Assembly: GCF_946902045.1 (NCBI RefSeq)
Contig: NZ_OX336253.1
Coordinates: 248,001 to 312,000, forward strand
Direction: 5' to 3'
Origin: Neisseria sp. Marseille-Q5346
Lineage (GTDB): Bacteria > Pseudomonadota > Gammaproteobacteria > Burkholderiales > Neisseriaceae
DNA length: 64,000 nt
The position numbers and the translations under genes were made by a program. Shown one piece after another: positions 1 to 64,000 of this stretch; position 1 is the first letter of the stretch, and every line of letters begins with the position of its first letter. The notes under the pieces are model-generated. The model ran no database searches. It was not told the DNA's origin and saw only the letters and a program-made list of their open reading frames with translations.

Positions 1-204
1 TTTTTAATAATATGGAAATGTTTTTTGAGTTTGAGGTAAATAGAAGGGTGAGAGATAAGAGGAACAAATAAAAACTTGTTTGAATATTTCAGACAGGCTT
101 GGATTCGGATTTCAAATGCAACATCCGGATCCCAGTGGTTGGAACAGATTCAAGAATAAAACACTTGGCGTTTCGTGGCTAAATGTTTTTATGTTTTTCT
201 CTGC

Positions 205-345
205 GATGTACTTCTCGATCATTGTCGATGATGGTGTCGGCCTCCTAATCGCCGATGCGGGATTTTTGGTCGATAACGGCAGGTCTGTTTTCTATGCCGA
301 CACGGTCGGGCACTTTGCTTCTGATCCATGAATTATTTATCCAGC
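205..345 (-). pseudogene. IS30-family transposase remnant
   Basis: Reading the minus strand without requiring a start codon gives a stretch containing DRVGIENRPAVIDQKS followed by RIGD, a stop codon, then EADTII. This matches the catalytic-region motif of IS30-family transposases (RIGDWEADTII), with the tryptophan codon changed to TAG. Both sides decay into unrelated sequence within about 100 bp and no terminal repeats are visible. It is a fossil of an IS30-type element (IS1655 is the usual neisserial member). The 83-codon plus-strand frame over it is only its shadow. Confidence 0.6.
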
Positions 346-406
346 TACGTCATACTATATTTTGCGTTTTTGAAGTGGTTTTAGTGCTATCTTGTGGTTT
401 CTAAAC

Positions 407-449
407 TTGCAAAAATCGCCTATTTATTTTATAAATACAAACCATTATT
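407..449 (+). promoter_or_regulatory. Promoter with possible Fur box upstream of the heme receptor
   Basis: A -35 TTGCAA (407-412) and a -10 TATAAA (430-435) are separated by 17 bp. Overlapping the -10, positions 431-449 match the 19-bp Fur consensus at about 11 of 19 positions, including the CATTAT half. A Shine-Dalgarno AAGG lies 7 nt before the ATG at 472. Iron-repressed expression is inferred from this and from gene function; the Fur match is weak. Confidence 0.45.
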
Positions 450-471
450 ATTCAAATAATAAGGTTATGTA

Positions 472-2670
472 ATGAAAAAGAAAGCGATTGCCTGTGTAGT
501 AGGGGCGGTTTTTTCCGGACAGTTATATGCGGCTCAGATGCCGGTGGCTCAGGCAGAAATAGAGCCTGTGGTGGTTACGGCCGACCGCAATGCGCAAACC
601 TTGGATAAAGCCGCGCCGAATGTGTCGGTTATCGGACGTAAAACCTTGAATCAAGCCTCAGCGCAGAATTTGGACGATATCGTGATGTATGAATCCGGCG
701 TCAGTGTGCCGTCAGACAACAACCGCCGCGGTCATGCCGGTATCAATATCCGAGGCATAGACGGCAACCGCATTCTGATGATGGTGGACGGTGTGCGCAT
801 TCCTGAATCTTATGCAGGCGGTGGCTCCAACGGTGCGATTTCGGGACGCGATATGGTCGAAAGCGACACACTCAAGCAGGTCGATATTGTCAAAGGCCCT
901 TATTCCGCGCTGTACGGCAGCGACGCGCTCGGCGGTGTGGTGAATATGGTGACGCTCTCTCCGAGTGATTTCGTCGATGAAGGCAAACGCGGTTATTTGG
1001 GGGTGAAACACGGCTACCGCAGCCGCAACCGCAGCCATGGCGTAACGGCGACTGTGGCAGGTTTCCATGAAAACGCCGAAGGTCTGCTGATGCTGACGCG
1101 CCGTCAAGGTCATGAAACCGAAAACATGGGCAGCGATACCAGCTACTCGACTGCGCGTACTGCCACCAATCCACAGAAAAACAATGCCTACAATATTTTG
1201 GCGAAAGGCAATATCGGCAACGAACGCCACCGCTTGGAAACTTTGTACGAACAGTATTACCACGCCAACGATACCGTATTGGCAAACGGCTTGGGTTCGC
1301 AATCGCGCGGGCCGGTAACCATCGCAACATCCGAGAGCAACGCCCGCGACCGTATCCGTCGTCAACGTATCGAAGCAGGCTACCGCTACACTGGCGAAGG
1401 CCGTCTGAAAGAAGCCAACCTGACTGCCTATCAGCAAAAACTGCGTACGGAAGACGATGCCGTCGATGCGAGCATTACGCGTATGGGCGCGCGCCAATTA
1501 GGTAACTCGACCCGTTATTCCGACTACGGTTTCAATCAGACCATACGCGGGCTGAACGGGCGCGGCGTGTGGGAATTTGACGGCACGGTCAAACAAACCG
1601 TCGTTGCCGGCGCAGAATACAAACACACCGAGACCGCCCGTCCGCGCGACAGCCTGACAGTGGACAATCTGACCGGCGCTGTCAGCAAAGTTTATGCAGG
1701 CAGCACCTATCCGAATAAAACCTTCCCCGATAGCAAGCGCAAAACGTTTAGCGTTTACGCGCAAGACAGCCTGACCTTCGGCAACGGCATCGTCCTGACC
1801 CCGGCCTTGCGTTACGAAAAAGACAAGCTGAACACGTCGACCGACCAAGCCTATCTCAACGCCAACCCCAGCGGAACGGCGACGCGCTTTAGCGATTCTG
1901 CGTTTACGCCCAGCCTGCGCCTGAGTGTGCCGATGGGTGAGCAGTTCACCGGTTTCGCTACTTATTCCCAAGGCTTCCGTACGCCGCCGTTTGACAGCGC
2001 GACCATGGCGTTTGCCAATACGACCTACGGCTATGCCGTCATTCCCAACGCCAACCTCAAATCCGAACGCTCCAACAGCTTTGAATTGGGGATGAAATTT
2101 AAAAACGAACGCGCCCGTGCGCAAGTTACCGCGTTCTACAACCGTTACCGCAACTTCATCAACCGCACTGAAATCGGTACCTCTACCGTTGGAAGACGCC
2201 CGATTATCCAGTACCAATATCAAAACCTTGATCACGTCAAAACCTACGGTGCTGAAGCTTCTGCCGCCTACAAATTCCTGCCGGGCTGGCAAGTCTCCGG
2301 CAGCATTGCTTGGATGCGCGGTGAGCAGCAGGACGGCAAACCGTTGGATTCCGCTTATCCGCTTAACGGCGTTTTGGGTTTGGATTACACGCAGGAAAAA
2401 TGGGGTGTCGGTACCAAGCTGCGTTGGTCGAAAAAACACAGCCGCGTCAGCAGCGACACTGTTTTCCAAGCGCCGGGTTATGGCGTATGGGATGTCGGTG
2501 CGTGGTACAAACCGTTTAAAAACCTCGAAATCGGCGCAAACATTTACAACGTCGGCAACAAAAAATACTGGCAGCACGCCGACGTTGCCGGCATGAGCCG
2601 TACCAGTGTGATGGACTTGTACACCGAAACCGGCCGTAATTTCGCCGCAACCGTACAACTGAAGTTCTAA
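472..2670 (+). CDS. TonB-dependent heme/hemoglobin receptor
   Basis: This 732-residue outer-membrane receptor probably binds heme or hemoproteins at the surface and moves heme to the periplasm using TonB energy. It starts with a signal peptide ending near LYAA, then a TonB box (EPVVVTADRN), a plug domain (about residues 45-160, with GINIRGIDGNR and KGPYSALYGSDALGGVVN) and a 22-strand-type barrel ending in an aromatic residue (QLKF). It has FRTP and NANL motifs resembling the FRAP/NPNL signature of heme receptors such as HemR/BhuR. It is shorter than neisserial HmbR and lies directly upstream of a hmuTUV-type transporter, which supports heme as substrate. The exact ligand (free heme or hemoglobin) cannot be told from sequence. 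Confidence 0.85.
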   Translation: MKKKAIACVVGAVFSGQLYAAQMPVAQAEIEPVVVTADRNAQTLDKAAPNVSVIGRKTLNQASAQNLDDIVMYESGVSVPSDNNRRGHAGINIRGIDGNRILMMVDGVRIPESYAGGGSNGAISGRDMVESDTLKQVDIVKGPYSALYGSDALGGVVNMVTLSPSDFVDEGKRGYLGVKHGYRSRNRSHGVTATVAGFHENAEGLLMLTRRQGHETENMGSDTSYSTARTATNPQKNNAYNILAKGNIGNERHRLETLYEQYYHANDTVLANGLGSQSRGPVTIATSESNARDRIRRQRIEAGYRYTGEGRLKEANLTAYQQKLRTEDDAVDASITRMGARQLGNSTRYSDYGFNQTIRGLNGRGVWEFDGTVKQTVVAGAEYKHTETARPRDSLTVDNLTGAVSKVYAGSTYPNKTFPDSKRKTFSVYAQDSLTFGNGIVLTPALRYEKDKLNTSTDQAYLNANPSGTATRFSDSAFTPSLRLSVPMGEQFTGFATYSQGFRTPPFDSATMAFANTTYGYAVIPNANLKSERSNSFELGMKFKNERARAQVTAFYNRYRNFINRTEIGTSTVGRRPIIQYQYQNLDHVKTYGAEASAAYKFLPGWQVSGSIAWMRGEQQDGKPLDSAYPLNGVLGLDYTQEKWGVGTKLRWSKKHSRVSSDTVFQAPGYGVWDVGAWYKPFKNLEIGANIYNVGNKKYWQHADVAGMSRTSVMDLYTETGRNFAATVQLKF

Positions 2671-2685
2671 TGTGATTCAACCGTT

Positions 2686-2721
2686 TTCAGACGGCCTGAG
2701 AAAGCGAGCAGGCCGTCTGAA
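2686..2721 (+). terminator. Inverted DUS hairpin between receptor and hmuT
   Basis: TTCAGACGGCC (2686-2696) and its complement GGCCGTCTGAA (2711-2721) form an 11-bp stem with a short loop, without a strong T tract. It may partly attenuate transcription into the ABC-transporter genes and also supplies two uptake sequences. Confidence 0.55.
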
Positions 2722-2742
2722 AGCATTCGACAAGGAAAAACA

Positions 2743-3534
2743 ATGAAACTCAAACTCCTCCTGCTTTCCGCGTTTATTTCGTTGGCCGGCACTGCACACG
2801 CGCAACGTATCGTCGTGTTGACCCCCGATACGGCAGACATCGTTGCCGCGCTCGGCGCATTGGACGAAATCGTCGGCCGCGATCAGACCGTTCAAAATCT
2901 GGCGTTGAAAAACAAGCCCAGTATCGGCATTCATCGCCGCCTGACGGTTGAACCGATTGTGGCCGCCAAACCCGACATTGCCATCGGTTCATGGATGGCG
3001 CAGCCTGCCGATATTTTTGCCCACCTGCAAAAAGCAGGCATTAAAGCCGTCAATGTTGCGCCCGATGACAGCATCGCCGCCTATCCGCAAAGTATCCGCA
3101 ACATTGGTCAGCTTATCGGCAAAAGCGCGCAGGCGGACAAGTTGGCAAGCAAGTGGCAGGCGGATATGAAACAGCAGCCTTCCAGCGGCAAACGCTACCT
3201 CTTCAGCTACGACGGGCGCATCGTATCGGGCAAGAATACTGCCGCCGACGAAATCATCCGCCGCGCCGGCGGTATCAATGCCGCAGCCGCCATTGACGGC
3301 CTCAAACCGATGACGCGTGAGGCATGGATTGCGGCCAAACCCGACATCATCATTATTGCCGACCACAACACCGCCATGATAGGCAACGTCAAAACCTTTG
3401 CCGCACGCCCCGAAATCGCTGGCTCGCCTGCCGCGAAAAACGGCAAGATTTATTTGTGGAAGGCCAACGATATGTTCCGTTACGGGCTGGATACGCCGCA
3501 AGTGATTCAGCGTTTGCACGGTTTGGCGAAATAA
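2743..3534 (+). CDS. hmuT: Periplasmic heme-binding protein (HmuT type)
   Basis: This 263-residue protein has a signal peptide (MKLKLLLLSAFISLAGTAHA, cleavage before Q21) and the layout of a class III periplasmic binding protein. The N-terminal lobe begins RIVVLTPDTADIVAALGA, a single helix links to the second lobe, and the C-terminal lobe contains KPDIIIIA. It should bind heme delivered by the receptor and hand it to the permease. The start has AAGGAAAAA about 8 nt upstream. It sits 72 bp after the receptor gene and before permease and ATPase genes on the same strand, the usual hmuRTUV/hemRTUV order. Confidence 0.85.
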   Translation: MKLKLLLLSAFISLAGTAHAQRIVVLTPDTADIVAALGALDEIVGRDQTVQNLALKNKPSIGIHRRLTVEPIVAAKPDIAIGSWMAQPADIFAHLQKAGIKAVNVAPDDSIAAYPQSIRNIGQLIGKSAQADKLASKWQADMKQQPSSGKRYLFSYDGRIVSGKNTAADEIIRRAGGINAAAAIDGLKPMTREAWIAAKPDIIIIADHNTAMIGNVKTFAARPEIAGSPAAKNGKIYLWKANDMFRYGLDTPQVIQRLHGLAK

Positions 3535-3675
3535 ACGCGCCTGTTTTGAAACTCTGCCCGATTTTTGTTTTCAGACGGCCTTGATTTGTTCCTTCTTGTT
3601 GAGTAGGAAGCAAAATGGTTGTCTTAAAAATGCCGTCTGAAACTGTCCCTCAATCCGCTTGAACCGCATGATGTC

Positions 3676-4617
3676 ATGAAACCGCATATCCTTACCCTTT
3701 GCCTGCTGCTTACTGCCGCCGCTGTTTATTTGTGCTGCGGCATCGGCTTTGGTGCGTGGGAGTCGCCGCTGGCGATGGATGAAACCGTCCGTCAAATCCG
3801 TTTACCGCGCATCTATACCGCGCTTTTGGTCGGAGCCGGTTTGTCCGCTTCGGGGGCAGCATTGCAGGCTTTATTTGAGAATCCGTTGGCCGATCCGAGT
3901 TTGATCGGGACATCGGGTGGGGCGGCCTTGGGCGTGATTGTGTTATTGGCTTTGGGCGACGGCGCGATGGGTGTGCCGGCGGCGGCTTTTCTCGGTGCAT
4001 TGGGTGTGTGCCTGTTGATTTTGGCGGTGCACAAACTGCTCGGTGGCGGTACTTTGGGATTGCTGGTGTTGGGGTTTGTGTTGAGCGCGTTTTCGGGCGC
4101 GGTGGTCAGCATGATTTTGTTTTTATCTGACGATTTGGTATTGCGCAGCGCAACCACATGGCTGTCGGGCAGCCTTGCCGAAGCCGGTTTCTCATCGCCT
4201 GTCGCGGCAATCGCAGTCATGTTGCCCGGTTTTCTGATTTTGCTGTCGGCAGGCAGGCGGTTGGACGTTTTAATGACGGGGGAAGACACAGCTGCCAGTA
4301 TGGGTGTATCAGTTGGGGCATTGCGTGTGCAAACCGTAATCGGCGCGGCATTGATGACGGGGGCGGCGGTATCGCTTTCGGGCATCATCGGTTTTCTCGG
4401 CATGATGATCCCCAATGTGCTGGCGCAAACCGTCGGCGGCAGCCGCCGCAAACTGATTGCGCTGTCGGCTTGGTTGGGCGCAGTATTTTTGATGGTGGTG
4501 GACGGAGCGGCGCGCTGGCTGACATACCCTGTCGATTTGCCGGTCGGTATCGTGATTGCCTTATTGGGCGGACCGTTTTTTATGTATTTGTTTATCAAGC
4601 CTTTGAAAAGCCGTTGA
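3676..4617 (+). CDS. hmuU: Heme ABC transporter permease (FecCD family)
   Basis: The 313-residue protein is almost entirely hydrophobic, with about nine to ten transmembrane helices as in BtuC/HmuU. Family motifs visible include RLPRIYTALLVGAGLSASG near residue 40, ENPLADPSLIGTSGGA near 70, and GIIGFLGMMIPN near 235 (the ATPase-contact region). It forms the inner-membrane channel for heme. The start at 3676 lacks a clear ribosome-binding site. The 141-bp gap before it holds one DUS in each orientation. FecCD permeases also carry siderophores or cobalamin, so the heme assignment rests on context. Confidence 0.85.
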   Translation: MKPHILTLCLLLTAAAVYLCCGIGFGAWESPLAMDETVRQIRLPRIYTALLVGAGLSASGAALQALFENPLADPSLIGTSGGAALGVIVLLALGDGAMGVPAAAFLGALGVCLLILAVHKLLGGGTLGLLVLGFVLSAFSGAVVSMILFLSDDLVLRSATTWLSGSLAEAGFSSPVAAIAVMLPGFLILLSAGRRLDVLMTGEDTAASMGVSVGALRVQTVIGAALMTGAAVSLSGIIGFLGMMIPNVLAQTVGGSRRKLIALSAWLGAVFLMVVDGAARWLTYPVDLPVGIVIALLGGPFFMYLFIKPLKSR

Positions 4618-4663
4618 TGCCTAAACAGGCCGTCTGAAACTTTATTGCCCCATATCTTTTGCC

Positions 4664-5389
4664 ATGCACACCTTATTTCAAATCTGTAATCTTTCCGTCC
4701 GCGTCCAAGACAAAACCCTGCTTGAAATCGATCAACTGGATATACCTTCGGGCATGACTGTCATTATCGGCCCGAATGGTGCGGGCAAATCTACTTTGCT
4801 GCGGGCCTTAATCGGGCAAACAGGGCAGGGGGAAATCACGCTTTTCGGTGAGGCCGTTGCGCCGCAAATCCGCGCGGGCAGGGTGGCATGGGTCGGACAG
4901 CATGGCCGTTACAACATGCCGATGACCGTACGTGAATACATTGCGTTGGCGTCATTCGTACAAAAAGGCCGTCTGAACCATGAATGGGCGGACGAGTTGC
5001 TCGATTATTTTGATTTGACGGCATTGGCGGATAAGCGCATCGGCAAGCTCTCAGGCGGTGAACAGCAACGCGCCAACATCATCCGCGCCCTGTTGCAAAA
5101 CGCGCCGGTCTTGCTTTTGGACGAACCGTGCAACCATCTCGATATCCGCCACCAACACCGCCTGATGCAGTATTTGGTCGGGCATTCAAACCGTGCCTCA
5201 TCAATAATGGTATTACACGATTTAAACCTCGCCGCGCGTTATGCAGAACATATTATTTTGATGAATAAGGGAAAAGTCGTTGCATCAGGCAAGGTGGTCG
5301 AAGTGATGAGCCCCGACTTGCTTGAATCGGTTTATGGTTGGCAGATACGCCGTTGCGAAGATGAAGCAGGGTTTTATTTCAGAAGCTGA
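4664..5389 (+). CDS. hmuV: Heme ABC transporter ATPase
   Basis: The 241-residue ATP-binding subunit has a Walker A motif GPNGAGKST (residues 36-44), ABC signature LSGGEQ (129-134), Walker B VLLLDEP (149-155), and the switch histidine in VLHDLNLAA. It powers transfer of heme through the permease into the cytoplasm. It follows the permease by 46 bp, with a DUS in the gap, and ends the transport part of the locus. The HmuV/FecE subfamily is fixed by the neighbours rather than by the sequence alone. Confidence 0.87.
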   Translation: MHTLFQICNLSVRVQDKTLLEIDQLDIPSGMTVIIGPNGAGKSTLLRALIGQTGQGEITLFGEAVAPQIRAGRVAWVGQHGRYNMPMTVREYIALASFVQKGRLNHEWADELLDYFDLTALADKRIGKLSGGEQQRANIIRALLQNAPVLLLDEPCNHLDIRHQHRLMQYLVGHSNRASSIMVLHDLNLAARYAEHIILMNKGKVVASGKVVEVMSPDLLESVYGWQIRRCEDEAGFYFRS

Positions 5390-5596
5390 GCGCCAACAGG
5401 CCGTCTGAAAAACGATAAAGAAAATTTATTTTATCGTTCAAAAATAAAACGAGATGGGAGGATGTTCCCGACTTGAAGAACCAAATTTTGTGCATTTCAC
5501 AAGTAAAATGCCGATTTTCATCAAATAGAAATACATTTAATTATTTATAGAATACAATATTTTAAAATAATACTAATTTTTAATTACGCAAAAATA

Positions 5597-5663
5597 TTGA
5601 CAAGAAAATGATGATGGTTATTTAATATATAAATCTTATTAATAATTTTTATTAATCATTATC
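5597..5663 (+). promoter_or_regulatory. Iron-regulated promoter with two Fur-box-like sites
   Basis: A perfect -35 TTGACA (5597-5602) is followed by an AT-rich -10 region around 5619-5631. Positions 5604-5622 match the 19-bp Fur consensus at 14 of 19 positions and lie between the -35 and -10. A second site at 5645-5663 matches at 13 of 19 and ends with CATTATC immediately before the ATG. The double site suggests iron-dependent repression of the heme-degradation genes separately from the transporter. Confidence 0.6.
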
Positions 5664-7484
5664 ATGGTACAGCAGCTTGTTTGGACTCCGAAACAATCCG
5701 CGCCCAAGGCATTTCCCGAACGTCAGGCATTGATGCCTGTTTGGGGCGGTGTTCCAATGCCACGTCCCCAGTGGCAGAACATTTGGAAGAAAAAGCTTCC
5801 CCATGCCACCGATGTGGATGCGCTTGCTTATCTGCATATTCCATTTTGCGCCAACCATTGCGTTTTTTGCGGCTTCTACCGTAATGCGTGGAAGGACAGC
5901 CAAAGCAGCGTGTACACCGACAAAATTATCGAAGAAATGGCCGCTGAAGCCGAAGTCCGTACAGGTAAGGGCAAAATCCGAGCCGTTTATTTCGGGGGCG
6001 GTACGCCGACCGCGTTGCTTACGGAAGACCTCGTCCGCCTGATTCGTGCCTGCTACCAATATTTGCCGCTTGCCGAAGACTGCGAGTTCACCATCGAAGG
6101 GCGCATGAGCCATTTCGGTTTGGAAAAAGCACAGGCTTGTCTCGAAGCAGGGGCCAACCGCATTTCCATCGGCGTGCAAACCTTCAATACCGCCATCCGA
6201 CGCCGTCTCGGCCGCAAACACAGTGGCGACGAGGCATTTGAATATTTGGCAAAATTGTGCGAACTCGATGCCGTGATTGTCGCTGATTTGATGTTCGGCC
6301 TGCCCAATCAAACCGATGAAGTTTGGCAAAACGATATCGCCCGCGCCGCCGAGCTGCCGCTGTCCGGTTTGGATACGTATGCGTTCAACCTTTATCCCAT
6401 GCTGCCCATCAACCGCATGATTGAAAAAGGCGCATTTCCAATACCGCCGGGCTTTGATATTCAGGCAGACCAATATGCCTACACGGTTGAAACACTGCTA
6501 GAAAAAGGCTGGGAACAGGTCAGCAACAGCCACTTCGCCTATCCCGGCCGCGGCGAGCGCAACCGCTACAATACCCTGATCAAATCCGATATTCCCTGTT
6601 TGGCGTTCGGCTCCGGCGCAGGGGGTAACTTCGGCGGTTTCAGCTATCAGGTGCAGGGCGATTTGGAGAGCTATCTCGCCACGCCGAAAGGCGAGAAAAA
6701 CATCGCGTTTATGAGCGGCCATAGTCCAAATAAAGCACTTCTCAGCAAAGTTCAGCACGATATTGAAACAGGCCGTCTGAATCCATTATTGTTCGACGGC
6801 AACAAAGCAGCGCAAAAGCTGATTGCCCAATGGCAGGAAATGCAGCTTTTTAAAGAACCCGATTCAGATGGCATTGTCCGTTTGAATACCAGCGGCCGTT
6901 ATTGGTCGCCCACCCTTATCCGCAAACTCATGCTCACTCTTCCGACTCAAGAAAAGGATCAAACCATGCAAAAACTTTCAGCCGAACAACAAACCATGTT
7001 GCGCCAATCATTAGAAAAAAATCCCGGCCAAGTACTGGAAATGCTGGCCGCGCAAAACCAATGCAGTTTTGAAGACGTTATCCACTGCCTGCCTGAAGAG
7101 AACGTGCGCCAAACCGAAGGCAGCCGCATTGTCGAAATCCTCCAAGCCATCGCAGCATGGAATGAATCCGTGACCTTCATCGCCCACACCCCCGATGCCA
7201 TCGTCGAAGTCAGCGGCAAACTGCCTAACGGCAAAGTCGGCCGCGGTTTCTACAATTTTGACCATCCTGAAACCGACGGCGGCGTACACGGCCACATCTA
7301 CTATGAAAACTGCGCCTCCATCTACCTTTTGGAACGTCCGTTCATGGGTAAAGCCACTTGCTCGCTCAACTTTATCAACCGCAACGGTGGCGCCATGTTT
7401 AAAATTTTTGTCGGCCGCGATGAAGCAGGTGAGTTGAAACAACACCAAATCGAAGCCATGCGAAAACTGTTTGATGCCGCTTAA
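5664..7484 (+). CDS. hutW: HutW-HutX fusion: radical SAM heme-opening enzyme with heme-utilization domain
   Basis: Residues 1 to about 425 are a HemN-like radical SAM protein of the HutW/ChuW type. It has the cluster motif C62-x3-C66-x2-C69 in PFCANHCVFCGFY, followed by YFGGGTPTAL and IGVQTF. Residues about 435-606 are a complete HutX/ChuX domain (QTEGSRIVEILQAIAAWN, then GKVGRGFYNFDHPETDGGVHGH). ChuW opens heme anaerobically to the tetrapyrrole anaerobilin and releases iron; ChuX binds heme or product. In enterobacteria these are separate genes, so here they are fused. The start has no Shine-Dalgarno and abuts a Fur-like site, so the exact N-terminus is uncertain; the sequence before MPVWGGVPMP matches the usual family offset. 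Confidence 0.88.
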   Translation: MVQQLVWTPKQSAPKAFPERQALMPVWGGVPMPRPQWQNIWKKKLPHATDVDALAYLHIPFCANHCVFCGFYRNAWKDSQSSVYTDKIIEEMAAEAEVRTGKGKIRAVYFGGGTPTALLTEDLVRLIRACYQYLPLAEDCEFTIEGRMSHFGLEKAQACLEAGANRISIGVQTFNTAIRRRLGRKHSGDEAFEYLAKLCELDAVIVADLMFGLPNQTDEVWQNDIARAAELPLSGLDTYAFNLYPMLPINRMIEKGAFPIPPGFDIQADQYAYTVETLLEKGWEQVSNSHFAYPGRGERNRYNTLIKSDIPCLAFGSGAGGNFGGFSYQVQGDLESYLATPKGEKNIAFMSGHSPNKALLSKVQHDIETGRLNPLLFDGNKAAQKLIAQWQEMQLFKEPDSDGIVRLNTSGRYWSPTLIRKLMLTLPTQEKDQTMQKLSAEQQTMLRQSLEKNPGQVLEMLAAQNQCSFEDVIHCLPEENVRQTEGSRIVEILQAIAAWNESVTFIAHTPDAIVEVSGKLPNGKVGRGFYNFDHPETDGGVHGHIYYENCASIYLLERPFMGKATCSLNFINRNGGAMFKIFVGRDEAGELKQHQIEAMRKLFDAA

Positions 7485-7502
7485 ACGGTTTCAGACGGCC
7501 TG

Positions 7503-7538
7503 AAAATCCGTTCCTTGTTGCATAGAGGAGCGGATTTT
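7503..7538 (+). terminator. Hairpin between hutWX and chuY-like gene
   Basis: AAAATCCG (7503-7510) and CGGATTTT (7531-7538) pair with extra TTCC/GGAG pairing inside, just after a DUS. It has a short T run only, so it may attenuate rather than end transcription. Confidence 0.45.
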
Positions 7539-7575
7539 CTAACAACAAACATCTACCATACAAAGGACCCCAAAC

Positions 7576-8193
7576 ATGCAACTCATCTTCGGAGCCAACG
7601 GGCCGTCCGGCCGCGCCTATATCCGCACATTGACTGACTCAGCCGATACCGTCGCCGTATTGAGAAGGCCGTCTGAAGACAGCTTTTTTGCCGAACACAA
7701 TATTCAAACCGTTGTCGCCGATGCGCTTGATGCTGACGCACTCGATAAAGCGTTGGCACAATACTGTCCCGATACCGTGATCAGTTTTGTAGGCGGCAAA
7801 AACGAAGAGGGTATCCGCAGCGATGCGCTGGGCAATATCAACATCATTGCCGCTACGAAAGCCGCCAATCCGCAAGCCCGCTTTGTACTGATTACCAGCA
7901 TGGGCTGCGGCGAACAATGGGACATGATGAGCGAGCCGTTTAAACAGGCACTCGGCGAAGCTGTCCGTGCCAAAACAGAAGCCGAAATCTATCTCAAACA
8001 AAGCGGTTTGAATTGGACCATCTTGCGCCCCTGCGGCCTTGCCGATGGCGAAGATAATGCCTATACCTTGACACAAAATGCCCAAGAAATTCCGCAAAAA
8101 TACATGACGCGCAACGGCTTGGCCACTGCCGTTGCTGCCATTGTCGGCCAAGCGGACAGCAAGGGCGAAACGTATAGCGTTGGTGCGGCATAA
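7576..8193 (+). CDS. chuY: ChuY-like NAD(P)H-dependent anaerobilin reductase
   Basis: This 205-residue NAD(P)-binding protein of the atypical SDR/NmrA type starts with a Rossmann loop (IFGANGPSGRAYIR), followed by VISFVGGKNEEG and a characteristic ILRPCGLADG segment near residue 150. ChuY of enteric heme operons is a biliverdin-reductase-like enzyme that reduces anaerobilin, the product of ChuW. Its position 91 bp after the HutW-HutX fusion makes that role likely. An AAGGA ribosome-binding site lies about 9 nt before the ATG. The same family includes many unrelated oxidoreductases, so the substrate is inferred from context. Confidence 0.72.
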   Translation: MQLIFGANGPSGRAYIRTLTDSADTVAVLRRPSEDSFFAEHNIQTVVADALDADALDKALAQYCPDTVISFVGGKNEEGIRSDALGNINIIAATKAANPQARFVLITSMGCGEQWDMMSEPFKQALGEAVRAKTEAEIYLKQSGLNWTILRPCGLADGEDNAYTLTQNAQEIPQKYMTRNGLATAVAAIVGQADSKGETYSVGAA

Positions 8194-8254
8194 CCGGATT
8201 GAATAGATTGTCCACTTTCCATTGTTAAAGTTGGAGTAGGTAATTGATTAGTAG

Positions 8255-8612
8255 CCGATCAAACAATAAAGGATTTGCTGAGAAAAGACTGGGAGATATA
8301 AATAAAAGGCCGTCTGAAACATTTCAGATGGCCTTTTTGTGTAAGTGATTGTACGACTAGGAGAAACAGGAATTAATAGACTAAAATACTAGTATTATGA
8401 ATTTAACATAATATAAATTAATTTCCTTTTCCCTATTCTTCTACAAATTCCGCTGTTTTGTTCCTATATGTTAAATGAGAATTAATGATACTCTAGAGAG
8501 AGTGCTTATAGTACTCCAATTTTTAGTATAAAATCAATAGGTTTTAAGAAATTTGTCAGTTTAATTTTACTATAACTCTACCACTGAATTATGGGATAGC
8601 GGAATAAAGTAG
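8255..8612 (+). repeat. Dispersed repeat, copy 1 (left flank of Rhs island)
   Basis: This noncoding stretch closely matches 24563-24845 and, over its first half, 31260-31480, all in the same orientation. Shared parts include a peptide tail reading DLLRK.W.I plus stop, a DUS hairpin, then GTAAGTGATTGTA, AATTTAACATAATATAAATT, and (copies 1 and 2) a segment with TTTTTAGTATAAAATCAATA. It lies where core-like DNA gives way to the Rhs island. No gene is seen in it. Confidence 0.75.
8304..8338 (+). terminator. DUS hairpin after the heme locus
   Basis: GGCCGTCTGAA (8308-8318) pairs with TTCAGATGGCC (8323-8333), one mismatch, with A-rich and T-rich flanks. It is a plausible rho-independent terminator for the heme-degradation genes. 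Confidence 0.7.
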
Positions 8613-8675
8613 AGGATAGTCATATGATCTTGCCAATGCAATCCTTCCTCCATCCCCAGGGAGAAGGGCAAAGGA

Positions 8676-9813
8676 TATAATCTTGGCAATGGTAATCTCC
8701 TCAACTGCTACCATTACTTAGGTACCCTGATCTACCGCCAGCTGCCCGACGGCGAAAACCAATATTACCAATACGATTTAGAAAACCAACTCGTCCGCGC
8801 CGAAATCAAAAAAGCAGCAGGCAATACCGAAATTTGGACCTACGCCTACGACCCGTTCGGAAGACGCCTTTCCAAAGAGCGCCAAGACAAACTTGCCTGG
8901 ACAAGTACCGACCCGAAACGCACCCACTTCGTCTGGGACGGCACGCGATTACTTCAGGAGTACACCTACAAAGGCAGCTACACCTATCTCTACACCGACC
9001 AAGACAGCTACGAACCGCTGGCGCAAGTCTTTGACAACGCCAAAGACAGCAAACAATATCTCGCCTATTTCCACAATGATCAAATCGGCATCCTGCGCGA
9101 GATGACCGACATCCACGGCAATCTGTTGTGGTACGGCGAATACACCGCCTGGGGTCGTCTGAAAAAGGACGAGCGGGTTTATAAGGATGCGCATCAGCCG
9201 TTCAGACTGCAAAATCAGTATTATGATGAAGAGACCGGGCTGCATTACAACCTGATGAGGTATTACGAGCCTGAGGTGGGTCGGTTTGTGAACCAGGACC
9301 CGATTGGGTTGTTGGGTGGGGATAATTTGTATTTGTTTGCACCAAATATGCAGACTTGGGTTGACTCATTAGGATTAAGCGGGAAGCTAACAATTTATTC
9401 TGATACACATGATTTTGTAGGACATGCATTTATTGGATTAGAGAAAAATGGCAGAACTCAATATATAGGTCAAAGGAGAAGGGTTTAGATATAATTCAAA
9501 GGATATTACTAGTATTTTGGTTAGTGATATGGGAGGGACTATGAGTTTTAATGATACGAGGTATTTGGATAGTAAGTATTTGGTATCAAGGAGTTATGAT
9601 TTGAATGATGATCAAATGAAAAAGGTTGAGTCATATATAAGGGACTTTAATAATAAAAATACAGAAACTTCTGGATATAATTTACGAAATAGGCAGTGTG
9701 CAAGTTTTGCATATGGAGCAAGTCAAGCTGCTGATATTAAAGAAATGAAAATGTCTGGTTGGGTTACTCCTGCTTCGTTAGCTAAGAAAATTAATAAATT
9801 AAATGGTAAATAA
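8676..9813 (+). pseudogene. Displaced Rhs C-terminal toxin piece, frameshifted (cassette 1)
   Basis: An open frame with no start codon from about 8676 to 9488 encodes the last part of an Rhs core ([54 protein letters not shown]) and the junction WVDSLGL. The unique C-terminal domain begins LTIYSDTHDFVGHAFIGLEK and stops at 9488. In the next frame the sequence continues without a break from about 9469 to 9813 (RYNSKDITSILVSDMGG to LRNRQCASFAYGAS), so a one-base frameshift splits the toxin. The His in GHAFIGLE and the Cys in RQCASFAYG, in that order, suggest a permuted papain-like (NlpC/P60-type) hydrolase; that is inference. It is the only Rhs piece on the plus strand. Confidence 0.75.
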
Positions 9814-9816
9814 ATT

Positions 9817-10167
9817 ATGAAATCTATTTTAAGTTCAATTTTATCTCTAATAGTATCCTCCTCTTCTAATTTACCTTATGTTTCACATTACTCTTATGAT
9901 TTTCAACATGGCTGGTTAAATATAGTTGTATCAGAATATAATAGTCAAAAAACTTGCGGAGATATAGGTATAAGTAATAATGAGTTACAATATAAGCTTT
10001 TTTGTGGGAAAGAAAATGGAAAAGGAATGATTCCGTTAAGTAAAATAAAATTCAAATATGAGAAAGATATTTTTTCTGCTCAAAGTATTATAAGTGGAAA
10101 AATATTTTTTTCAGTTAAATGTACGCAAGAGCAATACAGATATATAGAAAAGTATATTAAGAAATAA
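9817..10167 (+). CDS. Putative immunity protein of cassette 1, exported
   Basis: The 116-residue AT-rich gene starts 3 bp after the end of the toxin piece, the normal position of an Rhs immunity gene. Its N-terminus (MKSILSSILSLIVSSSS) looks like a signal sequence, so the protein probably acts in the periplasm. That would fit a partner toxin attacking the cell wall. The mature part contains two conserved-looking cysteines (KTCGDIG, KLFCGKE) and a third (VKCTQEQ). I do not recognise the family. Confidence 0.55.
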   Translation: MKSILSSILSLIVSSSSNLPYVSHYSYDFQHGWLNIVVSEYNSQKTCGDIGISNNELQYKLFCGKENGKGMIPLSKIKFKYEKDIFSAQSIISGKIFFSVKCTQEQYRYIEKYIKK

Positions 10168-10382
10168 AATAGCAAAAGACAATTAAATCCTGTACAAATA
10201 TAGAATTTGTAATAATCTGAAGTTTACAACATACATTTTTTTACAAAATCACAGATAGCATGTGTGCTTTTAAAGCGTACATGCGCATATCTATGTTTTC
10301 TTCAATACAAGATTTTCCTTTTTACAGGGTTCTCTTGAATTTGATGGAACTGGTAAAGATCCTAGTTTGGAGAATTGATACT

Positions 10383-10495
10383 AGCAAGCCGTAGCCCGCA
10401 CAAAACCTTGAGTCCTGACGTAGGGTGTGTGCGGAACGCACGCACGCGGTTTCCACTTTTCAGACGGCCTCACTATCTTCTTTGAGGTCGTCTTA
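10383..10495 (+). repeat. 3' cassette tail repeat, copy 1, with DUS hairpin
   Basis: This stretch (AGCAAGCC..., TAGGGTGTGTGCG, CGCGGTTTC, then TTCAGACGGCCT...GAGGTCGTCT) lies downstream of the cassette-1 immunity gene. It matches, in the opposite orientation, 14398-14500, which lies downstream of the immunity gene of cassette 4. It appears to be a shared 3' end of Rhs cassettes. The final part can fold as a DUS hairpin terminator. The gap 10168-10382 is AT-rich and holds no gene I can support. Confidence 0.55.
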
Positions 10496-10540
10496 ACCAT
10501 TTGTTCTTTAACAATCTCATTAACAGTTAACATAAAGGCC

Positions 10541-11757
10541 GGGACCTTTGCAAAATTCCTTTTCCCCCAACAGCCGAAATCTAAATAAAGATTTTCGGCT
10601 GTTTTTGTTTCAAATATTCACTAATCCTACCCAAATACCCCCTTAATCCTCCCCGGATACCCGATAATCAGGCATCCGACCACCTTTTAGGCAGCAACAG
10701 GCACACTTAGCCTATTGTCGGCTTTCAACAGGTTCAAACACATCGCCTTTAGGTGGCTTTGTGCACTCACTTTACACAGACCAAAATAGGCTGCCCGGGC
10801 ATAGCGGAATTTACGGTGCAGCGTACCAAAGCTTTGTTCGACCACATAACGGGTCTTCGACAAATATCGGTTACGTTTGGTTTGCGCTTCCGTCAGCGGA
10901 CGGTTACGCTGGGCTTTGCGCATAATGCCGTCCAACAACCGATGTTCTTTCAGATGTTGCCGGTTTTCCTTACTGTCATAGCCTTTATCGGCATAGACGG
11001 TCGTATCTTTGGCTATACCTTCCAGCAAAGGCAACAGGTGGTTGCACTCATGGGTATTGGCGGGGGTGATGTGCAGTTTCTCGATATAGCCTTCCTCATC
11101 GGTACGGGTATGTTGTTTGTAACCGAGTTTGTAGAGGCCGTTTTTCTTTGTCCAGCGGGCATCGCTGTCTTTACTCGGTGTGGTTTGGCTGCTGACTTGC
11201 CCTTCGTCATCGACTTCTATGGCCTGACGCTGTTTGCTGCCGGCGGTCTGAATAATGGTGGCGTCAACGACGGCGGCGTATGCTTTCTCTACTTTTAAGC
11301 CTTTTTCGGTCAATTGTCGGTTAATCAGCTCCAGCAGTTCGGACAGGGTGTCGTCTTGCGCCAACCAGTTGCGGTAGCGGCATAAGGTGCTGTAATCGGG
11401 GATGCTCAGTTCGTCAAAACGGCAAAACAGGTTGAAATTGATGCGGGTGATGAGGCTGTGTTCGAGTTCGGGATAGGAGAGGCTGTGCCATTGTCCGAGC
11501 AGGACGGCTTTGAACACGGACAACAGGGGATAGGCGGGACGGCCGCGGTGGTCTCTAAGGTAACGGGTTTTTTGACGATTCAGGTATTGTTCGATCGGTT
11601 GCCAATCAATCACCTGATCCAACTTCAATAGTGGGAAGCGGTCGATGTGTTTGGCGATCATGGCTTGGGCGGTTTGCTGAAAGAAGGTACTCATGAGAAA
11701 TCCCCTAAATGTCTTGGAAGGAATTTAGGGGATTTTGGGGAATTTTGCAAAAGTCTC
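10541..11757 (-). mobile_element. IS1106-type (IS5 family) insertion sequence
   Basis: A complete-looking element of about 1.2 kb is bounded by inverted ends: GACCTTTGCAAAATTCC on the left and, reading inward from the right end, GAGACTTTTGCAAAATTCC. It contains one transposase gene on the minus strand and a hairpin (AGCCGAAA...TTTCGGCT with T run, 10571-10606) after it. It splits Rhs debris: the right flank resumes in an Rhs fragment. No clear target duplication is visible. A partial copy lies at 24915. Confidence 0.85.
10687..11694 (-). CDS. IS5-family transposase (IS1106 type)
   Basis: The 335-residue transposase has the N-terminal DUF772 region (FQQTAQAMIAKHIDRFPLLK, YPLLSVFKAVLLGQWHSLS) and a DDE catalytic domain with VVDATIIQTAGSKQR, VYADKGYDSKENRQ and YVVEQSFGTLHRKFRYARA as the D, D and E regions. 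It closely resembles the transposase of neisserial IS1106. The reading frame is intact, so the element may still be mobile. Confidence 0.9.
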   Translation of the reverse strand: MSTFFQQTAQAMIAKHIDRFPLLKLDQVIDWQPIEQYLNRQKTRYLRDHRGRPAYPLLSVFKAVLLGQWHSLSYPELEHSLITRINFNLFCRFDELSIPDYSTLCRYRNWLAQDDTLSELLELINRQLTEKGLKVEKAYAAVVDATIIQTAGSKQRQAIEVDDEGQVSSQTTPSKDSDARWTKKNGLYKLGYKQHTRTDEEGYIEKLHITPANTHECNHLLPLLEGIAKDTTVYADKGYDSKENRQHLKEHRLLDGIMRKAQRNRPLTEAQTKRNRYLSKTRYVVEQSFGTLHRKFRYARAAYFGLCKVSAQSHLKAMCLNLLKADNRLSVPVAA

Positions 11758-11830
11758 AGTTGATCTGTCTGCCGTCGGGCAGGACGGTGGCGGTGCGGTT
11801 GCCGTTGTAGTCGAAACAGGTAAGGGTTAA
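11758..11830 (-). pseudogene. Short Rhs core fragment
   Basis: The minus strand reads CFDYNGNRTATVLPDGRQIN, which joins two places of the Rhs core that are about 50 codons apart in the full-length gene (CFDYNGNGQ... and ...NGNRTTTVLPDGRQIN). It is a leftover from recombination between Rhs copies, cut on one side by the IS1106-type element. Confidence 0.6.
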
Positions 11831-11841
11831 GCGTATAGGGA

Positions 11842-11873
11842 AAGGTCGTCTGAAGGTTATTTCAGACGACCTT
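11842..11873 (-). terminator. DUS-type hairpin after cassette 2
   Basis: AAGGTCGTCTGAA (11842-11854) and TTCAGACGACCTT (11861-11873) form a perfect 13-bp stem. Both arms are the AGGTCGTCTGAA dialect variant rather than AGGCCGTCTGAA. It follows the immunity gene of cassette 2. Confidence 0.7.
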
Positions 11874-11923
11874 GATATTTTGTTGGGTCTCGGCCAAACT
11901 TACGCTTGCTACAGTTAATAAAG

Positions 11924-12199
11924 TCAGATGAATGTATCAGAACACTTATGTAGTTTATATTTTTCCCAATGAAAATTACTAATATCGTCTTCTGAAGCAT
12001 TCACTATCTTTGACTTGATAGAATATTCCATAAATTTTTTTCTTTGTTGAGTTAAGTCATCCTCATTTTCCCAGCAACTCATACATTCATCGCAACAGAG
12101 AAATAATTTATTAGAGTCAATATTTTTTTTTATAATTAATCTACCTTGCCCATCGCATATGGGGCACTCTCTAAACCAAAAATAATCAGTACTTATCAT
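11924..12199 (-). CDS. Putative immunity protein of cassette 2
   Basis: The 91-residue protein begins within the last codons of the preceding toxin piece (ATGA overlap at 12196-12199), the typical coupling of toxin and immunity genes. It contains CPIC near residue 13 and CCDEC near residue 35, so a small zinc-ribbon fold is possible. The gene is AT-rich compared with the Rhs core. Family not recognised; the immunity role is inferred from position. Confidence 0.55.
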
Positions 12200-12732
12200 G
12201 ATGGGTATCCTGTAATAATTTTATTGGTGCCTTTCATTACAATAATTTTGACTTTTGTAAGAATTGCTCCTGTATCTCTGTCATAGCCGATTGGCTGATT
12301 CATTTCTACGTTATATGTATCTGTATCGTTATCTGAACTGTCAGGACAACGATTCTTCTTCATTCTTTTTTTCCATGCCTTGTTAACTGTTGGAACAGGT
12401 TTTTGTTTGAAGATACTTTGTTTGGGCTTGTTGGGATTAACCGAACCATGATTATCTATAATATGAGCTAGTCTGTCTCCAACTCCCTTCCAGTTCCAAT
12501 TAAGACCACCAGATTGGGAAGATTTCACTAGCCCAAGAGGGTCAATCCACTCTGTGATATTCGATGCAAATTGATAGGGGTTCGCCCCGTCCAACAACCC
12601 AATTGGGTCCTGATTAACAAACCGCCCAGCATCAGGCTCATAATACCTGAAGAAGTTGTAATGCAGCCCCGTCGCACGGTCAGCGTACTGGTTTTGAAGA
12701 CGAAAGCAGGTTTGCGGTTGAGGCGTACGTCA
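12196..12732 (-). pseudogene. Displaced Rhs C-terminal toxin piece (cassette 2)
   Basis: The minus strand carries the end of an Rhs core ([20 protein letters not shown], then [20 protein letters not shown]), the intact junction WIDPLGL, and about 105 residues of unique toxin. These include [12 protein letters not shown] and the end [11 protein letters not shown]. His-containing segments and a TxxxTxYP-like end recall small BECR-fold RNase toxins, but this is a guess. At about 12700 the core is joined, out of frame, to a stretch that in the full-length gene encodes the N-terminal [11 protein letters not shown] region. So nearly the whole Rhs gene is missing and no start codon of its own remains. 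Confidence 0.65.
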
Positions 12733-12737
12733 AGAAA

Positions 12738-13550
12738 CTATTTAAATTCTCCCAATAATTTTTTTCTTAATTCAGCAAATTCATCCGATAAATTATTTTT
12801 AAGTTCAGTATAAATTTCATCATCAATTTTACTTTGAGTGAATAGTGTCTTTTCAATATAAGGGATAACTTTTTTAGAACTAATTGAAATTAAAAATGCA
12901 ATAATTTCATTGTAAATATAAGATTTTTCATTAAATTGGCTTAGTTTATCTATTAGTAAATTTTCAATTGATTCTGATTTATAATGTTTTCCTTTTAATC
13001 CATACAATACCCATGAGATAATTTTGTGATGCTTGCTGTTTAAATTTTTTATAAGATATTCTTTTATAAAATTTCTTTTTGGGAAATATGCAGAACTAAA
13101 TGCAATAGAAATAATTATAGAATATCTATTTATATTCCAAATAGAACTAATATTATTTTCTATAGTGCGAAACTCTTCTTCTCCTAGATTATATTTTTTA
13201 AATAGATGTCCTAAAGAAGATATTGCAGATGATTTCACTTTAATACTTTTGTCATTTTGAATAGAGTAAATTAATATAGAGAAAATTTCTTTCAATTCCG
13301 TAGTGCTAAGTTCTTCTTGTATTTGTCCCAAGATAAAATTTGCAATTTCTCTATGTTTACTATATCGACTTGTTAAGAGGATATTTCTGATTATATCAAT
13401 AATCTCTTTATACTGAAAAAATTGTAGTCTTTTTGCTGCTTCATATTGAATAATAGTATTAGAATGTAGTAGTTTTTCTAATAAGTCATTGATTGATAGA
13501 TCTTTACATTCTAAAAAAGCGTCAAAACTTGAAATTCTATCATTTACCAT
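12738..13550 (-). CDS. HEAT-repeat-like putative immunity protein of cassette 3
   Basis: From the ATG at 13550 (AGGA 8 nt upstream; the longer frame to 13604 lacks such a site) this is a 270-residue, helix-rich, AT-rich protein. Repeated units such as IQYEAAKRLQFFQYKEIIDI, KVKSSAISSLGHLFKK and KHHKIISWVLYGLKG resemble HEAT/armadillo repeats, a fold used by several immunity proteins. Its start overlaps the stop of the broken toxin frame just upstream (TAA at 13544-13546), showing they were a coupled pair. Confidence 0.6.
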   Translation of the reverse strand: MVNDRISSFDAFLECKDLSINDLLEKLLHSNTIIQYEAAKRLQFFQYKEIIDIIRNILLTSRYSKHREIANFILGQIQEELSTTELKEIFSILIYSIQNDKSIKVKSSAISSLGHLFKKYNLGEEEFRTIENNISSIWNINRYSIIISIAFSSAYFPKRNFIKEYLIKNLNSKHHKIISWVLYGLKGKHYKSESIENLLIDKLSQFNEKSYIYNEIIAFLISISSKKVIPYIEKTLFTQSKIDDEIYTELKNNLSDEFAELRKKLLGEFK

Positions 13551-14370
13551 ATTATTTTTCCTGTTACACTTATCTTTCGAATGCCAAGAATGGCAATATT
13601 CCAAGCTTTTTGAGTAGATTTAGCTTGTTTGGCAGATATTTTTCCACAATCAATTAATTCTTACAATACTTCACATTTATCTGGTTTTTTCCTGTACTTT
13701 GAAAATACTCATTTATTTTTTCATAAACTTGATTAGCAACCCCAGTATCTACTTGATTACCATTTGCTGCCATCATTACTGTATCAAGAGCTTTTTTCCC
13801 TTTTTCATAAATAATACCTATACCTAAAGTTACAAGCGCAGCTTTACCTAACGTAATCAATTCAGGAGCAATAAGGGGTATTGCAAAAACTGCCAAGCCT
13901 TTAGGGTCGATCCATCTTTATCGGTCATATCTCGAGGGATGCCGATTTGGTCGCAGTGAAAGTAGTGGGTTTGTTGTTGGCTTTCGCCGTCTTCGGTTGT
14001 CCAATTGTGTACCTGTGCCAAAGGTTCGTAAGAATCCGGGTCGGTGTAGATATAGATATATCTGCCGTCTGGTTGGACTTCCTGCAAGAGGTGGCTGCCG
14101 TCCCAAACGAATCCGGTTTCCTCTTCGAGGTTGTCTGAAACTTCTTCGTTTTTCAGACGGCCTTTGCCTATCCTTCTGCCCAGGGCGTCGTAGGTGTAGG
14201 CCCAAGTCTCTTTCGTGCCATCTTTTTTGAAGATTTCCGCTTTAACCAGTTGGTCATGCAGATCGTAGAAATAGTTCTGTACTTCGCCGTCGGCCAGTTC
14301 GCGGTGGATCAGGTTGCCGAAGTTGTCGTAGGGTCGGCAGACCGTCTTGGCCGTATTCGTAGGCTGTTTT
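13544..14370 (-). pseudogene. Displaced Rhs toxin piece with internal deletion and frameshifts (cassette 3)
   Basis: Starting at 14370, the minus strand has a few codons of mid-core sequence. It jumps at about 14329 to a later part of the core (FGNLIHRELADGEVQNYFYD through YHFHCDQIGIPRDMTDKDG in approximate sense). At about 13905 it jumps out of frame to a toxin domain whose lead-in reads DPKGLAVFAIPLIAPELI. The toxin frame breaks again at about 13650 (…YCKN stop); its end (IDCGKISAKQAKSTQKAWN to GKIIW) continues in another frame down to 13544. Toxin family not recognised; the lead-in is hydrophobic, like the linker of other polymorphic toxins. Confidence 0.65.
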
Positions 14371-14397
14371 GGCTTAGATTGTTATGGAAGAAATATT

Positions 14398-14500
14398 TCA
14401 GACGACCTCACAAAAGGATTGAGGTCGTCTGAAAAATAGAAACCGCGTACGCACACATCCTACCTCTAGATTGTAGGTTTCATACGAGCTGTGGCTTGCT
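14398..14500 (-). repeat. 3' cassette tail repeat, copy 2, with DUS hairpin
   Basis: On the minus strand this follows the cassette-4 immunity gene and reads AGCAAGCCACAGC..., TAGGATGTGTGCG, CGCGGTTTC, then a perfect hairpin of GACGACCTCA/TGAGGTCGTC type. It matches the tail after cassette 1 (10383-10495). Confidence 0.55.
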
Positions 14501-14535
14501 TTGGGGAAATTCAATCATTATATCCAACTTTTGGT

Positions 14536-15036
14536 TCAAACATGTTCAACATGATATTTCTTTAAAATAGGATGATTCAATAGAAATTCTAGATATTTTT
14601 TACAAAGTTTCTCTCCGCATAATTTATACACATTAAAGAAAGTGGGAAGTAGTATATCGGATACCGTAGCGTAGTTCTCAAGTGCATCAGTGAATTGTTC
14701 CTCATCTGATAACCCTCCTAGTATAAGTTGAGTAAAGTTTCTTTCATGTGATGATGTTTGTGAATCATAAATTTTCCAAACTCTTATGCGCTCCTTCTTC
14801 AATTCATCATTTGATAAGGCATTGGATAAATTCAATAGAATTTTACGACATGTATTTTCTGCTAATTTTATTAAAGTATCAGGTATTTGATTATGAATAC
14901 AAGGACTAGATAAAAGTACGTTTTTGATGAAATCATGCGTAATTATCTGAACATCATGATAATTCATGGCATCAATATCAAATGTATCGGTTAATTTTCG
15001 TCCTGCTATAACATCAGGTCTATTTACTTCAGTCAT
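14536..15036 (-). CDS. Putative immunity protein against the YwqJ-like deaminase (cassette 4)
   Basis: The start at 15036 is chosen because a strong GGAGG lies 5 nt upstream and because the toxin stop TAA (15038-15040) lies immediately before it. This gives 166 residues: an acidic, mostly helical, AT-rich protein (VNRPDVIAGRKLTDTFDIDA near the start). I do not recognise the family. The tight coupling to the deaminase-like toxin makes an immunity role likely. Confidence 0.6.
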   Translation of the reverse strand: MTEVNRPDVIAGRKLTDTFDIDAMNYHDVQIITHDFIKNVLLSSPCIHNQIPDTLIKLAENTCRKILLNLSNALSNDELKKERIRVWKIYDSQTSSHERNFTQLILGGLSDEEQFTDALENYATVSDILLPTFFNVYKLCGEKLCKKYLEFLLNHPILKKYHVEHV

Positions 15037-15037
15037 T

Positions 15038-16115
15038 TTAACCTCCATTACCGTCGCGAATTCCAAGATTTTTTAATACGTGGCTACAGGAAGGACATGC
15101 ACGCATAGGTTTTCCTTTTTTGTCGTTTCTGTTTGCTGTAGAGACAGAATTTTTTGCTAATTTTCTAAGCTCTTCCATATTGGTAACATTTGCCTTTTCT
15201 GCCCCTTTACTGAGAGCCTCTGCTTCAGCACATCTACCATGCATACGAGGATCAGAACGTTTATCAATGGGGACATTATCGTATGCTTCTTGAACAACGG
15301 GATGGGTAATACCTTTACCACCCTCTCCAGTGCTAAGGCCAGTTATTGTTCCTCCGGGTACATTTGGTCCAGTCCATGTAACTCTAGCACCAGTCAACCC
15401 TAAAAAATCAATCCATACGGAAGAATTCAAGCCATATAGATAGAAATTATTTCCACCCCATAAACCAATCGGATCTTGGTTAATAAATCTTCCACATTCT
15501 GGCTCATAATACCTGAAGAAGTTGTAATGCAACCCCGTCTCACGGTCGGCATACTGGTTCTGTAATCGGAAGGGTTGGTAAGCGCTATCCGTTACCTTGG
15601 TTTCGCTCTTCAGTTTGCCCCAGCCGTAATAATCGCCGAACCAAACCAGGTTGCCGTCTTTATCGGTCATCTCACGCGGGATACCGATTTGGTCACAGTG
15701 GAAGTAGTGGATTTCCTGTTTGCTTTCGCCTTCGGTATTGGTGTGGTTGCGTACCTGTGCCAAAGGTTCGTAGCTGTCGGGATCGGTGTAGATATAGGTA
15801 TATCTGCCTCCGGTTGGACTTCCTGCAAGAGGTGGCTGCCGTCCCATACAAATCCGGTTTCCTCTTCGAGGCCGTCTGAAACTTCTCCGTTTTTCAGACG
15901 GCCTTTGCCTATCCTTCTGCCCAAGGCGTCGTAGGTGTAGGCCCAAGTCTCTTTCGTACCGTCTTTTTTGAAGATTTCCGCTTTAACCAGCTGGTCGTGC
16001 AGATCGTAGAAGTAGTTCTGTACTTCGCTGCTTTTACGGATTAAACGGGTAGCAGTCGTCATAGTTGAAATGCAGGATGGTGCCGTCGAGAAGGACTACC
16101 CTACCCATTTACATT
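15038..16115 (-). pseudogene. Displaced Rhs piece with YwqJ-like deaminase toxin (cassette 4)
   Basis: Reading from 16115, a short mid-core stretch (HFNYDDCYPFNP-like decay of FDYDDNYRLIRKS) is joined at about 16030 to EVQNYFYDLHDQLVKAEIF, so a large core section is deleted. One base is missing near 15819 and shifts the frame. The rest is open to 15038: Rhs end (YYEPECGRFINQDPIGLWGG), junction WIDFLGL, then a toxin domain with HGRCAEAEALSKGAE and, 40 residues later, RACPSC. His/Cys-Ala-Glu plus CPxC is the zinc and catalytic signature of the YwqJ-like deaminase family, so the original toxin probably deaminated a nucleic acid or nucleotide base. Confidence 0.75.
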
Positions 16116-16148
16116 TTAATTTCAATCTATCCCTGCTTGCTGATTGTT

Positions 16149-16445
16149 TTATTTGAAAACGAATGATACATATAGATTTTGATTGTTTTTAAAATTATCT
16201 AAATATTTTCTTGTTTCTATAATGCTATCACTTTGAATATTTCCTTCGTAATACCAATTGTCATAAGTGTGTTCAAATTTATTACTATTTTTTTTATATA
16301 TATCTCCTCCTAGAATAAAAAAATTTAAATTATCTAAGATATCTATAATATCATTAGATAATTCTATGGGTATAATTACAGTATTTTCTCCTTGTTCAAA
16401 TAGGCTGACTCCATTATTAATATAAATACTAATTAATTTGTTCAT
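16149..16445 (-). CDS. Imm40-like immunity protein (cassette 5)
   Basis: The 98-residue protein starts 17 bp after the stop of the 929-codon Rhs gene. Its central motif NFFILGGDIYKK followed by YDNWYYEG resembles the ILGGDVY...YDNW pattern I associate with immunity family Imm40. The gene is much more AT-rich than the Rhs core. The function is protection against the C-terminal toxin of the Rhs protein just upstream, inferred from position and motif. Confidence 0.6.
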   Translation of the reverse strand: MNKLISIYINNGVSLFEQGENTVIIPIELSNDIIDILDNLNFFILGGDIYKKNSNKFEHTYDNWYYEGNIQSDSIIETRKYLDNFKNNQNLYVSFVFK

Positions 16446-16462
16446 AAATTTACTTCCAGTAG

Positions 16463-19252
16463 TTATTTATTAGGTCTAAATAAACGGTGATTAATGTTGC
16501 CGTTTGGTTCTTTTATATATTCAAAAACACCTTCTTTTCCTTTATATCCTCCAGGTATTTCTAGTTTCTGTCGCGTTATTCCATCCCCCCCCTTAATTTT
16601 TGTTACTTTACCATATCTTGAAAAACTATCAGCAGCTTCAGGGAAACTATGATAATCTCCAGATGAGGCCTGCCTTTTAACTTTTTCTGTATATCTTGTC
16701 CCTTTAAAGAAATTTTTTGCTTGGCACTTGCCAATACATAATTTTGCAGCTTTACCTAAAACAGGTCCTGTTATTGCACCGATACCAGCTCCAAGAGCCA
16801 CACTTCCATAATCAATATCATTCCATTCTTTACCATTAATTACATTAGAAGCGACTTGCATACCTGCATCGGTTGCAGCACCTGAAAGTGCACCCACTCC
16901 AATCGCAATCAGAATTGGTATAAAAGCTATATTTCCACTTGGATCTGTCCAAGTTTGGGCATTCGGCGCAAAAGCATACAAATTCTCCCCACCCATTAAC
17001 CCAATCGGATCCTGATTCACAAACCGCCCAACGTTCGGCTCGTAATACCTAAAGAAATTGTAATGCAGCCCCGTTTCACGGTCGGCATACTGGTTTTGCA
17101 GGCGGAAGGGCTGGTATGCGCTATCCGTTACCTTGGTTTCCTCTTTCAGACGGCCCCAGCCGGTGTAGTTGCCAAACCACAAGAGGTTGCCGTCTTTATC
17201 GGTCATCTCACGCGGGATACCGATTTGGTCGCAGTGGAAGTAGTGGGTTTGCTGGCGGTTTTCGCCTTCTTCGGTTGTCCAGTTTCGGACCTGTGCCAAA
17301 GGTTCGTAGCTGTCGGGATCGGTGTAGAGATAGGTATACCTGCCGTCAGGGTGGACTTCCTGCAAGAGGTGGCTGCCGTCCCAAACGAAGCGGGTTTGGT
17401 TTTCGAGGCCGTCTGAAACTTTTCCGTCTTTCAGACGGCCTTTGCCTATCCTTCTGCCCAGGGCGTCGTAGGTGTAGGCCCAAGTCTCTTTCGTGCCGTC
17501 TTTTTTGAAGATTTCCGCTTTAACCAGTTGGTCGTGCAGGTCGTAGAAATAGTTCTGTACTTCGCCGTCGGCCAGTTCGCGGTGGATCAGGTTACCGAAG
17601 TGGTCGTAGTAATAGGTCGTGCCGTTGTAGGTTTTCAGGCGGTTGTCGGGGACGGTAGGGCTATTGTTATCGGACAGGATATTGTGCGCGGGGTCGAAGG
17701 CGAACAGTTCGTTGCCGGCTTGGGTAATCCGGCCCAGTTTGTCGTACTCGAACCGGGTCGTGCTCGTCCGCTGGTCGGTACTGTGGGTTAGGTTGCCGGT
17801 ACGGTCGTAGCCGTAGCTGCGTTTGACGGCATAAGCCGATGCTACTGCATTTTTAGCTGTTTCGGTCTGCGTCAGGTCGTTGAGTGCGGCAATTTGCCTT
17901 TTCAGACGGCCTAAGGGATCGAGTTCGTAACGGCTGGCGAGTTTACCCTGTGTACGGTAGATTTCGCGGTGCAGCTTATCACGTTCGATGTCGGAGATGA
18001 CTTCGTCGTCGAGGCTGATTTGGTGCAGGTGGCCGCTGCCGTAATACAGATAGTTGATTTGTCTGCCGTCGGGCAGGACGGTGGTGGTACGGTTGCCGTT
18101 GAAGTCGTAGTGGTAGAGGATGCTTTCGGTAACGGGCAGGTACAGCATGTCGTACTGCGCATTGCGCCAGTCGGTTTCGGGCAATCCGTTTCGGGCATTC
18201 TCTTCCTTAGTCGGTACCCTCCATTGGTGCTGGCCGATGATTTGGCCGTTGCCGTTGTAGTCGAAGCAGGTAATGCTGTGGCTGTTGGCGGCACGGACGA
18301 GGTTGCCGTCCAGGTCGTATTGGTAAACGGTTTCCTGAACCTTGTCGTTGTTGCGGGCGAGGGTATGGATTAAGCGTCCCAATACATCGCGTTTGAACTC
18401 GGTAGTCCGCAGCGGGGTTTGGCCGTCGAGGCCGTCTGAAAGCGGGGCGGCGTCTTTTTTGGGGACGGGTTGTCCGCCCAGCTGCGCCATCAGTTTGGCG
18501 GCAAGGGAGGCTTCGTCGCCGAATTCACGCTGTTCAATCAGTTCGTTGCCGGCGTTGTAGCGGTAGCCGGTGAGCTTATGGTCGAAACCGCTTTCTGCAA
18601 TCAATCGGTCGAGGATGTCGTAGGCAAAGCGGTAGCGCGCACCGTTTTCATTGGTGAGGCCGACTAAGCGGCGGGCTTGGTCGTAATGGTAGCCGAAGGT
18701 ATGGCCCAAGGCATTGGTGCGTCGGGTCGGCAGACCGTCCTGGCCGTATTCGTAGGAGGTGGTGTGGCCTTCGCCGTCGGTATGGGTGGTCAGACGACCT
18801 GCGGCATCATAGCCGAAGGTCTCCTTGCTGCCGTCGGGATAGAGGGCGAGGGTGAGGTGTTGATTGGTGTCGTAGTGGTATTCGGTGTGCTGTCCCAGCG
18901 CATCGGTAATACGCGCCAGCTGTCCTTCGGGGGTGTAAGAGAGTTTGGTTTCGTAACCCGAACAGTCGGTAATCCGGTCGGGCTGATGGTTTTCGTTATA
19001 GTGGTATGCGGTACTGCTGCCGTTCGGATCGGTTACCGACAGCAACAGACCGTTGCCGGCATATTCGAAACGGGTGATGTGTTTCAGCGGGTCGGTATAG
19101 GCCAATCCGGCCGCATCGCGGATAATGCGTTGGCAGCCAGGTACGCTCCAACCCTCGCCGAGCCAGCCGGTACCGTCTTGGTCGGAATAATAGCTGCGGC
19201 TCCATACTAGAGGCAAAATGCCTTCAAAGGCAAAGTCGGTTTCACCCTCCAA
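16463..19252 (-). CDS. Rhs core with C-terminal toxin, 5'-truncated (cassette 5)
   Basis: An open frame of 929 codons begins at a TTG and encodes Rhs/YD repeats (many GYDRTGN, YEYGQDGLPTRR-type units), the RHS end ([27 protein letters not shown]) and the junction WTDPSGN, which lacks the usual DPxGL leucine. The toxin follows a hydrophobic glycine-rich linker (FIPILIAIGVGALSGAATD) and ends with a compact domain (YTEKVKRQASSGDYHSFPEA, GGDGITRQKLEIPG, INHRLFRPNK). Compared with the 1403-residue gene it lacks about 970 bp inside the core (junction at 19097, LAY|TDPLKH, in frame). The PAAR-like N-terminus is absent or out of frame, so it is probably not an independently delivered effector. Confidence 0.75.
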   Translation of the reverse strand: MEGETDFAFEGILPLVWSRSYYSDQDGTGWLGEGWSVPGCQRIIRDAAGLAYTDPLKHITRFEYAGNGLLLSVTDPNGSSTAYHYNENHQPDRITDCSGYETKLSYTPEGQLARITDALGQHTEYHYDTNQHLTLALYPDGSKETFGYDAAGRLTTHTDGEGHTTSYEYGQDGLPTRRTNALGHTFGYHYDQARRLVGLTNENGARYRFAYDILDRLIAESGFDHKLTGYRYNAGNELIEQREFGDEASLAAKLMAQLGGQPVPKKDAAPLSDGLDGQTPLRTTEFKRDVLGRLIHTLARNNDKVQETVYQYDLDGNLVRAANSHSITCFDYNGNGQIIGQHQWRVPTKEENARNGLPETDWRNAQYDMLYLPVTESILYHYDFNGNRTTTVLPDGRQINYLYYGSGHLHQISLDDEVISDIERDKLHREIYRTQGKLASRYELDPLGRLKRQIAALNDLTQTETAKNAVASAYAVKRSYGYDRTGNLTHSTDQRTSTTRFEYDKLGRITQAGNELFAFDPAHNILSDNNSPTVPDNRLKTYNGTTYYYDHFGNLIHRELADGEVQNYFYDLHDQLVKAEIFKKDGTKETWAYTYDALGRRIGKGRLKDGKVSDGLENQTRFVWDGSHLLQEVHPDGRYTYLYTDPDSYEPLAQVRNWTTEEGENRQQTHYFHCDQIGIPREMTDKDGNLLWFGNYTGWGRLKEETKVTDSAYQPFRLQNQYADRETGLHYNFFRYYEPNVGRFVNQDPIGLMGGENLYAFAPNAQTWTDPSGNIAFIPILIAIGVGALSGAATDAGMQVASNVINGKEWNDIDYGSVALGAGIGAITGPVLGKAAKLCIGKCQAKNFFKGTRYTEKVKRQASSGDYHSFPEAADSFSRYGKVTKIKGGDGITRQKLEIPGGYKGKEGVFEYIKEPNGNINHRLFRPNK
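17001..19098. repeat. Rhs core duplication, copy A
   Basis: This 2.1-kb stretch aligns with 20788-22885 at a constant offset of 3,787 bp, so there is no insertion or deletion along its length. The encoded core residues look identical between the two Rhs genes except at the toxin-proximal edge. Recent duplication or gene conversion is implied. Confidence 0.9.
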
Positions 19253-19478
19253 AACTTCAAACCGTGTATCGGATTCACCGGCCGACCGGCACCCACTGCA
19301 CCCTTACAGGACAGACAGGTTTTAGGGGGAAGTCTTTTGCTGAACTTGCCGTTCATATGGAACATATCGCCGGTGCGCACGATATAGCGTTTGCGGATTT
19401 TAACCGAGGAAGAATGGCGCATCGGCCAGGCCGGTTTGGTGGCGGTACGGGAAAGTATGCCCTTGCGGCCCGGAAGTT
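19207..19478 (-). pseudogene. Frameshifted N-terminal remnant of cassette-5 Rhs
   Basis: In the frame shifted from the main 929-codon frame, the minus strand encodes LPGRKG...RTATKPAWPMRHSSSVK and CLSCKGAVGAGRPVNPIHGL, the region after the PAAR-like domain in the full-length protein. A run of A residues is five long in the full-length gene (around 24015) and four here (around 19250), which puts the two parts out of frame. An in-frame TAA at about 19480 cuts the 5' end. Confidence 0.7.
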
Positions 19479-20244
19479 ATAAATAAAGTTGGATAATACT
19501 TGTTATTTTTTTTTGTGTTTCAACACTAATTTCCTGGTTAAAATTTTGGATTAATTTAAGAAAATCAATAATTAAGTTGATTTGATTAGTGTTAAATATC
19601 GTACTTTGGTCTCTTAGGGCAATATATAAAAAGTCAACAACGTAACCATATAAATAGAATTTAGATAAATTAGAAAAAATATATTTTAAACAGCAAGGAG
19701 TAAAATATAATATAGCCTTATTAGTAAAGGCTTGCCACTCTAGTGATTCAAGTATTGAGAGAAAATCATCGTATGTTATCTCAATCCAAGTTTTAGTAGA
19801 TAATTGCATTATAGAAAATATATAAAAGTTATCACTATCATCAAAACTTATGATGTTATTTTTATCAACTTTAAAAATTGGGAAAGTAGGCTTAATTTTT
19901 TCTTCTAGACAATTTCGTTCTTGTATATATTTTACCTCCATAAGAAATTTTTCAAATTCATAATTCACTCCTAAATCTTTGATAAACTTAGAAATATATT
20001 CTAAAAAATCATAAATTATATTAATTTCATTTTTGGTTAAAGATTGTAGTAAATTAAATAGTTCACTTACTTCTCCTTGGGATATGTTAGAATAATAGCT
20101 AAATAATTCTATGAAATAATCATTATCTATACTAGGATTTTCTATTGAGTTTAGTAAAAGTGTATTTAAATGTAAAGCATTTTCATTTTTTTGTTTATCT
20201 GACATTTGATTTTTAATTAACAAAATTAGATTGTTTTTTTTCAT
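19477..20244 (-). CDS. Putative immunity protein of the full-length Rhs effector (cassette 6)
   Basis: The gene encodes 255 residues and starts 17 bp after the 1403-codon Rhs gene, the normal place for the cognate immunity protein. It is AT-rich and mostly helical (DNDYFIELFSYYSNISQGEV near residue 40), acidic, without signal peptide or membrane segments. The second ATG (MSDKQKNENALHL, residue 14) is an alternative start; neither has a strong ribosome-binding site. Family not recognised. Confidence 0.6.
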   Translation of the reverse strand: MKKNNLILLIKNQMSDKQKNENALHLNTLLLNSIENPSIDNDYFIELFSYYSNISQGEVSELFNLLQSLTKNEINIIYDFLEYISKFIKDLGVNYEFEKFLMEVKYIQERNCLEEKIKPTFPIFKVDKNNIISFDDSDNFYIFSIMQLSTKTWIEITYDDFLSILESLEWQAFTNKAILYFTPCCLKYIFSNLSKFYLYGYVVDFLYIALRDQSTIFNTNQINLIIDFLKLIQNFNQEISVETQKKITSIIQLYL

Positions 20245-20261
20245 GTCTTACTTTCTATATT

Positions 20262-23200
20262 TTAAGGTATGGCAGCATTTGCAGGAATTGTTCCCCATAA
20301 AGGAGGGAGTAAAGAAGGCAAAAACCGAACAATTCGATAAACTATATATGCAGCTCCAGCACCAGCAACAACTTTTGCTCCTGTTTCTACAGTAGACCTC
20401 GGAACAGCAGGATTTTTCCACTGTTTAGGCTGAGGAACTGGTTTTGTCGCCCACTTCCACGCCCCAGAAGGGGGACTTCCACAACCTGAATCGTTCCACT
20501 CCTGCAAACGGTCTCTAAGGCTTTTCTGTTGATTCTTGATTTCCTGTTCATGTGTTTTCCACGACTGGGTACCAGGACCATTGCGACCATTAATTTGTTC
20601 ATTGAACCTATGGCGCAAACCATGAGTGCCACCATTGTTACATTTCCGTTTATCTCTATTAATTAATCTATCAATATCTTGCCCAATCTCTTCGCATGAT
20701 CGTTTTGACTTTCCTTTTAGACCTAATGGATCAAGCCAACGAGATATATTGAAGGCAAACATATAAAAATTACTACCTCCAAACAACCCAATCGGATCCT
20801 GATTCACAAACCGCCCGACGTTCGGTTCATAATACCTAAAGAAATTGTAATGCAGCCCCGTTTCACGGTCGCAATACTGGTTCTGCAGGCGGAAGGGCTG
20901 GTATGCGCTATCCGTTACCTTGGTTTCCTCTTTCAGACGGCCCCAGCCGGTGTAGTTGCCAAACCACAAGAGGTTGCCGTCTTTATCGGTCATCTCACGC
21001 GGGATACCGATTTGGTCGCAGTGGAAGTAGTGGGTTTGCTGGCGGTTTTCGCCTTCTTCGGTTGTCCAGTTTCGGACCTGTGCCAAAGGTTCGTAGCTGT
21101 CGGGATCGGTGTAGAGATAGGTATACCTGCCGTCAGGGTGGACTTCCTGCAAGAGGTGGCTGCCGTCCCAAACGAAGCGGGTTTGGTTTTCGAGGCCGTC
21201 TGAAACTTTTCCGTCTTTCAGACGGCCTTTGCCTATCCTTCTGCCCAGGGCGTCGTAGGTGTAGGCCCAAGTCTCTTTCGTGCCGTCTTTTTTGAAGATT
21301 TCCGCTTTAACCAGTTGGTCGTGCAGGTCGTAGAAATAGTTCTGTACTTCGCCGTCGGCCAGTTCGCGGTGGATCAGGTTACCGAAGTGGTCGTAGTAAT
21401 AGGTCGTGCCGTTGTAGGTTTTCAGGCGGTTGTCGGGGACGGTAGGGCTATTGTTATCGGACAGGATATTGTGCGCGGGGTCGAAGGCGAACAGTTCGTT
21501 GCCGGCTTGGGTAATCCGGCCCAGTTTGTCGTACTCGAACCGGGTCGTGCTCGTCCGCTGGTCGGTACTGTGGGTTAGGTTGCCGGTACGGTCGTAGCCG
21601 TAGCTGCGTTTGACGGCATAAGCCGATGCTACTGCATTTTTAGCTGTTTCGGTCTGCGTCAGGTCGTTGAGTGCGGCAATTTGCCTTTTCAGACGGCCTA
21701 AGGGATCGAGTTCGTAACGGCTGGCGAGTTTACCCTGTGTACGGTAGATTTCGCGGTGCAGCTTATCACGTTCGATGTCGGAGATGACTTCGTCGTCGAG
21801 GCTGATTTGGTGCAGGTGGCCGCTGCCGTAATACAGATAGTTGATTTGTCTGCCGTCGGGCAGGACGGTGGTGGTACGGTTGCCGTTGAAGTCGTAGTGG
21901 TAGAGGATGCTTTCGGTAACGGGCAGGTACAGCATGTCGTACTGCGCATTGCGCCAGTCGGTTTCGGGCAATCCGTTTCGGGCATTCTCTTCCTTAGTCG
22001 GTACCCTCCATTGGTGCTGGCCGATGATTTGGCCGTTGCCGTTGTAGTCGAAGCAGGTAATGCTGTGGCTGTTGGCGGCACGGACGAGGTTGCCGTCCAG
22101 GTCGTATTGGTAAACGGTTTCCTGAACCTTGTCGTTGTTGCGGGCGAGGGTATGGATTAAGCGTCCCAATACATCGCGTTTGAACTCGGTAGTCCGCAGC
22201 GGGGTTTGGCCGTCGAGGCCGTCTGAAAGCGGGGCGGCGTCTTTTTTGGGGACGGGTTGTCCGCCCAGCTGCGCCATCAGTTTGGCGGCAAGGGAGGCTT
22301 CGTCGCCGAATTCACGCTGTTCAATCAGTTCGTTGCCGGCGTTGTAGCGGTAGCCGGTGAGCTTATGGTCGAAACCGCTTTCTGCAATCAATCGGTCGAG
22401 GATGTCGTAGGCAAAGCGGTAGCGCGCACCGTTTTCATTGGTGAGGCCGACTAAGCGGCGGGCTTGGTCGTAATGGTAGCCGAAGGTATGGCCCAAGGCA
22501 TTGGTGCGTCGGGTCGGCAGACCGTCCTGGCCGTATTCGTAGGAGGTGGTGTGGCCTTCGCCGTCGGTATGGGTGGTCAGACGACCTGCGGCATCATAGC
22601 CGAAGGTCTCCTTGCTGCCGTCGGGATAGAGGGCGAGGGTGAGGTGTTGATTGGTGTCGTAGTGGTATTCGGTGTGCTGTCCCAGCGCATCGGTAATACG
22701 CGCCAGCTGTCCTTCGGGGGTGTAAGAGAGTTTGGTTTCGTAACCCGAACAGTCGGTAATCCGGTCGGGCTGATGGTTTTCGTTATAGTGGTATGCGGTA
22801 CTGCTGCCGTTCGGATCGGTTACCGACAGCAACAGACCGTTGCCGGCATATTCGAAACGGGTGATGTGTTTCAGCGGGTCGGTATGGGTCAGCAGGTTGC
22901 CCACTTCGTCATAGGTATAGCCGTGGTAACGGCTTTCGGTATCGCTTTTGCGGATCAGTCGGTAGTTGTCGTCATAGTCGAAATGCAGGATGACGCCGTC
23001 CGGACGGGTAATACTTTCTACCTGGCCTTCGTTGCTGTACTGATAACGGGTAACGCGTCCCATTGCATCGGTATGGCTGAGCAGACGGCCCAAGTCGTCG
23101 CGTTCCATCAGGTTGGTGCTGCCGTCGGCAAACACCCGTTTGGTCAACTCATTGTTGTAATCGTAATGATATTGCTCGGTACGGCCCAGTATGTCGGTTA

Positions 23201-24473
23201 CCTCGGTGTAACCTTCGTGATAGGTAAAACGCCATTCCTCGCCCAAGGAAGTCCGGTTGCGGATGACTTTGCCGGTCGGGGTGTAGTGGTCGTATTCGTA
23301 TTCCGATACCAATCCGGCCGCATCCGTATGCGACACCATCAGATTGTTCTTATAGCCGAAGCTGCGTTTGACATTACCGTCGCGGCCGATGACGCGGATC
23401 AGGTCACCACTGCCGTTGTATTCATAGCGGACCAGCGGCGTACCGACCCGAACGGTTTCGCCAAAGGCGGGTAAACCCTCCAACAGCGATACCGACAGCA
23501 GCCGCATTTTGGGCGACTGTTCATCAGCCACATTGCCGAAGTTCAGCGAGAATACCCGGCCGTTGCCGTCAATAATGTATTGCGGCAAACCGGTCAGCGG
23601 ATGATAGACGAAACGCTGATGGTTGCCGTTGGCGTCTTCCACCGCGACCAAAGGGAAGAGGGTGGAATCTTCATCCGAACCGTCTTCAGCGACCACCAAA
23701 GGGGCAAAACGCAGCGCTATCGAACCGTCCAGCGAAGCAATGACGTAATGGCCGTCCGGGTTCTTGCTGAACCAAATCTGTTCGCTCTCGAACAATACCG
23801 GCTCTTCGTCATCTTCATCGACTTCCGGCAAAGGGAACAAACGGCCCTGATCGTCGATATAGGCCAATCCGGCCGCATCGCGGATAATGCGCTGGCAGCC
23901 CGGTACGCTCCAGCCCTCGCCGAGCCAGCCGGTACCGTCTTGGTCGGAATAATAGCTGCGGCTCCATACCAAAGGCAAAATGCCTTCAAAGGCAAAGTCG
24001 GCTTCACCCTCCAAAAACTTCAACCCGTGTATCGGATTGACCGGACGGCCGGCACCTACCGCCCCCTTACAGGACAAACAGGTTTTAGGGGGGAGTCTTT
24101 TGCTGAACTTGCCGTTCATATGGAACATATCGCCGGTACGCACGATATAGCGTTTGCGGATTTTAACCGAGGAAGAATGACGCATCGGCCAGGCCGGTTT
24201 GGTGGCGGTGCGGCTTTTTACCCCTTTACGGCCAGGAAGGGCGATTTCGTCGCCATAAGTTTTATCCGTCTTACTGGCATTAAAGACAAAAGCAGGCTTG
24301 CGGTTGAGGCGTACGTCTTTGGCGACGGTCTTGGCACCGCCGAGATCGGCAAAGAGTGGGAAGGGGATGGGTGGAACGGAAGGGGGAGCGGGTGGAGGAG
24401 GCCAACAGAAATCGGGGACGGTAAAGACGACCCTGAAGTCGCTGCTTTTACGGGCGATTTTATTGACGGCCAT
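20262..24473 (-). CDS. Full-length PAAR-like/Rhs polymorphic toxin effector (cassette 6)
   Basis: The 1403-residue protein is the only complete Rhs gene here. Residues about 10-120 form a PAAR-like DUF4150 region (VPDFCWPPPPAPPSVPPIPF), which in type VI secretion sits on the spike tip. Residues about 150-1250 hold the DUF6531/YD-repeat shell. The RHS end ([27 protein letters not shown]) leads to the intact autoproteolysis-type junction WLDPLGL. The last ~140 residues are a unique toxin (SCEEIGQDIDRLINRDKRKC, GTHGLRHRFNEQINGRNGPG) ending in a hydrophobic stretch that could cross a membrane. I do not recognise the toxin activity. No T6SS genes lie in the window, so delivery would need a system elsewhere. 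Confidence 0.85.
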   Translation of the reverse strand: MAVNKIARKSSDFRVVFTVPDFCWPPPPAPPSVPPIPFPLFADLGGAKTVAKDVRLNRKPAFVFNASKTDKTYGDEIALPGRKGVKSRTATKPAWPMRHSSSVKIRKRYIVRTGDMFHMNGKFSKRLPPKTCLSCKGAVGAGRPVNPIHGLKFLEGEADFAFEGILPLVWSRSYYSDQDGTGWLGEGWSVPGCQRIIRDAAGLAYIDDQGRLFPLPEVDEDDEEPVLFESEQIWFSKNPDGHYVIASLDGSIALRFAPLVVAEDGSDEDSTLFPLVAVEDANGNHQRFVYHPLTGLPQYIIDGNGRVFSLNFGNVADEQSPKMRLLSVSLLEGLPAFGETVRVGTPLVRYEYNGSGDLIRVIGRDGNVKRSFGYKNNLMVSHTDAAGLVSEYEYDHYTPTGKVIRNRTSLGEEWRFTYHEGYTEVTDILGRTEQYHYDYNNELTKRVFADGSTNLMERDDLGRLLSHTDAMGRVTRYQYSNEGQVESITRPDGVILHFDYDDNYRLIRKSDTESRYHGYTYDEVGNLLTHTDPLKHITRFEYAGNGLLLSVTDPNGSSTAYHYNENHQPDRITDCSGYETKLSYTPEGQLARITDALGQHTEYHYDTNQHLTLALYPDGSKETFGYDAAGRLTTHTDGEGHTTSYEYGQDGLPTRRTNALGHTFGYHYDQARRLVGLTNENGARYRFAYDILDRLIAESGFDHKLTGYRYNAGNELIEQREFGDEASLAAKLMAQLGGQPVPKKDAAPLSDGLDGQTPLRTTEFKRDVLGRLIHTLARNNDKVQETVYQYDLDGNLVRAANSHSITCFDYNGNGQIIGQHQWRVPTKEENARNGLPETDWRNAQYDMLYLPVTESILYHYDFNGNRTTTVLPDGRQINYLYYGSGHLHQISLDDEVISDIERDKLHREIYRTQGKLASRYELDPLGRLKRQIAALNDLTQTETAKNAVASAYAVKRSYGYDRTGNLTHSTDQRTSTTRFEYDKLGRITQAGNELFAFDPAHNILSDNNSPTVPDNRLKTYNGTTYYYDHFGNLIHRELADGEVQNYFYDLHDQLVKAEIFKKDGTKETWAYTYDALGRRIGKGRLKDGKVSDGLENQTRFVWDGSHLLQEVHPDGRYTYLYTDPDSYEPLAQVRNWTTEEGENRQQTHYFHCDQIGIPREMTDKDGNLLWFGNYTGWGRLKEETKVTDSAYQPFRLQNQYCDRETGLHYNFFRYYEPNVGRFVNQDPIGLFGGSNFYMFAFNISRWLDPLGLKGKSKRSCEEIGQDIDRLINRDKRKCNNGGTHGLRHRFNEQINGRNGPGTQSWKTHEQEIKNQQKSLRDRLQEWNDSGCGSPPSGAWKWATKPVPQPKQWKNPAVPRSTVETGAKVVAGAGAAYIVYRIVRFLPSLLPPLWGTIPANAAIP
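20788..22885. repeat. Rhs core duplication, copy B
   Basis: Second copy of the 2.1-kb block described at 17001-19098, inside the full-length Rhs gene. Differences cluster at the toxin-proximal edge (for example the codons around 20870). Confidence 0.9.
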
Positions 24474-24562
24474 GGGGTGCTTTACTCCAGAGATTGGATA
24501 GTGATATAGAAGAATAATATCCGTTGACTGAATCTTACTTTATTTGGATATGAAAAGAAAAG

Positions 24563-24845
24563 CGTACTGAAAAATTTCAGATAGGATTTTTGTGTAAGTC
24601 ATTGTATAGCTAGGAGAAACAGGAATGAATAGACTAAAATACTAGCACTATGAATTTAACATAATATAAATTATGTAGTTTTTCCCTATACCTAACAATC
24701 GCCGTTGTTTATTCCTGTTTGTTAACTATTAGTCAATCTTAAAAGATTCCGTATAATACTCCAATTTTTAGTATAAAATCAATAGGTTTTAAGTTGCTTA
24801 ATTTTACTGTAACTCTACCACTGAATTAATGAGTAATGGAATAGT
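24563..24845 (+). repeat. Dispersed repeat, copy 2 (right flank of Rhs island)
   Basis: It matches copy 1 (8255-8612) from the degenerate DUS hairpin through TTTTTAGTATAAAATCAATA to TCTACCACTGAATTA, in the same orientation. With copy 1 it brackets the Rhs island as a ~16-kb direct repeat pair. The whole gap 24474-24914 holds this repeat and no gene. Confidence 0.75.
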
Positions 24846-24914
24846 GTCCAGGGAAAATAGCTTCTACTATACTAAGTACCTCCAACTTCCTTGAGATAAG
24901 TGCCTTAGCAGTTT

Positions 24915-25304
24915 GAGACCTTTGCAAAATTCCTTTTCCCCCGACAGTTGAAACCCAAACACAGGTTTTCGGCTGTTTTTGTTTCAAATATCCACTGATT
25001 CTACTCAAATACCCCCTTAATCCCTCTTGGATACCTGATTAATCAGGCATCCAACCGCCTTTTAGGCAGCAACAGGCGCACTTAGCCTGTTGGCGGCTTT
25101 CAAAAGGTTCAAACACATCGCCGTCAGATGGCTTTGTGCACTCACTTTGAGCAGACCAAAATAGGCTGCCCGCGCATAGCGGAATTTACAGTGTAACGTA
25201 CCGAAGCTTTGTTCGACCACATAACGGGTCTTCGACAAATATCGGTTACGCTTCGTTTGAGCTTCCGCCAGCGGACGGTTGCGGCAGGCTTTTCGCATTA
25301 TGTG
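24915..25304 (-). mobile_element. IS1106-type remnant (3' part of transposase and one end)
   Basis: The left terminal repeat GAGACCTTTGCAAAATTCC is present at 24915, followed by the same hairpin region as in the complete element and by 78 codons of the transposase C-terminus (25062-25298; KTRYVVEQSFGTLHCKFRYA). The match to the complete element stops at about 25304 (CGCATTATG), where unrelated DNA begins. Most of the gene and the other end are lost. Confidence 0.85.
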
Positions 25305-25397
25305 GGGAAAATTAGATGGAAATTATTGGTGTGGGTAAGGGTGGGAAGGGTTTACCTGTTGAGGCCGTCTGAAAAGTATAGACTGCCGAAGCCGCTT

Positions 25398-25546
25398 TAT
25401 TCGGCGATGCGTTCTATAGGCAAATCCGTATTTTCCAATAAATCCTGCGCCTGCCAGAGCCGCTCTGTTATGAGCCACTCACCGAAGTTCATGCCTGTGG
25501 CTTGAGAAAAATGGCGGATAAAGGTTCGGCGGGAAACGGTTAATTT
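25398..25546 (-). pseudogene. AraC-family regulator C-terminal fragment
   Basis: The minus strand reads KLTVSRRTFIRHFSQATGMN, then FGEWLITERLWQAQDLLENT and ends IERIAE plus stop. This is the helix-turn-helix segment of a GlxA/AraC-type regulator. Only about 48 codons remain; the N-terminal part is replaced by the neighbouring Sel1 gene remnant. Confidence 0.65.
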
Positions 25547-25918
25547 GTTTTTACGCCCAAGCGGTTCAGCGCGTCAATGGCAGGCTGGGAAACATGGTCG
25601 CCGCGTGCGGCGGATTTTTGATACCAGCGCACGGCTTGGGTCATGTCTTTTGCCGTGCCAATGCCGTTTTCGTAACAATAGCCCAGCCAGTATTGCCCCG
25701 TGATGTCGCCCGCTTCGGCTGCCTGCGTGAAGTAGGCGAAAGCGGTTTGCGCATTTTGGGCGACGCCTTCGCCGTTCAGATACATCAGACCCAGATAACG
25801 CGGCGCTTTCATATGCCCCGCCGTCCAGCAGGGCTTTTGCCTGTTCGTTTTGATGCGGAACGGCGGAGCATGCGGCGAGAAGGGCGGAGATGGTAAGCGC
25901 CGATAGTTTGGATTTCAT
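25540..25918 (-). pseudogene. Sel1-repeat lipoprotein, frameshifted
   Basis: The N-terminus MKSKLSALTISALLAACSAV is a lipoprotein signal (lipobox LAAC, Cys17). After ALLDGG the frame breaks near 25815. The remainder, in another frame, contains Sel1 repeats (ARYLGLMYLNGEGVAQN-type unit, then YWLGYCYENGIGTAKDMTQA) and ends RLGVKTN at 25540. One indel therefore inactivates a small Sel1/TPR-like lipoprotein. Confidence 0.7.
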
Positions 25919-25986
25919 GGGCGTTGCTTTAAGAGTGGGGAAAGGATAGTTTAGGAATATCATGCGGTTACAGCAAGCGACAAGTG

Positions 25987-26014
25987 CAGGCTGCTTTTAT
26001 GCTTTTAAGCAGCC
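25987..26014 (-). terminator. Terminator overlapping the lysR stop
   Basis: AGGCTGCTT (25988-25996) and AAGCAGCCT (26006-26014) pair; the distal arm includes the final codons of the LysR gene. The sequence is related to the AGCAGCCTGCACTT terminators at 27630 and 28880. Confidence 0.55.
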
Positions 26015-26883
26015 TTCATTTTGCTGCGCAAAAACGCAATAAAACATTTTGTTTTTGCCGGCAACAGCCGCGTGGCAGTTAGGGCATAAATGGGGATGCT
26101 CTGTCCTTTCCAGTCAGGCAGTATATGTTTCAGACGACCTGAGGCTTCGTATTGTGCTGCCATTTTTGCCGATATAAAGGCAACCCCCAAGCCATGCGCA
26201 GCCATGCGCGCCAGCATGCCTATGCTGTTTACGGCATAGGGCGATTGCGCGGTGATGAGTACGGTTTCTCCTGCCGTGTTTAGCAAGGTCCAATTTGAGG
26301 TCGTCTGAAAACGTAGGCAGTCGGCAGCGGGTAAATCCTGCGGGGTTTGCGGCTCGCCGTGTTTGGCCAGATAGCTTGGAGAGGCATAGAGATAACGTTC
26401 ATCATGCATCAGCACTGTGGAAATATACCCTGAATCGGGCTGTTCTCCCGCGCGAATGACCAAATCGAACGGCTCACCAATCAAATTGACTTTACGTGGC
26501 GTAACATCCATTTCCAGCTTGATTTCAGGGTATTGTGCGGCAAAATCAGGGAGTAGGGGTGCAAGAAATTCATAAGAAAAATCAACGGGGAGCGACACAC
26601 GCAGCACGCCGTACGGACGCACCAGCATCCCGCTTAGCTCGTCATGAATCCGTCGCGCTTCCTCCATAATAGGCTTGACCCGCTCGAAATAACGCCTACC
26701 GGCTTCGGTCAGCTCAACCCGCCGGGTCGTGCGGTTCAAAAGCTGTAAACCCAGCTGCTTTTCCAATTCGCCGACTCTGCGTGATAACGTTGATTGCGGC
26801 ATCCCCAGTTTCGCGGCTGCTTTGCTAAATCCCTTGGCTTCCGCCACTTCGGCAAATAACGCCATTTCGTTTAAATAATCCAT
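26005..26883 (-). CDS. LysR-family transcriptional regulator
   Basis: This 292-residue regulator has an N-terminal winged helix-turn-helix (MALFAEVAEAKGFSKAAAKL, QSTLSRRVGELEKQLG; residues 5-60) and a C-terminal effector-binding domain (residues about 90-290). It is divergent from the isochorismatase-family gene, with 144 bp between them containing a palindromic TATCCAAAAATGGATA element that is repeated before the next gene. It probably controls both, responding to a small, perhaps electrophilic, molecule. The closest general group is the PA0477/DsdC-unlike LysR proteins that sit beside reductases; the inducer is not deducible. Confidence 0.85.
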   Translation of the reverse strand: MDYLNEMALFAEVAEAKGFSKAAAKLGMPQSTLSRRVGELEKQLGLQLLNRTTRRVELTEAGRRYFERVKPIMEEARRIHDELSGMLVRPYGVLRVSLPVDFSYEFLAPLLPDFAAQYPEIKLEMDVTPRKVNLIGEPFDLVIRAGEQPDSGYISTVLMHDERYLYASPSYLAKHGEPQTPQDLPAADCLRFQTTSNWTLLNTAGETVLITAQSPYAVNSIGMLARMAAHGLGVAFISAKMAAQYEASGRLKHILPDWKGQSIPIYALTATRLLPAKTKCFIAFLRSKMKAA

Positions 26884-26904
26884 TGATAGTTGTCCATTGC
26901 TGAT

Positions 26905-27000
26905 TTCAGGTAGCTTATTATATCCAAAAATGGATAAGTATTATCTATAAAACCATATTGTTCTGAAAAACAATCTTCTCTAAAATACGTTTTATTAAAT
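26905..27000 (+). promoter_or_regulatory. Duplicated promoter/operator, copy 1
   Basis: About 92 bp here match 27674-27768 with few differences. Both contain the palindrome TATCCAAAAATGGATA (26921-26936 here), TATCTATAAAACCATAT, CAATCTTCTCTA and AATACGTTT, then a gene start. The palindrome fits the T-N11-A form of LysR sites and probably binds the divergent regulator. Confidence 0.65.
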
Positions 27001-27027
27001 CTCAACCACACTTTAAGGAGTGAAAAA

Positions 27028-27615
27028 ATGTATAAGCCCTTTAATTCCCAAGATTCTGTAATGCTTTTAGTCGACCACCAAGTTGGCACGATGAGTTGGG
27101 TCGGTTCAATTTCATTTGAAGAAATGAAACGCAATGCGTTGATGCTTGCTAAATCTGCGGCAATATTGGGAATTCCTACTGTTTTAACTTCCAGCATGGA
27201 AGAGCACGCCCAAGGCCCATTGTTGTCAGAACTAGAACAGATTTTGCCTAAAGAGTTTGCTAACCGTGTTAAACGTGCGGGTATTGTAAATGCAATGGCT
27301 GATGAAAATTTTGCCGCTGCTGTCAAAGCTGCAGCGGGTAATCGAAAACGTATCATCATCGCCGGGGTAACCAATGATGTCTGCACCGTATATCCGACAT
27401 TGACCCTTTTGGAAATGGGTTACGAAGTGCAAGTAGTTGCCGATGCGGGCGGCTCTCCAACCAAAATGGCCGATGAATCCTCACTGCGCCGCATGGATAA
27501 AGCGGGTGCAACCATTACCAGCACCAACCAGCTCATTGCCGAACTGGCACAGACCTGGGCTGATGAAAACGGACAAAAACTCTTACAGGTGATTGCCGAA
27601 GCTTTGCAAGCATAA
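27028..27615 (+). CDS. Isochorismatase-family hydrolase (YcaC type)
   Basis: The 195-residue cysteine hydrolase has the family Asp in VMLLVDHQVG (residue about 16), and the catalytic Cys in IIAGVTNDVCTVYPTLTLLE (about residue 118) preceded by the cis-peptide-type VT. Length and motif order match YcaC-like proteins, whose substrates are poorly known. AAGGAG lies 8 nt before the ATG. It is divergent from lysR and followed by its own terminator, so it is a monocistronic unit sharing a regulatory sequence with the downstream Old-Yellow-Enzyme gene. Confidence 0.85.
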   Translation: MYKPFNSQDSVMLLVDHQVGTMSWVGSISFEEMKRNALMLAKSAAILGIPTVLTSSMEEHAQGPLLSELEQILPKEFANRVKRAGIVNAMADENFAAAVKAAAGNRKRIIIAGVTNDVCTVYPTLTLLEMGYEVQVVADAGGSPTKMADESSLRRMDKAGATITSTNQLIAELAQTWADENGQKLLQVIAEALQA

Positions 27616-27629
27616 ATCGTAAATTGTGT

Positions 27630-27673
27630 AAAAGCAGCCTGCACTTTGAAAATTTGAAGTGCAGGCTGCTTTT
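27630..27673 (+). terminator. Terminator after the isochorismatase-family gene
   Basis: AAAAGCAGCCTGCACTT and AAGTGCAGGCTGCTTTT form a perfect 17-bp stem followed by Ts. It is unrelated to the DUS and nearly identical to the hairpin at 28880. Confidence 0.9.
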
Positions 27674-27768
27674 TTCAGGTAATCTTTTATATCCAAAAAT
27701 GGATAAGTGTTATCTATAAAACCATATTTATCTGAAAATCAATCTTCTCTACAATACGTTTCATCAAC
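27674..27768 (+). promoter_or_regulatory. Duplicated promoter/operator, copy 2
   Basis: Second copy of the regulatory block at 26905-27000, with the palindrome TATCCAAAAATGGATA at 27690-27705. It lies before the alkene-reductase gene, so both genes should respond to the same LysR regulator. Confidence 0.65.
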
Positions 27769-27793
27769 AACACAACAGAAAAGGACAAACATT

Positions 27794-28873
27794 ATGCAAC
27801 TCTTGACTTCCTACAAACTTGGCAGCATCGAATTGAAAAACCGTATGGTGATGGCCCCGATGACCCGTAGTCGCAGCTTTTCAAAAGGCTTGGCAACTGA
27901 TTTGATGGCTGAATATTACGCCCAACGCGCGTCCGCCGGACTGATTTTATCCGAAGCCATCAATATTTCCGCCGATGCGATCGGCAGCCCGTTCACCCCC
28001 GGCCTGTACACTGCCGAACAAGTAGAAAGCTGGAAAAAAGTAACCGATACGGTACACAAAAAAGGTGGCGTGATTTTCGCCCAACTCTGGCACACCGGCC
28101 GCGTCGCGCACTCGGTAGATAGAAACGGCGTGCTGCCTGTTGCGCCGTCTGCCGTCAAAATTGAAGGCATGCAGCATTTCACATCGCAGGGCGTAAAAGA
28201 TTATGAAACGCCGCGGGAAATGAGCATCGCCGACATCCGCCAAACCATTGCTGACTACGCACAAGCAGCTAAAAACGCTATTGCCGCAGGCTTTGACGGT
28301 GTGGAACTGCACGCGGCAAACGGCTACCTGCCACAGCAATTCCTGTCCGATTCCGCCAACTTGCGCACAGATGAATACGGCGGCAGCATCGAAAACAAAG
28401 CACGCTTCACCTTAGAAGTCATGCACGCACTGATCGACGCAGTGGGCGGTGACAAAGTCGGCATCAAAATCAGCCCGCTGCACCCCTACGCAGGCATCGC
28501 GTTTGACGATCCGACCGCAACTTATACCTATTTAATCAACGAATTAAATAAACTGAATTTTGCCTTTGTCGAGCTGATGAAGCGTGCTCCGACATTCCCG
28601 CTGCTGCCACATTATCCGGTAGACGACGAAATCGAACGCTTTGGCAAACTCGTTAAACAGACTTTAATCGCCGGAACGGCTTACACCCGCGATACGGGCG
28701 ACGCGGAACTGGAAAAAGGTATTGCCGACCTGATTGCCTATGGCGCAGCGTTTTTGGCCAACCCCGACCTGCCTCGCCGCTTCGAGCTGGGCGCAGAGCT
28801 GAACACGCCAGATCGCGCCACCATGTTCGGCGGCGGGGAACATGGCTATATTGATTATCCGTTTTTGAAATAG
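27794..28873 (+). CDS. Old Yellow Enzyme family alkene reductase
   Basis: From the ATG at 27794 (AAGGA 10 nt upstream; the longer frame from 27707 runs through the promoter repeat) this is a 359-residue FMN TIM-barrel ene-reductase of the NemA type. Motifs: LKNRMVMAPMTRSR near residue 20, IFAQLWHTGR near 100, AGFDGVELHAANGYLPQQFL near 175-190 (active-site His/Asn region) and FLANPDLPRR near 330. It should reduce activated alkenes, nitro compounds or similar electrophiles with NAD(P)H. The LysR-regulated neighbour suggests a detoxification unit. Confidence 0.9.
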   Translation: MQLLTSYKLGSIELKNRMVMAPMTRSRSFSKGLATDLMAEYYAQRASAGLILSEAINISADAIGSPFTPGLYTAEQVESWKKVTDTVHKKGGVIFAQLWHTGRVAHSVDRNGVLPVAPSAVKIEGMQHFTSQGVKDYETPREMSIADIRQTIADYAQAAKNAIAAGFDGVELHAANGYLPQQFLSDSANLRTDEYGGSIENKARFTLEVMHALIDAVGGDKVGIKISPLHPYAGIAFDDPTATYTYLINELNKLNFAFVELMKRAPTFPLLPHYPVDDEIERFGKLVKQTLIAGTAYTRDTGDAELEKGIADLIAYGAAFLANPDLPRRFELGAELNTPDRATMFGGGEHGYIDYPFLK

Positions 28874-28879
28874 GCAAAT

Positions 28880-28925
28880 AAAAGCAGCCTGCACTTCAAA
28901 TTTACAAAGTGCAGGCTGCTTTTTT
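28880..28925 (+). terminator. Terminator after the alkene reductase
   Basis: AAAGCAGCCTGCACTT and AAGTGCAGGCTGCTTTTTT form a long stem with a T tract, a near copy of the one at 27630. Confidence 0.9.
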
Positions 28926-29035
28926 CAGGTAGCCTTTTAGCTTCGCAGAAACTCGGCTTCCTTTGGAAACTTCGTTTTAACTTCGTTGAAGCTGCGCTTT
29001 TAGACGACCTGAAAAGCGGCTACCCGTTTCATCGG

Positions 29036-29280
29036 TCATGATTCCGTTGTCCAAACGCGTTCGAATTCTTCGGCGAAACCGTGTTGCGCGGCGTAGGTTT
29101 GCAGTTGTTGCAGCCAAGTCTTCGGGGCGATGTCGGCGGCGGCGCGGGTGGTGTGCAGCAGGTAGGGGCGTATATCGAAAGCTTGGACGATGTGCTGGCT
29201 GACGGTGTTTAAGGCTTAGGGATTGTGGTCAGATTGCCGCTGTATTGTTCCAGCGCGGCGTTGAGCGATTGGTAGTGCAT
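29036..29280 (-). pseudogene. Short hypothetical gene, frameshifted
   Basis: MHYQSLNAALEQYSGNLTTI is read from 29280; the frame then breaks near 29215. The continuation in another frame reads SQHIVQAFDIRPYLLHTTRA and KTWLQQLQTYAAQHGFAEEF and ends WTTES at 29036. A single indel explains the break. Family not recognised. Confidence 0.5.
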
Positions 29281-29301
29281 GGAGCATCATTTGAAAGGCG
29301 T

Positions 29302-29749
29302 TCAGCGATAACTGATGACGATCATCGTACTGCCGTCTTTATTATAGTAATACGCACCCGCATTGCCCCATGCAAATCGACGGCATTTGCCTGCTGCCGA
29401 TGTTTCAATGGCGCAAGGGGAAACGCCCAGCTGCTTATCCAACCATCGATCAAATTGTTTTCTGCGTTGTAATTCGCGCTCCTCCGACCATGCTGCCCAG
29501 CTTGTTGTCTTCGCCTATCGGGCAGAAGAATATGGATAAGCGCTCCAGCCGCTGCTGCCCGAACTGGGCGGTAAGGGTGTATTGTTCGGACTGTTTGGTA
29601 AATGACAAACCGAAAAATGTTATTCCCGCTTGCAGATGATTCGGGCTGGATTTTGGGAAGCATGCAATCCAGTCATCAAGCGTGGTGTGTGCAGTGATGG
29701 CCTTGCCGTCCGGCAGGATGATGCTGCCGTTTTCAGGGTTTATCTTCAT
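29302..29749 (-). pseudogene. Hypothetical cytoplasmic protein gene, frameshifted
   Basis: The first part (MKINPENGSIILPDGKAITA to GEDNKLGSMVGG) is open from 29749. Near 29490 the frame shifts, and the rest continues as WSEERELQRRKQFDRWLDKQ through FAWGNAGAYYYNKDGSTMIV to a stop at 29302. Together they would form about 150 residues. No known domain is recognised, and the intact form may be an immunity-type or accessory protein. Confidence 0.55.
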
Positions 29750-29840
29750 CGGTTTGAATTTCCAAATATAGTTTTCAGACGACCTGAAACCGTATTCATA
29801 CCCATGTCCGTTTTATCACACCTTTAAGCCGCACGATTGC

Positions 29841-30115
29841 TCATTTTAGCAACAACCGTCCCTGTCTCGCCAAATTCAAAGTAGCCAGTAACAGAAACAT
29901 AACCAAGCCGGAGCCTTCGGTGGCAAGGAAATAGCCTAAAAAAAGTAAATGCTGTTCGGCAATAAAATGGAAACCGCAGCCCGTCTTGCATTTGCTGAAA
30001 TTCAAGCCCCGAAAATTAAAGTGGCGGTACTGGCAATTAATGAGAGTGCGCGGTACAAAATCAGCTCGAACAGCGGTAAATCGATTTCGTGCTGGTTACA
30101 AAAGAAGAATGATGA
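29841..30115 (-). pseudogene. Small membrane protein remnant
   Basis: Two minus-strand frames give hydrophobic pieces: EIDLPLFELILYRALSLIAS followed by a stop, then in another frame CGFHFIAEQHLLFLGYFLAT and GSGLVMFLLLATLNLARQGR to a stop at 29841. At least one frameshift is needed and no start is visible. It belongs to a run of three decayed genes at 29.0-30.1 kb. Confidence 0.4.
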
Positions 30116-30240
30116 ATGCTAATGATAGGTATGATAAATTTCCCTTTATGGTCTGTAAATAGCGTGTAAGTGAATGCACTTTTAAAAGATGCAGTAAAAA
30201 GGCATAATTTAAGCTCTCATATTTGTTTTAGGAGCAAAAG

Positions 30241-30819
30241 ATGAATATTTTATTATTGGATGGCGGTAAAAATTTTGGCCATTCACATGGCGAGTTGAAC
30301 CACACACTTCATAAAAAAGCGAAAGAAGTTTTGACCGCACTTGGACACAATGTAAAAGAAACCATGATTGATGCTGACTATGATGTTGAAGCAGAAATCG
30401 AAAAATTCTTATGGATGGATGCCGTGATTTGGCAGATGCCAGGCTGGTGGATGCACGAGCCTTGGACAGTGAAAAAATACATAGACGAAGTATTAACCGC
30501 TGGACACGGCAAGCTTTACCATAGTGATGGCCGCCATCGTGTCAATCCAACCGAAGGCTACGGCACAGGTGGTTTGTTGCAAGGCAAAAAACACATGCTC
30601 TCGCTTACTTGGAATGCCCCGATTGAAGCCTTTACTCGCGAAGGCGACTTCTTCGAAGGTAAAGGTGCGGATGCGGTGTATATGCACTTCCACAAACTTA
30701 ATGAGTTCATCGGTTTGACCCGTCTGCCGACATTCTTATGTAACGATGTGATTAAAAATCCACAAGTAGAACAATACTTATCCGATTACCAAGCACATTT
30801 GGAAAAAGTGTTCGGCTAA
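30241..30819 (+). CDS. mdaB: NAD(P)H:quinone oxidoreductase MdaB
   Basis: The 192-residue flavodoxin-fold enzyme starts MNILLLDGGKNFGHSHGELN and carries WQMPGWWMHEPWTVKKYIDE (residues about 64-83) and the LSLTWNAPIEAF segment, all typical of MdaB. It is a soluble FAD enzyme that reduces quinones by two electrons and protects against oxidative stress. AGGAG lies 6 nt before the ATG. It is a single gene with its own terminator, set in DNA full of remnants. Confidence 0.9.
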   Translation: MNILLLDGGKNFGHSHGELNHTLHKKAKEVLTALGHNVKETMIDADYDVEAEIEKFLWMDAVIWQMPGWWMHEPWTVKKYIDEVLTAGHGKLYHSDGRHRVNPTEGYGTGGLLQGKKHMLSLTWNAPIEAFTREGDFFEGKGADAVYMHFHKLNEFIGLTRLPTFLCNDVIKNPQVEQYLSDYQAHLEKVFG

Positions 30820-30823
30820 TGGA

Positions 30824-30854
30824 AAAAAAGGTGGGTAAAAATGCCCACCTTTTT
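30824..30854. terminator. Terminator after mdaB
   Basis: AAAAAGGTGGG and CCCACCTTTTT form an 11-bp stem with A and T tracts, so it can work in both directions. It also ends the minus-strand histidine-phosphatase remnant. Confidence 0.9.
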
Positions 30855-31242
30855 AGCCATACGATACCACTAAAATATTGGCTCCCGATTGATGTACTTT
30901 AACGATATCGTAAAGGGCGGCCATTGCACGTACTGCTAATTGTTCAAAGGTTTTGCCACCATTGCTTAATGCTTTATAAGCTGCCGGGTCATTGGTTAAT
31001 TGTTTGAATTCGGTTAGCTTCCGCAGGTCAGAGATCTGCATACCTTCCCAACTTCCAAATGATTGCTCATTTAGTCCACAGTGCTGAAAAAGAGGGATGG
31101 GACGCTGGCCGATAATATGGCTAGTCGTATCAATGGCACGTTGTAAAATGCTGGAATAAGCAGCGGTAAATTCTACTTGTTGTAGCGCTATGCCGGTTTT
31201 CTGAGCTCCTGTAATTCCTTGAATGAAAAGAACAGGCTGCAC
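30853..31242 (-). pseudogene. Histidine phosphatase fragment
   Basis: An open frame of 129 codons matches the middle of a phosphoglycerate-mutase-like histidine phosphatase (AQKTGIALQQVEFTAAYSSI, LQRAIDTTSHII, GLNEQSFGSWEGM). The N-terminal RHG catalytic motif is missing, and the C-terminus stops at VVSYG, where the second catalytic His (normally VSHG) should be. Both catalytic histidine motifs are therefore lost, and a functional enzyme is unlikely. Confidence 0.7.
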
Positions 31243-31259
31243 TACAACCGTTTTGTTAT

Positions 31260-31480
31260 TACTACTAAAAGGATGCTGGATGAAATTGAAAGAACCGGGG
31301 ATTTAACAACAAGGGATTTATTGAGAAAAAGCTGGAGCATTTGATAAAAGGTCGTCTGAAAAACCTTTCAGACGGCCTTTTACTTTTGAATTTTGTAAGT
31401 GATTGTACTACTGAGCGAAACAGGAGTTAGTAGGCTAAAATGCTGCCATTATGAATTTAACATAATATAAATTATACGAA
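31260..31480 (+). repeat. Dispersed repeat, copy 3 (partial)
   Basis: It contains a 3' coding scrap (KRMLDEIERTGDLTTRDLLR then KSWSI and stop), a DUS hairpin (31347-31382), GTAAGTGATTGTA and AATTTAACATAATATAAATT. These match copy 1 at 8255-8430 in the same order and orientation. The part with TTTTTAGTATAAAATC is missing. The scrap suggests that the repeat derives from the 3' end and downstream region of a lost gene. Confidence 0.65.
31347..31382 (+). terminator. DUS hairpin within repeat copy 3
   Basis: AAAAGGTCGTCTGAA pairs with TTCAGACGGCCTTTT with one G-T pair, and is flanked by A and T tracts. Confidence 0.7.
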
Positions 31481-31513
31481 CTTATGTCAGTCGGTATGCT
31501 GTAATTTCTATAA

Positions 31514-31888
31514 TTATGGCCACAACCAAGCCCATGTGCTTCTGCCTTCGCCTTGCAGTAAAACTAAAGTTCTACAAGCTGAGGCTGTATTCATGCATTC
31601 GAGGCCGACTCCGTAAGTTGATAAGGCTGCGGCAATTTTGGGATGCATGAATTGTTGTTTCGCTCCGGTACCGATAATGATGACTTCAGGACGGTTTTCT
31701 GCTGTCTCAATTGCTGATACAAAAATTTGTTCGTTTAATTCTCCGATGGTCGCTTGAGGAATGATGCTCACTTTGCCATCTTGCCAGCAAATGGGTTCTG
31801 AGTATGCTTGTTCACCGATTTGCAATATGCCTTGTGAGGATGAAAAAAATGATGTGGCTTCATCGATATGGTTTTCTGTGATTTTCAT
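31514..31888 (-). CDS. Mth938-like domain protein (DUF498)
   Basis: The 124-residue protein shows the Mth938/NDUFAF3-like pattern: CWQDGKVSIIPQATIGELNE, then PEVIIIGTGAKQQFMHPKIA and GVGLECMNTASACRTLVLL. Bacterial members are small cytoplasmic proteins of unknown function with a substrate-like pocket. The start at 31888 has GGAATTGCC before it. It is divergent from hom with 206 bp between them, holding one DUS. Confidence 0.8.
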   Translation of the reverse strand: MKITENHIDEATSFFSSSQGILQIGEQAYSEPICWQDGKVSIIPQATIGELNEQIFVSAIETAENRPEVIIIGTGAKQQFMHPKIAAALSTYGVGLECMNTASACRTLVLLQGEGRSTWAWLWP

Positions 31889-32094
31889 GGCAATTCCTGT
31901 TTTTATGGTAGAACGATTTTTCAGACGGCCTTGGGAAACTTACAAAAAAAGGTGCAAAATCAAGCAATATCAGGTAGGATTCAACGTTTGACCTTGTGCA
32001 TTGATGCTTTGCTCTGAATTTACGATTGCAAGCGATTATAACAAGCCTTGGTTTTTCGTGATTATTTTAAAGTATCGGCTCAAAAGGAGACACA

Positions 32095-33402
32095 ATGAAG
32101 CCAGTAAATATCGGTCTTTTAGGTTTGGGTACAGTCGGTGGCGGTACAGCCACTGTATTGCAGGACAACGCTGCGGAAATCAGCCGCCGCTTGGGACGTG
32201 AAGTCCGTATTTCTGCTGTTTGTGATTTGAGCGAAGAAAAAGCCAAACAAATTTGCCCAAATGCTGCTTTTATCAAAGATCCGTTTGAGCTGGTTCAACA
32301 TCAAGATGTTGATGTTGTTGTTGAATTGTTTGGCGGCACCGGTATTGCCAAAGATGCGGTATTAAAAGCGATTGAAAACGGCAAACACATTGTTACTGCC
32401 AATAAAAAACTGCTGGCTGAATACGGCAATGAAATTTTCCCTTTGGCTGAAGAAAAAAATGTCATGGTGCAGTTTGAAGCTGCTGTTGCCGGCGGTATCC
32501 CTATTATCAAGGCTTTGCGTGAAGGCTTGGCTGCAAACCAAATCCGTAGCATCGCCGGCATTATTAATGGTACTAGCAACTTCATTCTTACTGAAATGCG
32601 TGAAAAAGGCAGTGCGTTTGCAGACGTATTGAAAGAAGCTCAGGCTTTGGGCTATGCCGAAGCTGACCCTACTTTTGATATCGAAGGTCATGATGCCGGC
32701 CATAAAATTACCATTATGAGCGCATTGGCATTCGGTACGCCGATGAACTTTTCTGCCTGCTATTTGGAAGGTATCAGCAAACTTGACAGCCGCGATATCA
32801 AATACGCTGAAGAACTTGGCTACCGCATCAAATTGTTGGGTATTACCCGCAAAACCGACAAAGGCATCGAGTTGCGTGTACACCCTACTCTGATTCCTGA
32901 AAGCCGTCTGCTGGCTAACGTTAACGGCGTGATGAATGCTGTTCGTGTCAATGCTGATATGGTTGGTGAAACCTTGTATTATGGTGCAGGTGCCGGTGCA
33001 TTGCCGACTGCTTCTGCCGTGGTTGCCGACATCATTGATATTGCCCGACTGATTGAAGCGGAAACTGACCATCGTGTCCCTCACTTGGCATTCCAACCTT
33101 CACAAGTTCAAGCGCAAAATATTCTGCCTATGGATGAAATTACCAGCAGCTACTATCTGCGCGTTCAAGCAACTGATGAACCGGGCACTTTGGGTCAAAT
33201 TGCCGCCCTCTTGGCCAAAGAAAATGTTTCTATTGAGGCTCTGATTCAAAAAGGCGTGATTAATCAAAGCACTGCTGAAATCGTGATTCTGACTCACACC
33301 ACAGTGGAACACAATGTTAAACGCGCTATCGCAGCGATTGAAGCTCTGAGCTGCGTGGATGCTCCGATCACCATGATCCGCATGGAAAGCCTGCATGACT
33401 GA
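32095..33402 (+). CDS. hom: Homoserine dehydrogenase
   Basis: The 435-residue enzyme reduces aspartate semialdehyde to homoserine in threonine and methionine synthesis. It has an N-terminal NAD(P)-binding motif GLLGLGTVGGGTA (residues 6-18), a catalytic region with GIINGTSNFILTEM and EADPTFDIEGHDAGHK (about 165-205), and a C-terminal ACT domain (DEPGTLGQIAALLAKENVSI, residues about 360-430) for feedback control. AGGAG lies 7 nt before the ATG. It overlaps the next gene by 8 bp. Confidence 0.95.
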   Translation: MKPVNIGLLGLGTVGGGTATVLQDNAAEISRRLGREVRISAVCDLSEEKAKQICPNAAFIKDPFELVQHQDVDVVVELFGGTGIAKDAVLKAIENGKHIVTANKKLLAEYGNEIFPLAEEKNVMVQFEAAVAGGIPIIKALREGLAANQIRSIAGIINGTSNFILTEMREKGSAFADVLKEAQALGYAEADPTFDIEGHDAGHKITIMSALAFGTPMNFSACYLEGISKLDSRDIKYAEELGYRIKLLGITRKTDKGIELRVHPTLIPESRLLANVNGVMNAVRVNADMVGETLYYGAGAGALPTASAVVADIIDIARLIEAETDHRVPHLAFQPSQVQAQNILPMDEITSSYYLRVQATDEPGTLGQIAALLAKENVSIEALIQKGVINQSTAEIVILTHTTVEHNVKRAIAAIEALSCVDAPITMIRMESLHD

Positions 33403-33829
33403 GCAACAAACGGAAAGGCCGTCTGAAGAGCAACTGGTAGCCAGAAAAAAAGCCAAGGCAAAAATCCGCACCATCCGCATTTGGGCATGGATTATTTTGT
33501 CTTTGCTGGCGCTGACTGCCCTGCTCTCACAATGCGCCATGAACAAGCCGCAGATGAAACAAAATGTGGTGGAATCTTGCGTGAAAAACATTCCTTTTGC
33601 TGAAAAATGGCAAGCTGATTTGAAGGCAAAAGGTTTGGATGCTCAAAACGAGAAATTAGCTCAAGACTATTGTGTCTGCATGTGGGATCAGCCTTTAAGC
33701 AAACTCTCTGACGAGCAAATCCGAAACTTCGGCAAAATCAGCCCTGAGGAGCAACTCAAACTCTTGGGGGGCGCGGAATCTTTTGAAGCACGCGATCAGC
33801 AATGCGTAGCTGATTTAAAGGCTGAGTGA
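33395..33829 (+). CDS. Hypothetical membrane-anchored protein
   Basis: The 144-residue protein overlaps the end of hom and is probably co-transcribed with it. A DUS lies in its first codons (giving the residues RPSEEQ). One transmembrane helix (IWAWIILSLLALTALLSQ, residues about 29-46) precedes a periplasmic domain with three cysteines (ESCVKN, DYCVCMWDQPLS) and QQCVADLKAE at the end. The spacing suggests disulfides. Function not recognised. Confidence 0.7.
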   Translation: MTEQQTERPSEEQLVARKKAKAKIRTIRIWAWIILSLLALTALLSQCAMNKPQMKQNVVESCVKNIPFAEKWQADLKAKGLDAQNEKLAQDYCVCMWDQPLSKLSDEQIRNFGKISPEEQLKLLGGAESFEARDQQCVADLKAE

Positions 33830-33856
33830 ACCAATATCGGTTTAAGCCAAAGCTAC

Positions 33857-33884
33857 AAGGCCGTCTGAACAACAGACGGCCTTT
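33857..33884 (+). terminator. DUS terminator after the hom unit
   Basis: AAGGCCGTCTGAAC and AACAGACGGCCTTT pair around a very short loop, followed by Ts. Confidence 0.85.
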
Positions 33885-33973
33885 CTTATATTGAATAAAT
33901 AGTAATAAGAATTGATTTCATTATATTTTAAGTTTAAGATAGCTTGGTTAATTGCTTTTCTATGGTTATTGCC

Positions 33974-34468
33974 ATGCGTTACCACTTTCCTATTGCCGTT
34001 GATATTTATGATTTTTTGTATACCGGCCGGTTTGACTATCTGGAAATCGGACAATCGGCAGAGTCTATTTTGCAGATGTTTCCTGCGCCTGATTGCGTCC
34101 CTAAAGGCTTGTTGGTGCAAAAAGGCTGGAATATTTGGCTTTATGGTGATATCGAACTGCATTTCTCCGACAATCGGCTGACACAGATTCGCGCTGATTT
34201 TCAGCCTGATGCTGCACTAAGTGGCGGCCGTTGGGTAAAGTTGAATCCGTGGTTTTTTGCAAATGGCTGCCTTGATGTATATGCCGTCATTCAACGCTTG
34301 GTACAACGCAATATCGATTTTATTAAAACGGAAACGCACACCAATTTGATTTTACAGCTACAAAGCGGAGTTGAATTGATTTTTGAAAAATGTCGGGGCA
34401 TGCAACTTGCCTCATTCCGCAAACAAAAAGCTTCCCTGCCCCATTGGGCGCGTGAAACGGCTTCTTAA
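33974..34468 (+). CDS. Hypothetical protein
   Basis: The open frame runs from a TTG at 33944. ATGs at 33962 and 33974 are more likely starts, and MRYHFPIAVDIYDFLYTGRF at 33974 looks like a natural N-terminus, giving 164 residues. The protein is soluble, rich in aromatic residues (KGWNIWLYGDIELHFSDN, GGRWVKLNPWFFANG). I do not recognise a family. It lies between two DUS terminators, so it is a single-gene unit. Confidence 0.6.
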   Translation: MRYHFPIAVDIYDFLYTGRFDYLEIGQSAESILQMFPAPDCVPKGLLVQKGWNIWLYGDIELHFSDNRLTQIRADFQPDAALSGGRWVKLNPWFFANGCLDVYAVIQRLVQRNIDFIKTETHTNLILQLQSGVELIFEKCRGMQLASFRKQKASLPHWARETAS

Positions 34469-34474
34469 ATAAAC

Positions 34475-34508
34475 AATGCCGTCTGAAAACATCATTTCAG
34501 ACGGCATT
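34475..34508. terminator. DUS terminator (AT dialect)
   Basis: AATGCCGTCTGAA and TTCAGACGGCATT form a perfect inverted pair of ATGCCGTCTGAA elements, between two convergent genes. Confidence 0.85.
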
Positions 34509-34513
34509 ATCAG

Positions 34514-35230
34514 TTACAAACCATTCAATAACTGTCGGATTTTCGTCATCGCCATAGAAGTCTGTTCATTACAGCCCACAGTCCCTACTCCGCTATCAAA
34601 GCAATCAATGCTGCTGACGCTGCAAAAGTGGGCATAGGCCATTTTCAACTCCCTGGCCAAAACAGCTTCGGGCATACCGGTCATACCGAGTACATCTACG
34701 CCGTCACGTCGATAACGGGCAATTTCTGCGCGGGTTGGACGGCGTGGGCCTTGCAGGCAACCATAAACGGCGGAGTCGTAAATCGGCACATTGTGCGCTT
34801 TCGTGATATTTAATAACTTTTGTCGCAATTCATTGCAATAAGGGTTGAAAAAATCGGTATGGACGACAGGGCATTCTTGGCCTTCAAAAAAAGTATCTTT
34901 ACGGCCATAGGTATAGTCAATCAAATCGTCCGGCAACACCAGACTGCCGTTTTCAAAATCAGGGTTGATACCGACGACTGAAGAAATGGCAATAATGTTT
35001 TCAACGCCTAAAGAGTGCAATGCCCAGATATTGGCGCGATAGTTGATTTCATGCGGCGCGATGGTATGGCTGAAGCCGTGTCGGGCGAGAAAAACAATGT
35101 CCAAGCGCCCCAACCTGCCGAACAAAATAGGACTGCTGGTTAAGCCGTATGGAGTGCGTACGATTTTTCGTTCAGTAATTTCGAGTTCCGGCAGTTTGGT
35201 CAAACCGCTGCCGCCGATAATGGCTAACAT
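34514..35230 (-). CDS. mtiP: S-methyl-5'-thioinosine (or thioadenosine) phosphorylase
   Basis: From the ATG at 35230 (AAGGAAG 6 nt upstream) this is a 238-residue nucleoside phosphorylase of the PNP/MTAP family. Motifs: AIIGGSGLTKLPEL at the N-terminus, LARHGFSHTIAPHEINYRAN (phosphate and ribose site) and QGPRRPTRAEI followed by GMTGMPEAVLARE (base site). The MTGMPEA form, with Asp absent after GM, points to methylthioinosine phosphorylase as in Pseudomonas, but methylthioadenosine phosphorylase cannot be excluded. It acts in salvage of the by-product of polyamine synthesis. Confidence 0.8.
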   Translation of the reverse strand: MLAIIGGSGLTKLPELEITERKIVRTPYGLTSSPILFGRLGRLDIVFLARHGFSHTIAPHEINYRANIWALHSLGVENIIAISSVVGINPDFENGSLVLPDDLIDYTYGRKDTFFEGQECPVVHTDFFNPYCNELRQKLLNITKAHNVPIYDSAVYGCLQGPRRPTRAEIARYRRDGVDVLGMTGMPEAVLARELKMAYAHFCSVSSIDCFDSGVGTVGCNEQTSMAMTKIRQLLNGL

Positions 35231-35251
35231 ATAGACTTCCTTTGTTATCAA

Positions 35252-35284
35252 TGGCCGTCTGAAACTTGGATTTCAGACGGCCTT
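35252..35284 (-). terminator. DUS hairpin between perM-like gene and mtiP
   Basis: TGGCCGTCTGAA and TTCAGACGGCC (35273-35283) pair with a short loop, just after the AI-2E-family gene. Confidence 0.75.
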
Positions 35285-35296
35285 AATATCATCGAT

Positions 35297-36367
35297 TTAT
35301 TTATGTTTGTAGAAATGGCTGCCGAAATAGGCAGATGCACCTTCACGCAATAAAACCAATGTTACGGCGGCAAGCGGCAGACCGGCAAGCATACCGACAA
35401 AACCCATCAGTTGTCCGAAAGCCATCAACGAGAAAATCACCCAGAACGGAGACAAACCGATGCGGTCGCCGACGATTTTAGGCGTAATGAAAAAGCTTTC
35501 CAAGAATTGTCCGACACCGAATACAGCCCAGACCATCAACAAACCCTGCCATGAGCCATATTGCAAAAGCGCGGCAACTGTCGCCAGCAAAAGGCCGGTA
35601 AATGCACCCAAATACGGAATAAATACCAAAATACCGGCAATCATACCGATGGCAAAGCCGGAATCCAAACCGACCAGCATCAAGCCCAAGCCATAGACCA
35701 AGCCCATAATCATCATCACCATCAGCTGGCCACGCAGAAACTCGCCCAAAACTTCATCCATATTGCCGCTGATACGCGTGTAAGTTTCGATAAAACGGCG
35801 CGGAACCAATTTGCTGATTCCGGAAGACCAGCGTTTCCAATCCAACAAGAAGTAATACAGCAGCAAAGGTAACAACACCAAATTGCTGACGCCGCTGATG
35901 ACGTTACCACTTTGACGCATCAAGGTAGGAATCCATTCTTTGAGCGTATTGCTCAACTCATCCGTATGCGACTGCAACCATGCAATAATTGATTCTTGAT
36001 CGATTTGAATATAATCCCCGCTGACGCTATTGAGCCACGGCAGCAATTTGTTTTGAACAAAGCCTACGATTTGTGGCAGGCGTTCGGCCAGATTGTTAAA
36101 CTGGTTCAACAACATAGGTACGATAATCAGCACCAACGACAGCAATATCAGCAAAGCCAGTGCCATAATAATCATAGAGGCCGGCACGCGACGGATACGC
36201 TTCAGTTGCAACCATTCGACCAAGGGATTCAAAACATAGGCCAAAACGGCAGCTACGATAAACGGCGTCAAAACATCGCCCAAGGCATATAAAAGCCAAA
36301 TAAAGGCCGCGATAACGCAAGCCATAATAATCCACGGTTTTACACTGCGCGCTTTCTTTTGATACAT
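35297..36367 (-). CDS. AI-2E family transporter (PerM-like)
   Basis: The 356-residue membrane protein has about eight helices in the usual arrangement: paired N-terminal helices (WIIMACVIAAFIWLLYALGD, LTPFIVAAVLAYVLNPLVEW), a soluble section, and a C-terminal block with GMIAGILVFIPYLGAFTGLL and PKIVGDRIGLSPFWVIFSLM. The family includes TqsA (AI-2 export) and ion antiporters, so the substrate is unknown. It is upstream of mtiP on the same strand. Confidence 0.85.
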   Translation of the reverse strand: MYQKKARSVKPWIIMACVIAAFIWLLYALGDVLTPFIVAAVLAYVLNPLVEWLQLKRIRRVPASMIIMALALLILLSLVLIIVPMLLNQFNNLAERLPQIVGFVQNKLLPWLNSVSGDYIQIDQESIIAWLQSHTDELSNTLKEWIPTLMRQSGNVISGVSNLVLLPLLLYYFLLDWKRWSSGISKLVPRRFIETYTRISGNMDEVLGEFLRGQLMVMMIMGLVYGLGLMLVGLDSGFAIGMIAGILVFIPYLGAFTGLLLATVAALLQYGSWQGLLMVWAVFGVGQFLESFFITPKIVGDRIGLSPFWVIFSLMAFGQLMGFVGMLAGLPLAAVTLVLLREGASAYFGSHFYKHK

Positions 36368-36570
36368 AAAAAGGTATTTCCCAATTGATGTTTAAGGTTT
36401 TCGAAATAAATAAGCAGTATAACAGATTCACAAAGGCCGTCTGAACGCGTGACGGCTATTAAGATAAAATAAAAATTGTTGACAATAATGCTAAAAAAAT
36501 CAGCCTGAATCCTCTAATTTAAGATAAAATACGCTCCGACAATCTACCCATACCCGAATAAGGAAATCCA

Positions 36571-37605
36571 ATGAGCACTTCTTTGAGCTATCGTGACGCA
36601 GGCGTGGATATCGACGCAGGCGATCAACTGGTCGAAAACATCAAACCTTTTGCCAAGCGTACTATGCGCCCTGAAGTGTTGGGTGATTTGGGCGGTTTCG
36701 GCGCTTTGGTCGAAATCGGTAAAAAATACAAAAATCCGGTATTGGTTTCCGGTACGGACGGTGTCGGCACCAAGCTGAAACTGGCTTTCGACTGGGATAA
36801 ACACGATACTGTCGGCATCGATTTGGTTGCCATGAGTGTCAACGACATTTTGGTTCAAGGTGCAGAACCTTTGTTTTTCTTGGACTATTTCGCTTGCGGC
36901 AAGCTGGACGTTGCCCGCGCAACTGATGTGATTAAAGGTATTGCCCAAGGTTGCGAAGAATCCGGTTGCGCTTTGATTGGCGGTGAAACTGCCGAAATGC
37001 CGGGCATGTATCCCGAAGGCGAATACGACTTGGCCGGTTTTGCCGTCGGCGTGGTTGAAAAAGAATGCGTGATTAACGGCCGCAGCATTCAGGCCGGAGA
37101 CGTTGTTTTGGGCTTGGCTTCCAACGGCGCACACTCCAACGGCTACTCTTTGGTACGCAAAATCATCGAGCGCGACAATCCCGATTTGGACGCGGAATTC
37201 GACAACGGCAAAACCTTGCGCGAAGCCATCATCGCCCCTACCCGCCTGTATGTGAAACCTATCCTTGCCGCTTTGGAGAAATTCACCATTAAAGGCATGG
37301 CCCATATTACCGGCGGCGGCATTACCGAAAACGTACCTCGCGTTTTGCCTGAAAATACCGTTGCACAAATCGATGCCAAAGCGTGGGAATTGCCTAAACT
37401 GTTCCAATGGCTGCAAAAAGCAGGCAATGTGGAAACCCAAGAAATGTATCGTACATTCAACTGTGGTATCGGCATGGTCGTTATCATTGCTAAAGAAGAT
37501 GCCGATGCAGTACAAGCATTCTTGAGCGAACAAGGCGAAACCGTTTACCGTTTAGGCGTTATTCGTGAGCGCAACGGCGACGAACATCAAACCCAAGTGG
37601 CTTGA
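36571..37605 (+). CDS. purM: Phosphoribosylformylglycinamidine cyclo-ligase
   Basis: The 344-residue AIR synthetase performs the fifth step of purine synthesis. It begins with [20 protein letters not shown] and has the PurM-specific [20 protein letters not shown] and [20 protein letters not shown] segments (ATP and substrate binding), [12 protein letters not shown], and [21 protein letters not shown] lies 7 nt before the ATG. It stands alone, ending at a strong non-DUS terminator. Confidence 0.97.
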
Positions 37606-37620
37606 TTTGAGATGTAATTA

Positions 37621-37651
37621 AAAAAGTGCGGATGATGAGTCCGCACTTTTT
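37621..37651. terminator. Bidirectional terminator between purM and ackA
   Basis: AAAAAGTGCGGA and TCCGCACTTTTT form a perfect 12-bp stem flanked by A and T runs; it can serve both convergent genes. Confidence 0.92.
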
Positions 37652-37664
37652 TGTTTACACTGCC

Positions 37665-38876
37665 CTAGCCTACTTCTTCCAAAAAGCCGGCCAACTGTGC
37701 CGTATCGTGGGCAATCATCAGCTCTTCATTGGTCGGCACGACCAAAACAGCCGGCATAGAACCTGTCGGGCTGATGATACCGGAGTTGCCGTAGCGTTTG
37801 TCCATGTTGGCTTTGGTGTCGATGTGAAGACCCAAGAAATCAAGATAGGAAACGGTTTTGGCACGGATGTTACGCGAGTTTTCGCCGATACCGCCGGTGA
37901 ACACGAGCGCATCTACTCCGCCGCAAGCCACAGCCATCGAAGCAATATATTTGGCAAGGCGGTAAGTCATTACTTCCAGAGCCAAACGTGCGCCTTCATG
38001 GCCTTCATCCGCAGCGATTTCTAAAGAACGGCAGTCGTTGGAGAGTTCGGAAATACCGAGCAATCCTGATTTTTTGTTCAGCATTTCATCAACTTGGGCA
38101 ACATCCAAACCGGCATGTGAAGTCAGATAGCTGTATACGCCCGGGTCGATGTCGCCGCAACGGGTACCCATCACCAAGCCTTCAATCGGCGTGAAGCCCA
38201 TACTGGTGTCAACGGATTTGCCGTTTTTAATGGCGGTAATGGATGCGCCGTTGCCTAAGTGGGCAATAATCATACGGATGTCTTCCAGAGGTTTGCCCAA
38301 AATCCGTGCGGCTTCAGGGGCAACGTAACGCATGCTGGTACCGTGGAAACCGTAGCGGCGGAAAGCGTATTTTTTACGCAATTCGCGCGGAACGGCATAA
38401 GTGTAGGCACGCTCCGGCATGGTTTGGTGGAACGAAGTATCCATCACGCCGACATTGGGCAGGCCCGGGAAGTGTTCTTGCGCAGCCAAAATACCGTTGA
38501 TATTGGCAGGATTGTGCAACGGAGCGAGCGGAATGCAGGCATTGAGTTCGTCCATTACTGCTTGGTCGATCAAAACAGATTCGCTGTATTTTTCGCCACC
38601 GTGGGCGATGCGGTGGCCGATGGCTTTGATGCGGTCGTGCAGGCCGTGTTTTTCAAGCTCTTTCAACAGCATACCTACGGCACCGGCATGGTCGTTACGG
38701 CCGGTCAAGGCTGTTTGGCATTTTTTGCCGTCTTTGCTGAACGTAATGATTGCTTCGGGCGTACCCAAGCGTTCGCCGAGACAGCTTAAGAGAACTTTGC
38801 CGTTTTTACGGTCGATAACGGCACCTTTGAGTGAAGAGCTGCCGCAGTTCAGAACAAGTATGAGTTGGTTGGACAT
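37665..38876 (-). CDS. ackA: Acetate (propionate) kinase
   Basis: From the ATG at 38876 (AGGAG 8 nt upstream, inside the longer frame to 38942) this is a 403-residue acetokinase. Motifs: LILVLNCGSSSLKGAVID at the N-terminus, VMDTSFHQTMPERAYTYAVP, YGFHGTSMRYVA, IIAHLGNGASITAI, and VFTGGIGENSRNIRA. It interconverts acyl phosphate and acyl-CoA-derived acetate or propionate with ATP. It is the last gene of the methylcitrate cluster, so propionate may be a physiological substrate. Confidence 0.95.
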   Translation of the reverse strand: MSNQLILVLNCGSSSLKGAVIDRKNGKVLLSCLGERLGTPEAIITFSKDGKKCQTALTGRNDHAGAVGMLLKELEKHGLHDRIKAIGHRIAHGGEKYSESVLIDQAVMDELNACIPLAPLHNPANINGILAAQEHFPGLPNVGVMDTSFHQTMPERAYTYAVPRELRKKYAFRRYGFHGTSMRYVAPEAARILGKPLEDIRMIIAHLGNGASITAIKNGKSVDTSMGFTPIEGLVMGTRCGDIDPGVYSYLTSHAGLDVAQVDEMLNKKSGLLGISELSNDCRSLEIAADEGHEGARLALEVMTYRLAKYIASMAVACGGVDALVFTGGIGENSRNIRAKTVSYLDFLGLHIDTKANMDKRYGNSGIISPTGSMPAVLVVPTNEELMIAHDTAQLAGFLEEVG

Positions 38877-39050
38877 GGTGTTTCTCCTTTGAATTTTTGA
38901 TTGTTTTTTTGGCTTCAGGCCGTCTGAAAAGAGCAAGAACATTTGAGAGCTTTTCAGATTGCCTTTGGTTTGGTGTTTAGTCAGGCTTTATGCCCAACCT
39001 TAATCTCCATTGCAGGTATCGATACCTGACTAAAATCTGCTTATTTGGTT

Positions 39051-39087
39051 TTCAGACGGCCTTGTTTAATAGCGTGGCCGTCTGAAA
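39051..39087 (-). terminator. DUS hairpin between prpF and ackA
   Basis: TTCAGACGGCC (39051-39061) and GGCCGTCTGAA (39077-39087) form an 11-bp stem. Another DUS lies nearer ackA. It may reduce read-through into ackA. Confidence 0.6.
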
Positions 39088-39089
39088 AC

Positions 39090-40259
39090 TTAAAAGCAAT
39101 CTTCCGGCACTCGGACTTGTCCTTCCATAATCACGCGTGCGCTACGGCTCATGACTGCTTTGGTGGCCGTCCATTGTCCGTCCTGACATTCGGCGGCTGC
39201 ACCGACACGCAGTGTGCCTGACGGATGGCCGAAACGGACTTCTTTACGCGCTCCGCCTCCGGCTGCAAGGTTGACCAGCGTACCGGGCACGGCGGCGGCG
39301 GTAGCGATGGCAACTGAAGCGGTGCCCATCATGGCGTGGTGCAATTTGCCCATGCTCAGTGCGCGTACCAATAAGTCGATGTCGGCAGCTTTGACGGTTT
39401 TGCCGCTTGAAGCGGTGTAATCGGCCGCAGGGGCGACAAAAGCGACTTTCGGAGTATGGGCGCGGGTGGCGGCTTCGGATACATCGCTGATCAAGCCCAT
39501 TTTCAGCGCGCCATATGCGCGGATGGTTTCAAATTTTTCCAGAGCCGCGGCGTCGTTGTTGATGTCGTCTTGCAACTCTTTGCCTGTGTAGCCCAAATCT
39601 GCGGCATTCAGGAAAATGGTTGGAATGCCGGCATTGATAAGCGTGGCTTTCAGACGGCCTATATTCGGCACATCAATTTCATCAACCAAATTGCCGGTTG
39701 GGAACATACTGCCTTCGCCGTCGGCTGGATCTAAAAATTCGATTTGTACTTCGGCTGCCGGAAACGTTACGCCGTCAAGCTCAAAATCGCCTGTTTCCAA
39801 CACTGCGCCGTTTTGCATCGGCACATGGGCAATAATGGTTTTGCCGATGTTTTTCTGCCAAATTTTGACGGTACACAGGCCGTCTGAAGGGATTTTGGAT
39901 TTATCGACCAAACCTTGTTCGATGGCAAATGCGCCCACGGCGGCGGTCAGATTACCGCAGTTGCCGCTCCAATCGACAAAAGGTTTGTCGATGGAAACTT
40001 GTCCGAACAAGTAATCGACATCGTGATCGGCGCGTTCGGATTTATCCAAAATCACGGCTTTACTGGTGGACGAACTGGCATTGCCCAAACCATCAATCTG
40101 TTTGCCGTAAGGGTCGGGACTGCCGAGTACGCGCAAGAGGATTTTGTCGCGTGCCTCGCCTGCTTGCTGTGCAGCGGCCGGCAGATCGGTACGTTTGAAG
40201 AAAATGCCTTTAGATGTACCGCCGCGGTAGTAAACGGCTGGGATTTTAATTTGCGGCAT
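39090..40259 (-). CDS. prpF: 2-methylaconitate cis-trans isomerase PrpF
   Basis: The 389-residue protein opens with IKIPAVYYRGGTSKGIFFKR, the PrpF signature, and continues with LPAAAQQAGEARDKILLRVL and DPYGKQIDGLGNASSSTSKA (the two catalytic regions of the diaminopimelate-epimerase fold), then DWSGNCGNLTAAVGAFAIEQ. It isomerises the trans-aconitate product made by AcnD so that the cycle can continue. It follows acnD on the minus strand. Confidence 0.95.
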   Translation of the reverse strand: MPQIKIPAVYYRGGTSKGIFFKRTDLPAAAQQAGEARDKILLRVLGSPDPYGKQIDGLGNASSSTSKAVILDKSERADHDVDYLFGQVSIDKPFVDWSGNCGNLTAAVGAFAIEQGLVDKSKIPSDGLCTVKIWQKNIGKTIIAHVPMQNGAVLETGDFELDGVTFPAAEVQIEFLDPADGEGSMFPTGNLVDEIDVPNIGRLKATLINAGIPTIFLNAADLGYTGKELQDDINNDAAALEKFETIRAYGALKMGLISDVSEAATRAHTPKVAFVAPAADYTASSGKTVKAADIDLLVRALSMGKLHHAMMGTASVAIATAAAVPGTLVNLAAGGGARKEVRFGHPSGTLRVGAAAECQDGQWTATKAVMSRSARVIMEGQVRVPEDCF

Positions 40260-40293
40260 TTCGGATTCTCCTTTGTATTTTTTAGTATGGTTT

Positions 40294-40329
40294 TTTCAGA
40301 CGGCCCCTCAAACATTCGAGGCCGTCTGA
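40294..40329 (-). terminator. DUS hairpin between acnD and prpF
   Basis: TTCAGACGGCC (40294-40304) and GGCCGTCTGAA (40319-40329) are paired, with CCTC/GAGG extending the stem. Confidence 0.65.
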
Positions 40330-40377
40330 AAACCTTTTTTAGCGTAGCCCGGGCATTTTGACGATACCCGATTTACC

Positions 40378-42984
40378 TTACGCTGCATTTCCTTCTAAAA
40401 AGTCTTGTGCGAAACGTTGCAACACGCCACCGGCTTCATATACCAACACTTCTTCTGCGGTATCGAGGCGGCAGGTCACCGGAACTTCGACGGTTTCGCC
40501 GTTTTTACGGTGAATCACGAGGGTCAGGTCGCAACGCGGTGTGCGTTCGCCGACAACATCGTAGGTTTCCGTACCGTCCAGTTGCAGGGTATGGCGGTTG
40601 GTACCCGGTTTGAACTGCAGCGGCAACACGCCCATACCGATCAAGTTGGTGCGGTGGATACGCTCGAAGCCTTCGGCAACAATTGCTTCCACTCCGGCGA
40701 GGCGTACGCCTTTTGCAGCCCAGTCGCGGCTTGAGCCTTGACCGTAGTCCGCGCCGGCAATGATGATGAGCGGCTGTTTACGGTTCATATAGGTTTCGAT
40801 GGCTTCCCACATGCGCATCACTTGACCTTCAGGTTCAACACGAGCAAACGAGCCTTGGCGTACGCTGCCGTCTTCGTTTCTCACCATTTCGTTAAACAGT
40901 TTCGGATTGGCGAAGGTTGCGCGTTGGGCGGTCAAGTGGTCGCCGCGGTGGGTTGCGTAAGAGTTGAAGTCTTCTTCAGGCAAACCCATTTTCGCCAAAT
41001 ATTCGCCTGCGGCACTGCTGGCCAAAATCGCATTGGACGGCGAGAGGTGGTCGGTGGTGATGTTGTCGGGCAAAATCGCCAGCGGACGCATACCGCTCAA
41101 CGTGCGTTCCCCTGCCAGTGCGCCTTCCCAGTAAGGCGGGCGGCGGATATATGTGGACATTGGACGCCAGTCGTACAGCGGGCTTGGTGCTTTTTGTGCT
41201 GTGCCGGTGTCGAACATCGGGATATAAACGTCGCGGAATTGTTGCGGTTTCACATATTCGGCAACGATGGCATCGATTTCTTCATCGGTCGGCCAGATAT
41301 CTTTCAGGTGGATTTCGCGGCCGTCTGCAACGCCGAGTACGTCGTTTTCAATATCGAAACGGATGCTGCCTGCCAGCGCGTAGGCAACGACCAACGGAGG
41401 CGAAGCAAGGAAAGCCTGTTTCGCATACGGATGGATACGGCCGTCAAAGTTGCGGTTGCCTGACAATACGGCGGTAGCATACAAATCGCGGTCGATGATT
41501 TCTTTTTGGATTTTCGGATCCAGCGCGCCACTCATGCCGTTACAGGTGGTACATGCGAAGGCAACGATACCGAAACCGAGTTTTTCCATTTCAGGCAGCA
41601 GACCTGCTTCTTTCAAATAGATTTCGGCTACTTTTGAACCCGGGGCAAACGAAGATTTCACCCAAGGTTTGCGTTTCAAGCCGAGGCGGTTGGCATTGCG
41701 TGCCAACAGCGCGGCGGCGACAACGTTACGCGGATTGGAAGTATTGGTACACGAAGTAATCGCGGCAATAATCACTGCTCCGTCAGGCATTTGGCCGTCT
41801 GAAGGCTCTTCGTAAGGTTTTGCCAAGCCTTTGCTGGCCAAATCGGCGGTCGCAAAACGGGCATGCGGGTTACTTGGACCTGCCATGTTGCGCGTTACGC
41901 TGCTCAAATCAAATTTCAATACGCGCGGATAAACGGCGGTTTTCAAGGCATCTGCCCACAAGCCTGCGGTTTTGGCGTAGGTTTCCACCAATTTCACTTG
42001 CGCATCATCGCGACCGGTCAGTTTCAAATAATCAATGGTTTGCTCATCAATAGCGAACATCGCGGCAGTCGCACCGAACTCGGGGGTCATGTTGGAAATG
42101 GTGGCACGGTCGCCGATGGACAGACTTCTTGCGCCCTCACCGAAAAATTCGACAAATGCGCCAACCACGCGCTCTTTACGCAAAAATTCGGTCAGTGCCA
42201 ACACGATGTCGGTGGCAGTAATGCCCGGTTGACGTTTGCCGGTCAGCTCAACGCCGACGATATCAGGCAGACGCATCATGGATGCACGACCCAACATTAC
42301 GGTTTCAGCTTCCAAACCGCCCACGCCTACGGAAATCACGCCCAATGAATCGACGTGCGGCGTATGTGAGTCAGTACCGACGCAGGTATCAGGGAATGCC
42401 ACGCCGTTTTTGACTTGGACAACCGGCGACATTTTTTCCAAGTTGATTTGGTGCATAATGCCGTTGCCCGCCGGAATCACGTCCACATTTTCAAATGCGG
42501 TTTTTGTCCAGTTGATGAAGTGGAAACGGTCTTCGTTACGTCTGTCTTCGATTTCGCGGTTTTTGCGGAAGGCATCAGGATCGTAACCGCCGCATTCAAC
42601 GGCCAGAGAATGGTCGACGATGAGCTGGGTTTGCACCACCGGATTCACTTTGGAAGGATCGCCGCCTTTTTCGGCAATCGCATCGCGCAGGCCTGCCAAA
42701 TCCACCAACGCTGTCTGACCCAGAATATCGTGACACACCACGCGCGCCGGATACCAGGGGAAGTCGATTTCCTGTTTTCCCTCAATCAACTGGCCCAACC
42801 AGCTTTGCAGCGTAGGCAGGTCGACTTTGTCTGCGCGGTTAACCAAGTTCTCAGCCAAGATGCGGCTCGTGTAAGGCAGCTTGTCATAAGAGCCTGGTTT
42901 GATGTCTTCACACGCTTGACGCGCGTCGTAATATTCCAAATCCGTACCGGGCAAAGCTTTGCGGTAGCGTTGGTTGGCAGTCAT
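40378..42984 (-). CDS. acnD: Fe/S-dependent 2-methylisocitrate dehydratase AcnD
   Basis: The 868-residue aconitase-family enzyme dehydrates 2-methylcitrate. Cluster cysteines appear in AITSCTNTSNPRN and FACTTCNGMSGALDP; other family motifs are GVISVGVGGLEAETVMLGRA, LSPSNAILASSAAGEYLAKM and GADYGQGSSRDWAAKG (swivel domain, after residue 650). Length agrees with AcnD (about 865) rather than AcnA (about 890). With prpF next to it, it replaces PrpD in this cycle. Confidence 0.95.
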   Translation of the reverse strand: MTANQRYRKALPGTDLEYYDARQACEDIKPGSYDKLPYTSRILAENLVNRADKVDLPTLQSWLGQLIEGKQEIDFPWYPARVVCHDILGQTALVDLAGLRDAIAEKGGDPSKVNPVVQTQLIVDHSLAVECGGYDPDAFRKNREIEDRRNEDRFHFINWTKTAFENVDVIPAGNGIMHQINLEKMSPVVQVKNGVAFPDTCVGTDSHTPHVDSLGVISVGVGGLEAETVMLGRASMMRLPDIVGVELTGKRQPGITATDIVLALTEFLRKERVVGAFVEFFGEGARSLSIGDRATISNMTPEFGATAAMFAIDEQTIDYLKLTGRDDAQVKLVETYAKTAGLWADALKTAVYPRVLKFDLSSVTRNMAGPSNPHARFATADLASKGLAKPYEEPSDGQMPDGAVIIAAITSCTNTSNPRNVVAAALLARNANRLGLKRKPWVKSSFAPGSKVAEIYLKEAGLLPEMEKLGFGIVAFACTTCNGMSGALDPKIQKEIIDRDLYATAVLSGNRNFDGRIHPYAKQAFLASPPLVVAYALAGSIRFDIENDVLGVADGREIHLKDIWPTDEEIDAIVAEYVKPQQFRDVYIPMFDTGTAQKAPSPLYDWRPMSTYIRRPPYWEGALAGERTLSGMRPLAILPDNITTDHLSPSNAILASSAAGEYLAKMGLPEEDFNSYATHRGDHLTAQRATFANPKLFNEMVRNEDGSVRQGSFARVEPEGQVMRMWEAIETYMNRKQPLIIIAGADYGQGSSRDWAAKGVRLAGVEAIVAEGFERIHRTNLIGMGVLPLQFKPGTNRHTLQLDGTETYDVVGERTPRCDLTLVIHRKNGETVEVPVTCRLDTAEEVLVYEAGGVLQRFAQDFLEGNAA

Positions 42985-43025
42985 GTCGGTTCTCCTAAAA
43001 TCTATTCTTTTTTTGGTTTTGGGGT

Positions 43026-43065
43026 TTCAGACGGCCTGTTGATTCGGACCTTAAGGCCGTCTGAA
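43026..43065 (-). terminator. DUS hairpin between prpC and acnD
   Basis: TTCAGACGGCC (43026-43036) and GGCCGTCTGAA (43055-43065) pair with AAGG/CCTT-type extension. Confidence 0.6.
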
Positions 43066-43123
43066 ACCATAAATTCTGTTTTATTGCTTGTTGTCTGAAA
43101 TCTATTCGCGGTATGAAAAAAAA

Positions 43124-43252
43124 TTGCTGCTCCGCTACCATCATTCCCGTATAGACGGAAATCCAAACTTAAATCTTTCAGTACTCTTTACAGCAGAACA
43201 TTTCAACTTTTGAATTTCTGCCTGTATGGGAATGACGACAGCAGAGCAGCAT
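43124..43252. repeat. Imperfect inverted repeat resembling a neisserial dRS3-type element
   Basis: The left arm (43124-43155, TGCTGCTCCGCT...ATCATTCCCGTATAGAC) and the right arm (43219-43252, CCTGTATGGGAATGAC...AGCAGAGCAGCA) are inverted, about 32 bp each, around 63 bp. The ATTCCC...GGAAT core recalls the dRS3 repeats of Neisseria. The gap 43066-43388 between prpC and acnD contains this and no gene. Confidence 0.6.
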
Positions 43253-43388
43253 GTTTTCCAAACGGCCGGCTCTCTCTCTCTCGCATACTGCACTAGGCCG
43301 TCGAAAAACGAAAACTTAATTTATTCATTGTTTTCAAACGGCATTTCGAGATGGGGCGGGCTGGCGGCCCACCCTGCTGTTACGCGTA

Positions 43389-44543
43389 TTAGCGGTTTTC
43401 AATCTCCACGAATGCCAAATCTTCAGGGCCTGTGTAGTTTGCGCTCGGACGGATGATTTTGCCGTCTTTGCGTTGCTCGAGAACGTGTGCGCTCCAACCG
43501 GTTGTACGGGAAATTACGAACAGCGGTGTGAACATAGCGGTCGGTACGCCCAATTTTTGGTAGGAAACGGCAGAGAACCAGTCCAGATTCGGGAACATTT
43601 TTTTCTCTTCCCACATCACGCTCTCCAAACGTTCGGCAATGTCAAAGAGGCGCATATCGCCGGTTTCTTTGCTCAAACCGCGTGCCACTTCTTTAATGAC
43701 AACGTTGCGAGGGTCGGAAATGGTGTACACCGGATGACCGAAACCGATCACGATTTCTTTGCGGCCTATGCGTTCGCGGATGTCTGCTTCGGCTTCGTCG
43801 GCATTGCGGTAGCGTTTTTGAATATCGTAAGCCACCTCGTTCGCACCGCCGTGTTTCGGACCTTTCAACGCGCCGATTGCACCGGTAATGCTGGAGTACA
43901 TATCAGAGCCTGTACCGGCAATCACGCGGGCAGTGAAGGTAGAAGCGTTGAACTCGTGTTCGGCATACAGAATCAGTGAAACGTGCATGGCTTTGATGTG
44001 TGATTCGCTTGGGCGTTTGCCGTGCAACAAGTGCAGGAAATGACCGCCTATGGTCTCTTCGTCGCTTTCAACTTCAATGCGTTTGCCGTTGTGCGAATAT
44101 TGATACCAGTACAGCAGGAGGCTGCCGAGGCTGGCGATCAGTTTGTCGGCGATGTCGCGCGCTTCACTTTCCGGATGGCTTTCACGTTCAGGATGAACGC
44201 AGCCCAGCATGGATACGCCGGTACGCATCACGTCCATCGGATGGGTATGTGCAGGCAGGCTTTCCAAAACTTTGATCACACGGATAGGCAGGCCGCGCAT
44301 GGATTTGAGCTTGGTTTTATAAGCGGCCAGCTCGAATTTGTTGGGCAGATGACCGTGAATCAGCAGGTGGGCGACTTCTTCAAACTCGCATTTTTGTGCC
44401 AAATCCAAGATGTCGTAACCGCGATAGCTCAAATCGTTGCCGGTACGGCCAACGGTACACAATTCGGTATTACCAGCCGCAACGCCAGAAAGCGCAACGG
44501 ATTTTTTAGGTTTGAAAGTCGGGGTTTGAGTAGTTTCAGTCAT
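43389..44543 (-). CDS. prpC: 2-methylcitrate synthase
   Basis: The 384-residue citrate-synthase-family enzyme condenses propionyl-CoA with oxaloacetate. It has [20 protein letters not shown] (N-terminal), [20 protein letters not shown] and [20 protein letters not shown] (active-site His regions), [20 protein letters not shown] and the C-terminal [20 protein letters not shown]. Length matches PrpC rather than GltA. AGGAG lies 8 nt before the start. It follows prpB. Confidence 0.95.
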
Positions 44544-44578
44544 GGTATTTCTCCTTTGTATTTTTGTGGGTTTTATTT

Positions 44579-44618
44579 TTCAGACGGCCGATGCGGATTT
44601 GTTGAAAGGCCGTCTGAA
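44579..44618 (-). terminator. DUS hairpin between prpB and prpC
   Basis: TTCAGACGGCC (44579-44589) and GGCCGTCTGAA (44608-44618) pair; no long T tract. Confidence 0.55.
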
Positions 44619-44627
44619 AGCGGTTAC

Positions 44628-45506
44628 TTATTTTTGAAACAATTTATCCAGTTTTTGCTCGAAGGCATGATAGTTCAGATGCTCGTACAGCTCGGCACGG
44701 GTTTGCATAGTGTCAACCACTGCGGCCTGAGTGCCATCGCGCATAATCGCTTCATAAACATTCAGAGCGGCTTTGCTCGCGGCGCGGAACGATGACAGCG
44801 GATACAGCACCAGTGACACGCCGTTTTCAGCCAGCTCGCTTTGGGTATAAAGCGGAGTGGAGCCAAACTCGGTAATGTTGGCCAATACAGGTACTTTCAC
44901 TGCATCTGCAAATTGGCGGTACATTTTCAAATCGGTCATGGCTTCAGGGAAAATCATGTCTGCACCGGCTTCGACACAAGCTTGGGCGCGTTCGATAGCG
45001 GCATCCAAACCTTCTACCGCCAGCGCATCGGTACGCGCCATAATCACAAAGTTCTCATCAACGCGGGCATCTACGGCAGCTTTGATACGGTCGACCATTT
45101 CATCTTTAGATACAATGGCTTTGTTCGGACGGTGGCCGCAGCGTTTTTGCGCTACCTGATCTTCGATGTGAACCGCTGCAACACCAGCGCGTTCAAAGTT
45201 GCGAATGGTACGGGCAATATTGAATGCACCGCCCCAACCCACATCGATGTCCACCAGCAGAGGCGTATCCACGTTGTCCGTAATGCGTCGCGCGTCGATC
45301 AGCACATCTTCCATTGTGGTAATACCCAAATCAGGGATACCGCAAGAGCAGGCTGCCACGCCGCCGCCAGACAGATAGATTGCTTTGAAACCGCTTTGAG
45401 TGGCCAATCGTGCAAAGTAAGCATTGACGCAACCGACTACGGCAAGAGGGTTTGATTCTTTCACGGCTTGGCGGAAACGTGCTCCGGCAGAGTGTTGACT
45501 CATCAT
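44628..45506 (-). CDS. prpB: 2-methylisocitrate lyase
   Basis: The 292-residue PEP-mutase/isocitrate-lyase family enzyme cleaves 2-methylisocitrate to pyruvate and succinate. Visible motifs: [39 protein letters not shown] (metal site), [20 protein letters not shown] (the KRCGH catalytic loop, residues about 118-125) and [20 protein letters not shown]. The second Met is an alternative start. It is the first gene of the minus-strand methylcitrate cluster. Confidence 0.96.
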
Positions 45507-46062
45507 ATTTCTCCTTTATAGACTTTTTTCAGTATTAATCGGGCGGCTCGTTTTTTTCACAACTTGAAACGAACCGTTTAAAAAGAAACAATCGTTCTAA
45601 AAACTGTTTTCAGACGGCCTGTAAAATTTCAATAATCAACTATCTAAAAATTTAAAATCAATAAATACAAATAGTTATCAAAAACAATAAATACAATAAG
45701 GCTGAAGCGAAGGCATACGTTTTTTAATTTTTATTAATCAGTATATGAATGCTGTTGGGGATACAGATATTTTAAAACCCGAAGCGTTCGTAGGAATGCG
45801 GAAACTGGATTCGGGTTGAGAGCCTTCAGACCGTCGGGACTGCCAATAAGCTGGCGGCGACGGGAGCGGCAGAGACGGGAGAAAATCTATAACAAGAGAG
45901 AGTGGTTTGATACAGATTCATGATGATGTTCCTTTGTAGTGCGATGTAGTTTTTATTTATGGAAACAAATTTAAAAAATAAAACCGGTCTTGTCAAACAC
46001 TTTTTTCAAAAAAATTATAAAAAATTCAGTTATTAATAAACGATTTTTTCACAACAAATGTA
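45507..46062. other. Intergenic region upstream of prpB
   Basis: The stretch is mostly AT-rich with one DUS (about 45610). A more GC-rich patch at 45778-45890 looks like decayed coding DNA, but I cannot assign it. It should contain the promoter of the prp genes. No regulator gene such as prpR is present. Confidence 0.4.
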
Positions 46063-46122
46063 AAAAACGGACAGGCTGTACCACATCAAACCCTTGTGTG
46101 GCCTAGCTTCTGTCCGTTTTGT
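46063..46122. other. Long two-part hairpin, possible terminator or small RNA
   Basis: AAAACGGACAG (46064-46074) and CTGTCCGTTTT (46110-46120) form a perfect 11-bp outer stem; CCACA/TGTGG (46081-46085, 46097-46101) form an inner stem. Structure and T tract suit a transcript end. It does not contain a DUS, unlike nearly all other hairpins here. A small RNA ending here is possible but not shown. Confidence 0.4.
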
Positions 46123-46208
46123 GTTTTTGGCTGATAGTCAGAATAATTGTAAACAATCTGTTTAAAAATAATTTATAATTGATTCATTTATAAAGAACTT
46201 TTAAATAT

Positions 46209-46254
46209 GCCGTCTGAAAAAATTAAAATTTTTGCCTTTAAATTTTCAGACGGC
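46209..46254 (-). terminator. DUS terminator after the NUDIX/46268 gene pair
   Basis: GCCGTCTGAAAA and TTTTCAGACGGC are inverted, with A/T-rich sequence extending the stem on both sides of the loop. Confidence 0.75.
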
Positions 46255-46267
46255 CTTTGCATGATGA

Positions 46268-46690
46268 CTACTCTGCACTAAATGCCGTCTGAAAAGTCTG
46301 CTTGCCAATGGTAATGTCGGCAGTGTAATCATGGCGGCCTTCGACGCAAAACGGCAAGCGGATTTGCGCAGCCTGCCAACTTTGCGACGATTGTTGCGTC
46401 AGGTTGTAGCGGTTGAAGCCCATATCCATGTTTTTCATACTGAAACTGATACTGACAGCGCCCGTATTCTTCGGGACATTTTCCACTACAATATCGAAAG
46501 GCTCGTGTGTATTGATGGAGGTCGCACGCACTTTTGAACCGTCAGGCAGGACGCAGCCTTGTGTTAGACTACATTCGACTACATTCGCTTTTGTCTGTTG
46601 CCGCTGCCACCAATCCAAAAGCAGCAGTTTGGCCGCCGCAAACACAATCAGTAAAACAGCAGCAATCAGTAGTTTTTGATTTTTACTCAT
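46268..46690 (-). CDS. Hypothetical membrane-anchored protein
   Basis: From the ATG at 46690 this is a 140-residue protein with one N-terminal helix (LLIAAVLLIVFAAAKLLLLD) and a periplasmic domain with ECSLTQGCVLPDG and a third cysteine in RLPFCVEGRHDY. A DUS sits across the junction with the preceding NUDIX gene, so the TGA of that gene and this ATG are 1 nt apart (TGAAATG). Translational coupling is likely. Homologous conserved neisserial proteins exist but no function is known to me. Confidence 0.75.
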   Translation of the reverse strand: MSKNQKLLIAAVLLIVFAAAKLLLLDWWQRQQTKANVVECSLTQGCVLPDGSKVRATSINTHEPFDIVVENVPKNTGAVSISFSMKNMDMGFNRYNLTQQSSQSWQAAQIRLPFCVEGRHDYTADITIGKQTFQTAFSAE

Positions 46691-46691
46691 T

Positions 46692-47498
46692 TCAGACGGC
46701 CTCAATGTCATTATCGGTCAAAACAGCATGCACACCCATGCTCTGCCACTGTTCGCGATAAATGGAAACCATACTTTCCGGAGCAGCTACAATTAGCGGC
46801 ATAGCCACACCTTGCGCCAAAATATCGACAACTTGCTTGGCTGCCGCTTCATTCTCCACTTTCCATACGACAGCATCGGCATTTTGCGCCTGCTGCCATT
46901 GTTCGGCGTTTTCAATGATTGGCCACACGCTGGATGCTTCTATCGGTTTGCCTTGCTGCCAATCGGCAAATTCCAACAATACGGCAGATGCGGTTTGATG
47001 CTGAGCCGACAGATATGGCACAACATGATATTCGCCCATGCTGTTTTGACCGCTCAAGCCGCTTTTCAGACGGCCTTGAAGTTGGCGCGGAATGGATAGG
47101 GAGCGTAACAATGCGCTATTGGCAGGCAACATCGGTTCAACGGTAAAATCCCCTGCCTTTTGCCATGCCCATTTCTGCCCTTCCCTCGATTGGATTTCGC
47201 CTGTCCATTGGTCGGCTTCCACCCATAAAAAATGCAGGCGTACATGTGCGTGTTCGTAGGAATGGACTTTGATCAGCCACGGCGTAGCGGCGAGGATACG
47301 GATGCCGAGTTCTTCTTCAAACTCGCGTTGCAAGGCTTGAAAATCGCTTTCGCCGGTTTCCACCTTGCCGCCGGCAAATTCCCAATAACCGGCATACGGC
47401 TTGCCCTCCGGGCGGGAACTGAGCAGGTAGCGGCCGTTTTTGTCGAGCAAAATTCCGGCAACCACTTGCACCAATGGACGTGTGTCTTCAGTCATCAT
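46692..47498 (-). CDS. NUDIX hydrolase (MutT-like) with C-terminal extension
   Basis: Starts at 47498 or the adjacent Met (47495) are more likely than the longer frame to 47531. The N-terminal half is a MutT domain with the NUDIX box GGKVETGESDFQALQREFEE (residues about 41-60) and ELGI. MutT enzymes remove oxidised dGTP (8-oxo-dGTP). The C-terminal half (about residues 140-268) resembles the thiamine-phosphate-synthase-like extension that neisserial and other proteobacterial MutT proteins may carry. It precedes and overlaps regulation with the 46690 gene. Confidence 0.85.
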   Translation of the reverse strand: MMTEDTRPLVQVVAGILLDKNGRYLLSSRPEGKPYAGYWEFAGGKVETGESDFQALQREFEEELGIRILAATPWLIKVHSYEHAHVRLHFLWVEADQWTGEIQSREGQKWAWQKAGDFTVEPMLPANSALLRSLSIPRQLQGRLKSGLSGQNSMGEYHVVPYLSAQHQTASAVLLEFADWQQGKPIEASSVWPIIENAEQWQQAQNADAVVWKVENEAAAKQVVDILAQGVAMPLIVAAPESMVSIYREQWQSMGVHAVLTDNDIEAV

Positions 47499-47649
47499 GA
47501 GATTATTCTTATATGCGGCAGGCGACGACACCTGCCAATTTATGCGTAAAAAAATGATGTCGGGCCTATACGCCCGACCTTCAACAAATATCTAACCCTT
47601 CAGGCCGTCTGAAAAGGATGCTCTATTTCAGAATACTTAAAATCCGGCC

Positions 47650-48027
47650 TTATTTTTCCGCAATGACAAAAGCCATAACGGTATCCTCTTCATCACTCAT
47701 GCTCAGATGACAGCCGCGGATGCCCTGTTCTTCCAGCCATTTAGTCAAAGTCGGTGCAAAAAACAATTCAGGCTTGCCCAATGCGTCATGTCCGACACCG
47801 ATATTGCGGAAAGACACCACGCCGCGTATGCCCGTACCGACGGCTTTGGCAAAAGCCTCTTTGGCGGCAAAGCGTTTGGCAAGATAGTTAACCGGTTTGC
47901 CTGCCTGCGGAAACTCCAACAGCTCTTCCGGACTGAGAATGCGTTGCGCAAATGCCAGTCCGAATTTTTTGTTCAAACGGATAATACGTTTGAGGGAAAC
48001 AATGTCTGTACCTATTCCGTAAATCAT
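47650..48027 (-). CDS. acpS: Holo-[acyl-carrier-protein] synthase
   Basis: The 125-residue AcpS transfers 4'-phosphopantetheine to acyl carrier protein. It begins IYGIGTDIVSLKRIIRLNKK (metal-binding Asp8) and has KRFAAKEAFAKAVGTGIRG (Glu of the active site, residues about 50-68) and HLSMSDEEDTVMAFVI near the end. It is downstream of pdxJ, as in many proteobacteria. AGGAGCAGACCC precedes the start. Confidence 0.95.
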   Translation of the reverse strand: MIYGIGTDIVSLKRIIRLNKKFGLAFAQRILSPEELLEFPQAGKPVNYLAKRFAAKEAFAKAVGTGIRGVVSFRNIGVGHDALGKPELFFAPTLTKWLEEQGIRGCHLSMSDEEDTVMAFVIAEK

Positions 48028-48115
48028 GGGTCTGCTCCTTATTTAAATAGTCAGGCCGTCTGAAAGTGTGGATACCGGCCAAAGCAAACCGCTTTAGCCT
48101 GTATGGCTGATGCCG

Positions 48116-48844
48116 TTAAGGCAGCATTCTGGCTCTGAACATGACTTCCTTCATTTGGCGGACCGCTTCAGGCAGGCCAAGGAAGAGTGCTTGGGAAATC
48201 AGCGAATGACCGATGTTCAACTCGCGGATGGCGAGAATTTGGGCAATCGGCGTTACGTTGTGAATGGTCAGGCCGTGTCCGGCGTTGACGATCAAGCCCA
48301 AATCGCTGGCGTAATGCGCACCGTTTTGAATGCGCTCGAATTGTTTCATCTGCTCGGCGTGGCTGTGCGCATCGGCATATGCACCGGTGTGCAATTCGAT
48401 AACGGGCGCGCCGACATCATAAGCGGCTTGGATTTGCGCGTTGTCGGCATCGATAAACAAGGACACGCGGATGCCTGCATCGGTCAGAATTTTGGTAAAC
48501 TCGGCCACTTTATCCTGTTGCGCTAATATGTCCAAACCGCCTTCGGTAGTTACTTCTTGACGTTTTTCAGGCACGAGGCACACATCTTCCGGCATGACGT
48601 TGAGCGCGTTTTCCAGCATTTCTTCCGTCAGCGCCATTTCCAAATTCAGGTGCGTACGGATGGCGTTTTTAACGGCAAACACGTCCGCATCTTTAATATG
48701 GCGGCGGTCTTCACGCAAGTGCATGGTAATCAAATCTGCGCCGTGGGTTTCCGCAATCAGCGCCGCTTCGACAGGGCTGGGATAAATCGTACCGCGCGCA
48801 TTGCGGACGGTGGCAATATGGTCGATGTTTACGCCTAACAACAT
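48116..48844 (-). CDS. pdxJ: Pyridoxine 5'-phosphate synthase
   Basis: The 242-residue TIM-barrel enzyme makes pyridoxine phosphate from deoxyxylulose phosphate and amino-acetone phosphate. Family segments: [58 protein letters not shown], and [20 protein letters not shown]. It lies between recO and acpS on the same strand, the conserved recO-pdxJ-acpS order. Confidence 0.97.
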
Positions 48845-48866
48845 AATAATGTCCTTTCTTTAAAGT

Positions 48867-48907
48867 TTCAGACGGCCTGAGTCATTACCTATCAAAGGCC
48901 GTCTGAA
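48867..48907 (-). terminator. DUS hairpin between recO and pdxJ
   Basis: TTCAGACGGCC (48867-48877) and GGCCGTCTGAA (48897-48907) form an 11-bp stem with a 19-nt loop. Confidence 0.55.
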
Positions 48908-48912
48908 AAAAT

Positions 48913-49656
48913 TCAACTGCCCAAGCCAAACTGCTGCAACTGCTGCAAAACCTGCCGAGACTTGATGCCCTCGGGTAGAAGGTTGTCAATCAAAAGCCGC
49001 GTTACTTTCAAAGCCTGACCGAGGCTTTCCTGATGAACGAAACTGCCTTCCCTCAAATCGATTAAGGTCGCGCCCAATACGGCAACGCCCTTATTGAGAG
49101 CATGGAAACGGTCGGCCTCAGCCAGAGGAACCACAGCTTCTTCAGGCGTGAGCCAATAAGTTTCTTCGCCGTTGATTTCATTGCCGTTGCCGTCATGAAA
49201 CAAATCGGGGGCGAAGCCCAAGCGTGTCAACAACGTCCATTCAAAACGGCGCAAAGCGGCAATATGGTTGGCCTCGCAACAGATGGTTTTCATGGTTTCC
49301 GCCAAAACATCGTAAAGCTCGGGCAACGGATCTTCGCGGACGGTCAACTTCAGCATCAACTCGTTCACATACAATCCGCTGAACAAAGCCCTGCCCTGCG
49401 GCTGCGGCCAACCGCCTATCCATTCGGCGCGATGTAAGGTCTTCAACTCCTGCGAACCATACCAAGACGCACTCACCGGCACAAACGGCACCAACACGCC
49501 GCGCAATTCGCTCTGCCGTTTGCGCGCGCTTCTGGCCAACAAAGCCACACGTCCATAACGGCGGCTGAAGGCCTCCACCCACAAGCTGCTCTCGCGCCAA
49601 GGGGTGGAAGCAAGCAGAAAGACAGGTTCGTGGTTGATGCGGTTCGGTTGCGCCAT
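48913..49656 (-). CDS. recO: DNA repair protein RecO
   Basis: The 247-residue protein has the RecO N-terminal OB-fold (NHEPVFLLASTPWRESSLWV, GRVALLARSARKRQSELRGV) and a helical C-terminal domain ending RQVLQQLQQFGL. RecO helps load RecA on gapped DNA, which matters for recombination during transformation. It lacks the zinc cysteines found in some RecO proteins, like other betaproteobacterial forms. Confidence 0.93.
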   Translation of the reverse strand: MAQPNRINHEPVFLLASTPWRESSLWVEAFSRRYGRVALLARSARKRQSELRGVLVPFVPVSASWYGSQELKTLHRAEWIGGWPQPQGRALFSGLYVNELMLKLTVREDPLPELYDVLAETMKTICCEANHIAALRRFEWTLLTRLGFAPDLFHDGNGNEINGEETYWLTPEEAVVPLAEADRFHALNKGVAVLGATLIDLREGSFVHQESLGQALKVTRLLIDNLLPEGIKSRQVLQQLQQFGLGS

Positions 49657-49795
49657 AAGGGTTTGGAAAGATAAAGATTGTGTCGATTATAACGGAAAAT
49701 CGACACGAAAGGCCGTCTGAAAGGCCTGCTTCTGTGAACAACGCCTGAAAACCTTTATAATCCGTTTTCAATAATTTTCCGATTTTGTTGACTTT

Positions 49796-51238
49796 ATGCC
49801 GAAATTCCAGCTCAAATCTACGCTTTCCATGCTTTCTCTCGCCCTGTTATCCGCCTGCTCCTTGGTGAAATACCAACCCATTGCTGGTATTGATGCAGTC
49901 GATTTGAAGCAAGGCTACCGCTTTGAAACCAGCAAACTCCAGCGGGAAGACGATGACGATACCTTAATTGTCGTCATGTTTTCAGGCGGAGGAACGCGTG
50001 CGGCGGCGTTGGGTTACGGCGTTTTGGAACAGCTCAACAAGCAGCAGGTAACCATCGGCGGCAAAAGAAAATCCTTGCTGGCCAACGTCGATGTCGTTGT
50101 TGGCGTATCTGGCGGCTCAGTTTTAGCGGCTTATTTTGCACTCAAGGGTGAAGAAACCATTCCCTTGTTTTATAAACGTTTCCTACACCAAAACTTCCAA
50201 CGCCAAGTCGTCAAACAGGCATTCTCCATGTCCAATCTGCCCCGACTGGCCTCGCCTGAATACGGACGCGGCGATCTGTTGCAGGAGCAGTTTGAAAACT
50301 ACCTTTTCGGCAAAACCACTTTCCGCGATTTGGAAAAAAATGCCAAGGGCCCGTTTGCCATCATTTCCGCCACCGATATGGGTATAGGCGAGCGTTTCAA
50401 TTTCACGCAGGAATATTTCGACCCGATGTGTATCGACTTGGGCGACTTGCGACTTGCCCGCGCCGTCGCAGCTTCAAGCTCCATGCCTATGGTATTTGCA
50501 CCGATCACCCTAAACAACAACGGCGGACGCTGCAACTACACGCCGCCGATCAAAATCGAAGATGCAGACGACAGCGAAACAGGCAGACAACAAAGCCGCA
50601 CCATAAAAGAATTTTACGAGCGCTTCCAAAAATACGCAGACGGGAAAAACCGACCCTACATCCACCTGATAGACGGCGGCCTGACCGACAATCTGGGTAT
50701 GCGTAGCCTTTTGGATATGACGGAAATGTACCCGGAAAAAATCCTGACAAACAAAATCCTGCAAAACAACATCCGCCATATCGTCGTCATCAACGTCAAT
50801 GCGCAAAACCAAGTCAGCAGCAATTTGGACAAAACCGCGGCCGTTCCCGGTTTCCGCGACGTTGTCTCCTCTATCGTCAATATCCCCATTGACCAAAACT
50901 CGCAAGAATCCCTGCGCCGTTTCCGTGCCTTCGTCGATCAGTGGAATAAAGACAAACAAACCGACGGCATCAGCTTCTCCTTCGTCAGCCTCAACCTCAA
51001 AGACCTCCCTCCTTCCGAGTTAAGGGAAAAAGTATTGAACATTCCGACTAGTTTTTATCTGCCGCCGGAAGACGTGGACAACCTGCGCACCGCCGCCGCC
51101 GAACTGATGAAGCAGTCGCTGGACTATCGCAACCTGCTGGCAGAATTTGCGGCACACCCCAATCCAGACACTATCTTCGCAGCCCCGCCTCCGGATGCGC
51201 AAGAGTTCAAGCCATTGAACGAAAAGAAAAAGCAGTAG
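49796..51238 (+). CDS. Patatin-like phospholipase lipoprotein
   Basis: The 480-residue protein has a lipoprotein signal with lipobox LLSAC (Cys21), then a patatin domain: oxyanion loop SGGGTRAAALGYGVLEQL (about residues 63-80), nucleophile GVSGGSVLAAYFALK (Ser about 106) and catalytic Asp in LIDGGLTDNLGMRSLLDMTE (about residues 288-307). It should be an outer-membrane-linked lipid acyl hydrolase. It is transcribed away from recO and ended by a DUS terminator. Substrate unknown. Confidence 0.88.
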   Translation: MPKFQLKSTLSMLSLALLSACSLVKYQPIAGIDAVDLKQGYRFETSKLQREDDDDTLIVVMFSGGGTRAAALGYGVLEQLNKQQVTIGGKRKSLLANVDVVVGVSGGSVLAAYFALKGEETIPLFYKRFLHQNFQRQVVKQAFSMSNLPRLASPEYGRGDLLQEQFENYLFGKTTFRDLEKNAKGPFAIISATDMGIGERFNFTQEYFDPMCIDLGDLRLARAVAASSSMPMVFAPITLNNNGGRCNYTPPIKIEDADDSETGRQQSRTIKEFYERFQKYADGKNRPYIHLIDGGLTDNLGMRSLLDMTEMYPEKILTNKILQNNIRHIVVINVNAQNQVSSNLDKTAAVPGFRDVVSSIVNIPIDQNSQESLRRFRAFVDQWNKDKQTDGISFSFVSLNLKDLPPSELREKVLNIPTSFYLPPEDVDNLRTAAAELMKQSLDYRNLLAEFAAHPNPDTIFAAPPPDAQEFKPLNEKKKQ

Positions 51239-51290
51239 CAAACTGTTCCATAAAGTGTAGCTCTGTTAAAATATATGCTTCATCTTATAT

Positions 51291-51323
51291 TTCAGACGGC
51301 CTCAATACCTGAGGCCGTCTGAA
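51291..51323 (+). terminator. DUS terminator after the patatin gene
   Basis: TTCAGACGGCC with CTCA and TGAG-GGCCGTCTGAA extend to a 15-bp stem around a short loop. Confidence 0.75.
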
Positions 51324-51350
51324 ACACTTAACAATAAATAGAATCCAACC

Positions 51351-52085
51351 ATGACCGAATTAAACACTCCCATCGTTACCGATATTGACCGCCCCATCCT
51401 CGTTCCGCCGGGCGGCCATAAAAAAGTCCTGCTGCATTCCTGCTGCGCCCCATGTTCCGGCGAAGTGATGGAAGCCATGCTTGCCAGCGGTATCGACTAC
51501 ACCATTTATTTTTACAACCCCAATATCCATCCGCACAAAGAATATATGTTGCGCAAAGAAGAAAACATGCGCTTTGCGGACAAATTTGGCATTCCCTTTG
51601 TCGATAAAGACGACGACTACGAAAACGACCGCAAAGAATGGTTCGCCAAAGCCAAAGGCATGGAATTTGAACCCGAACGCGGTATCCGCTGCACCATGTG
51701 TTTCGATATGCGTTTTGAAAAAGCGGCCCAATACGCCCATGAAAACGGCTTCCATGTTTTCACCAGCTCACTGGGCATTTCACGCTGGAAAGACATGAAA
51801 CAGATCAACGGCTGCGGCCATCGTGCTGCCGAGCCGTACGATGACTTGGTTTATTGGGATTTCAACTGGCGCAAAGGCGGCGGCAGCGCACGCATGATTG
51901 AAATCAGCAAACGTGAGCATTTCTACCAACAAGAATACTGCGGTTGCGCCTACTCCCTGCGCGACTCCAATGCCCACCGCAAATCGCAAGGCCGCATCCC
52001 CATCAAGCTGGGCGTATTGTATTACGGTGATGAATCCACCCAATACGAGCCTCAAGCCGAAAACAAAATCATTGTTGAGAAATAA
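51351..52085 (+). CDS. queH: Epoxyqueuosine reductase QueH
   Basis: The 244-residue protein belongs to the DUF208/QueH family, the cobalamin-independent enzyme that reduces epoxyqueuosine to queuosine in tRNA. Conserved cysteines: [18 protein letters not shown] (residues about 28-45), [17 protein letters not shown] (about 109-125), and [13 protein letters not shown] near 200. Further family segments are [18 protein letters not shown] and [20 protein letters not shown]. QueG is not seen in this window. Confidence 0.92.
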
Positions 52086-52093
52086 ATATCAAA

Positions 52094-52118
52094 GGCCGTC
52101 TGAAACATTCAGACGGCC
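52094..52118. terminator. DUS terminator after queH
   Basis: AAAGGCCGTCTGAA and TTCAGACGGCCTTT pair around a 3-4 nt loop with a T run. Confidence 0.9.
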
Positions 52119-52190
52119 TTTGTTTAAATCAGACGATTAACGGCGGCGGAATTTGCCGTGATCAAAATCATCAAATGCTTGATAAGCGGC

Positions 52191-52469
52191 TTAGCATTGG
52201 ATTTTTTGCTCGGCATAAGGCAAACCGCGGAACGCTTTTGCCGCTTTTCGGTTTTCCCTTAACTCGGCCTTGTTGCCTTTATAGCGATACCAAGCAGCAC
52301 GGCGCTCAAGGTATTGCTTGCAGGTAGGATGCAATTTGTTTTTCTTAGCCTGCTGGTGTTTGCTCACATGATGGCCATGCGGTTTGGCCGCCGCTTCAGC
52401 AGAATAAGCACCCAAGCTCAATACGGCAACCGCCGCCAGTGCGGAACCTAAATTTCTCAACATTAACAT
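52191..52469 (-). CDS. Small exported basic protein
   Basis: From the ATG at 52469 (AGGAGG 7 nt upstream, better than the frame start at 52496) this is a 92-residue protein with a signal peptide (LGSALAAVAVLSLGAYSAEA). The mature part is His/Lys-rich (KPHGHHVSKHQQAKKNKLHP) and has two cysteines, in HPTCKQYLERR and as the final residue. Periplasmic; function not recognised. Confidence 0.7.
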   Translation of the reverse strand: MLMLRNLGSALAAVAVLSLGAYSAEAAAKPHGHHVSKHQQAKKNKLHPTCKQYLERRAAWYRYKGNKAELRENRKAAKAFRGLPYAEQKIQC

Positions 52470-52496
52470 GATTCGCCTCCTAAATAGTTTTTCCAT

Positions 52497-52860
52497 TATA
52501 TGTTTCGCCAGGGCACCGGCAAAACGCCCATTTTTTACATGACAAAAATGTGGTTAATTACTACATCATACTACTTGCTTTGCAAAATTTAACATACCTT
52601 CCATTTAGACGAAACCTGAATATAAATCTCTTTATTTCATAAGCCTCTAGAAAAATTCTGAACAAATGTGATGCAAACACAAAATAATACCAAATCGCCA
52701 CAAAGCCAGATAAAATCTAGTTTAAGCCTCCCATCCCCTAATCCACACCCCGAAAAAAGCGCATTGTCAAGTCTAGTTAAACAAAGAAAAATACATTATA
52801 TTGTGCCGTTCAAAGCAATCACATACCGTATCTTGTGTTTTTTAATGGGAAGACTGAACA
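52497..52860. other. Intergenic region upstream of nrdA
   Basis: A 364-bp AT-rich gap between divergent genes. A plus-strand frame of 71 codons (52668-52883) overlaps the nrdA start and has no good ribosome-binding site, so I do not call it. The gap should hold the nrdA promoter; an AGTCTAGTTAAACAAAG... ATTATATTGTG stretch is promoter-like but no NrdR box of correct spacing is clear. Confidence 0.4.
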
Positions 52861-55140
52861 ATGAATGCAGCAACGAATATTAAAGTAACCAAACGCGACG
52901 GACGCTTGGAAAATATCGATTTAGACAAAATCCACCGTGTTGTTACTTGGGCGGCGGAAGGCTTACAAAACGTCTCCGTATCGCAAGTCGAGCTCAAATC
53001 TCATATTCAGTTTTACAACGGTATCCGTACCGACGATATCCATGAAACCATCATCAAGGCCGCAGCCGACCTGATCTCACAAGATACACCCGATTATCAA
53101 TATCTGGCCGCCCGCCTCGCCATTTTCCATCTGCGCAAAATCGCTTATGGCGAATTTGAGCCACCTCACCTCTACGATCACGTTAAAAAACTGACCGAGG
53201 CAGGCAAATACGACCGCCATATCATCGCAGATTACAGCCGTGAAGAATTCGATGAGCTGAATGCCTATATCGACCACAGCCGAGATATGACCTTCTCTTA
53301 TGCTGCCGTAAAACAGCTGGAAGGCAAATATCTGGTTCAAAACCGCGTTACCCGCCAAATTTATGAAACGCCGCAGTTTTTATATATTTTGGTGGCCATG
53401 TGTCTCTTCAGCAAATATCCGAAAGAGACCCGTTTGGATTACGTCAAACGCTTTTACGACGCCGTTTCCACATTCAAAGTATCGCTGCCTACACCTATCA
53501 TGAGCGGTGTGCGTACGCCTACCCGTCAATTCTCAAGCTGCGTATTGATTGAATGTGACGACAGCCTCGACTCCATCAACGCCACCACCAGCGCGATTGT
53601 AAAATACGTTTCCCAACGTGCAGGCATCGGCATCAACGCCGGCCGTATCCGCGGCTTGGGTAGCGAAATCCGTGGCGGCGAAGCACAACACACCGGCTGT
53701 ATCCCATTCTTCAAAATGTTCCAAGCGGCCGTTAAATCCTGCTCGCAAGGCGGCGTACGCGGCGGCGCGGCAACCTTGTTCTACCCATTGTGGCACATCG
53801 AAGCCGAAAGCCTGTTGGTATTGAAAAACAACCGCGGCGTAGAAGACAACCGTATCCGCCAACTGGACTACGGCGTACAAATCAACCGCCTGCTGTACAC
53901 CCGTTTGATTAAAGGCGGCAATATTACCCTGTTCTCGCCGAATGAAGTTCCGGGTTTGTATGATGCCTTCTTCGCCGATCAAGACGAATTCGAACGTCTC
54001 TACACGAAGTACGAGCAAGACCCGAATATCCGCAAACGTACTTTGCCTGCAACAGAATTGTTCTCCACCCTGATGCAGGAGCGCGCCGGTACCGGTCGTA
54101 TCTACATCCAAAACGTTGACCACTGCAACACGCACAGCCCGTTTGATCCGCGCGTTGCGCCTGTTCATCAGTCCAACTTGTGCATGGAAATTGCCCTGCC
54201 GACCAAACCGCTGGACAACATCAACGACGCAGAAGGCGAAATTGCCTTGTGTACCTTGTCCGCTTTCAACTTGGGCGCATTGAACAACTTGGACGAACTG
54301 GAAGAACTTGCCGATTTGACCGTACGCGCACTTGATGCCCTGCTGGATTATCAAGACTATCCGGTTGCAGCCGCACGCACCGCGACCATGAACCGCCGCA
54401 CACTCGGCATCGGCGTCATCAACTACGCCTACTATCTGGCGAAAAACGGCGTACGTTACAGCGACGACTCCGCGCTCGGCCTGACCCACCGCACTTTTGA
54501 AGCCATGCAGTATTACCTGCTCAAAGCATCGGTAAACCTTGCCAAAGAATACGGCGCATGCCCTCTGTTCAACCAAACCGTTTATTCGCAAGGCAAACTG
54601 CCTATCGATACCTACAAAAAAGACTTGGATGCCGTGTGCAATGAGCCTTTGCACTACGACTGGGAAAGCCTGCGTGCCGATATCGTCAAATACGGCTTGC
54701 GCAACTCTACCCTGACCGCACTCATGCCGTCTGAAACCAGCTCGCAAATTGCCAATGCCACCAACGGCATCGAGCCGCCACGCGGATTGGTAACGGTCAA
54801 AGCATCGAAAGACGGTATTTTGAAACAAGTCGTGCCGGAGTTTGAAACCCTGAAAGACGCCTACGAAACTCTGTGGCAGCTTCCCGGCAACGAAGGCTAC
54901 CTGAAACTTGTCGGCGTAATGCAAAAATTCGTCGATCAATCGATTTCCGCCAATACCGCCTACGATCCGAACAAATTTGAAGGCAGCAAAGTTTCCATGA
55001 AACAAATGCTGAAAGACCTGCTGACCGCCTACAAATACGGCGTCAAAACCCTGTACTACCACAACACCCGCGACGGTGCGGACGATACGCAGACCGATAT
55101 TCAGGATGACGGCTGCGCAGGCGGGGCTTGTAAGATTTAG
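52861..55140 (+). CDS. nrdA: Ribonucleoside-diphosphate reductase, alpha subunit (class Ia)
   Basis: The 759-residue catalytic subunit reduces ribonucleotides to deoxyribonucleotides. It begins with an ATP-cone region (VTKRDGRLENIDLDKIHRVV), has the active-site cysteine in PTRQFSSCVLIECDDS (about residue 223), the radical site in HQSNLCMEIALPTKP (about 435-449) and the redox pair DGCAGGACKI at the C-terminus. Regulation by dATP is expected from the ATP-cone. It is followed by nrdB, with a small extra gene between. Confidence 0.97.
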   Translation: MNAATNIKVTKRDGRLENIDLDKIHRVVTWAAEGLQNVSVSQVELKSHIQFYNGIRTDDIHETIIKAAADLISQDTPDYQYLAARLAIFHLRKIAYGEFEPPHLYDHVKKLTEAGKYDRHIIADYSREEFDELNAYIDHSRDMTFSYAAVKQLEGKYLVQNRVTRQIYETPQFLYILVAMCLFSKYPKETRLDYVKRFYDAVSTFKVSLPTPIMSGVRTPTRQFSSCVLIECDDSLDSINATTSAIVKYVSQRAGIGINAGRIRGLGSEIRGGEAQHTGCIPFFKMFQAAVKSCSQGGVRGGAATLFYPLWHIEAESLLVLKNNRGVEDNRIRQLDYGVQINRLLYTRLIKGGNITLFSPNEVPGLYDAFFADQDEFERLYTKYEQDPNIRKRTLPATELFSTLMQERAGTGRIYIQNVDHCNTHSPFDPRVAPVHQSNLCMEIALPTKPLDNINDAEGEIALCTLSAFNLGALNNLDELEELADLTVRALDALLDYQDYPVAAARTATMNRRTLGIGVINYAYYLAKNGVRYSDDSALGLTHRTFEAMQYYLLKASVNLAKEYGACPLFNQTVYSQGKLPIDTYKKDLDAVCNEPLHYDWESLRADIVKYGLRNSTLTALMPSETSSQIANATNGIEPPRGLVTVKASKDGILKQVVPEFETLKDAYETLWQLPGNEGYLKLVGVMQKFVDQSISANTAYDPNKFEGSKVSMKQMLKDLLTAYKYGVKTLYYHNTRDGADDTQTDIQDDGCAGGACKI

Positions 55141-55192
55141 AGAGAAGATAAAGTTTGTTGTAATACCTTGAAGATTTAATTTCAAATGGAGA

Positions 55193-55450
55193 ATGAAATT
55201 GCATTATAAAGATTATTTAAAATTAAGTGATGGTGATGTTGTGAAAGAATCATCACCTCCTGTTTTTGGCAAACATCTAGGACAGGAAGAAAAATATTCT
55301 TATGATGTTTTAAATAAAGAAGGTATTTTAACTAGTAAAGTTATAGTTACAGAGCATATGAGCATAAAGAAACCATTTAATAAGACAATTCATATAGTAC
55401 AAACCGATATTGAAAATGGTGTTTTAGTTGATAAGATTATAAGGATTTAA
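55193..55450 (+). CDS. Small hypothetical protein between nrdA and nrdB
   Basis: The 85-residue AT-rich frame (LHYKDYLKLSDGDVVKESSP to VLVDKIIRI) has a different base composition from its neighbours and separates the normally adjacent nrdA and nrdB. Its ribosome-binding site (TGGAG) is too close to the ATG. I do not recognise a family; it may be a recent insertion. Downstream to 55642 there is AT-rich DNA and one AGGTCGTCTGAA uptake sequence. Confidence 0.5.
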   Translation: MKLHYKDYLKLSDGDVVKESSPPVFGKHLGQEEKYSYDVLNKEGILTSKVIVTEHMSIKKPFNKTIHIVQTDIENGVLVDKIIRI

Positions 55451-55642
55451 ATATAAAAATTTTGTTGCTCCAATACTGGTAAGTTCTAACTAATAATTTG
55501 TAATATTTTGAATCAGCACTATCTGGAAGCAAGTAGAGAAATAAATTATTTATATTTATTTCAAATAATTAATCTATCTTAGCCGGTCAAAAGGTCGTCT
55601 GAAACCCGAATTTCTAAATTTAAATTAATCCGAGAAACAGCC

Positions 55643-56797
55643 ATGTCCTGCGAACACTTAACTATGTCATACAGCACCTTTTCCAAAACCAAAAACGACG
55701 CGCTGAAAGAGCCGATGTTTTTTGGTCAGCCGGTAAATGTTGCCCGTTATGACCAGCAGAAATACGAAGTATTTGAAAAACTGATTGAAAAACAACTGTC
55801 TTTCTTTTGGCGGCCGGAAGAAATCGACGTGTCGCGCGACCGTATCGACTACGCCAACCTGCCCGAACACGAAAAACATATTTTCATCAGCAATCTGAAA
55901 TACCAAACCCTGCTCGATTCGATCCAAGGCCGCAGTCCGAACGTTGCGTTCTTGCCTTTGGTGTCTATTCCCGAGCTGGAAACTTGGATTGAAACGTGGA
56001 GCTTCAGCGAAACCATCCACTCGCGCAGCTATACTCATATCATTCGTAATATCGTGAATGATCCTTCAGTCGTGTTCGATGATATTGTACAAAACAAATA
56101 CATCATCGCCCGTGCTGAAGACATTGCCTGCTATTACGATGATTTGATTGAATACACTCAGTATTACAATCTGTTGGGCGAAGGTTCGCACAATATCGGC
56201 GGCAAACTTGTTACCGTGTCTTTGCGCGAGTTGAAGAAAAAGCTCTATCTTTGCCTGATGTGCGTTAACGTGTTGGAAGCCATTCGCTTCTATGTTTCAT
56301 TCGCCTGCTCGTTCGCTTTTGCCGAGCGCGAGTTAATGGAAGGCAATGCCAAAATCATCAAGCTGATTGCCCGCGATGAAGCCCTGCATTTAACCAGTAC
56401 CCAGCATATGCTCAACCTGATGCGTGCCGGTGCCGATGATCCTGAAATGGCTGAAATTGCCAATGAATTGCAGGACGAGTGTTTCAACCTCTTCAAAAAA
56501 GCAGCCGAGCAGGAAAAAGAATGGGCGGCCTATTTGTTTAAAGACGGCTCAATGATTGGCCTGAACAAGGAAATTCTGGCTCAATACGTCGAATACATTA
56601 CCAATCTGCGTATGCAGGCGGTTGGCCTGCCTGCCGGATTTGAAGGTGCGACCCAAAATCCGATTCCTTGGATTAACGCATGGCTGTCTTCTGACAATGT
56701 ACAGGTTGCGCCGCAGGAGGTGGAAATTTCCTCTTACCTGATTGGTCAGATTGATTCGGAAGTCAATGCCGACGATTTGGGCGATTTCGAGCTGTAA
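55643..56797 (+). CDS. nrdB: Ribonucleoside-diphosphate reductase, beta subunit
   Basis: The 384-residue radical-generating subunit (377 if it starts at the second Met, 55664, which matches the usual MSYSTF N-terminus) carries the di-iron ligands and tyrosyl radical. Motifs: [20 protein letters not shown] (Asp ligand region), [20 protein letters not shown] (ExxH and the radical Tyr), [20 protein letters not shown] (second ExxH) and a C-terminal acidic tail ([13 protein letters not shown]) that docks on NrdA. Confidence 0.96.
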
Positions 56798-56819
56798 TCG
56801 AACATTCGGTTTTATGATC

Positions 56820-56883
56820 AAGGCCGTCTGAACGGTGTGGCAGAAATCTTTGATTTCGTCTTTACACCGTTTCAGACGGCCTT
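56820..56883 (+). terminator. DUS hairpin between nrdB and yfaE-like gene
   Basis: AAGGCCGTCTGAACGGTGT and ACACCGTTTCAGACGGCCTT form a long imperfect stem of about 18 bp. Its distal arm overlaps the 5' side of the ferredoxin gene's leader, so it may attenuate rather than stop transcription. Confidence 0.7.
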
Positions 56884-56902
56884 TCCAATCCAAACAAATC
56901 AT

Positions 56903-57202
56903 ATGGCACTCATCAGCACACACGACAAAACCTTCCAACTTCAACAAGGCGAAACCTTATTGGAGGGCTTGGAGCGCACCGGACACGAGGTTGAATACCA
57001 ATGTCGCAGCGGCTATTGCGGTTCATGCCGGGTCAAAATCTTGGATGGGAAAGTCTCTTATGATAATTTTCCGCTCGCTTTTGTCGCGCCCGGAGAAATT
57101 TTGCCGTGCTGCTGTCGGGTTACTGAAGACATCAAACTTGATTGTCGGGAGCGCATCAAAGAGCCGGATTTATTTGATGTCGATTTATTTGAAGACAAAT
57201 AA
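56903..57202 (+). CDS. yfaE: 2Fe-2S ferredoxin, YfaE type
   Basis: From the ATG at 56903 this is a 99-residue ferredoxin with the cluster motif CRSGYCGSCRVKIL (C-x4-C-x2-C) and the fourth cysteine in LPCCCRVTED. YfaE supplies electrons to maintain and rebuild the NrdB tyrosyl radical cofactor; its position after nrdB supports this role. The longer frame from 56837 runs through the terminator hairpin and is rejected. Confidence 0.88.
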   Translation: MALISTHDKTFQLQQGETLLEGLERTGHEVEYQCRSGYCGSCRVKILDGKVSYDNFPLAFVAPGEILPCCCRVTEDIKLDCRERIKEPDLFDVDLFEDK

Positions 57203-57204
57203 AA

Positions 57205-57263
57205 ATGCCGTCTGAACATTGTGGCTGAAATCCTTGATTTCATGTCCACCGTTCAGACGGCAT
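57205..57263. terminator. DUS terminator between yfaE and satP
   Basis: ATGCCGTCTGAAC and GTTCAGACGGCAT (AT dialect) pair, with GTGG/CCAC inside; it separates convergent genes. Confidence 0.75.
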
Positions 57264-57278
57264 TTTGTTTAAGCAACC

Positions 57279-57848
57279 TTATTTACGTTCGCCAACCGGC
57301 AAAACAGTACGGCCGAAAGATTCGTTGATGACCTCTGCCGCTGCCAAGTAGAACGCACCAAGTGCAGTTACCAAGCCTAAGCAACCGCCGATATGGACGA
57401 TGCTATGATTTTCCATGCTATCGCCAATGCCCAGGGCAAAGAAAGTCAGTGTCAAGAAAAAGAAAATACCGCTCAATACTTTAGGCTTGGTCAAGGTAGC
57501 CACAAACAGCATCAGCGAAAACATACCCCATGCGCAAAGATACCAGCCGATAAATGCCGGGGCTGTTTCACCTTTAAAAAAGATGGTAAACAAAGCCCAT
57601 GTCCACCAGAAGGCGCCATAGCTGATAAAAGCGGTAAAGCCAAACGTATTGCCTTTCTTGAACTCAAACATACCAGCAATAACTTGGGCGATACCACCAA
57701 AGGCGAGAGCCATGCCCAAAACTAAGCCGACACCCTCTTGAGCAGTAAAAAAGCCGCCGTTAATCAGACTGAGCAACCAAGTTGTCAATGAAAAGCCACA
57801 CAGGCCTACTGGACCTGGATTCGCCAGGTTTTCTTTAGTAGTAGTCAT
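57279..57848 (-). CDS. satP: Acetate/succinate permease, SatP (YaaH) family
   Basis: The 189-residue membrane protein has six helices and the family signature NPGPVGLCGFSLTTWLLSLI near the N-terminus, followed by GGFFTAQEGVGLVLGMALAF and GNTFGFTAFISYGAFWWTWA. Such GPR1/FUN34/YaaH proteins take up acetate or succinate. It could supply acetate to AckA-type metabolism encoded elsewhere in the window. AGGAG lies 8 nt before the start. Confidence 0.9.
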   Translation of the reverse strand: MTTTKENLANPGPVGLCGFSLTTWLLSLINGGFFTAQEGVGLVLGMALAFGGIAQVIAGMFEFKKGNTFGFTAFISYGAFWWTWALFTIFFKGETAPAFIGWYLCAWGMFSLMLFVATLTKPKVLSGIFFFLTLTFFALGIGDSMENHSIVHIGGCLGLVTALGAFYLAAAEVINESFGRTVLPVGERK

Positions 57849-57933
57849 TTTATTTCTCCTCTAGTTATTGAAATAGGAAGCCTATTGTTACCTATTTTAT
57901 TTAAAATTAAAAGAAATAAATTTAAAAAAATCA

Positions 57934-57963
57934 GGCCGTCTGAAAAATATTTTTCAGACGGCC
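57934..57963 (-). terminator. DUS terminator between aroD and satP
   Basis: GGCCGTCTGAAAAATA and TATTTTTCAGACGGCC form a nearly continuous 16-bp stem. Confidence 0.8.
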
Positions 57964-57982
57964 TTGAATATTAATAATTAAA

Positions 57983-58732
57983 CTATCCCAAAATTGCCAA
58001 GATTTTCCTCAATTCATTGGCATCAATTTGACCGGGAGCCGACGTTTTTCCTGCTGCACCAAAGGTTACGGCTGAGCCGAAAGCCGAGCCGGCCAGACGA
58101 CTGATTGCACCGATTTTATTCATAGACATAGTAATAATCGGGCAGTTTATACTTTGTGAAACATCATATGTAGCCTGTAATAAGGTCAATACCTCTTGCG
58201 AAGATTGCGGCATCACGGCAATTTTGCAGATATCCGCGCCCCACTCGGCCATTGTTTTCAGACGGCCTGTAATGTCTGCCAAAGATGGCGTGGCTTGGAA
58301 ATCGTGATTGCAAAGTAAGGCGGCAGCTTGATACTCATGCGCCAAAGCAATGGTTTGTTTTACGCCGCTTTCCTCGGCAAAAAGCTCGATGTCGATAATA
58401 TCGGCTTGTTTGGAACGGATGATTTTTTCCAATAATTCAAAATAATAGTCGTCCGAACAAGGCGTATTGCCGCCCTCTTGCTCCCTTCTAAACGTAAACA
58501 GTAAAGGCTTGTCAGGAAAAGCCTGTCGGACAATGCCTAATTGTTCGGCAATAAAATCGGCATCAAGCGCCTCTTGGAAAAAATCCGCACGAAATTCAAT
58601 AATGTCAAAAGCCGTATCTTTCAATACGCGCAAAGCCTGCTCCAATTCCTGCGTATTGGCGGCTACCAGCGGCACGGTAATTTTAGGCAGACCTTTACCG
58701 ATCTCGATATTTTTGATGATGACAGGTTTCAT
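57983..58732 (-). CDS. aroD: 3-dehydroquinate dehydratase, type I
   Basis: The 249-residue class I dehydroquinase converts 3-dehydroquinate to 3-dehydroshikimate in aromatic synthesis. The family residues are seen in DIIEFRADFFQEALDADFIA (substrate Arg/Glu), AALLCNHDFQATP (catalytic His about 141), WGADICKIAVMPQSSQEVL (Schiff-base Lys about 168) and AGKTSAPGQIDANELRKIL. It sits directly downstream of uvrC on the same strand. Confidence 0.95.
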   Translation of the reverse strand: MKPVIIKNIEIGKGLPKITVPLVAANTQELEQALRVLKDTAFDIIEFRADFFQEALDADFIAEQLGIVRQAFPDKPLLFTFRREQEGGNTPCSDDYYFELLEKIIRSKQADIIDIELFAEESGVKQTIALAHEYQAAALLCNHDFQATPSLADITGRLKTMAEWGADICKIAVMPQSSQEVLTLLQATYDVSQSINCPIITMSMNKIGAISRLAGSAFGSAVTFGAAGKTSAPGQIDANELRKILAILG

Positions 58733-58759
58733 ATTGTTCCTTTTTGCTGTTCAAGCCAA

Positions 58760-60601
58760 TCAGTGCAGATGCTCGTAAATGGTTTCCGCCAAGGCTTTAC
58801 TGATGCCTTCCACTTTTTCCAAGTCCTCGCGGCTGGCCGCAATCACGCCGCGCAGACCGCCGAATCGGGTAAGCAATGCTTGGCGGCGTTTGCTGCCGAT
58901 ACCGGGGATTTCGCTGAGTGAGGAAGTAACGCGCGCTTTGTCGCGTTTTTTGCGGTGGCCTGTGATGGCAAAGCGGTGCGACTCATCGCGTACGGTTTGC
59001 AATAGATGCAAGGCCGGGCTATTGGGCGGCAGGCGGAAGACTTCGCCGGTAAAAGGCAGTATGAGTTCTTCCATGCCGGCTTTGCGCTCGGGGCCTTTGG
59101 CGATACCGACCAAAGGAATGTGCAGCCCGAGTTCTTCCCATACCGATACGGCTACGCCGATTTGCCCTTTGCCGCCGTCAATCAACACGACATCCGGCCA
59201 TTTGACGGCCTCGCCGTTGGCTTCGGCTTCCTGCATTTTGCCGTAACGGCGCGTCAGGACTTCGCGCATGGCGGCATAGTCGTCGCCGGGTTTGGCGGTC
59301 GTGATGTTGTAGCGGCGGTATTGCGAAGGCTGGATGTTTTGCTCATCGTACACAACGCAGGACGCAATAGTGGCCTCGCCTTGCGTGTGGCTGATATCGA
59401 AACATTCAAGGCGGTTGAGGCCGTCTGAATCCATGCCGAGGATTTTGGCCAGTTCATCAATACGGTGCTGCTGGCTGCTTTGTTGCAGACGTCGTTGTGC
59501 AATCGCCATTTGTGCGTTTTGTTCCGCCATTTTCAACCAAACTTTGCGTTCGCCTATGGTTTTGGTGACAAACTGCATCTGCTTGCCGTGTTCGCCTTCC
59601 AAAGCCTCTTTCAGCGCATCGGGAACGGGAAAGTTGCTGATGATGATGTCGGGTTTGCTTTTGCCCAGATAGTGTTGGGCGACGAAGGCTTCGGCGTAAT
59701 CTTGTCCGTTTGGCTCGGGATCGTTTTTGGTGTCGGGGAAAAAGCTTTTATCGCCGACGTGCCGTCCGCCGCGAATGCTGACCCAGTGTACGCAAACCAG
59801 GCCGTCTGAAACCGCCAGCGCAAGCAAATCGATATCGTTGGGATTGTTCGGATTTTTGCTGTCGATAAACTGATTACTCTGCATGATGCCGAGCGCTTGG
59901 ATTTGATCGCGGTAACGGGCGGCCTCTTCAAATTGCAGATTGGCGGCGGCGGTTTGCATTTTTTGTTGCAGGGTACGCGTCAATTCGTCAGTTTTACCAT
60001 TGAGGAAAGTCGCGGCCTCGCGCACGCTGTCGCGATAATCTTCTTCGCTGATATGACCGACACAAGGCGCGGTGCAGCGTTTGATTTGGTAAAGCAGACA
60101 AGGGCGGTCGCGATGCTCGAATACACTGTCTTCGCAGGTACGCAGCATAAAGACTTTTTGCAACACTTGAATGCTATCGCGCACGGCGTTGCTGTTGGGA
60201 TATGGGCCAAAATATTGATTTGGCTTTTTCAACGTGCCGCGGTAATACGCCATTTGCGGATATTGATGGCCGCTTAGCATCAAATAAGGATAGCTTTTGT
60301 CATCGCGGAAAAGGATATTGTATTTCGGCGACAAGGCTTTGATGAAGTTGTTTTCGAGAATCAGCGCTTCGGCTTCGGAACGCGTGATGGTGGTTTCGAT
60401 ATGATGAACCTGTTTTACCATCAATGCGATGCGCGGCGAATGGTCGTTTTTTTGGAAATAGCTGGAAACGCGCCGCTTGAGATTGACCGCTTTGCCGACA
60501 TACAAAACATTATTGTCTTCGTCAAAAAAACGATACACGCCCGGCAGATTGGGCAGATTTTTCAGAAAAAGAGGTAAATTGAACGGTTCGGTTGCGCTCA
60601 C
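58760..60601 (-). CDS. uvrC: Excinuclease ABC subunit C
   Basis: The 613-residue nuclease makes the two incisions of nucleotide-excision repair. Domains: GIY-YIG nuclease (LPGVYRFFDEDNNVLYVGKA, residues about 18-37), UvrB-binding UVR motif (ANLQFEEAARYRDQIQALG, about 210-228), an RNase-H-like nuclease half (RLECFDISHTQGEATIASCV, VLIDGGKGQIGVAVSVWEEL) and C-terminal helix-hairpin-helix motifs (SLSEIPGIGSKRRQALLTRF). It ends 28 bp before aroD. Confidence 0.97.
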   Translation of the reverse strand: MSATEPFNLPLFLKNLPNLPGVYRFFDEDNNVLYVGKAVNLKRRVSSYFQKNDHSPRIALMVKQVHHIETTITRSEAEALILENNFIKALSPKYNILFRDDKSYPYLMLSGHQYPQMAYYRGTLKKPNQYFGPYPNSNAVRDSIQVLQKVFMLRTCEDSVFEHRDRPCLLYQIKRCTAPCVGHISEEDYRDSVREAATFLNGKTDELTRTLQQKMQTAAANLQFEEAARYRDQIQALGIMQSNQFIDSKNPNNPNDIDLLALAVSDGLVCVHWVSIRGGRHVGDKSFFPDTKNDPEPNGQDYAEAFVAQHYLGKSKPDIIISNFPVPDALKEALEGEHGKQMQFVTKTIGERKVWLKMAEQNAQMAIAQRRLQQSSQQHRIDELAKILGMDSDGLNRLECFDISHTQGEATIASCVVYDEQNIQPSQYRRYNITTAKPGDDYAAMREVLTRRYGKMQEAEANGEAVKWPDVVLIDGGKGQIGVAVSVWEELGLHIPLVGIAKGPERKAGMEELILPFTGEVFRLPPNSPALHLLQTVRDESHRFAITGHRKKRDKARVTSSLSEIPGIGSKRRQALLTRFGGLRGVIAASREDLEKVEGISKALAETIYEHLH

Positions 60602-60624
60602 GGGATTTTCTTTTGGAATAAGCA

Positions 60625-60651
60625 GGCCGTCTGAAAACTTTTCAGACGGCC
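60625..60651. terminator. DUS terminator between gyrA and uvrC
   Basis: AGGCCGTCTGAAAA and TTTTCAGACGGCCT pair around a minimal loop with a T tract. Confidence 0.9.
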
Positions 60652-60665
60652 TTTTTCATTGACGT

Positions 60666-63437
60666 TTAAGATTCTTGAGACGGAGTATCTTCAGCTTCTA
60701 CCACTTGGTTTTCAGCTGCATCGCTTTCTAAAGCGGCTTCATCTTCAGCCTCTTCAGCCACTCGCTCCAAGCTGACCAAGGTTTCGCCTTCATCCAGATT
60801 AATCAGGCGGACACCTGCGGCAGCACGGCCGGTCTCGCGGATTTGCTCAACTTTGGTACGAATCAGGACACCGCCGCTGGTAATCAGCATCAGGTCGTCG
60901 GTTTCACTGACCAAAGTTGCGGCAACCAAATCGCCGTTGCGCTCGCCGGTATTGATAGCGATATTGCCTTGGCCGCCTTTGTTTTTACGGCTGTAATCGG
61001 CAATCGGGGTACGTTTGCCATAGCCGTTGGCGGTAGCGGTCAATACTTGCAAATCGCTTTGTTCGGCTTCAGGGGCGAAGGTAATCAGGCTGACAATCTT
61101 GCCATCGGCCGGCAGGCGCATACCGCGCAAACCGCCACTACCGCGACCGGACGGACGGACACCGTGTTTGCCGCTTGGCAATGCGTTTTCGGCATTTTCA
61201 TCATCCAGGCCGTCTGAATCTTCGTTTTCGGTTTCGATATCGGCATCTTCTGCTTCATCGTTACCGGATTTTTCCCAATATTCGTTAAAGCGGATGGCTT
61301 TGCCCAAGTTGGAGAACAACATAATGTCATCCGCACCGCCGGTTTGCGCTGCGCCGACCAAGTAATCGCCTTCTTTAAGCGCGATGGCTTTAATGCCTTG
61401 GCTGCGGACGTTTTTAAACGCAGACAACTGGACTTTTTTCACCATGCCTTGTGCGGTGGCAAAGAAGACGTATTGGTCTTCCGGGAACTCGCGGACGGCC
61501 AAGATGGCGCTGACTTTTTCGCCCTCTTCCAATTGGATAACATTGTTGATCGGACGACCTCGGCTGTTACGACCGCCTTCCGGCAGTTTGTACACTTTAA
61601 TCCAATGGCACTTGCCCAAATTGGTAAAGCACATCAAATAATCATGCGTGTTGGCAACAAACAGGGTTTCGATAAAGTCTTCGTCTTTGGTTGCCGCTGC
61701 CTGTTTGCCGCGGCCGCCGCGACGCTGCGCCTGATAATCGGTTGTCGGCTGGGTTTTGATGTAGCCGCCATGAGTCAGGGTAACGACCATTTCGCGTTGC
61801 GGAATCAGGTCTTCATCTGCAATATCGCCACCAAACGGATTGATTTCGCTGCGACGTTCATCGCCGAAGTTGGCTTTGATGTCTGCCAATTCTTCGCGGA
61901 TGATTTGGGTAACGCGTTCAGGTTTGGAAAGAATATCCACGAAATCAATGATTTTGCTCATCAGGTTTTTATATTCGCCGACAATTTCTTCCTGATCTAG
62001 GCCGGTCAGGTTACGCAGGCTCATGCGCAGGATGGCATCGGCTTGCAATTCGCTCAGGTAATAGCCTTGGCTGTGCAGACCCAAATTCTCTGGCAAGCCT
62101 TCAGGGCGCATCATGTGCAGGTCTAAATCCGTGCGGCTAAGCATGTCTTCAACCAAGCTGCTGCGCCATGGGCGGGACAGCAGTTTTTCTTTGGCTTCCG
62201 GCGCATTGGCAGATTCTTTAATCAGACGGATGATTTCGTCGATATTGGACAAGGCCACCGCTTTACCTTCGGCAATATGGCCTTCATGACGCGCTTTTTT
62301 CAGGCGGAACAAGGTACGACGGGTAACGACTTCGCGACGGTGGCGCAGAAATTCGGACAGGATTTGTTTCAGGTTCAGCAAGCGCGGCTGGCCGTCAACC
62401 AAAGCCACCATGTTGATACCGAAGCTGTCTTGCAGCTGGGTCAGTTTGTAGAGTTGGTTCAAAACGACTTCGGCATTTTCATTGCGTTTCAATTCGATCA
62501 CGACACGCATACCGGATTTGTCGGACTCATCGCGCAGGTCGGATACGCCTTCCAACGTTTTTTCGCGTACCAACTCGCCGATTTTCTCAACCAGCTTGGC
62601 TTTGTTTACTTGATATGGGATTTCATCGATAACGATGGCTTCGCGTTCACCGTTTTTACCGATAGGCTCGATATGGGTTTTACCGCGCATTACCACGCGG
62701 CCGCGGCCGGTTTTATAGCCTTCGCGCACGCCGCTCAAGCCGTAAATAGTTGCGCCTGTTGGGAAATCGGGCGCTTGGATAATGTTGATCAGTTCATCGA
62801 TTTCAGTTTCAGGCTCGTCCAACAAACGCAGGCAGGCATTGATGGTATCGCCCAAATTGTGCGGCGGGATATTGGTTGCCATACCGACGGCAATACCGGA
62901 CGAACCATTGACTAACAGCGCGGGAAAACGGGTCGGCAATACCAGCGGCTCATGTTCGCTGCCGTCATAGTTGGGGCCGAAATTAACGGTTTCTTCTTCA
63001 ATATCCGCCAGCATTTCATGGGAAATTTTTTCCATGCGGATTTCGGTATAACGCATGGCTGCTGCGGCCAAGCCATCGACAGAACCAAAGTTGCCCTGAC
63101 CGTCGATCAGTACATAACGCATGGAGAAGTCTTGTGCCATGCGGACGATGGTGTCGTAAACGGCTATATCGCCGTGAGGGTGGTATTTACCGATAACGTC
63201 GCCGACGATACGCGCCGATTTTTTATAGGCGGAATTCCAGTTGTTTTTCAACTCGTGCATCGCGTACAACACGCGGCGGTGTACCGGCTTGAGACCGTCG
63301 CGGACATCCGGCAGGGCTCGGCCCACAATCACGCTCATGGCGTAATCGAGGTAGCTCTTGCGCATTTCGTCTTCAAGGCTGACAGGCAGGGTTTCGAGTG
63401 CAAATTTATGGTCGTTGCGGATGGTTGCGTCGGTCAT
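60666..63437 (-). CDS. gyrA: DNA gyrase subunit A, Ile91 variant
   Basis: The 923-residue subunit cuts and rejoins DNA in negative supercoiling. The winged-helix/quinolone region has [20 protein letters not shown]: residue 91 is Ile (codon ATA, 63165-63167), where Neisseria normally has Ser or Thr; residue 95 is the wild-type Asp. The catalytic Tyr region follows (about residue 130). The C-terminal pinwheel includes the gyrase box [10 protein letters not shown] Neisseria-typical acidic insert (about residues 720-750, [13 protein letters not shown]) holds a DUS within the coding sequence. Confidence 0.97.
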
Positions 63438-63513
63438 GATTATCTGTAATTTCGTATGGCAAAAATCTTGTTGATTCTACCACAAAACAAGCGGTTTATG
63501 GCTTTTGCGTGAA

Positions 63514-63542
63514 GGCCGTCTGAAACAGGGTTTCAGACGGCC
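63514..63542. terminator. DUS terminator after the thioesterase gene
   Basis: AGGCCGTCTGAAAC and GTTTCAGACGGCCT type arms form a perfect 13-bp stem with a short loop. Confidence 0.85.
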
Positions 63543-63564
63543 TTCATTATTTGATAAATTTAAT

Positions 63565-64000
63565 TTAGTTACAGCCAGAATCTTTGTCCGCAGCCTGCAG
63601 ACTCAACTCTTTACGCTTTTTAGCCCTTTCATAACGGCAGCGTTGGCGCGGTGTATTGATTTCCAAAGGTGGGACAGGAACCGGCTTACCGTCTTCAACA
63701 GCAACCATGGTGAAGTAGCAGCTGTTGGTATGACGCACTTCGCCAGTGTGGATGTTTTGCGCCTCCACACGGATACCGACTTCCATAGAAGTACGGCCGG
63801 TGTAGTTGATACTGGCGTAAAAGGTTACCAGTTCGCCGACATGAATAGGCTCTTTAAACAATACTTTATCAACAGACAGAGTAACGCAATAGGTTCCGCT
63901 GTAACGGCAGGCGCAGGAATATGCCACTTGGTCGAGCAGGCGCAGAAGATCGCCGCCGTGAACATTGCCGCTGAAGTTTGCCGTATAAGGCATCATCAGC
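63565..64000 (-). CDS. Acyl-CoA thioesterase, hotdog fold (5' end outside window)
   Basis: At least 143 codons are visible, and the gene continues past the window edge. The sequence fits the YciA/cytosolic acyl-CoA hydrolase type: ANFSGNVHGGDLLRLLDQVA (catalytic Asn/His-Gly-Gly region), CVTLSVDKVLFKEPIHVGEL and NYTGRTSMEVGIRVEAQNIH. It hydrolyses acyl-CoA thioesters. The true start is probably about 15-20 codons upstream of the first Met seen, since the family usually has a short N-terminal segment before this motif. Confidence 0.88.
   Translation of the reverse strand, partial: LMMPYTANFSGNVHGGDLLRLLDQVAYSCACRYSGTYCVTLSVDKVLFKEPIHVGELVTFYASINYTGRTSMEVGIRVEAQNIHTGEVRHTNSCYFTMVAVEDGKPVPVPPLEINTPRQRCRYERAKKRKELSLQAADKDSGCN

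Follow-up and report, generated by a model that had tools for sequence, protein, structure and literature searches.

In Enterobacteriaceae, the diversity of Rhs proteins is reportedly generated by C-terminal displacement, as Jackson et al. are said to have described in 2009. In Bacteroidales, potential targets carry orphan T6SS immunity genes in acquired interbacterial defence clusters, which are recombinase-linked and lie within one order. The accessible text on the rhs loci of Snodgrassella alvi, a member of the Neisseriaceae, describes a complete rhs gene and its immunity gene followed by truncated orphan ends with immunity genes; it reports immunity genes that occur without a toxin, the reverse not being seen, and ends held in common with the co-resident Gilliamella, another proteobacterium (Steele et al. 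2017, PMC5727410). Polyimmunity loci, in the accessible part of the work describing them, consist of dissimilar immunity genes arrayed in a single orientation, and immunity genes are in excess over toxins in oral bacteria including Streptococcus oralis (Zhang et al. 2012, PMC3482391).

Here we describe an rhs island in a window of 64,000 nucleotides from Neisseria sp. Marseille-Q5346, the window being the whole stretch of DNA that was analysed. The island is probably of T6SS type and grown by displacement, and its immunity genes have probably been taken up by oral bacteria that lost most of the toxins, forming a polyimmunity archive.

Architecture of the Neisseria rhs island

Six unlike Rhs-type ends lie between 8.6 and 24.5 kb of the window, and a small AT-rich gene of its own comes after each (Table 1). 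All six of these presumed immunity genes are open frames. Searches by tblastn with the F1 protein as query reveal core remnants before all five ends other than that of F1, and the array is therefore not the product of chance. The orphan ends, their core remnants and the immunity genes lie downstream of a full gene, with the exception of F6, which is on the opposite strand and has a core of another class. In its anatomy the window's rhs island corresponds to the known type of C-terminal displacement array.

Table 1. Features of the rhs island, in window coordinates; core residues follow F1 numbering
Feature	Position	Strand	Description	Basis or remark
F1	20262..24473	-	complete rhs gene, 1403 aa	Tox-PAAR-like N-terminus, RHS repeats, Tox-WTIP end
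imm1	19477..20244	-	255 aa, presumed immunity gene of F1	
F2	16463..19476	-	truncated rhs copy with open end of unknown family	tblastn
imm2	16149..16445	-	98 aa	weak Imm40 match
F3	15038..16028	-	core residues 1042-1254 and YwqJ-like deaminase end	profile search and tblastn
imm3	14536..15048	-	170 aa	
F4	13654..14378	-	core residues 1008-1169, then out-of-frame piece of end	core/end junction lost
imm4	12738..13604	-	288 aa from TTG, HEAT-like	HEAT match weak, below cut-off
F5	12196..12705	-	core residues 1194-1257 and open end of unknown family	tblastn
imm5	11924..12199	-	91 aa	
F6	8640..9813	+	end of another rhs core class	core comparison
imm6	9817..10167	+	116 aa	
Spacer element	10382..10541	+	after immunity gene	DUS in inverted-repeat context
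Transposase gene	10687..11694	-	inside island	
Left flanking repeat	8300..8615		left copy of island-flanking repeat	related stretches in L001
Right flanking repeat	24553..24852		right copy, upstream of F1	

F1 opens with a Tox-PAAR-like domain (PF13665, E = 6.7e-16), contains ten RHS_repeat stretches and matches the profiles PF05593, PF03527, PF13665 and PF15654. RHS repeats, an RHS core, a PAAR-like N-terminus and a variable end are features of T6SS Rhs effectors, and the same genome encodes TssC (PF05943; C1:644422, E = 1.3e-137; tssC was the only T6SS gene searched). From these features, the island is predicted to be a T6SS-type Rhs effector island. A classical PAAR domain (PF05488) was considered and rejected, as the genome has no PAAR_motif match and the N-terminus of F1 belongs to the separate Tox-PAAR-like family.

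The displaced copies are reduced to different degrees. F2 retains core residues 79–153 and 135–207 followed by 528–1251 (F1 numbering by tblastn), is without residues 1–78 and 208–527, and has a frame break near 19252. The core of F3 is broken in frame near 15808, that of F5 comprises 64 residues at about 72% DNA identity, and the end of F6 is split over two frames (9102–9488 and 9517–9813). No NCBIfam family scores above its cut-off for the ends of F2 and F4, for the second piece of F6 or for imm1, imm2, imm3, imm5 and imm6 (imm4 was left out of this set); the F5 end has no NCBIfam match, and imm1 has none in Pfam or NCBIfam. The match of imm2 to Imm40 (PF15569) has an E value of 1.9e-4, below the family cut-off. 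Array copies suggest that the true start of imm4 may be a later Met.

The flanking repeats are direct and 80–88% identical in three pieces. The transposase, which we take to be IS5-like, has a partial second copy at 24917–25302. Two other rhs loci of the genome (L002 and L004) have copies related to the spacer element behind immunity genes, and such copies also mark many of the borders between units in the Bacillota arrays treated below.

A preliminary description of this DNA had noted six different ends, each with its own AT-rich small gene, and a single complete, PAAR-like gene at the right; both observations are borne out. Completeness of F1 alone is a statement about the island, as the genome holds further full-length rhs genes at L001 (1409 aa), L004 (1381 and 1411 aa) and L002 (1374 aa). 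The tally of one full effector and five displaced ends is right as a count, but the ends of F4 and F6 are broken and the core of F6 is of another class.

Probable exchange of ends between rhs genes

F1 and the L001 gene share 99.7% DNA identity over 4036 nt and then continue into unrelated ends, and the two L004 genes are 98.8% identical over about 3.7 kb. In other Neisseria, one end (98.9% amino acid identity) belongs to a 378-residue open frame in one genome (G257) and to a 1591-residue frame in another (G291). The earlier proposal that ends swap through the core agrees with these near-identical cores with unrelated ends and with the placement of one end on a short and a long frame. Its tie to a single shared core is weaker: core remnants precede all five displaced ends, but the F6 core is 88% identical in DNA to rhs genes beside tssC (L002), about 70% identical to those of F1 type at L001 and L004, and 56% identical in protein to F1. 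Placement on both a short and a long frame is seen for the G257/G291 end, which is not one of the window's; of the window's displaced ends, those of F2, F3 and F5 were compared, and none has a close copy on a long gene in the Neisseria rhs stretches covered (the end of F4 and the broken piece of F6 lay outside this comparison). With two of the five displaced ends broken, one core of another class and three ends without a long-gene copy, the proposed store of six or more toxin specificities is not supported. Six toxins interchangeable through one common core were likewise rejected, on the F6 core class and the breaks in F4 and F6.

Copies of the immunity genes in other phyla

All of imm1–imm6 have copies of 85–98% DNA identity in Streptococcus, in Lachnoanaerobaculum or in Veillonella, a diderm member of Bacillota (one genome sampled per species). 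Full-length imm1 is present at 93.5–94.9% in seven genomes (five Streptococcus, Veillonella and Lachnoanaerobaculum), and imm2 at 92.3% in Streptococcus Marseille-Q0941, which also carries the F2 end at 90.6%. S. infantis DD18 has imm3 at 98.4%, and the F3 end is found at 95–97% in three Streptococcus genomes. The copy of imm4 in S. infantis ATCC 700779 is 96.9% identical. In the searches across the genus Neisseria, which scored six candidates per genome, imm4 reaches 72–73% in four other Neisseria genomes among the matches listed, and further copies of the cassettes may exist in the genus. Copies of imm6 are 96–97% identical in four Streptococcus genomes, and that of imm5 in Lachnoanaerobaculum is 85.4% identical with two gap positions. 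Among the matches listed, imm5 has a nearer relative in Neisseria (91% in G275, with 77% in G273) than in other phyla.

The unusual junction of the window that joins imm1 to core residue 79 recurs unbroken over 918–945 nt, at 92–94% identity, in S. infantis ATCC 700779, S. timonensis and Lachnoanaerobaculum. The immunity genes of other Neisseria pairs are archived too, including those beside tssC in the window's genome (up to 100% amino acid identity; pairs pr014, pr040 and pr072 were kept in this comparison). In S. xiaochunlingii, stops or indels interrupt imm1 and one of the two imm3 copies; imm3 is likewise interrupted in S. timonensis and in Rothia, and imm5 in both array copies. The arrays are rare among the sampled species, with a core match in 7 of 247 Streptococcus genomes, five of which have 8 or more. 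Carriage by a plasmid or phage was rejected, since window:11900-20300 has no near match in plasmid or phage collections.

Site, orientation and origin marks of the arrays

In six streptococcal genomes, arrays of roughly 30–63 kb adjoin zwf. In five of them the array lies between ftsY and zwf, and in S. xiaochunlingii the zwf side alone is seen. The ftsY–zwf gap measures 72–80 nt in 25 of 30 Streptococcus loci, the 30 having been selected from 118 genomes by closeness to S. infantis FtsY. The arrays of Lachnoanaerobaculum, Veillonella (on a contig of 23 kb) and Rothia were not seen at ftsY–zwf. Eight arrays together contain 92 near-full-length immunity matches, and within each array all of them read in one direction. 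Tandem unlike immunity genes, one orientation and few toxins give the Bacillota arrays the character of polyimmunity loci, 39 hand-picked array frames being part of this assessment. Inspection by eye of the streptococcal array frames with at least 230 aa revealed no recognisable recombinase, and transposase-like frames were seen in the Lachnoanaerobaculum and Rothia stretches. No rhs frame exceeds 331 aa in the eight arrays when frames are cut at masked stretches; left uncut at masked bases, one 587-aa frame with an rhs core in S. infantis DD18 runs into a masked stretch. TssC was found in none of the eight array-carrying genomes of other phyla.

The arrays also carry the neisserial uptake sequence (DUS). 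In five streptococcal genomes, 117 of the 136 matches to the DUS 10-mer fall in the arrays, which make up 246 kb of about 9.7 Mb (2.5%); a reversed-pattern control gives 40 matches genome-wide in the same genomes, and the 82 kb of flanks of six arrays contain no DUS 10-mer. Lachnoanaerobaculum has no genome-wide excess (12 matches versus 18 for the reversed control), and nine of its DUS matches lie in one 25-kb locus (L029). Array frames read as immunity genes are mostly of 20–35% GC, the window's immunity stretches are similar, and the F1 core is at roughly 55%.

Retention of immunity genes and loss of toxin ends

Of 74 immunity loci in ten sequences from Bacillota and Rothia, 62 are intact, versus 4 of 22 toxin-end loci (Fisher 2e-8), at thresholds of 60% for immunity genes and 50% for ends with coverage of 0.3. 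At 48 of the 62 intact immunity loci, no remnant of the gene's own end was detected within 2.5 kb, although remnants below 50% identity would escape these thresholds. Stricter thresholds (80% and 70%, respectively) leave 45 of 55 versus 4 of 17 intact. The four intact toxin ends are in Marseille-Q0941 (two) and S. timonensis (two). The list comprised pairs whose end runs open as far as its stop in Neisseria, the window's imm4 and imm6 falling outside it, and three doubtful or split pairs (pr014, pr040 and pr072) of 77 were dropped beforehand from this test and from the Neisseria comparison that follows; some stretches overlap and repeat pairs, which clustering at 80% reduces. Across the sampled Neisseria rhs stretches, 18 of 20 immunity genes and 21 of 30 toxin ends are intact. 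This wider comparison points to genes retained for putative immunity rather than to stored toxins.

Values of pN/pS between arrays fail to separate immunity genes (0.26–0.28) from core stubs (0.33–0.34), probably because much of the divergence predates transfer, and we rejected pN/pS as proof of selection. The two classes differ only in stop codons, with 17 among 9299 immunity codons versus 57 among 5906 core-stub codons, and 230 core segments contain 84 in-frame stops in 16104 residues.

Discussion

The following course of events would account for these observations. Transformation would bring DNA into Neisseria, where it would recombine in the conserved core, so that the full-length gene gains a new end with the matching immunity gene and the previous pair is left behind. 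The remnants of core and toxin would then decay, and the immunity genes would stay open. Oral bacteria of other phyla would take up the immunity genes together with core stubs, uptake sequences and spacer elements of neisserial kind; the arrays would lose most toxin ends but keep the immunity genes, and so become a polyimmunity archive directed at neisserial Rhs effectors. The sequences are best read as those of oral bacteria without a T6SS that would have gained immunity genes from Neisseria and retained these but not the toxins, with transformation as the presumed route, T6SS attack as the presumed selective force and protection as the presumed benefit. A precedent is found in the accessible text of one study, where B. 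subtilis is killed by a T6SS Rhs nuclease and protected by the immunity proteins of that nuclease (PMC10989746); that of another names Gram-negative and yeast targets (PMC13375697). More tentatively, the oral streptococci could hold a heritable, growing archive at one site downstream of zwf, captured by transformation from Neisseria attackers: several donors (two DUS dialects), one orientation and removal of the toxin might together amount to acquired cross-phylum immunity against contact weapons.

Displaced ends might instead be kept as a reservoir for re-uptake by the full gene through its core, an alternative that we consider possible but rather doubtful. The near-identical cores with unrelated ends within one genome, the end found on both a short frame (G257) and a long frame (G291), and the open ends of F2, F3 and F5 speak for it. 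The broken ends of F4 and F6, the short and diverged core of F5, the foreign core class of F6 and the missing long-gene copies of F2, F3 and F5 speak against it, and it leaves immunity genes without toxins in other phyla unexplained. Island and arrays alike could also be relics of repeated uptake with no present use, in which AT-rich genes persist by chance. The in-frame stops of the core segments, the stops and indels of some immunity genes and the non-discriminating pN/pS fit this reading, which is nevertheless unlikely given that, in the same arrays, a far larger share of immunity loci than of toxin ends is intact, and given the single orientation within arrays, the common site in five streptococci and the copies kept in several genera.

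That the AT-rich immunity genes flowed in reverse, from Bacillota into Neisseria, is suggested by their low GC, unlike that of the F1 core. We regard this direction as quite improbable, because rhs core stubs, DUS and spacer elements of neisserial type lie with the array copies, and because five streptococcal arrays sit where most compared relatives have the short ftsY–zwf gap; the immunity genes may have an older origin elsewhere. Contamination of the streptococcal assemblies with Neisseria DNA could be favoured by the sampling of both groups at the same body sites. This explanation is scarcely credible for six separate assemblies in which the array lies inside contigs of 239 kb to 1.9 Mb beside native genes and in which, unlike in Neisseria islands, the cores are trimmed to short stubs.

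For the Neisseria island, retention of immunity in place of toxin storage is a shift of emphasis. A large streptococcal array of immunity genes that derive from Neisseria and have mostly shed their toxins is the trace expected of lasting cross-phylum attack and bears on the question of whether T6SSs shape communities that include Gram-positive bacteria. The arrays yield matched toxin/immunity pairs and a genome-based reading of who attacked whom. We found no report in the literature of neisserial immunity genes collected by oral bacteria of other phyla, and what is new here is the cross-phylum part of Rhs C-terminal displacement. In Enterobacteriaceae, rhs genes share the displacement but within one family. 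The defence clusters of Bacteroidales resemble the arrays in collecting orphan immunity genes; here the collection extends across phyla, and the streptococcal frames inspected contained no recognised recombinase. The rhs loci of Snodgrassella alvi are alike in their full gene with orphan ends, their toxin-less immunity genes and their sharing with co-resident species, but the accessible text reports sharing with a proteobacterium and makes no mention of Gram-positives, in which copies are found here. For polyimmunity loci, the accessible part of the description gives no source, whereas the arrays reported here come with near-identical neisserial relatives, rhs stubs, DUS marks and an insertion site.

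Architecture of the Rhs island

The island of six Rhs toxin ends claimed in the preliminary description is real: in the window, positions 248001–312000 of a 2.35-Mb single-contig genome, F1–F6 (the Rhs-type copies or ends) and imm1–imm6 (the presumed immunity gene of each) were all located, and F1 is complete. Each of the six presumed immunity genes has an open frame; the ends of F4 and F6 are broken. The core of F6 is 88% identical in DNA to the rhs genes of L002, a locus of the same genome near tssC, as against about 70% to F1-type genes.

Features of the Rhs island in window coordinates
Feature	Position	Strand	Remarks
F1, complete rhs gene	24473–20262	minus	Tox-PAAR-like and Tox-WTIP domains
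imm1	left of F1	minus	presumed immunity gene, open frame
F2, then imm2	left of imm1	minus	truncated rhs copy with end
F3, then imm3	left of imm2	minus	YwqJ-like deaminase end
F4, then imm4	left of imm3	minus	junction lost
F5, then imm5	left of imm4	minus	short core with end
IS5-like gene	10687–11694		beyond imm5, inside island
F6 and imm6	left side of island	plus	

A partial second copy of the gene that we take to be IS5-like lies just outside the island in the same orientation (24917–25302), and the IS5-like copies and repeats at 8300–8615 and 24553–24852 frame the island.

Probable exchange of ends through the core

Together with its upstream stretch, F1 is 99.7% identical over 4036 nt to a gene at L001, another rhs locus of the window's genome, and 98.8% identical over about 3.7 kb to two genes at L004, a further such locus; in each comparison the ends differ. 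One end is present in other Neisseria in an open frame of 378 residues (genome G257) and one of 1591 residues (G291), at 98.9% aa identity. The near-identical cores with unlike ends, and these short and long frames, support core-mediated swapping of ends in the genus. That part of the earlier local reading, core-mediated swapping, is supported, but the reading was partly overstated. When the window's F2, F3, and F5 ends were compared, with F4 and the broken F6 piece excluded, no long-gene partner was found.

Three places of the window's genome (G000:C1 224000–243900, L001; 664001–682000, L004; and the window) carry rhs genes that are full-length or large, with cores 97.6–99.7% identical in DNA and unlike ends, a pattern suggestive of recent copying or conversion among these loci. 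After the true start, the fullest bin of core-fragment starts in Neisseria is that of residues 625–650, with 9 of 110 fragments; of 190 fragments in other phyla, 149 begin at residue 1075 or beyond.

Copies of the immunity genes outside Neisseria

Searched with F1, the named genomes gave 27 loci, of which 8 lie in Neisseria, 1 in Aggregatibacter, and 18 in a group made up of Streptococcus, Veillonella, Lachnoanaerobaculum, and Rothia; this last group carries rows of short core stubs. By blastn of window parts, the immunity-gene copies in that group reach best DNA identities of 94.9% (imm1), 92.3% (imm2), 98.4% (imm3), 96.9% (imm4), 85.4% (imm5), and 97.4% (imm6). Two rhs genes that lie close to tssC in the genome of the window also have their immunity genes archived there (100% and 96% aa). 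In 31 loci, blastn gave no match to the F1 end and matched only the last 167 of 427 nt of the F6 end. Among the matches listed for 45 other Neisseria genomes (six candidates scored per genome), imm3 is absent, imm4 has relatives at 72–73% DNA identity in at least four genomes, and imm5 appears at 91% in one genome and 77% in another. The imm4 relatives (G295:C1:1400088, G270:C1:1087068, G275:C1:615893, and G278:C107:804) lie away from the fetched rhs stretches.

A core-end query hits 7 of the 247 Streptococcus genomes searched, five of them at least eight times; imm1 is found in 4 of the 247. Within the phylum of Lachnoanaerobaculum, 3 of 398 genomes match, namely the seed genome and two at 33–45% identity in longer open frames. 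On these counts, few species representatives carry the arrays.

The actinomycete Rothia aeria (L012, L085) carries rhs pieces with N-terminal parts at 82–95% aa identity, a broken imm3 copy (92.6% DNA), and three DUS clusters. In metagenomes, imm1 relatives are fused to PF26541 domains or to domains that we take to be ankyrin-type (P0008, P0020, P0010–P0012) and are perhaps polyimmunity proteins.

Site and content of the streptococcal arrays

Arrays of six streptococci were fetched and span 30–63 kb by the bounds that we set. Five (S. infantis ATCC 700779, DD18, UC921A, S. timonensis, and Marseille-Q0941) lie between two genes presumed from their proteins to be ftsY and zwf; for S. xiaochunlingii only the zwf side is seen, at one flank. 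Among the 30 Streptococcus loci (with 1.5-kb flanks) nearest to S. infantis in 118 genomes searched, ftsY and zwf are 72–80 nt apart in 25; the other five comprise three array carriers and two with another gene after ftsY. In the latter two (Streptococcus loci L127 in G084 and L128 in G073), ftsY is followed by an unrelated gene whose start resembles a signal peptide, which makes the gap a variable site.

Within each of eight arrays, the near-full-length immunity matches (92 in all) share one orientation. With frames cut at masked bases, the longest array frame containing rhs core measures 331 aa; a separate count gave one of 587 aa, which extends into masked sequence. None of the eight array-carrying genomes yielded TssC. 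Pfam searches on 39 hand-picked frames of the S. infantis array returned, among others, Imm43 and SMI1_KNR4 (two each) and Barstar, Imm-NTF2, Imm21, Imm15, and Imm10 (one each). Veillonella and several streptococci share the order of pairs of neighboring immunity genes (L025, L082–L084, L066–L069, L070–L073), so that arrays apparently pass between these genera as well.

Uptake sequences and probable direction of transfer

The window contains 78 copies of the neisserial uptake sequence (DUS) 10-mer in 64 kb; these copies, and named proteobacterial relatives that nearly all belong to Neisseria, are the grounds for assigning it to that genus. Five streptococcal genomes together have 136 matches, 117 of them inside the arrays (34/39, 35/40, 18/21, 17/21, and 13/15), the reversed control pattern matching 40 times genome-wide, and 82 kb of flanks of six arrays contain no match. 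Genome-wide counts exceed the control in Veillonella (19 versus 6) and Rothia (30 versus 12), whereas Lachnoanaerobaculum shows no excess (12 versus 18), with 9 DUS in its locus L029. The six arrays contain 102 GT-type and 42 GC-type DUS, which would mean several donors if the GT type is, as we presume, the mucosa/sicca dialect. In Neisseria, immunity genes are followed by spacer elements with inverted DUS, and such elements are present again in the arrays. The imm1/core-79 junction of the window is continuous DNA common to three of the genomes; since it is kept unbroken, these genomes seem to go back, with the window, to one ancestor island that had already been rearranged.

Retention of immunity genes and loss of toxins

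From 31 Neisseria stretches and the window, 77 pairs of an end open to its stop and its immunity gene were collected in 67 immunity clusters, three doubtful pairs being dropped before counting. At a threshold of at least 60% identity for immunity loci, 62 of 74 immunity loci are intact in ten Bacillota and Rothia sequences versus 4 of 22 end loci (Fisher 2e-8); stricter thresholds give 45 of 55 versus 4 of 17. The same test between Neisseria genomes finds 18 of 20 immunity loci and 21 of 30 ends intact. The other phyla contain 23 of the 67 clusters, and the other Neisseria stretches contain 12.

Between window and array copies of the immunity genes, pN/pS is 0.27 (23 alignments). Between arrays, immunity genes (0.26–0.28) scarcely differ from core stubs (0.33–0.34), probably because much of the divergence is older than the transfer, and the case for retention is therefore drawn from intactness and not from pN/pS. 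Some array copies contain stops or indels.

Comparison with known systems

The point that reaches beyond the local island is that other phyla carry immunity arrays of neisserial origin from which most toxins have gone; to our knowledge it is unreported, and it is directly testable. Among papers listed by full-text searches of the open-licence literature, preprints not included, none reports neisserial immunity arrays in streptococci in its title or abstract opening. Sections of a comparative study of S. infantis and relatives (PMC6722419) do not mention rhs, nor do sections of a 2026 profiling study (PMC13288982) mention Streptococcus or Neisseria. A T6SS Rhs nuclease is able to kill B. subtilis and its immunity proteins protect (PMC10989746), and N. 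subflava is described as having further rhs genes with PAAR domains away from its T6SS cluster (PMC10210955). The local reading of the island is a known mechanism: Snodgrassella rhs loci have the same architecture (PMC5727410). Polyimmunity loci are likewise known, from Zhang et al., who found immunity genes in excess in oral taxa, S. oralis among them (PMC3482391).
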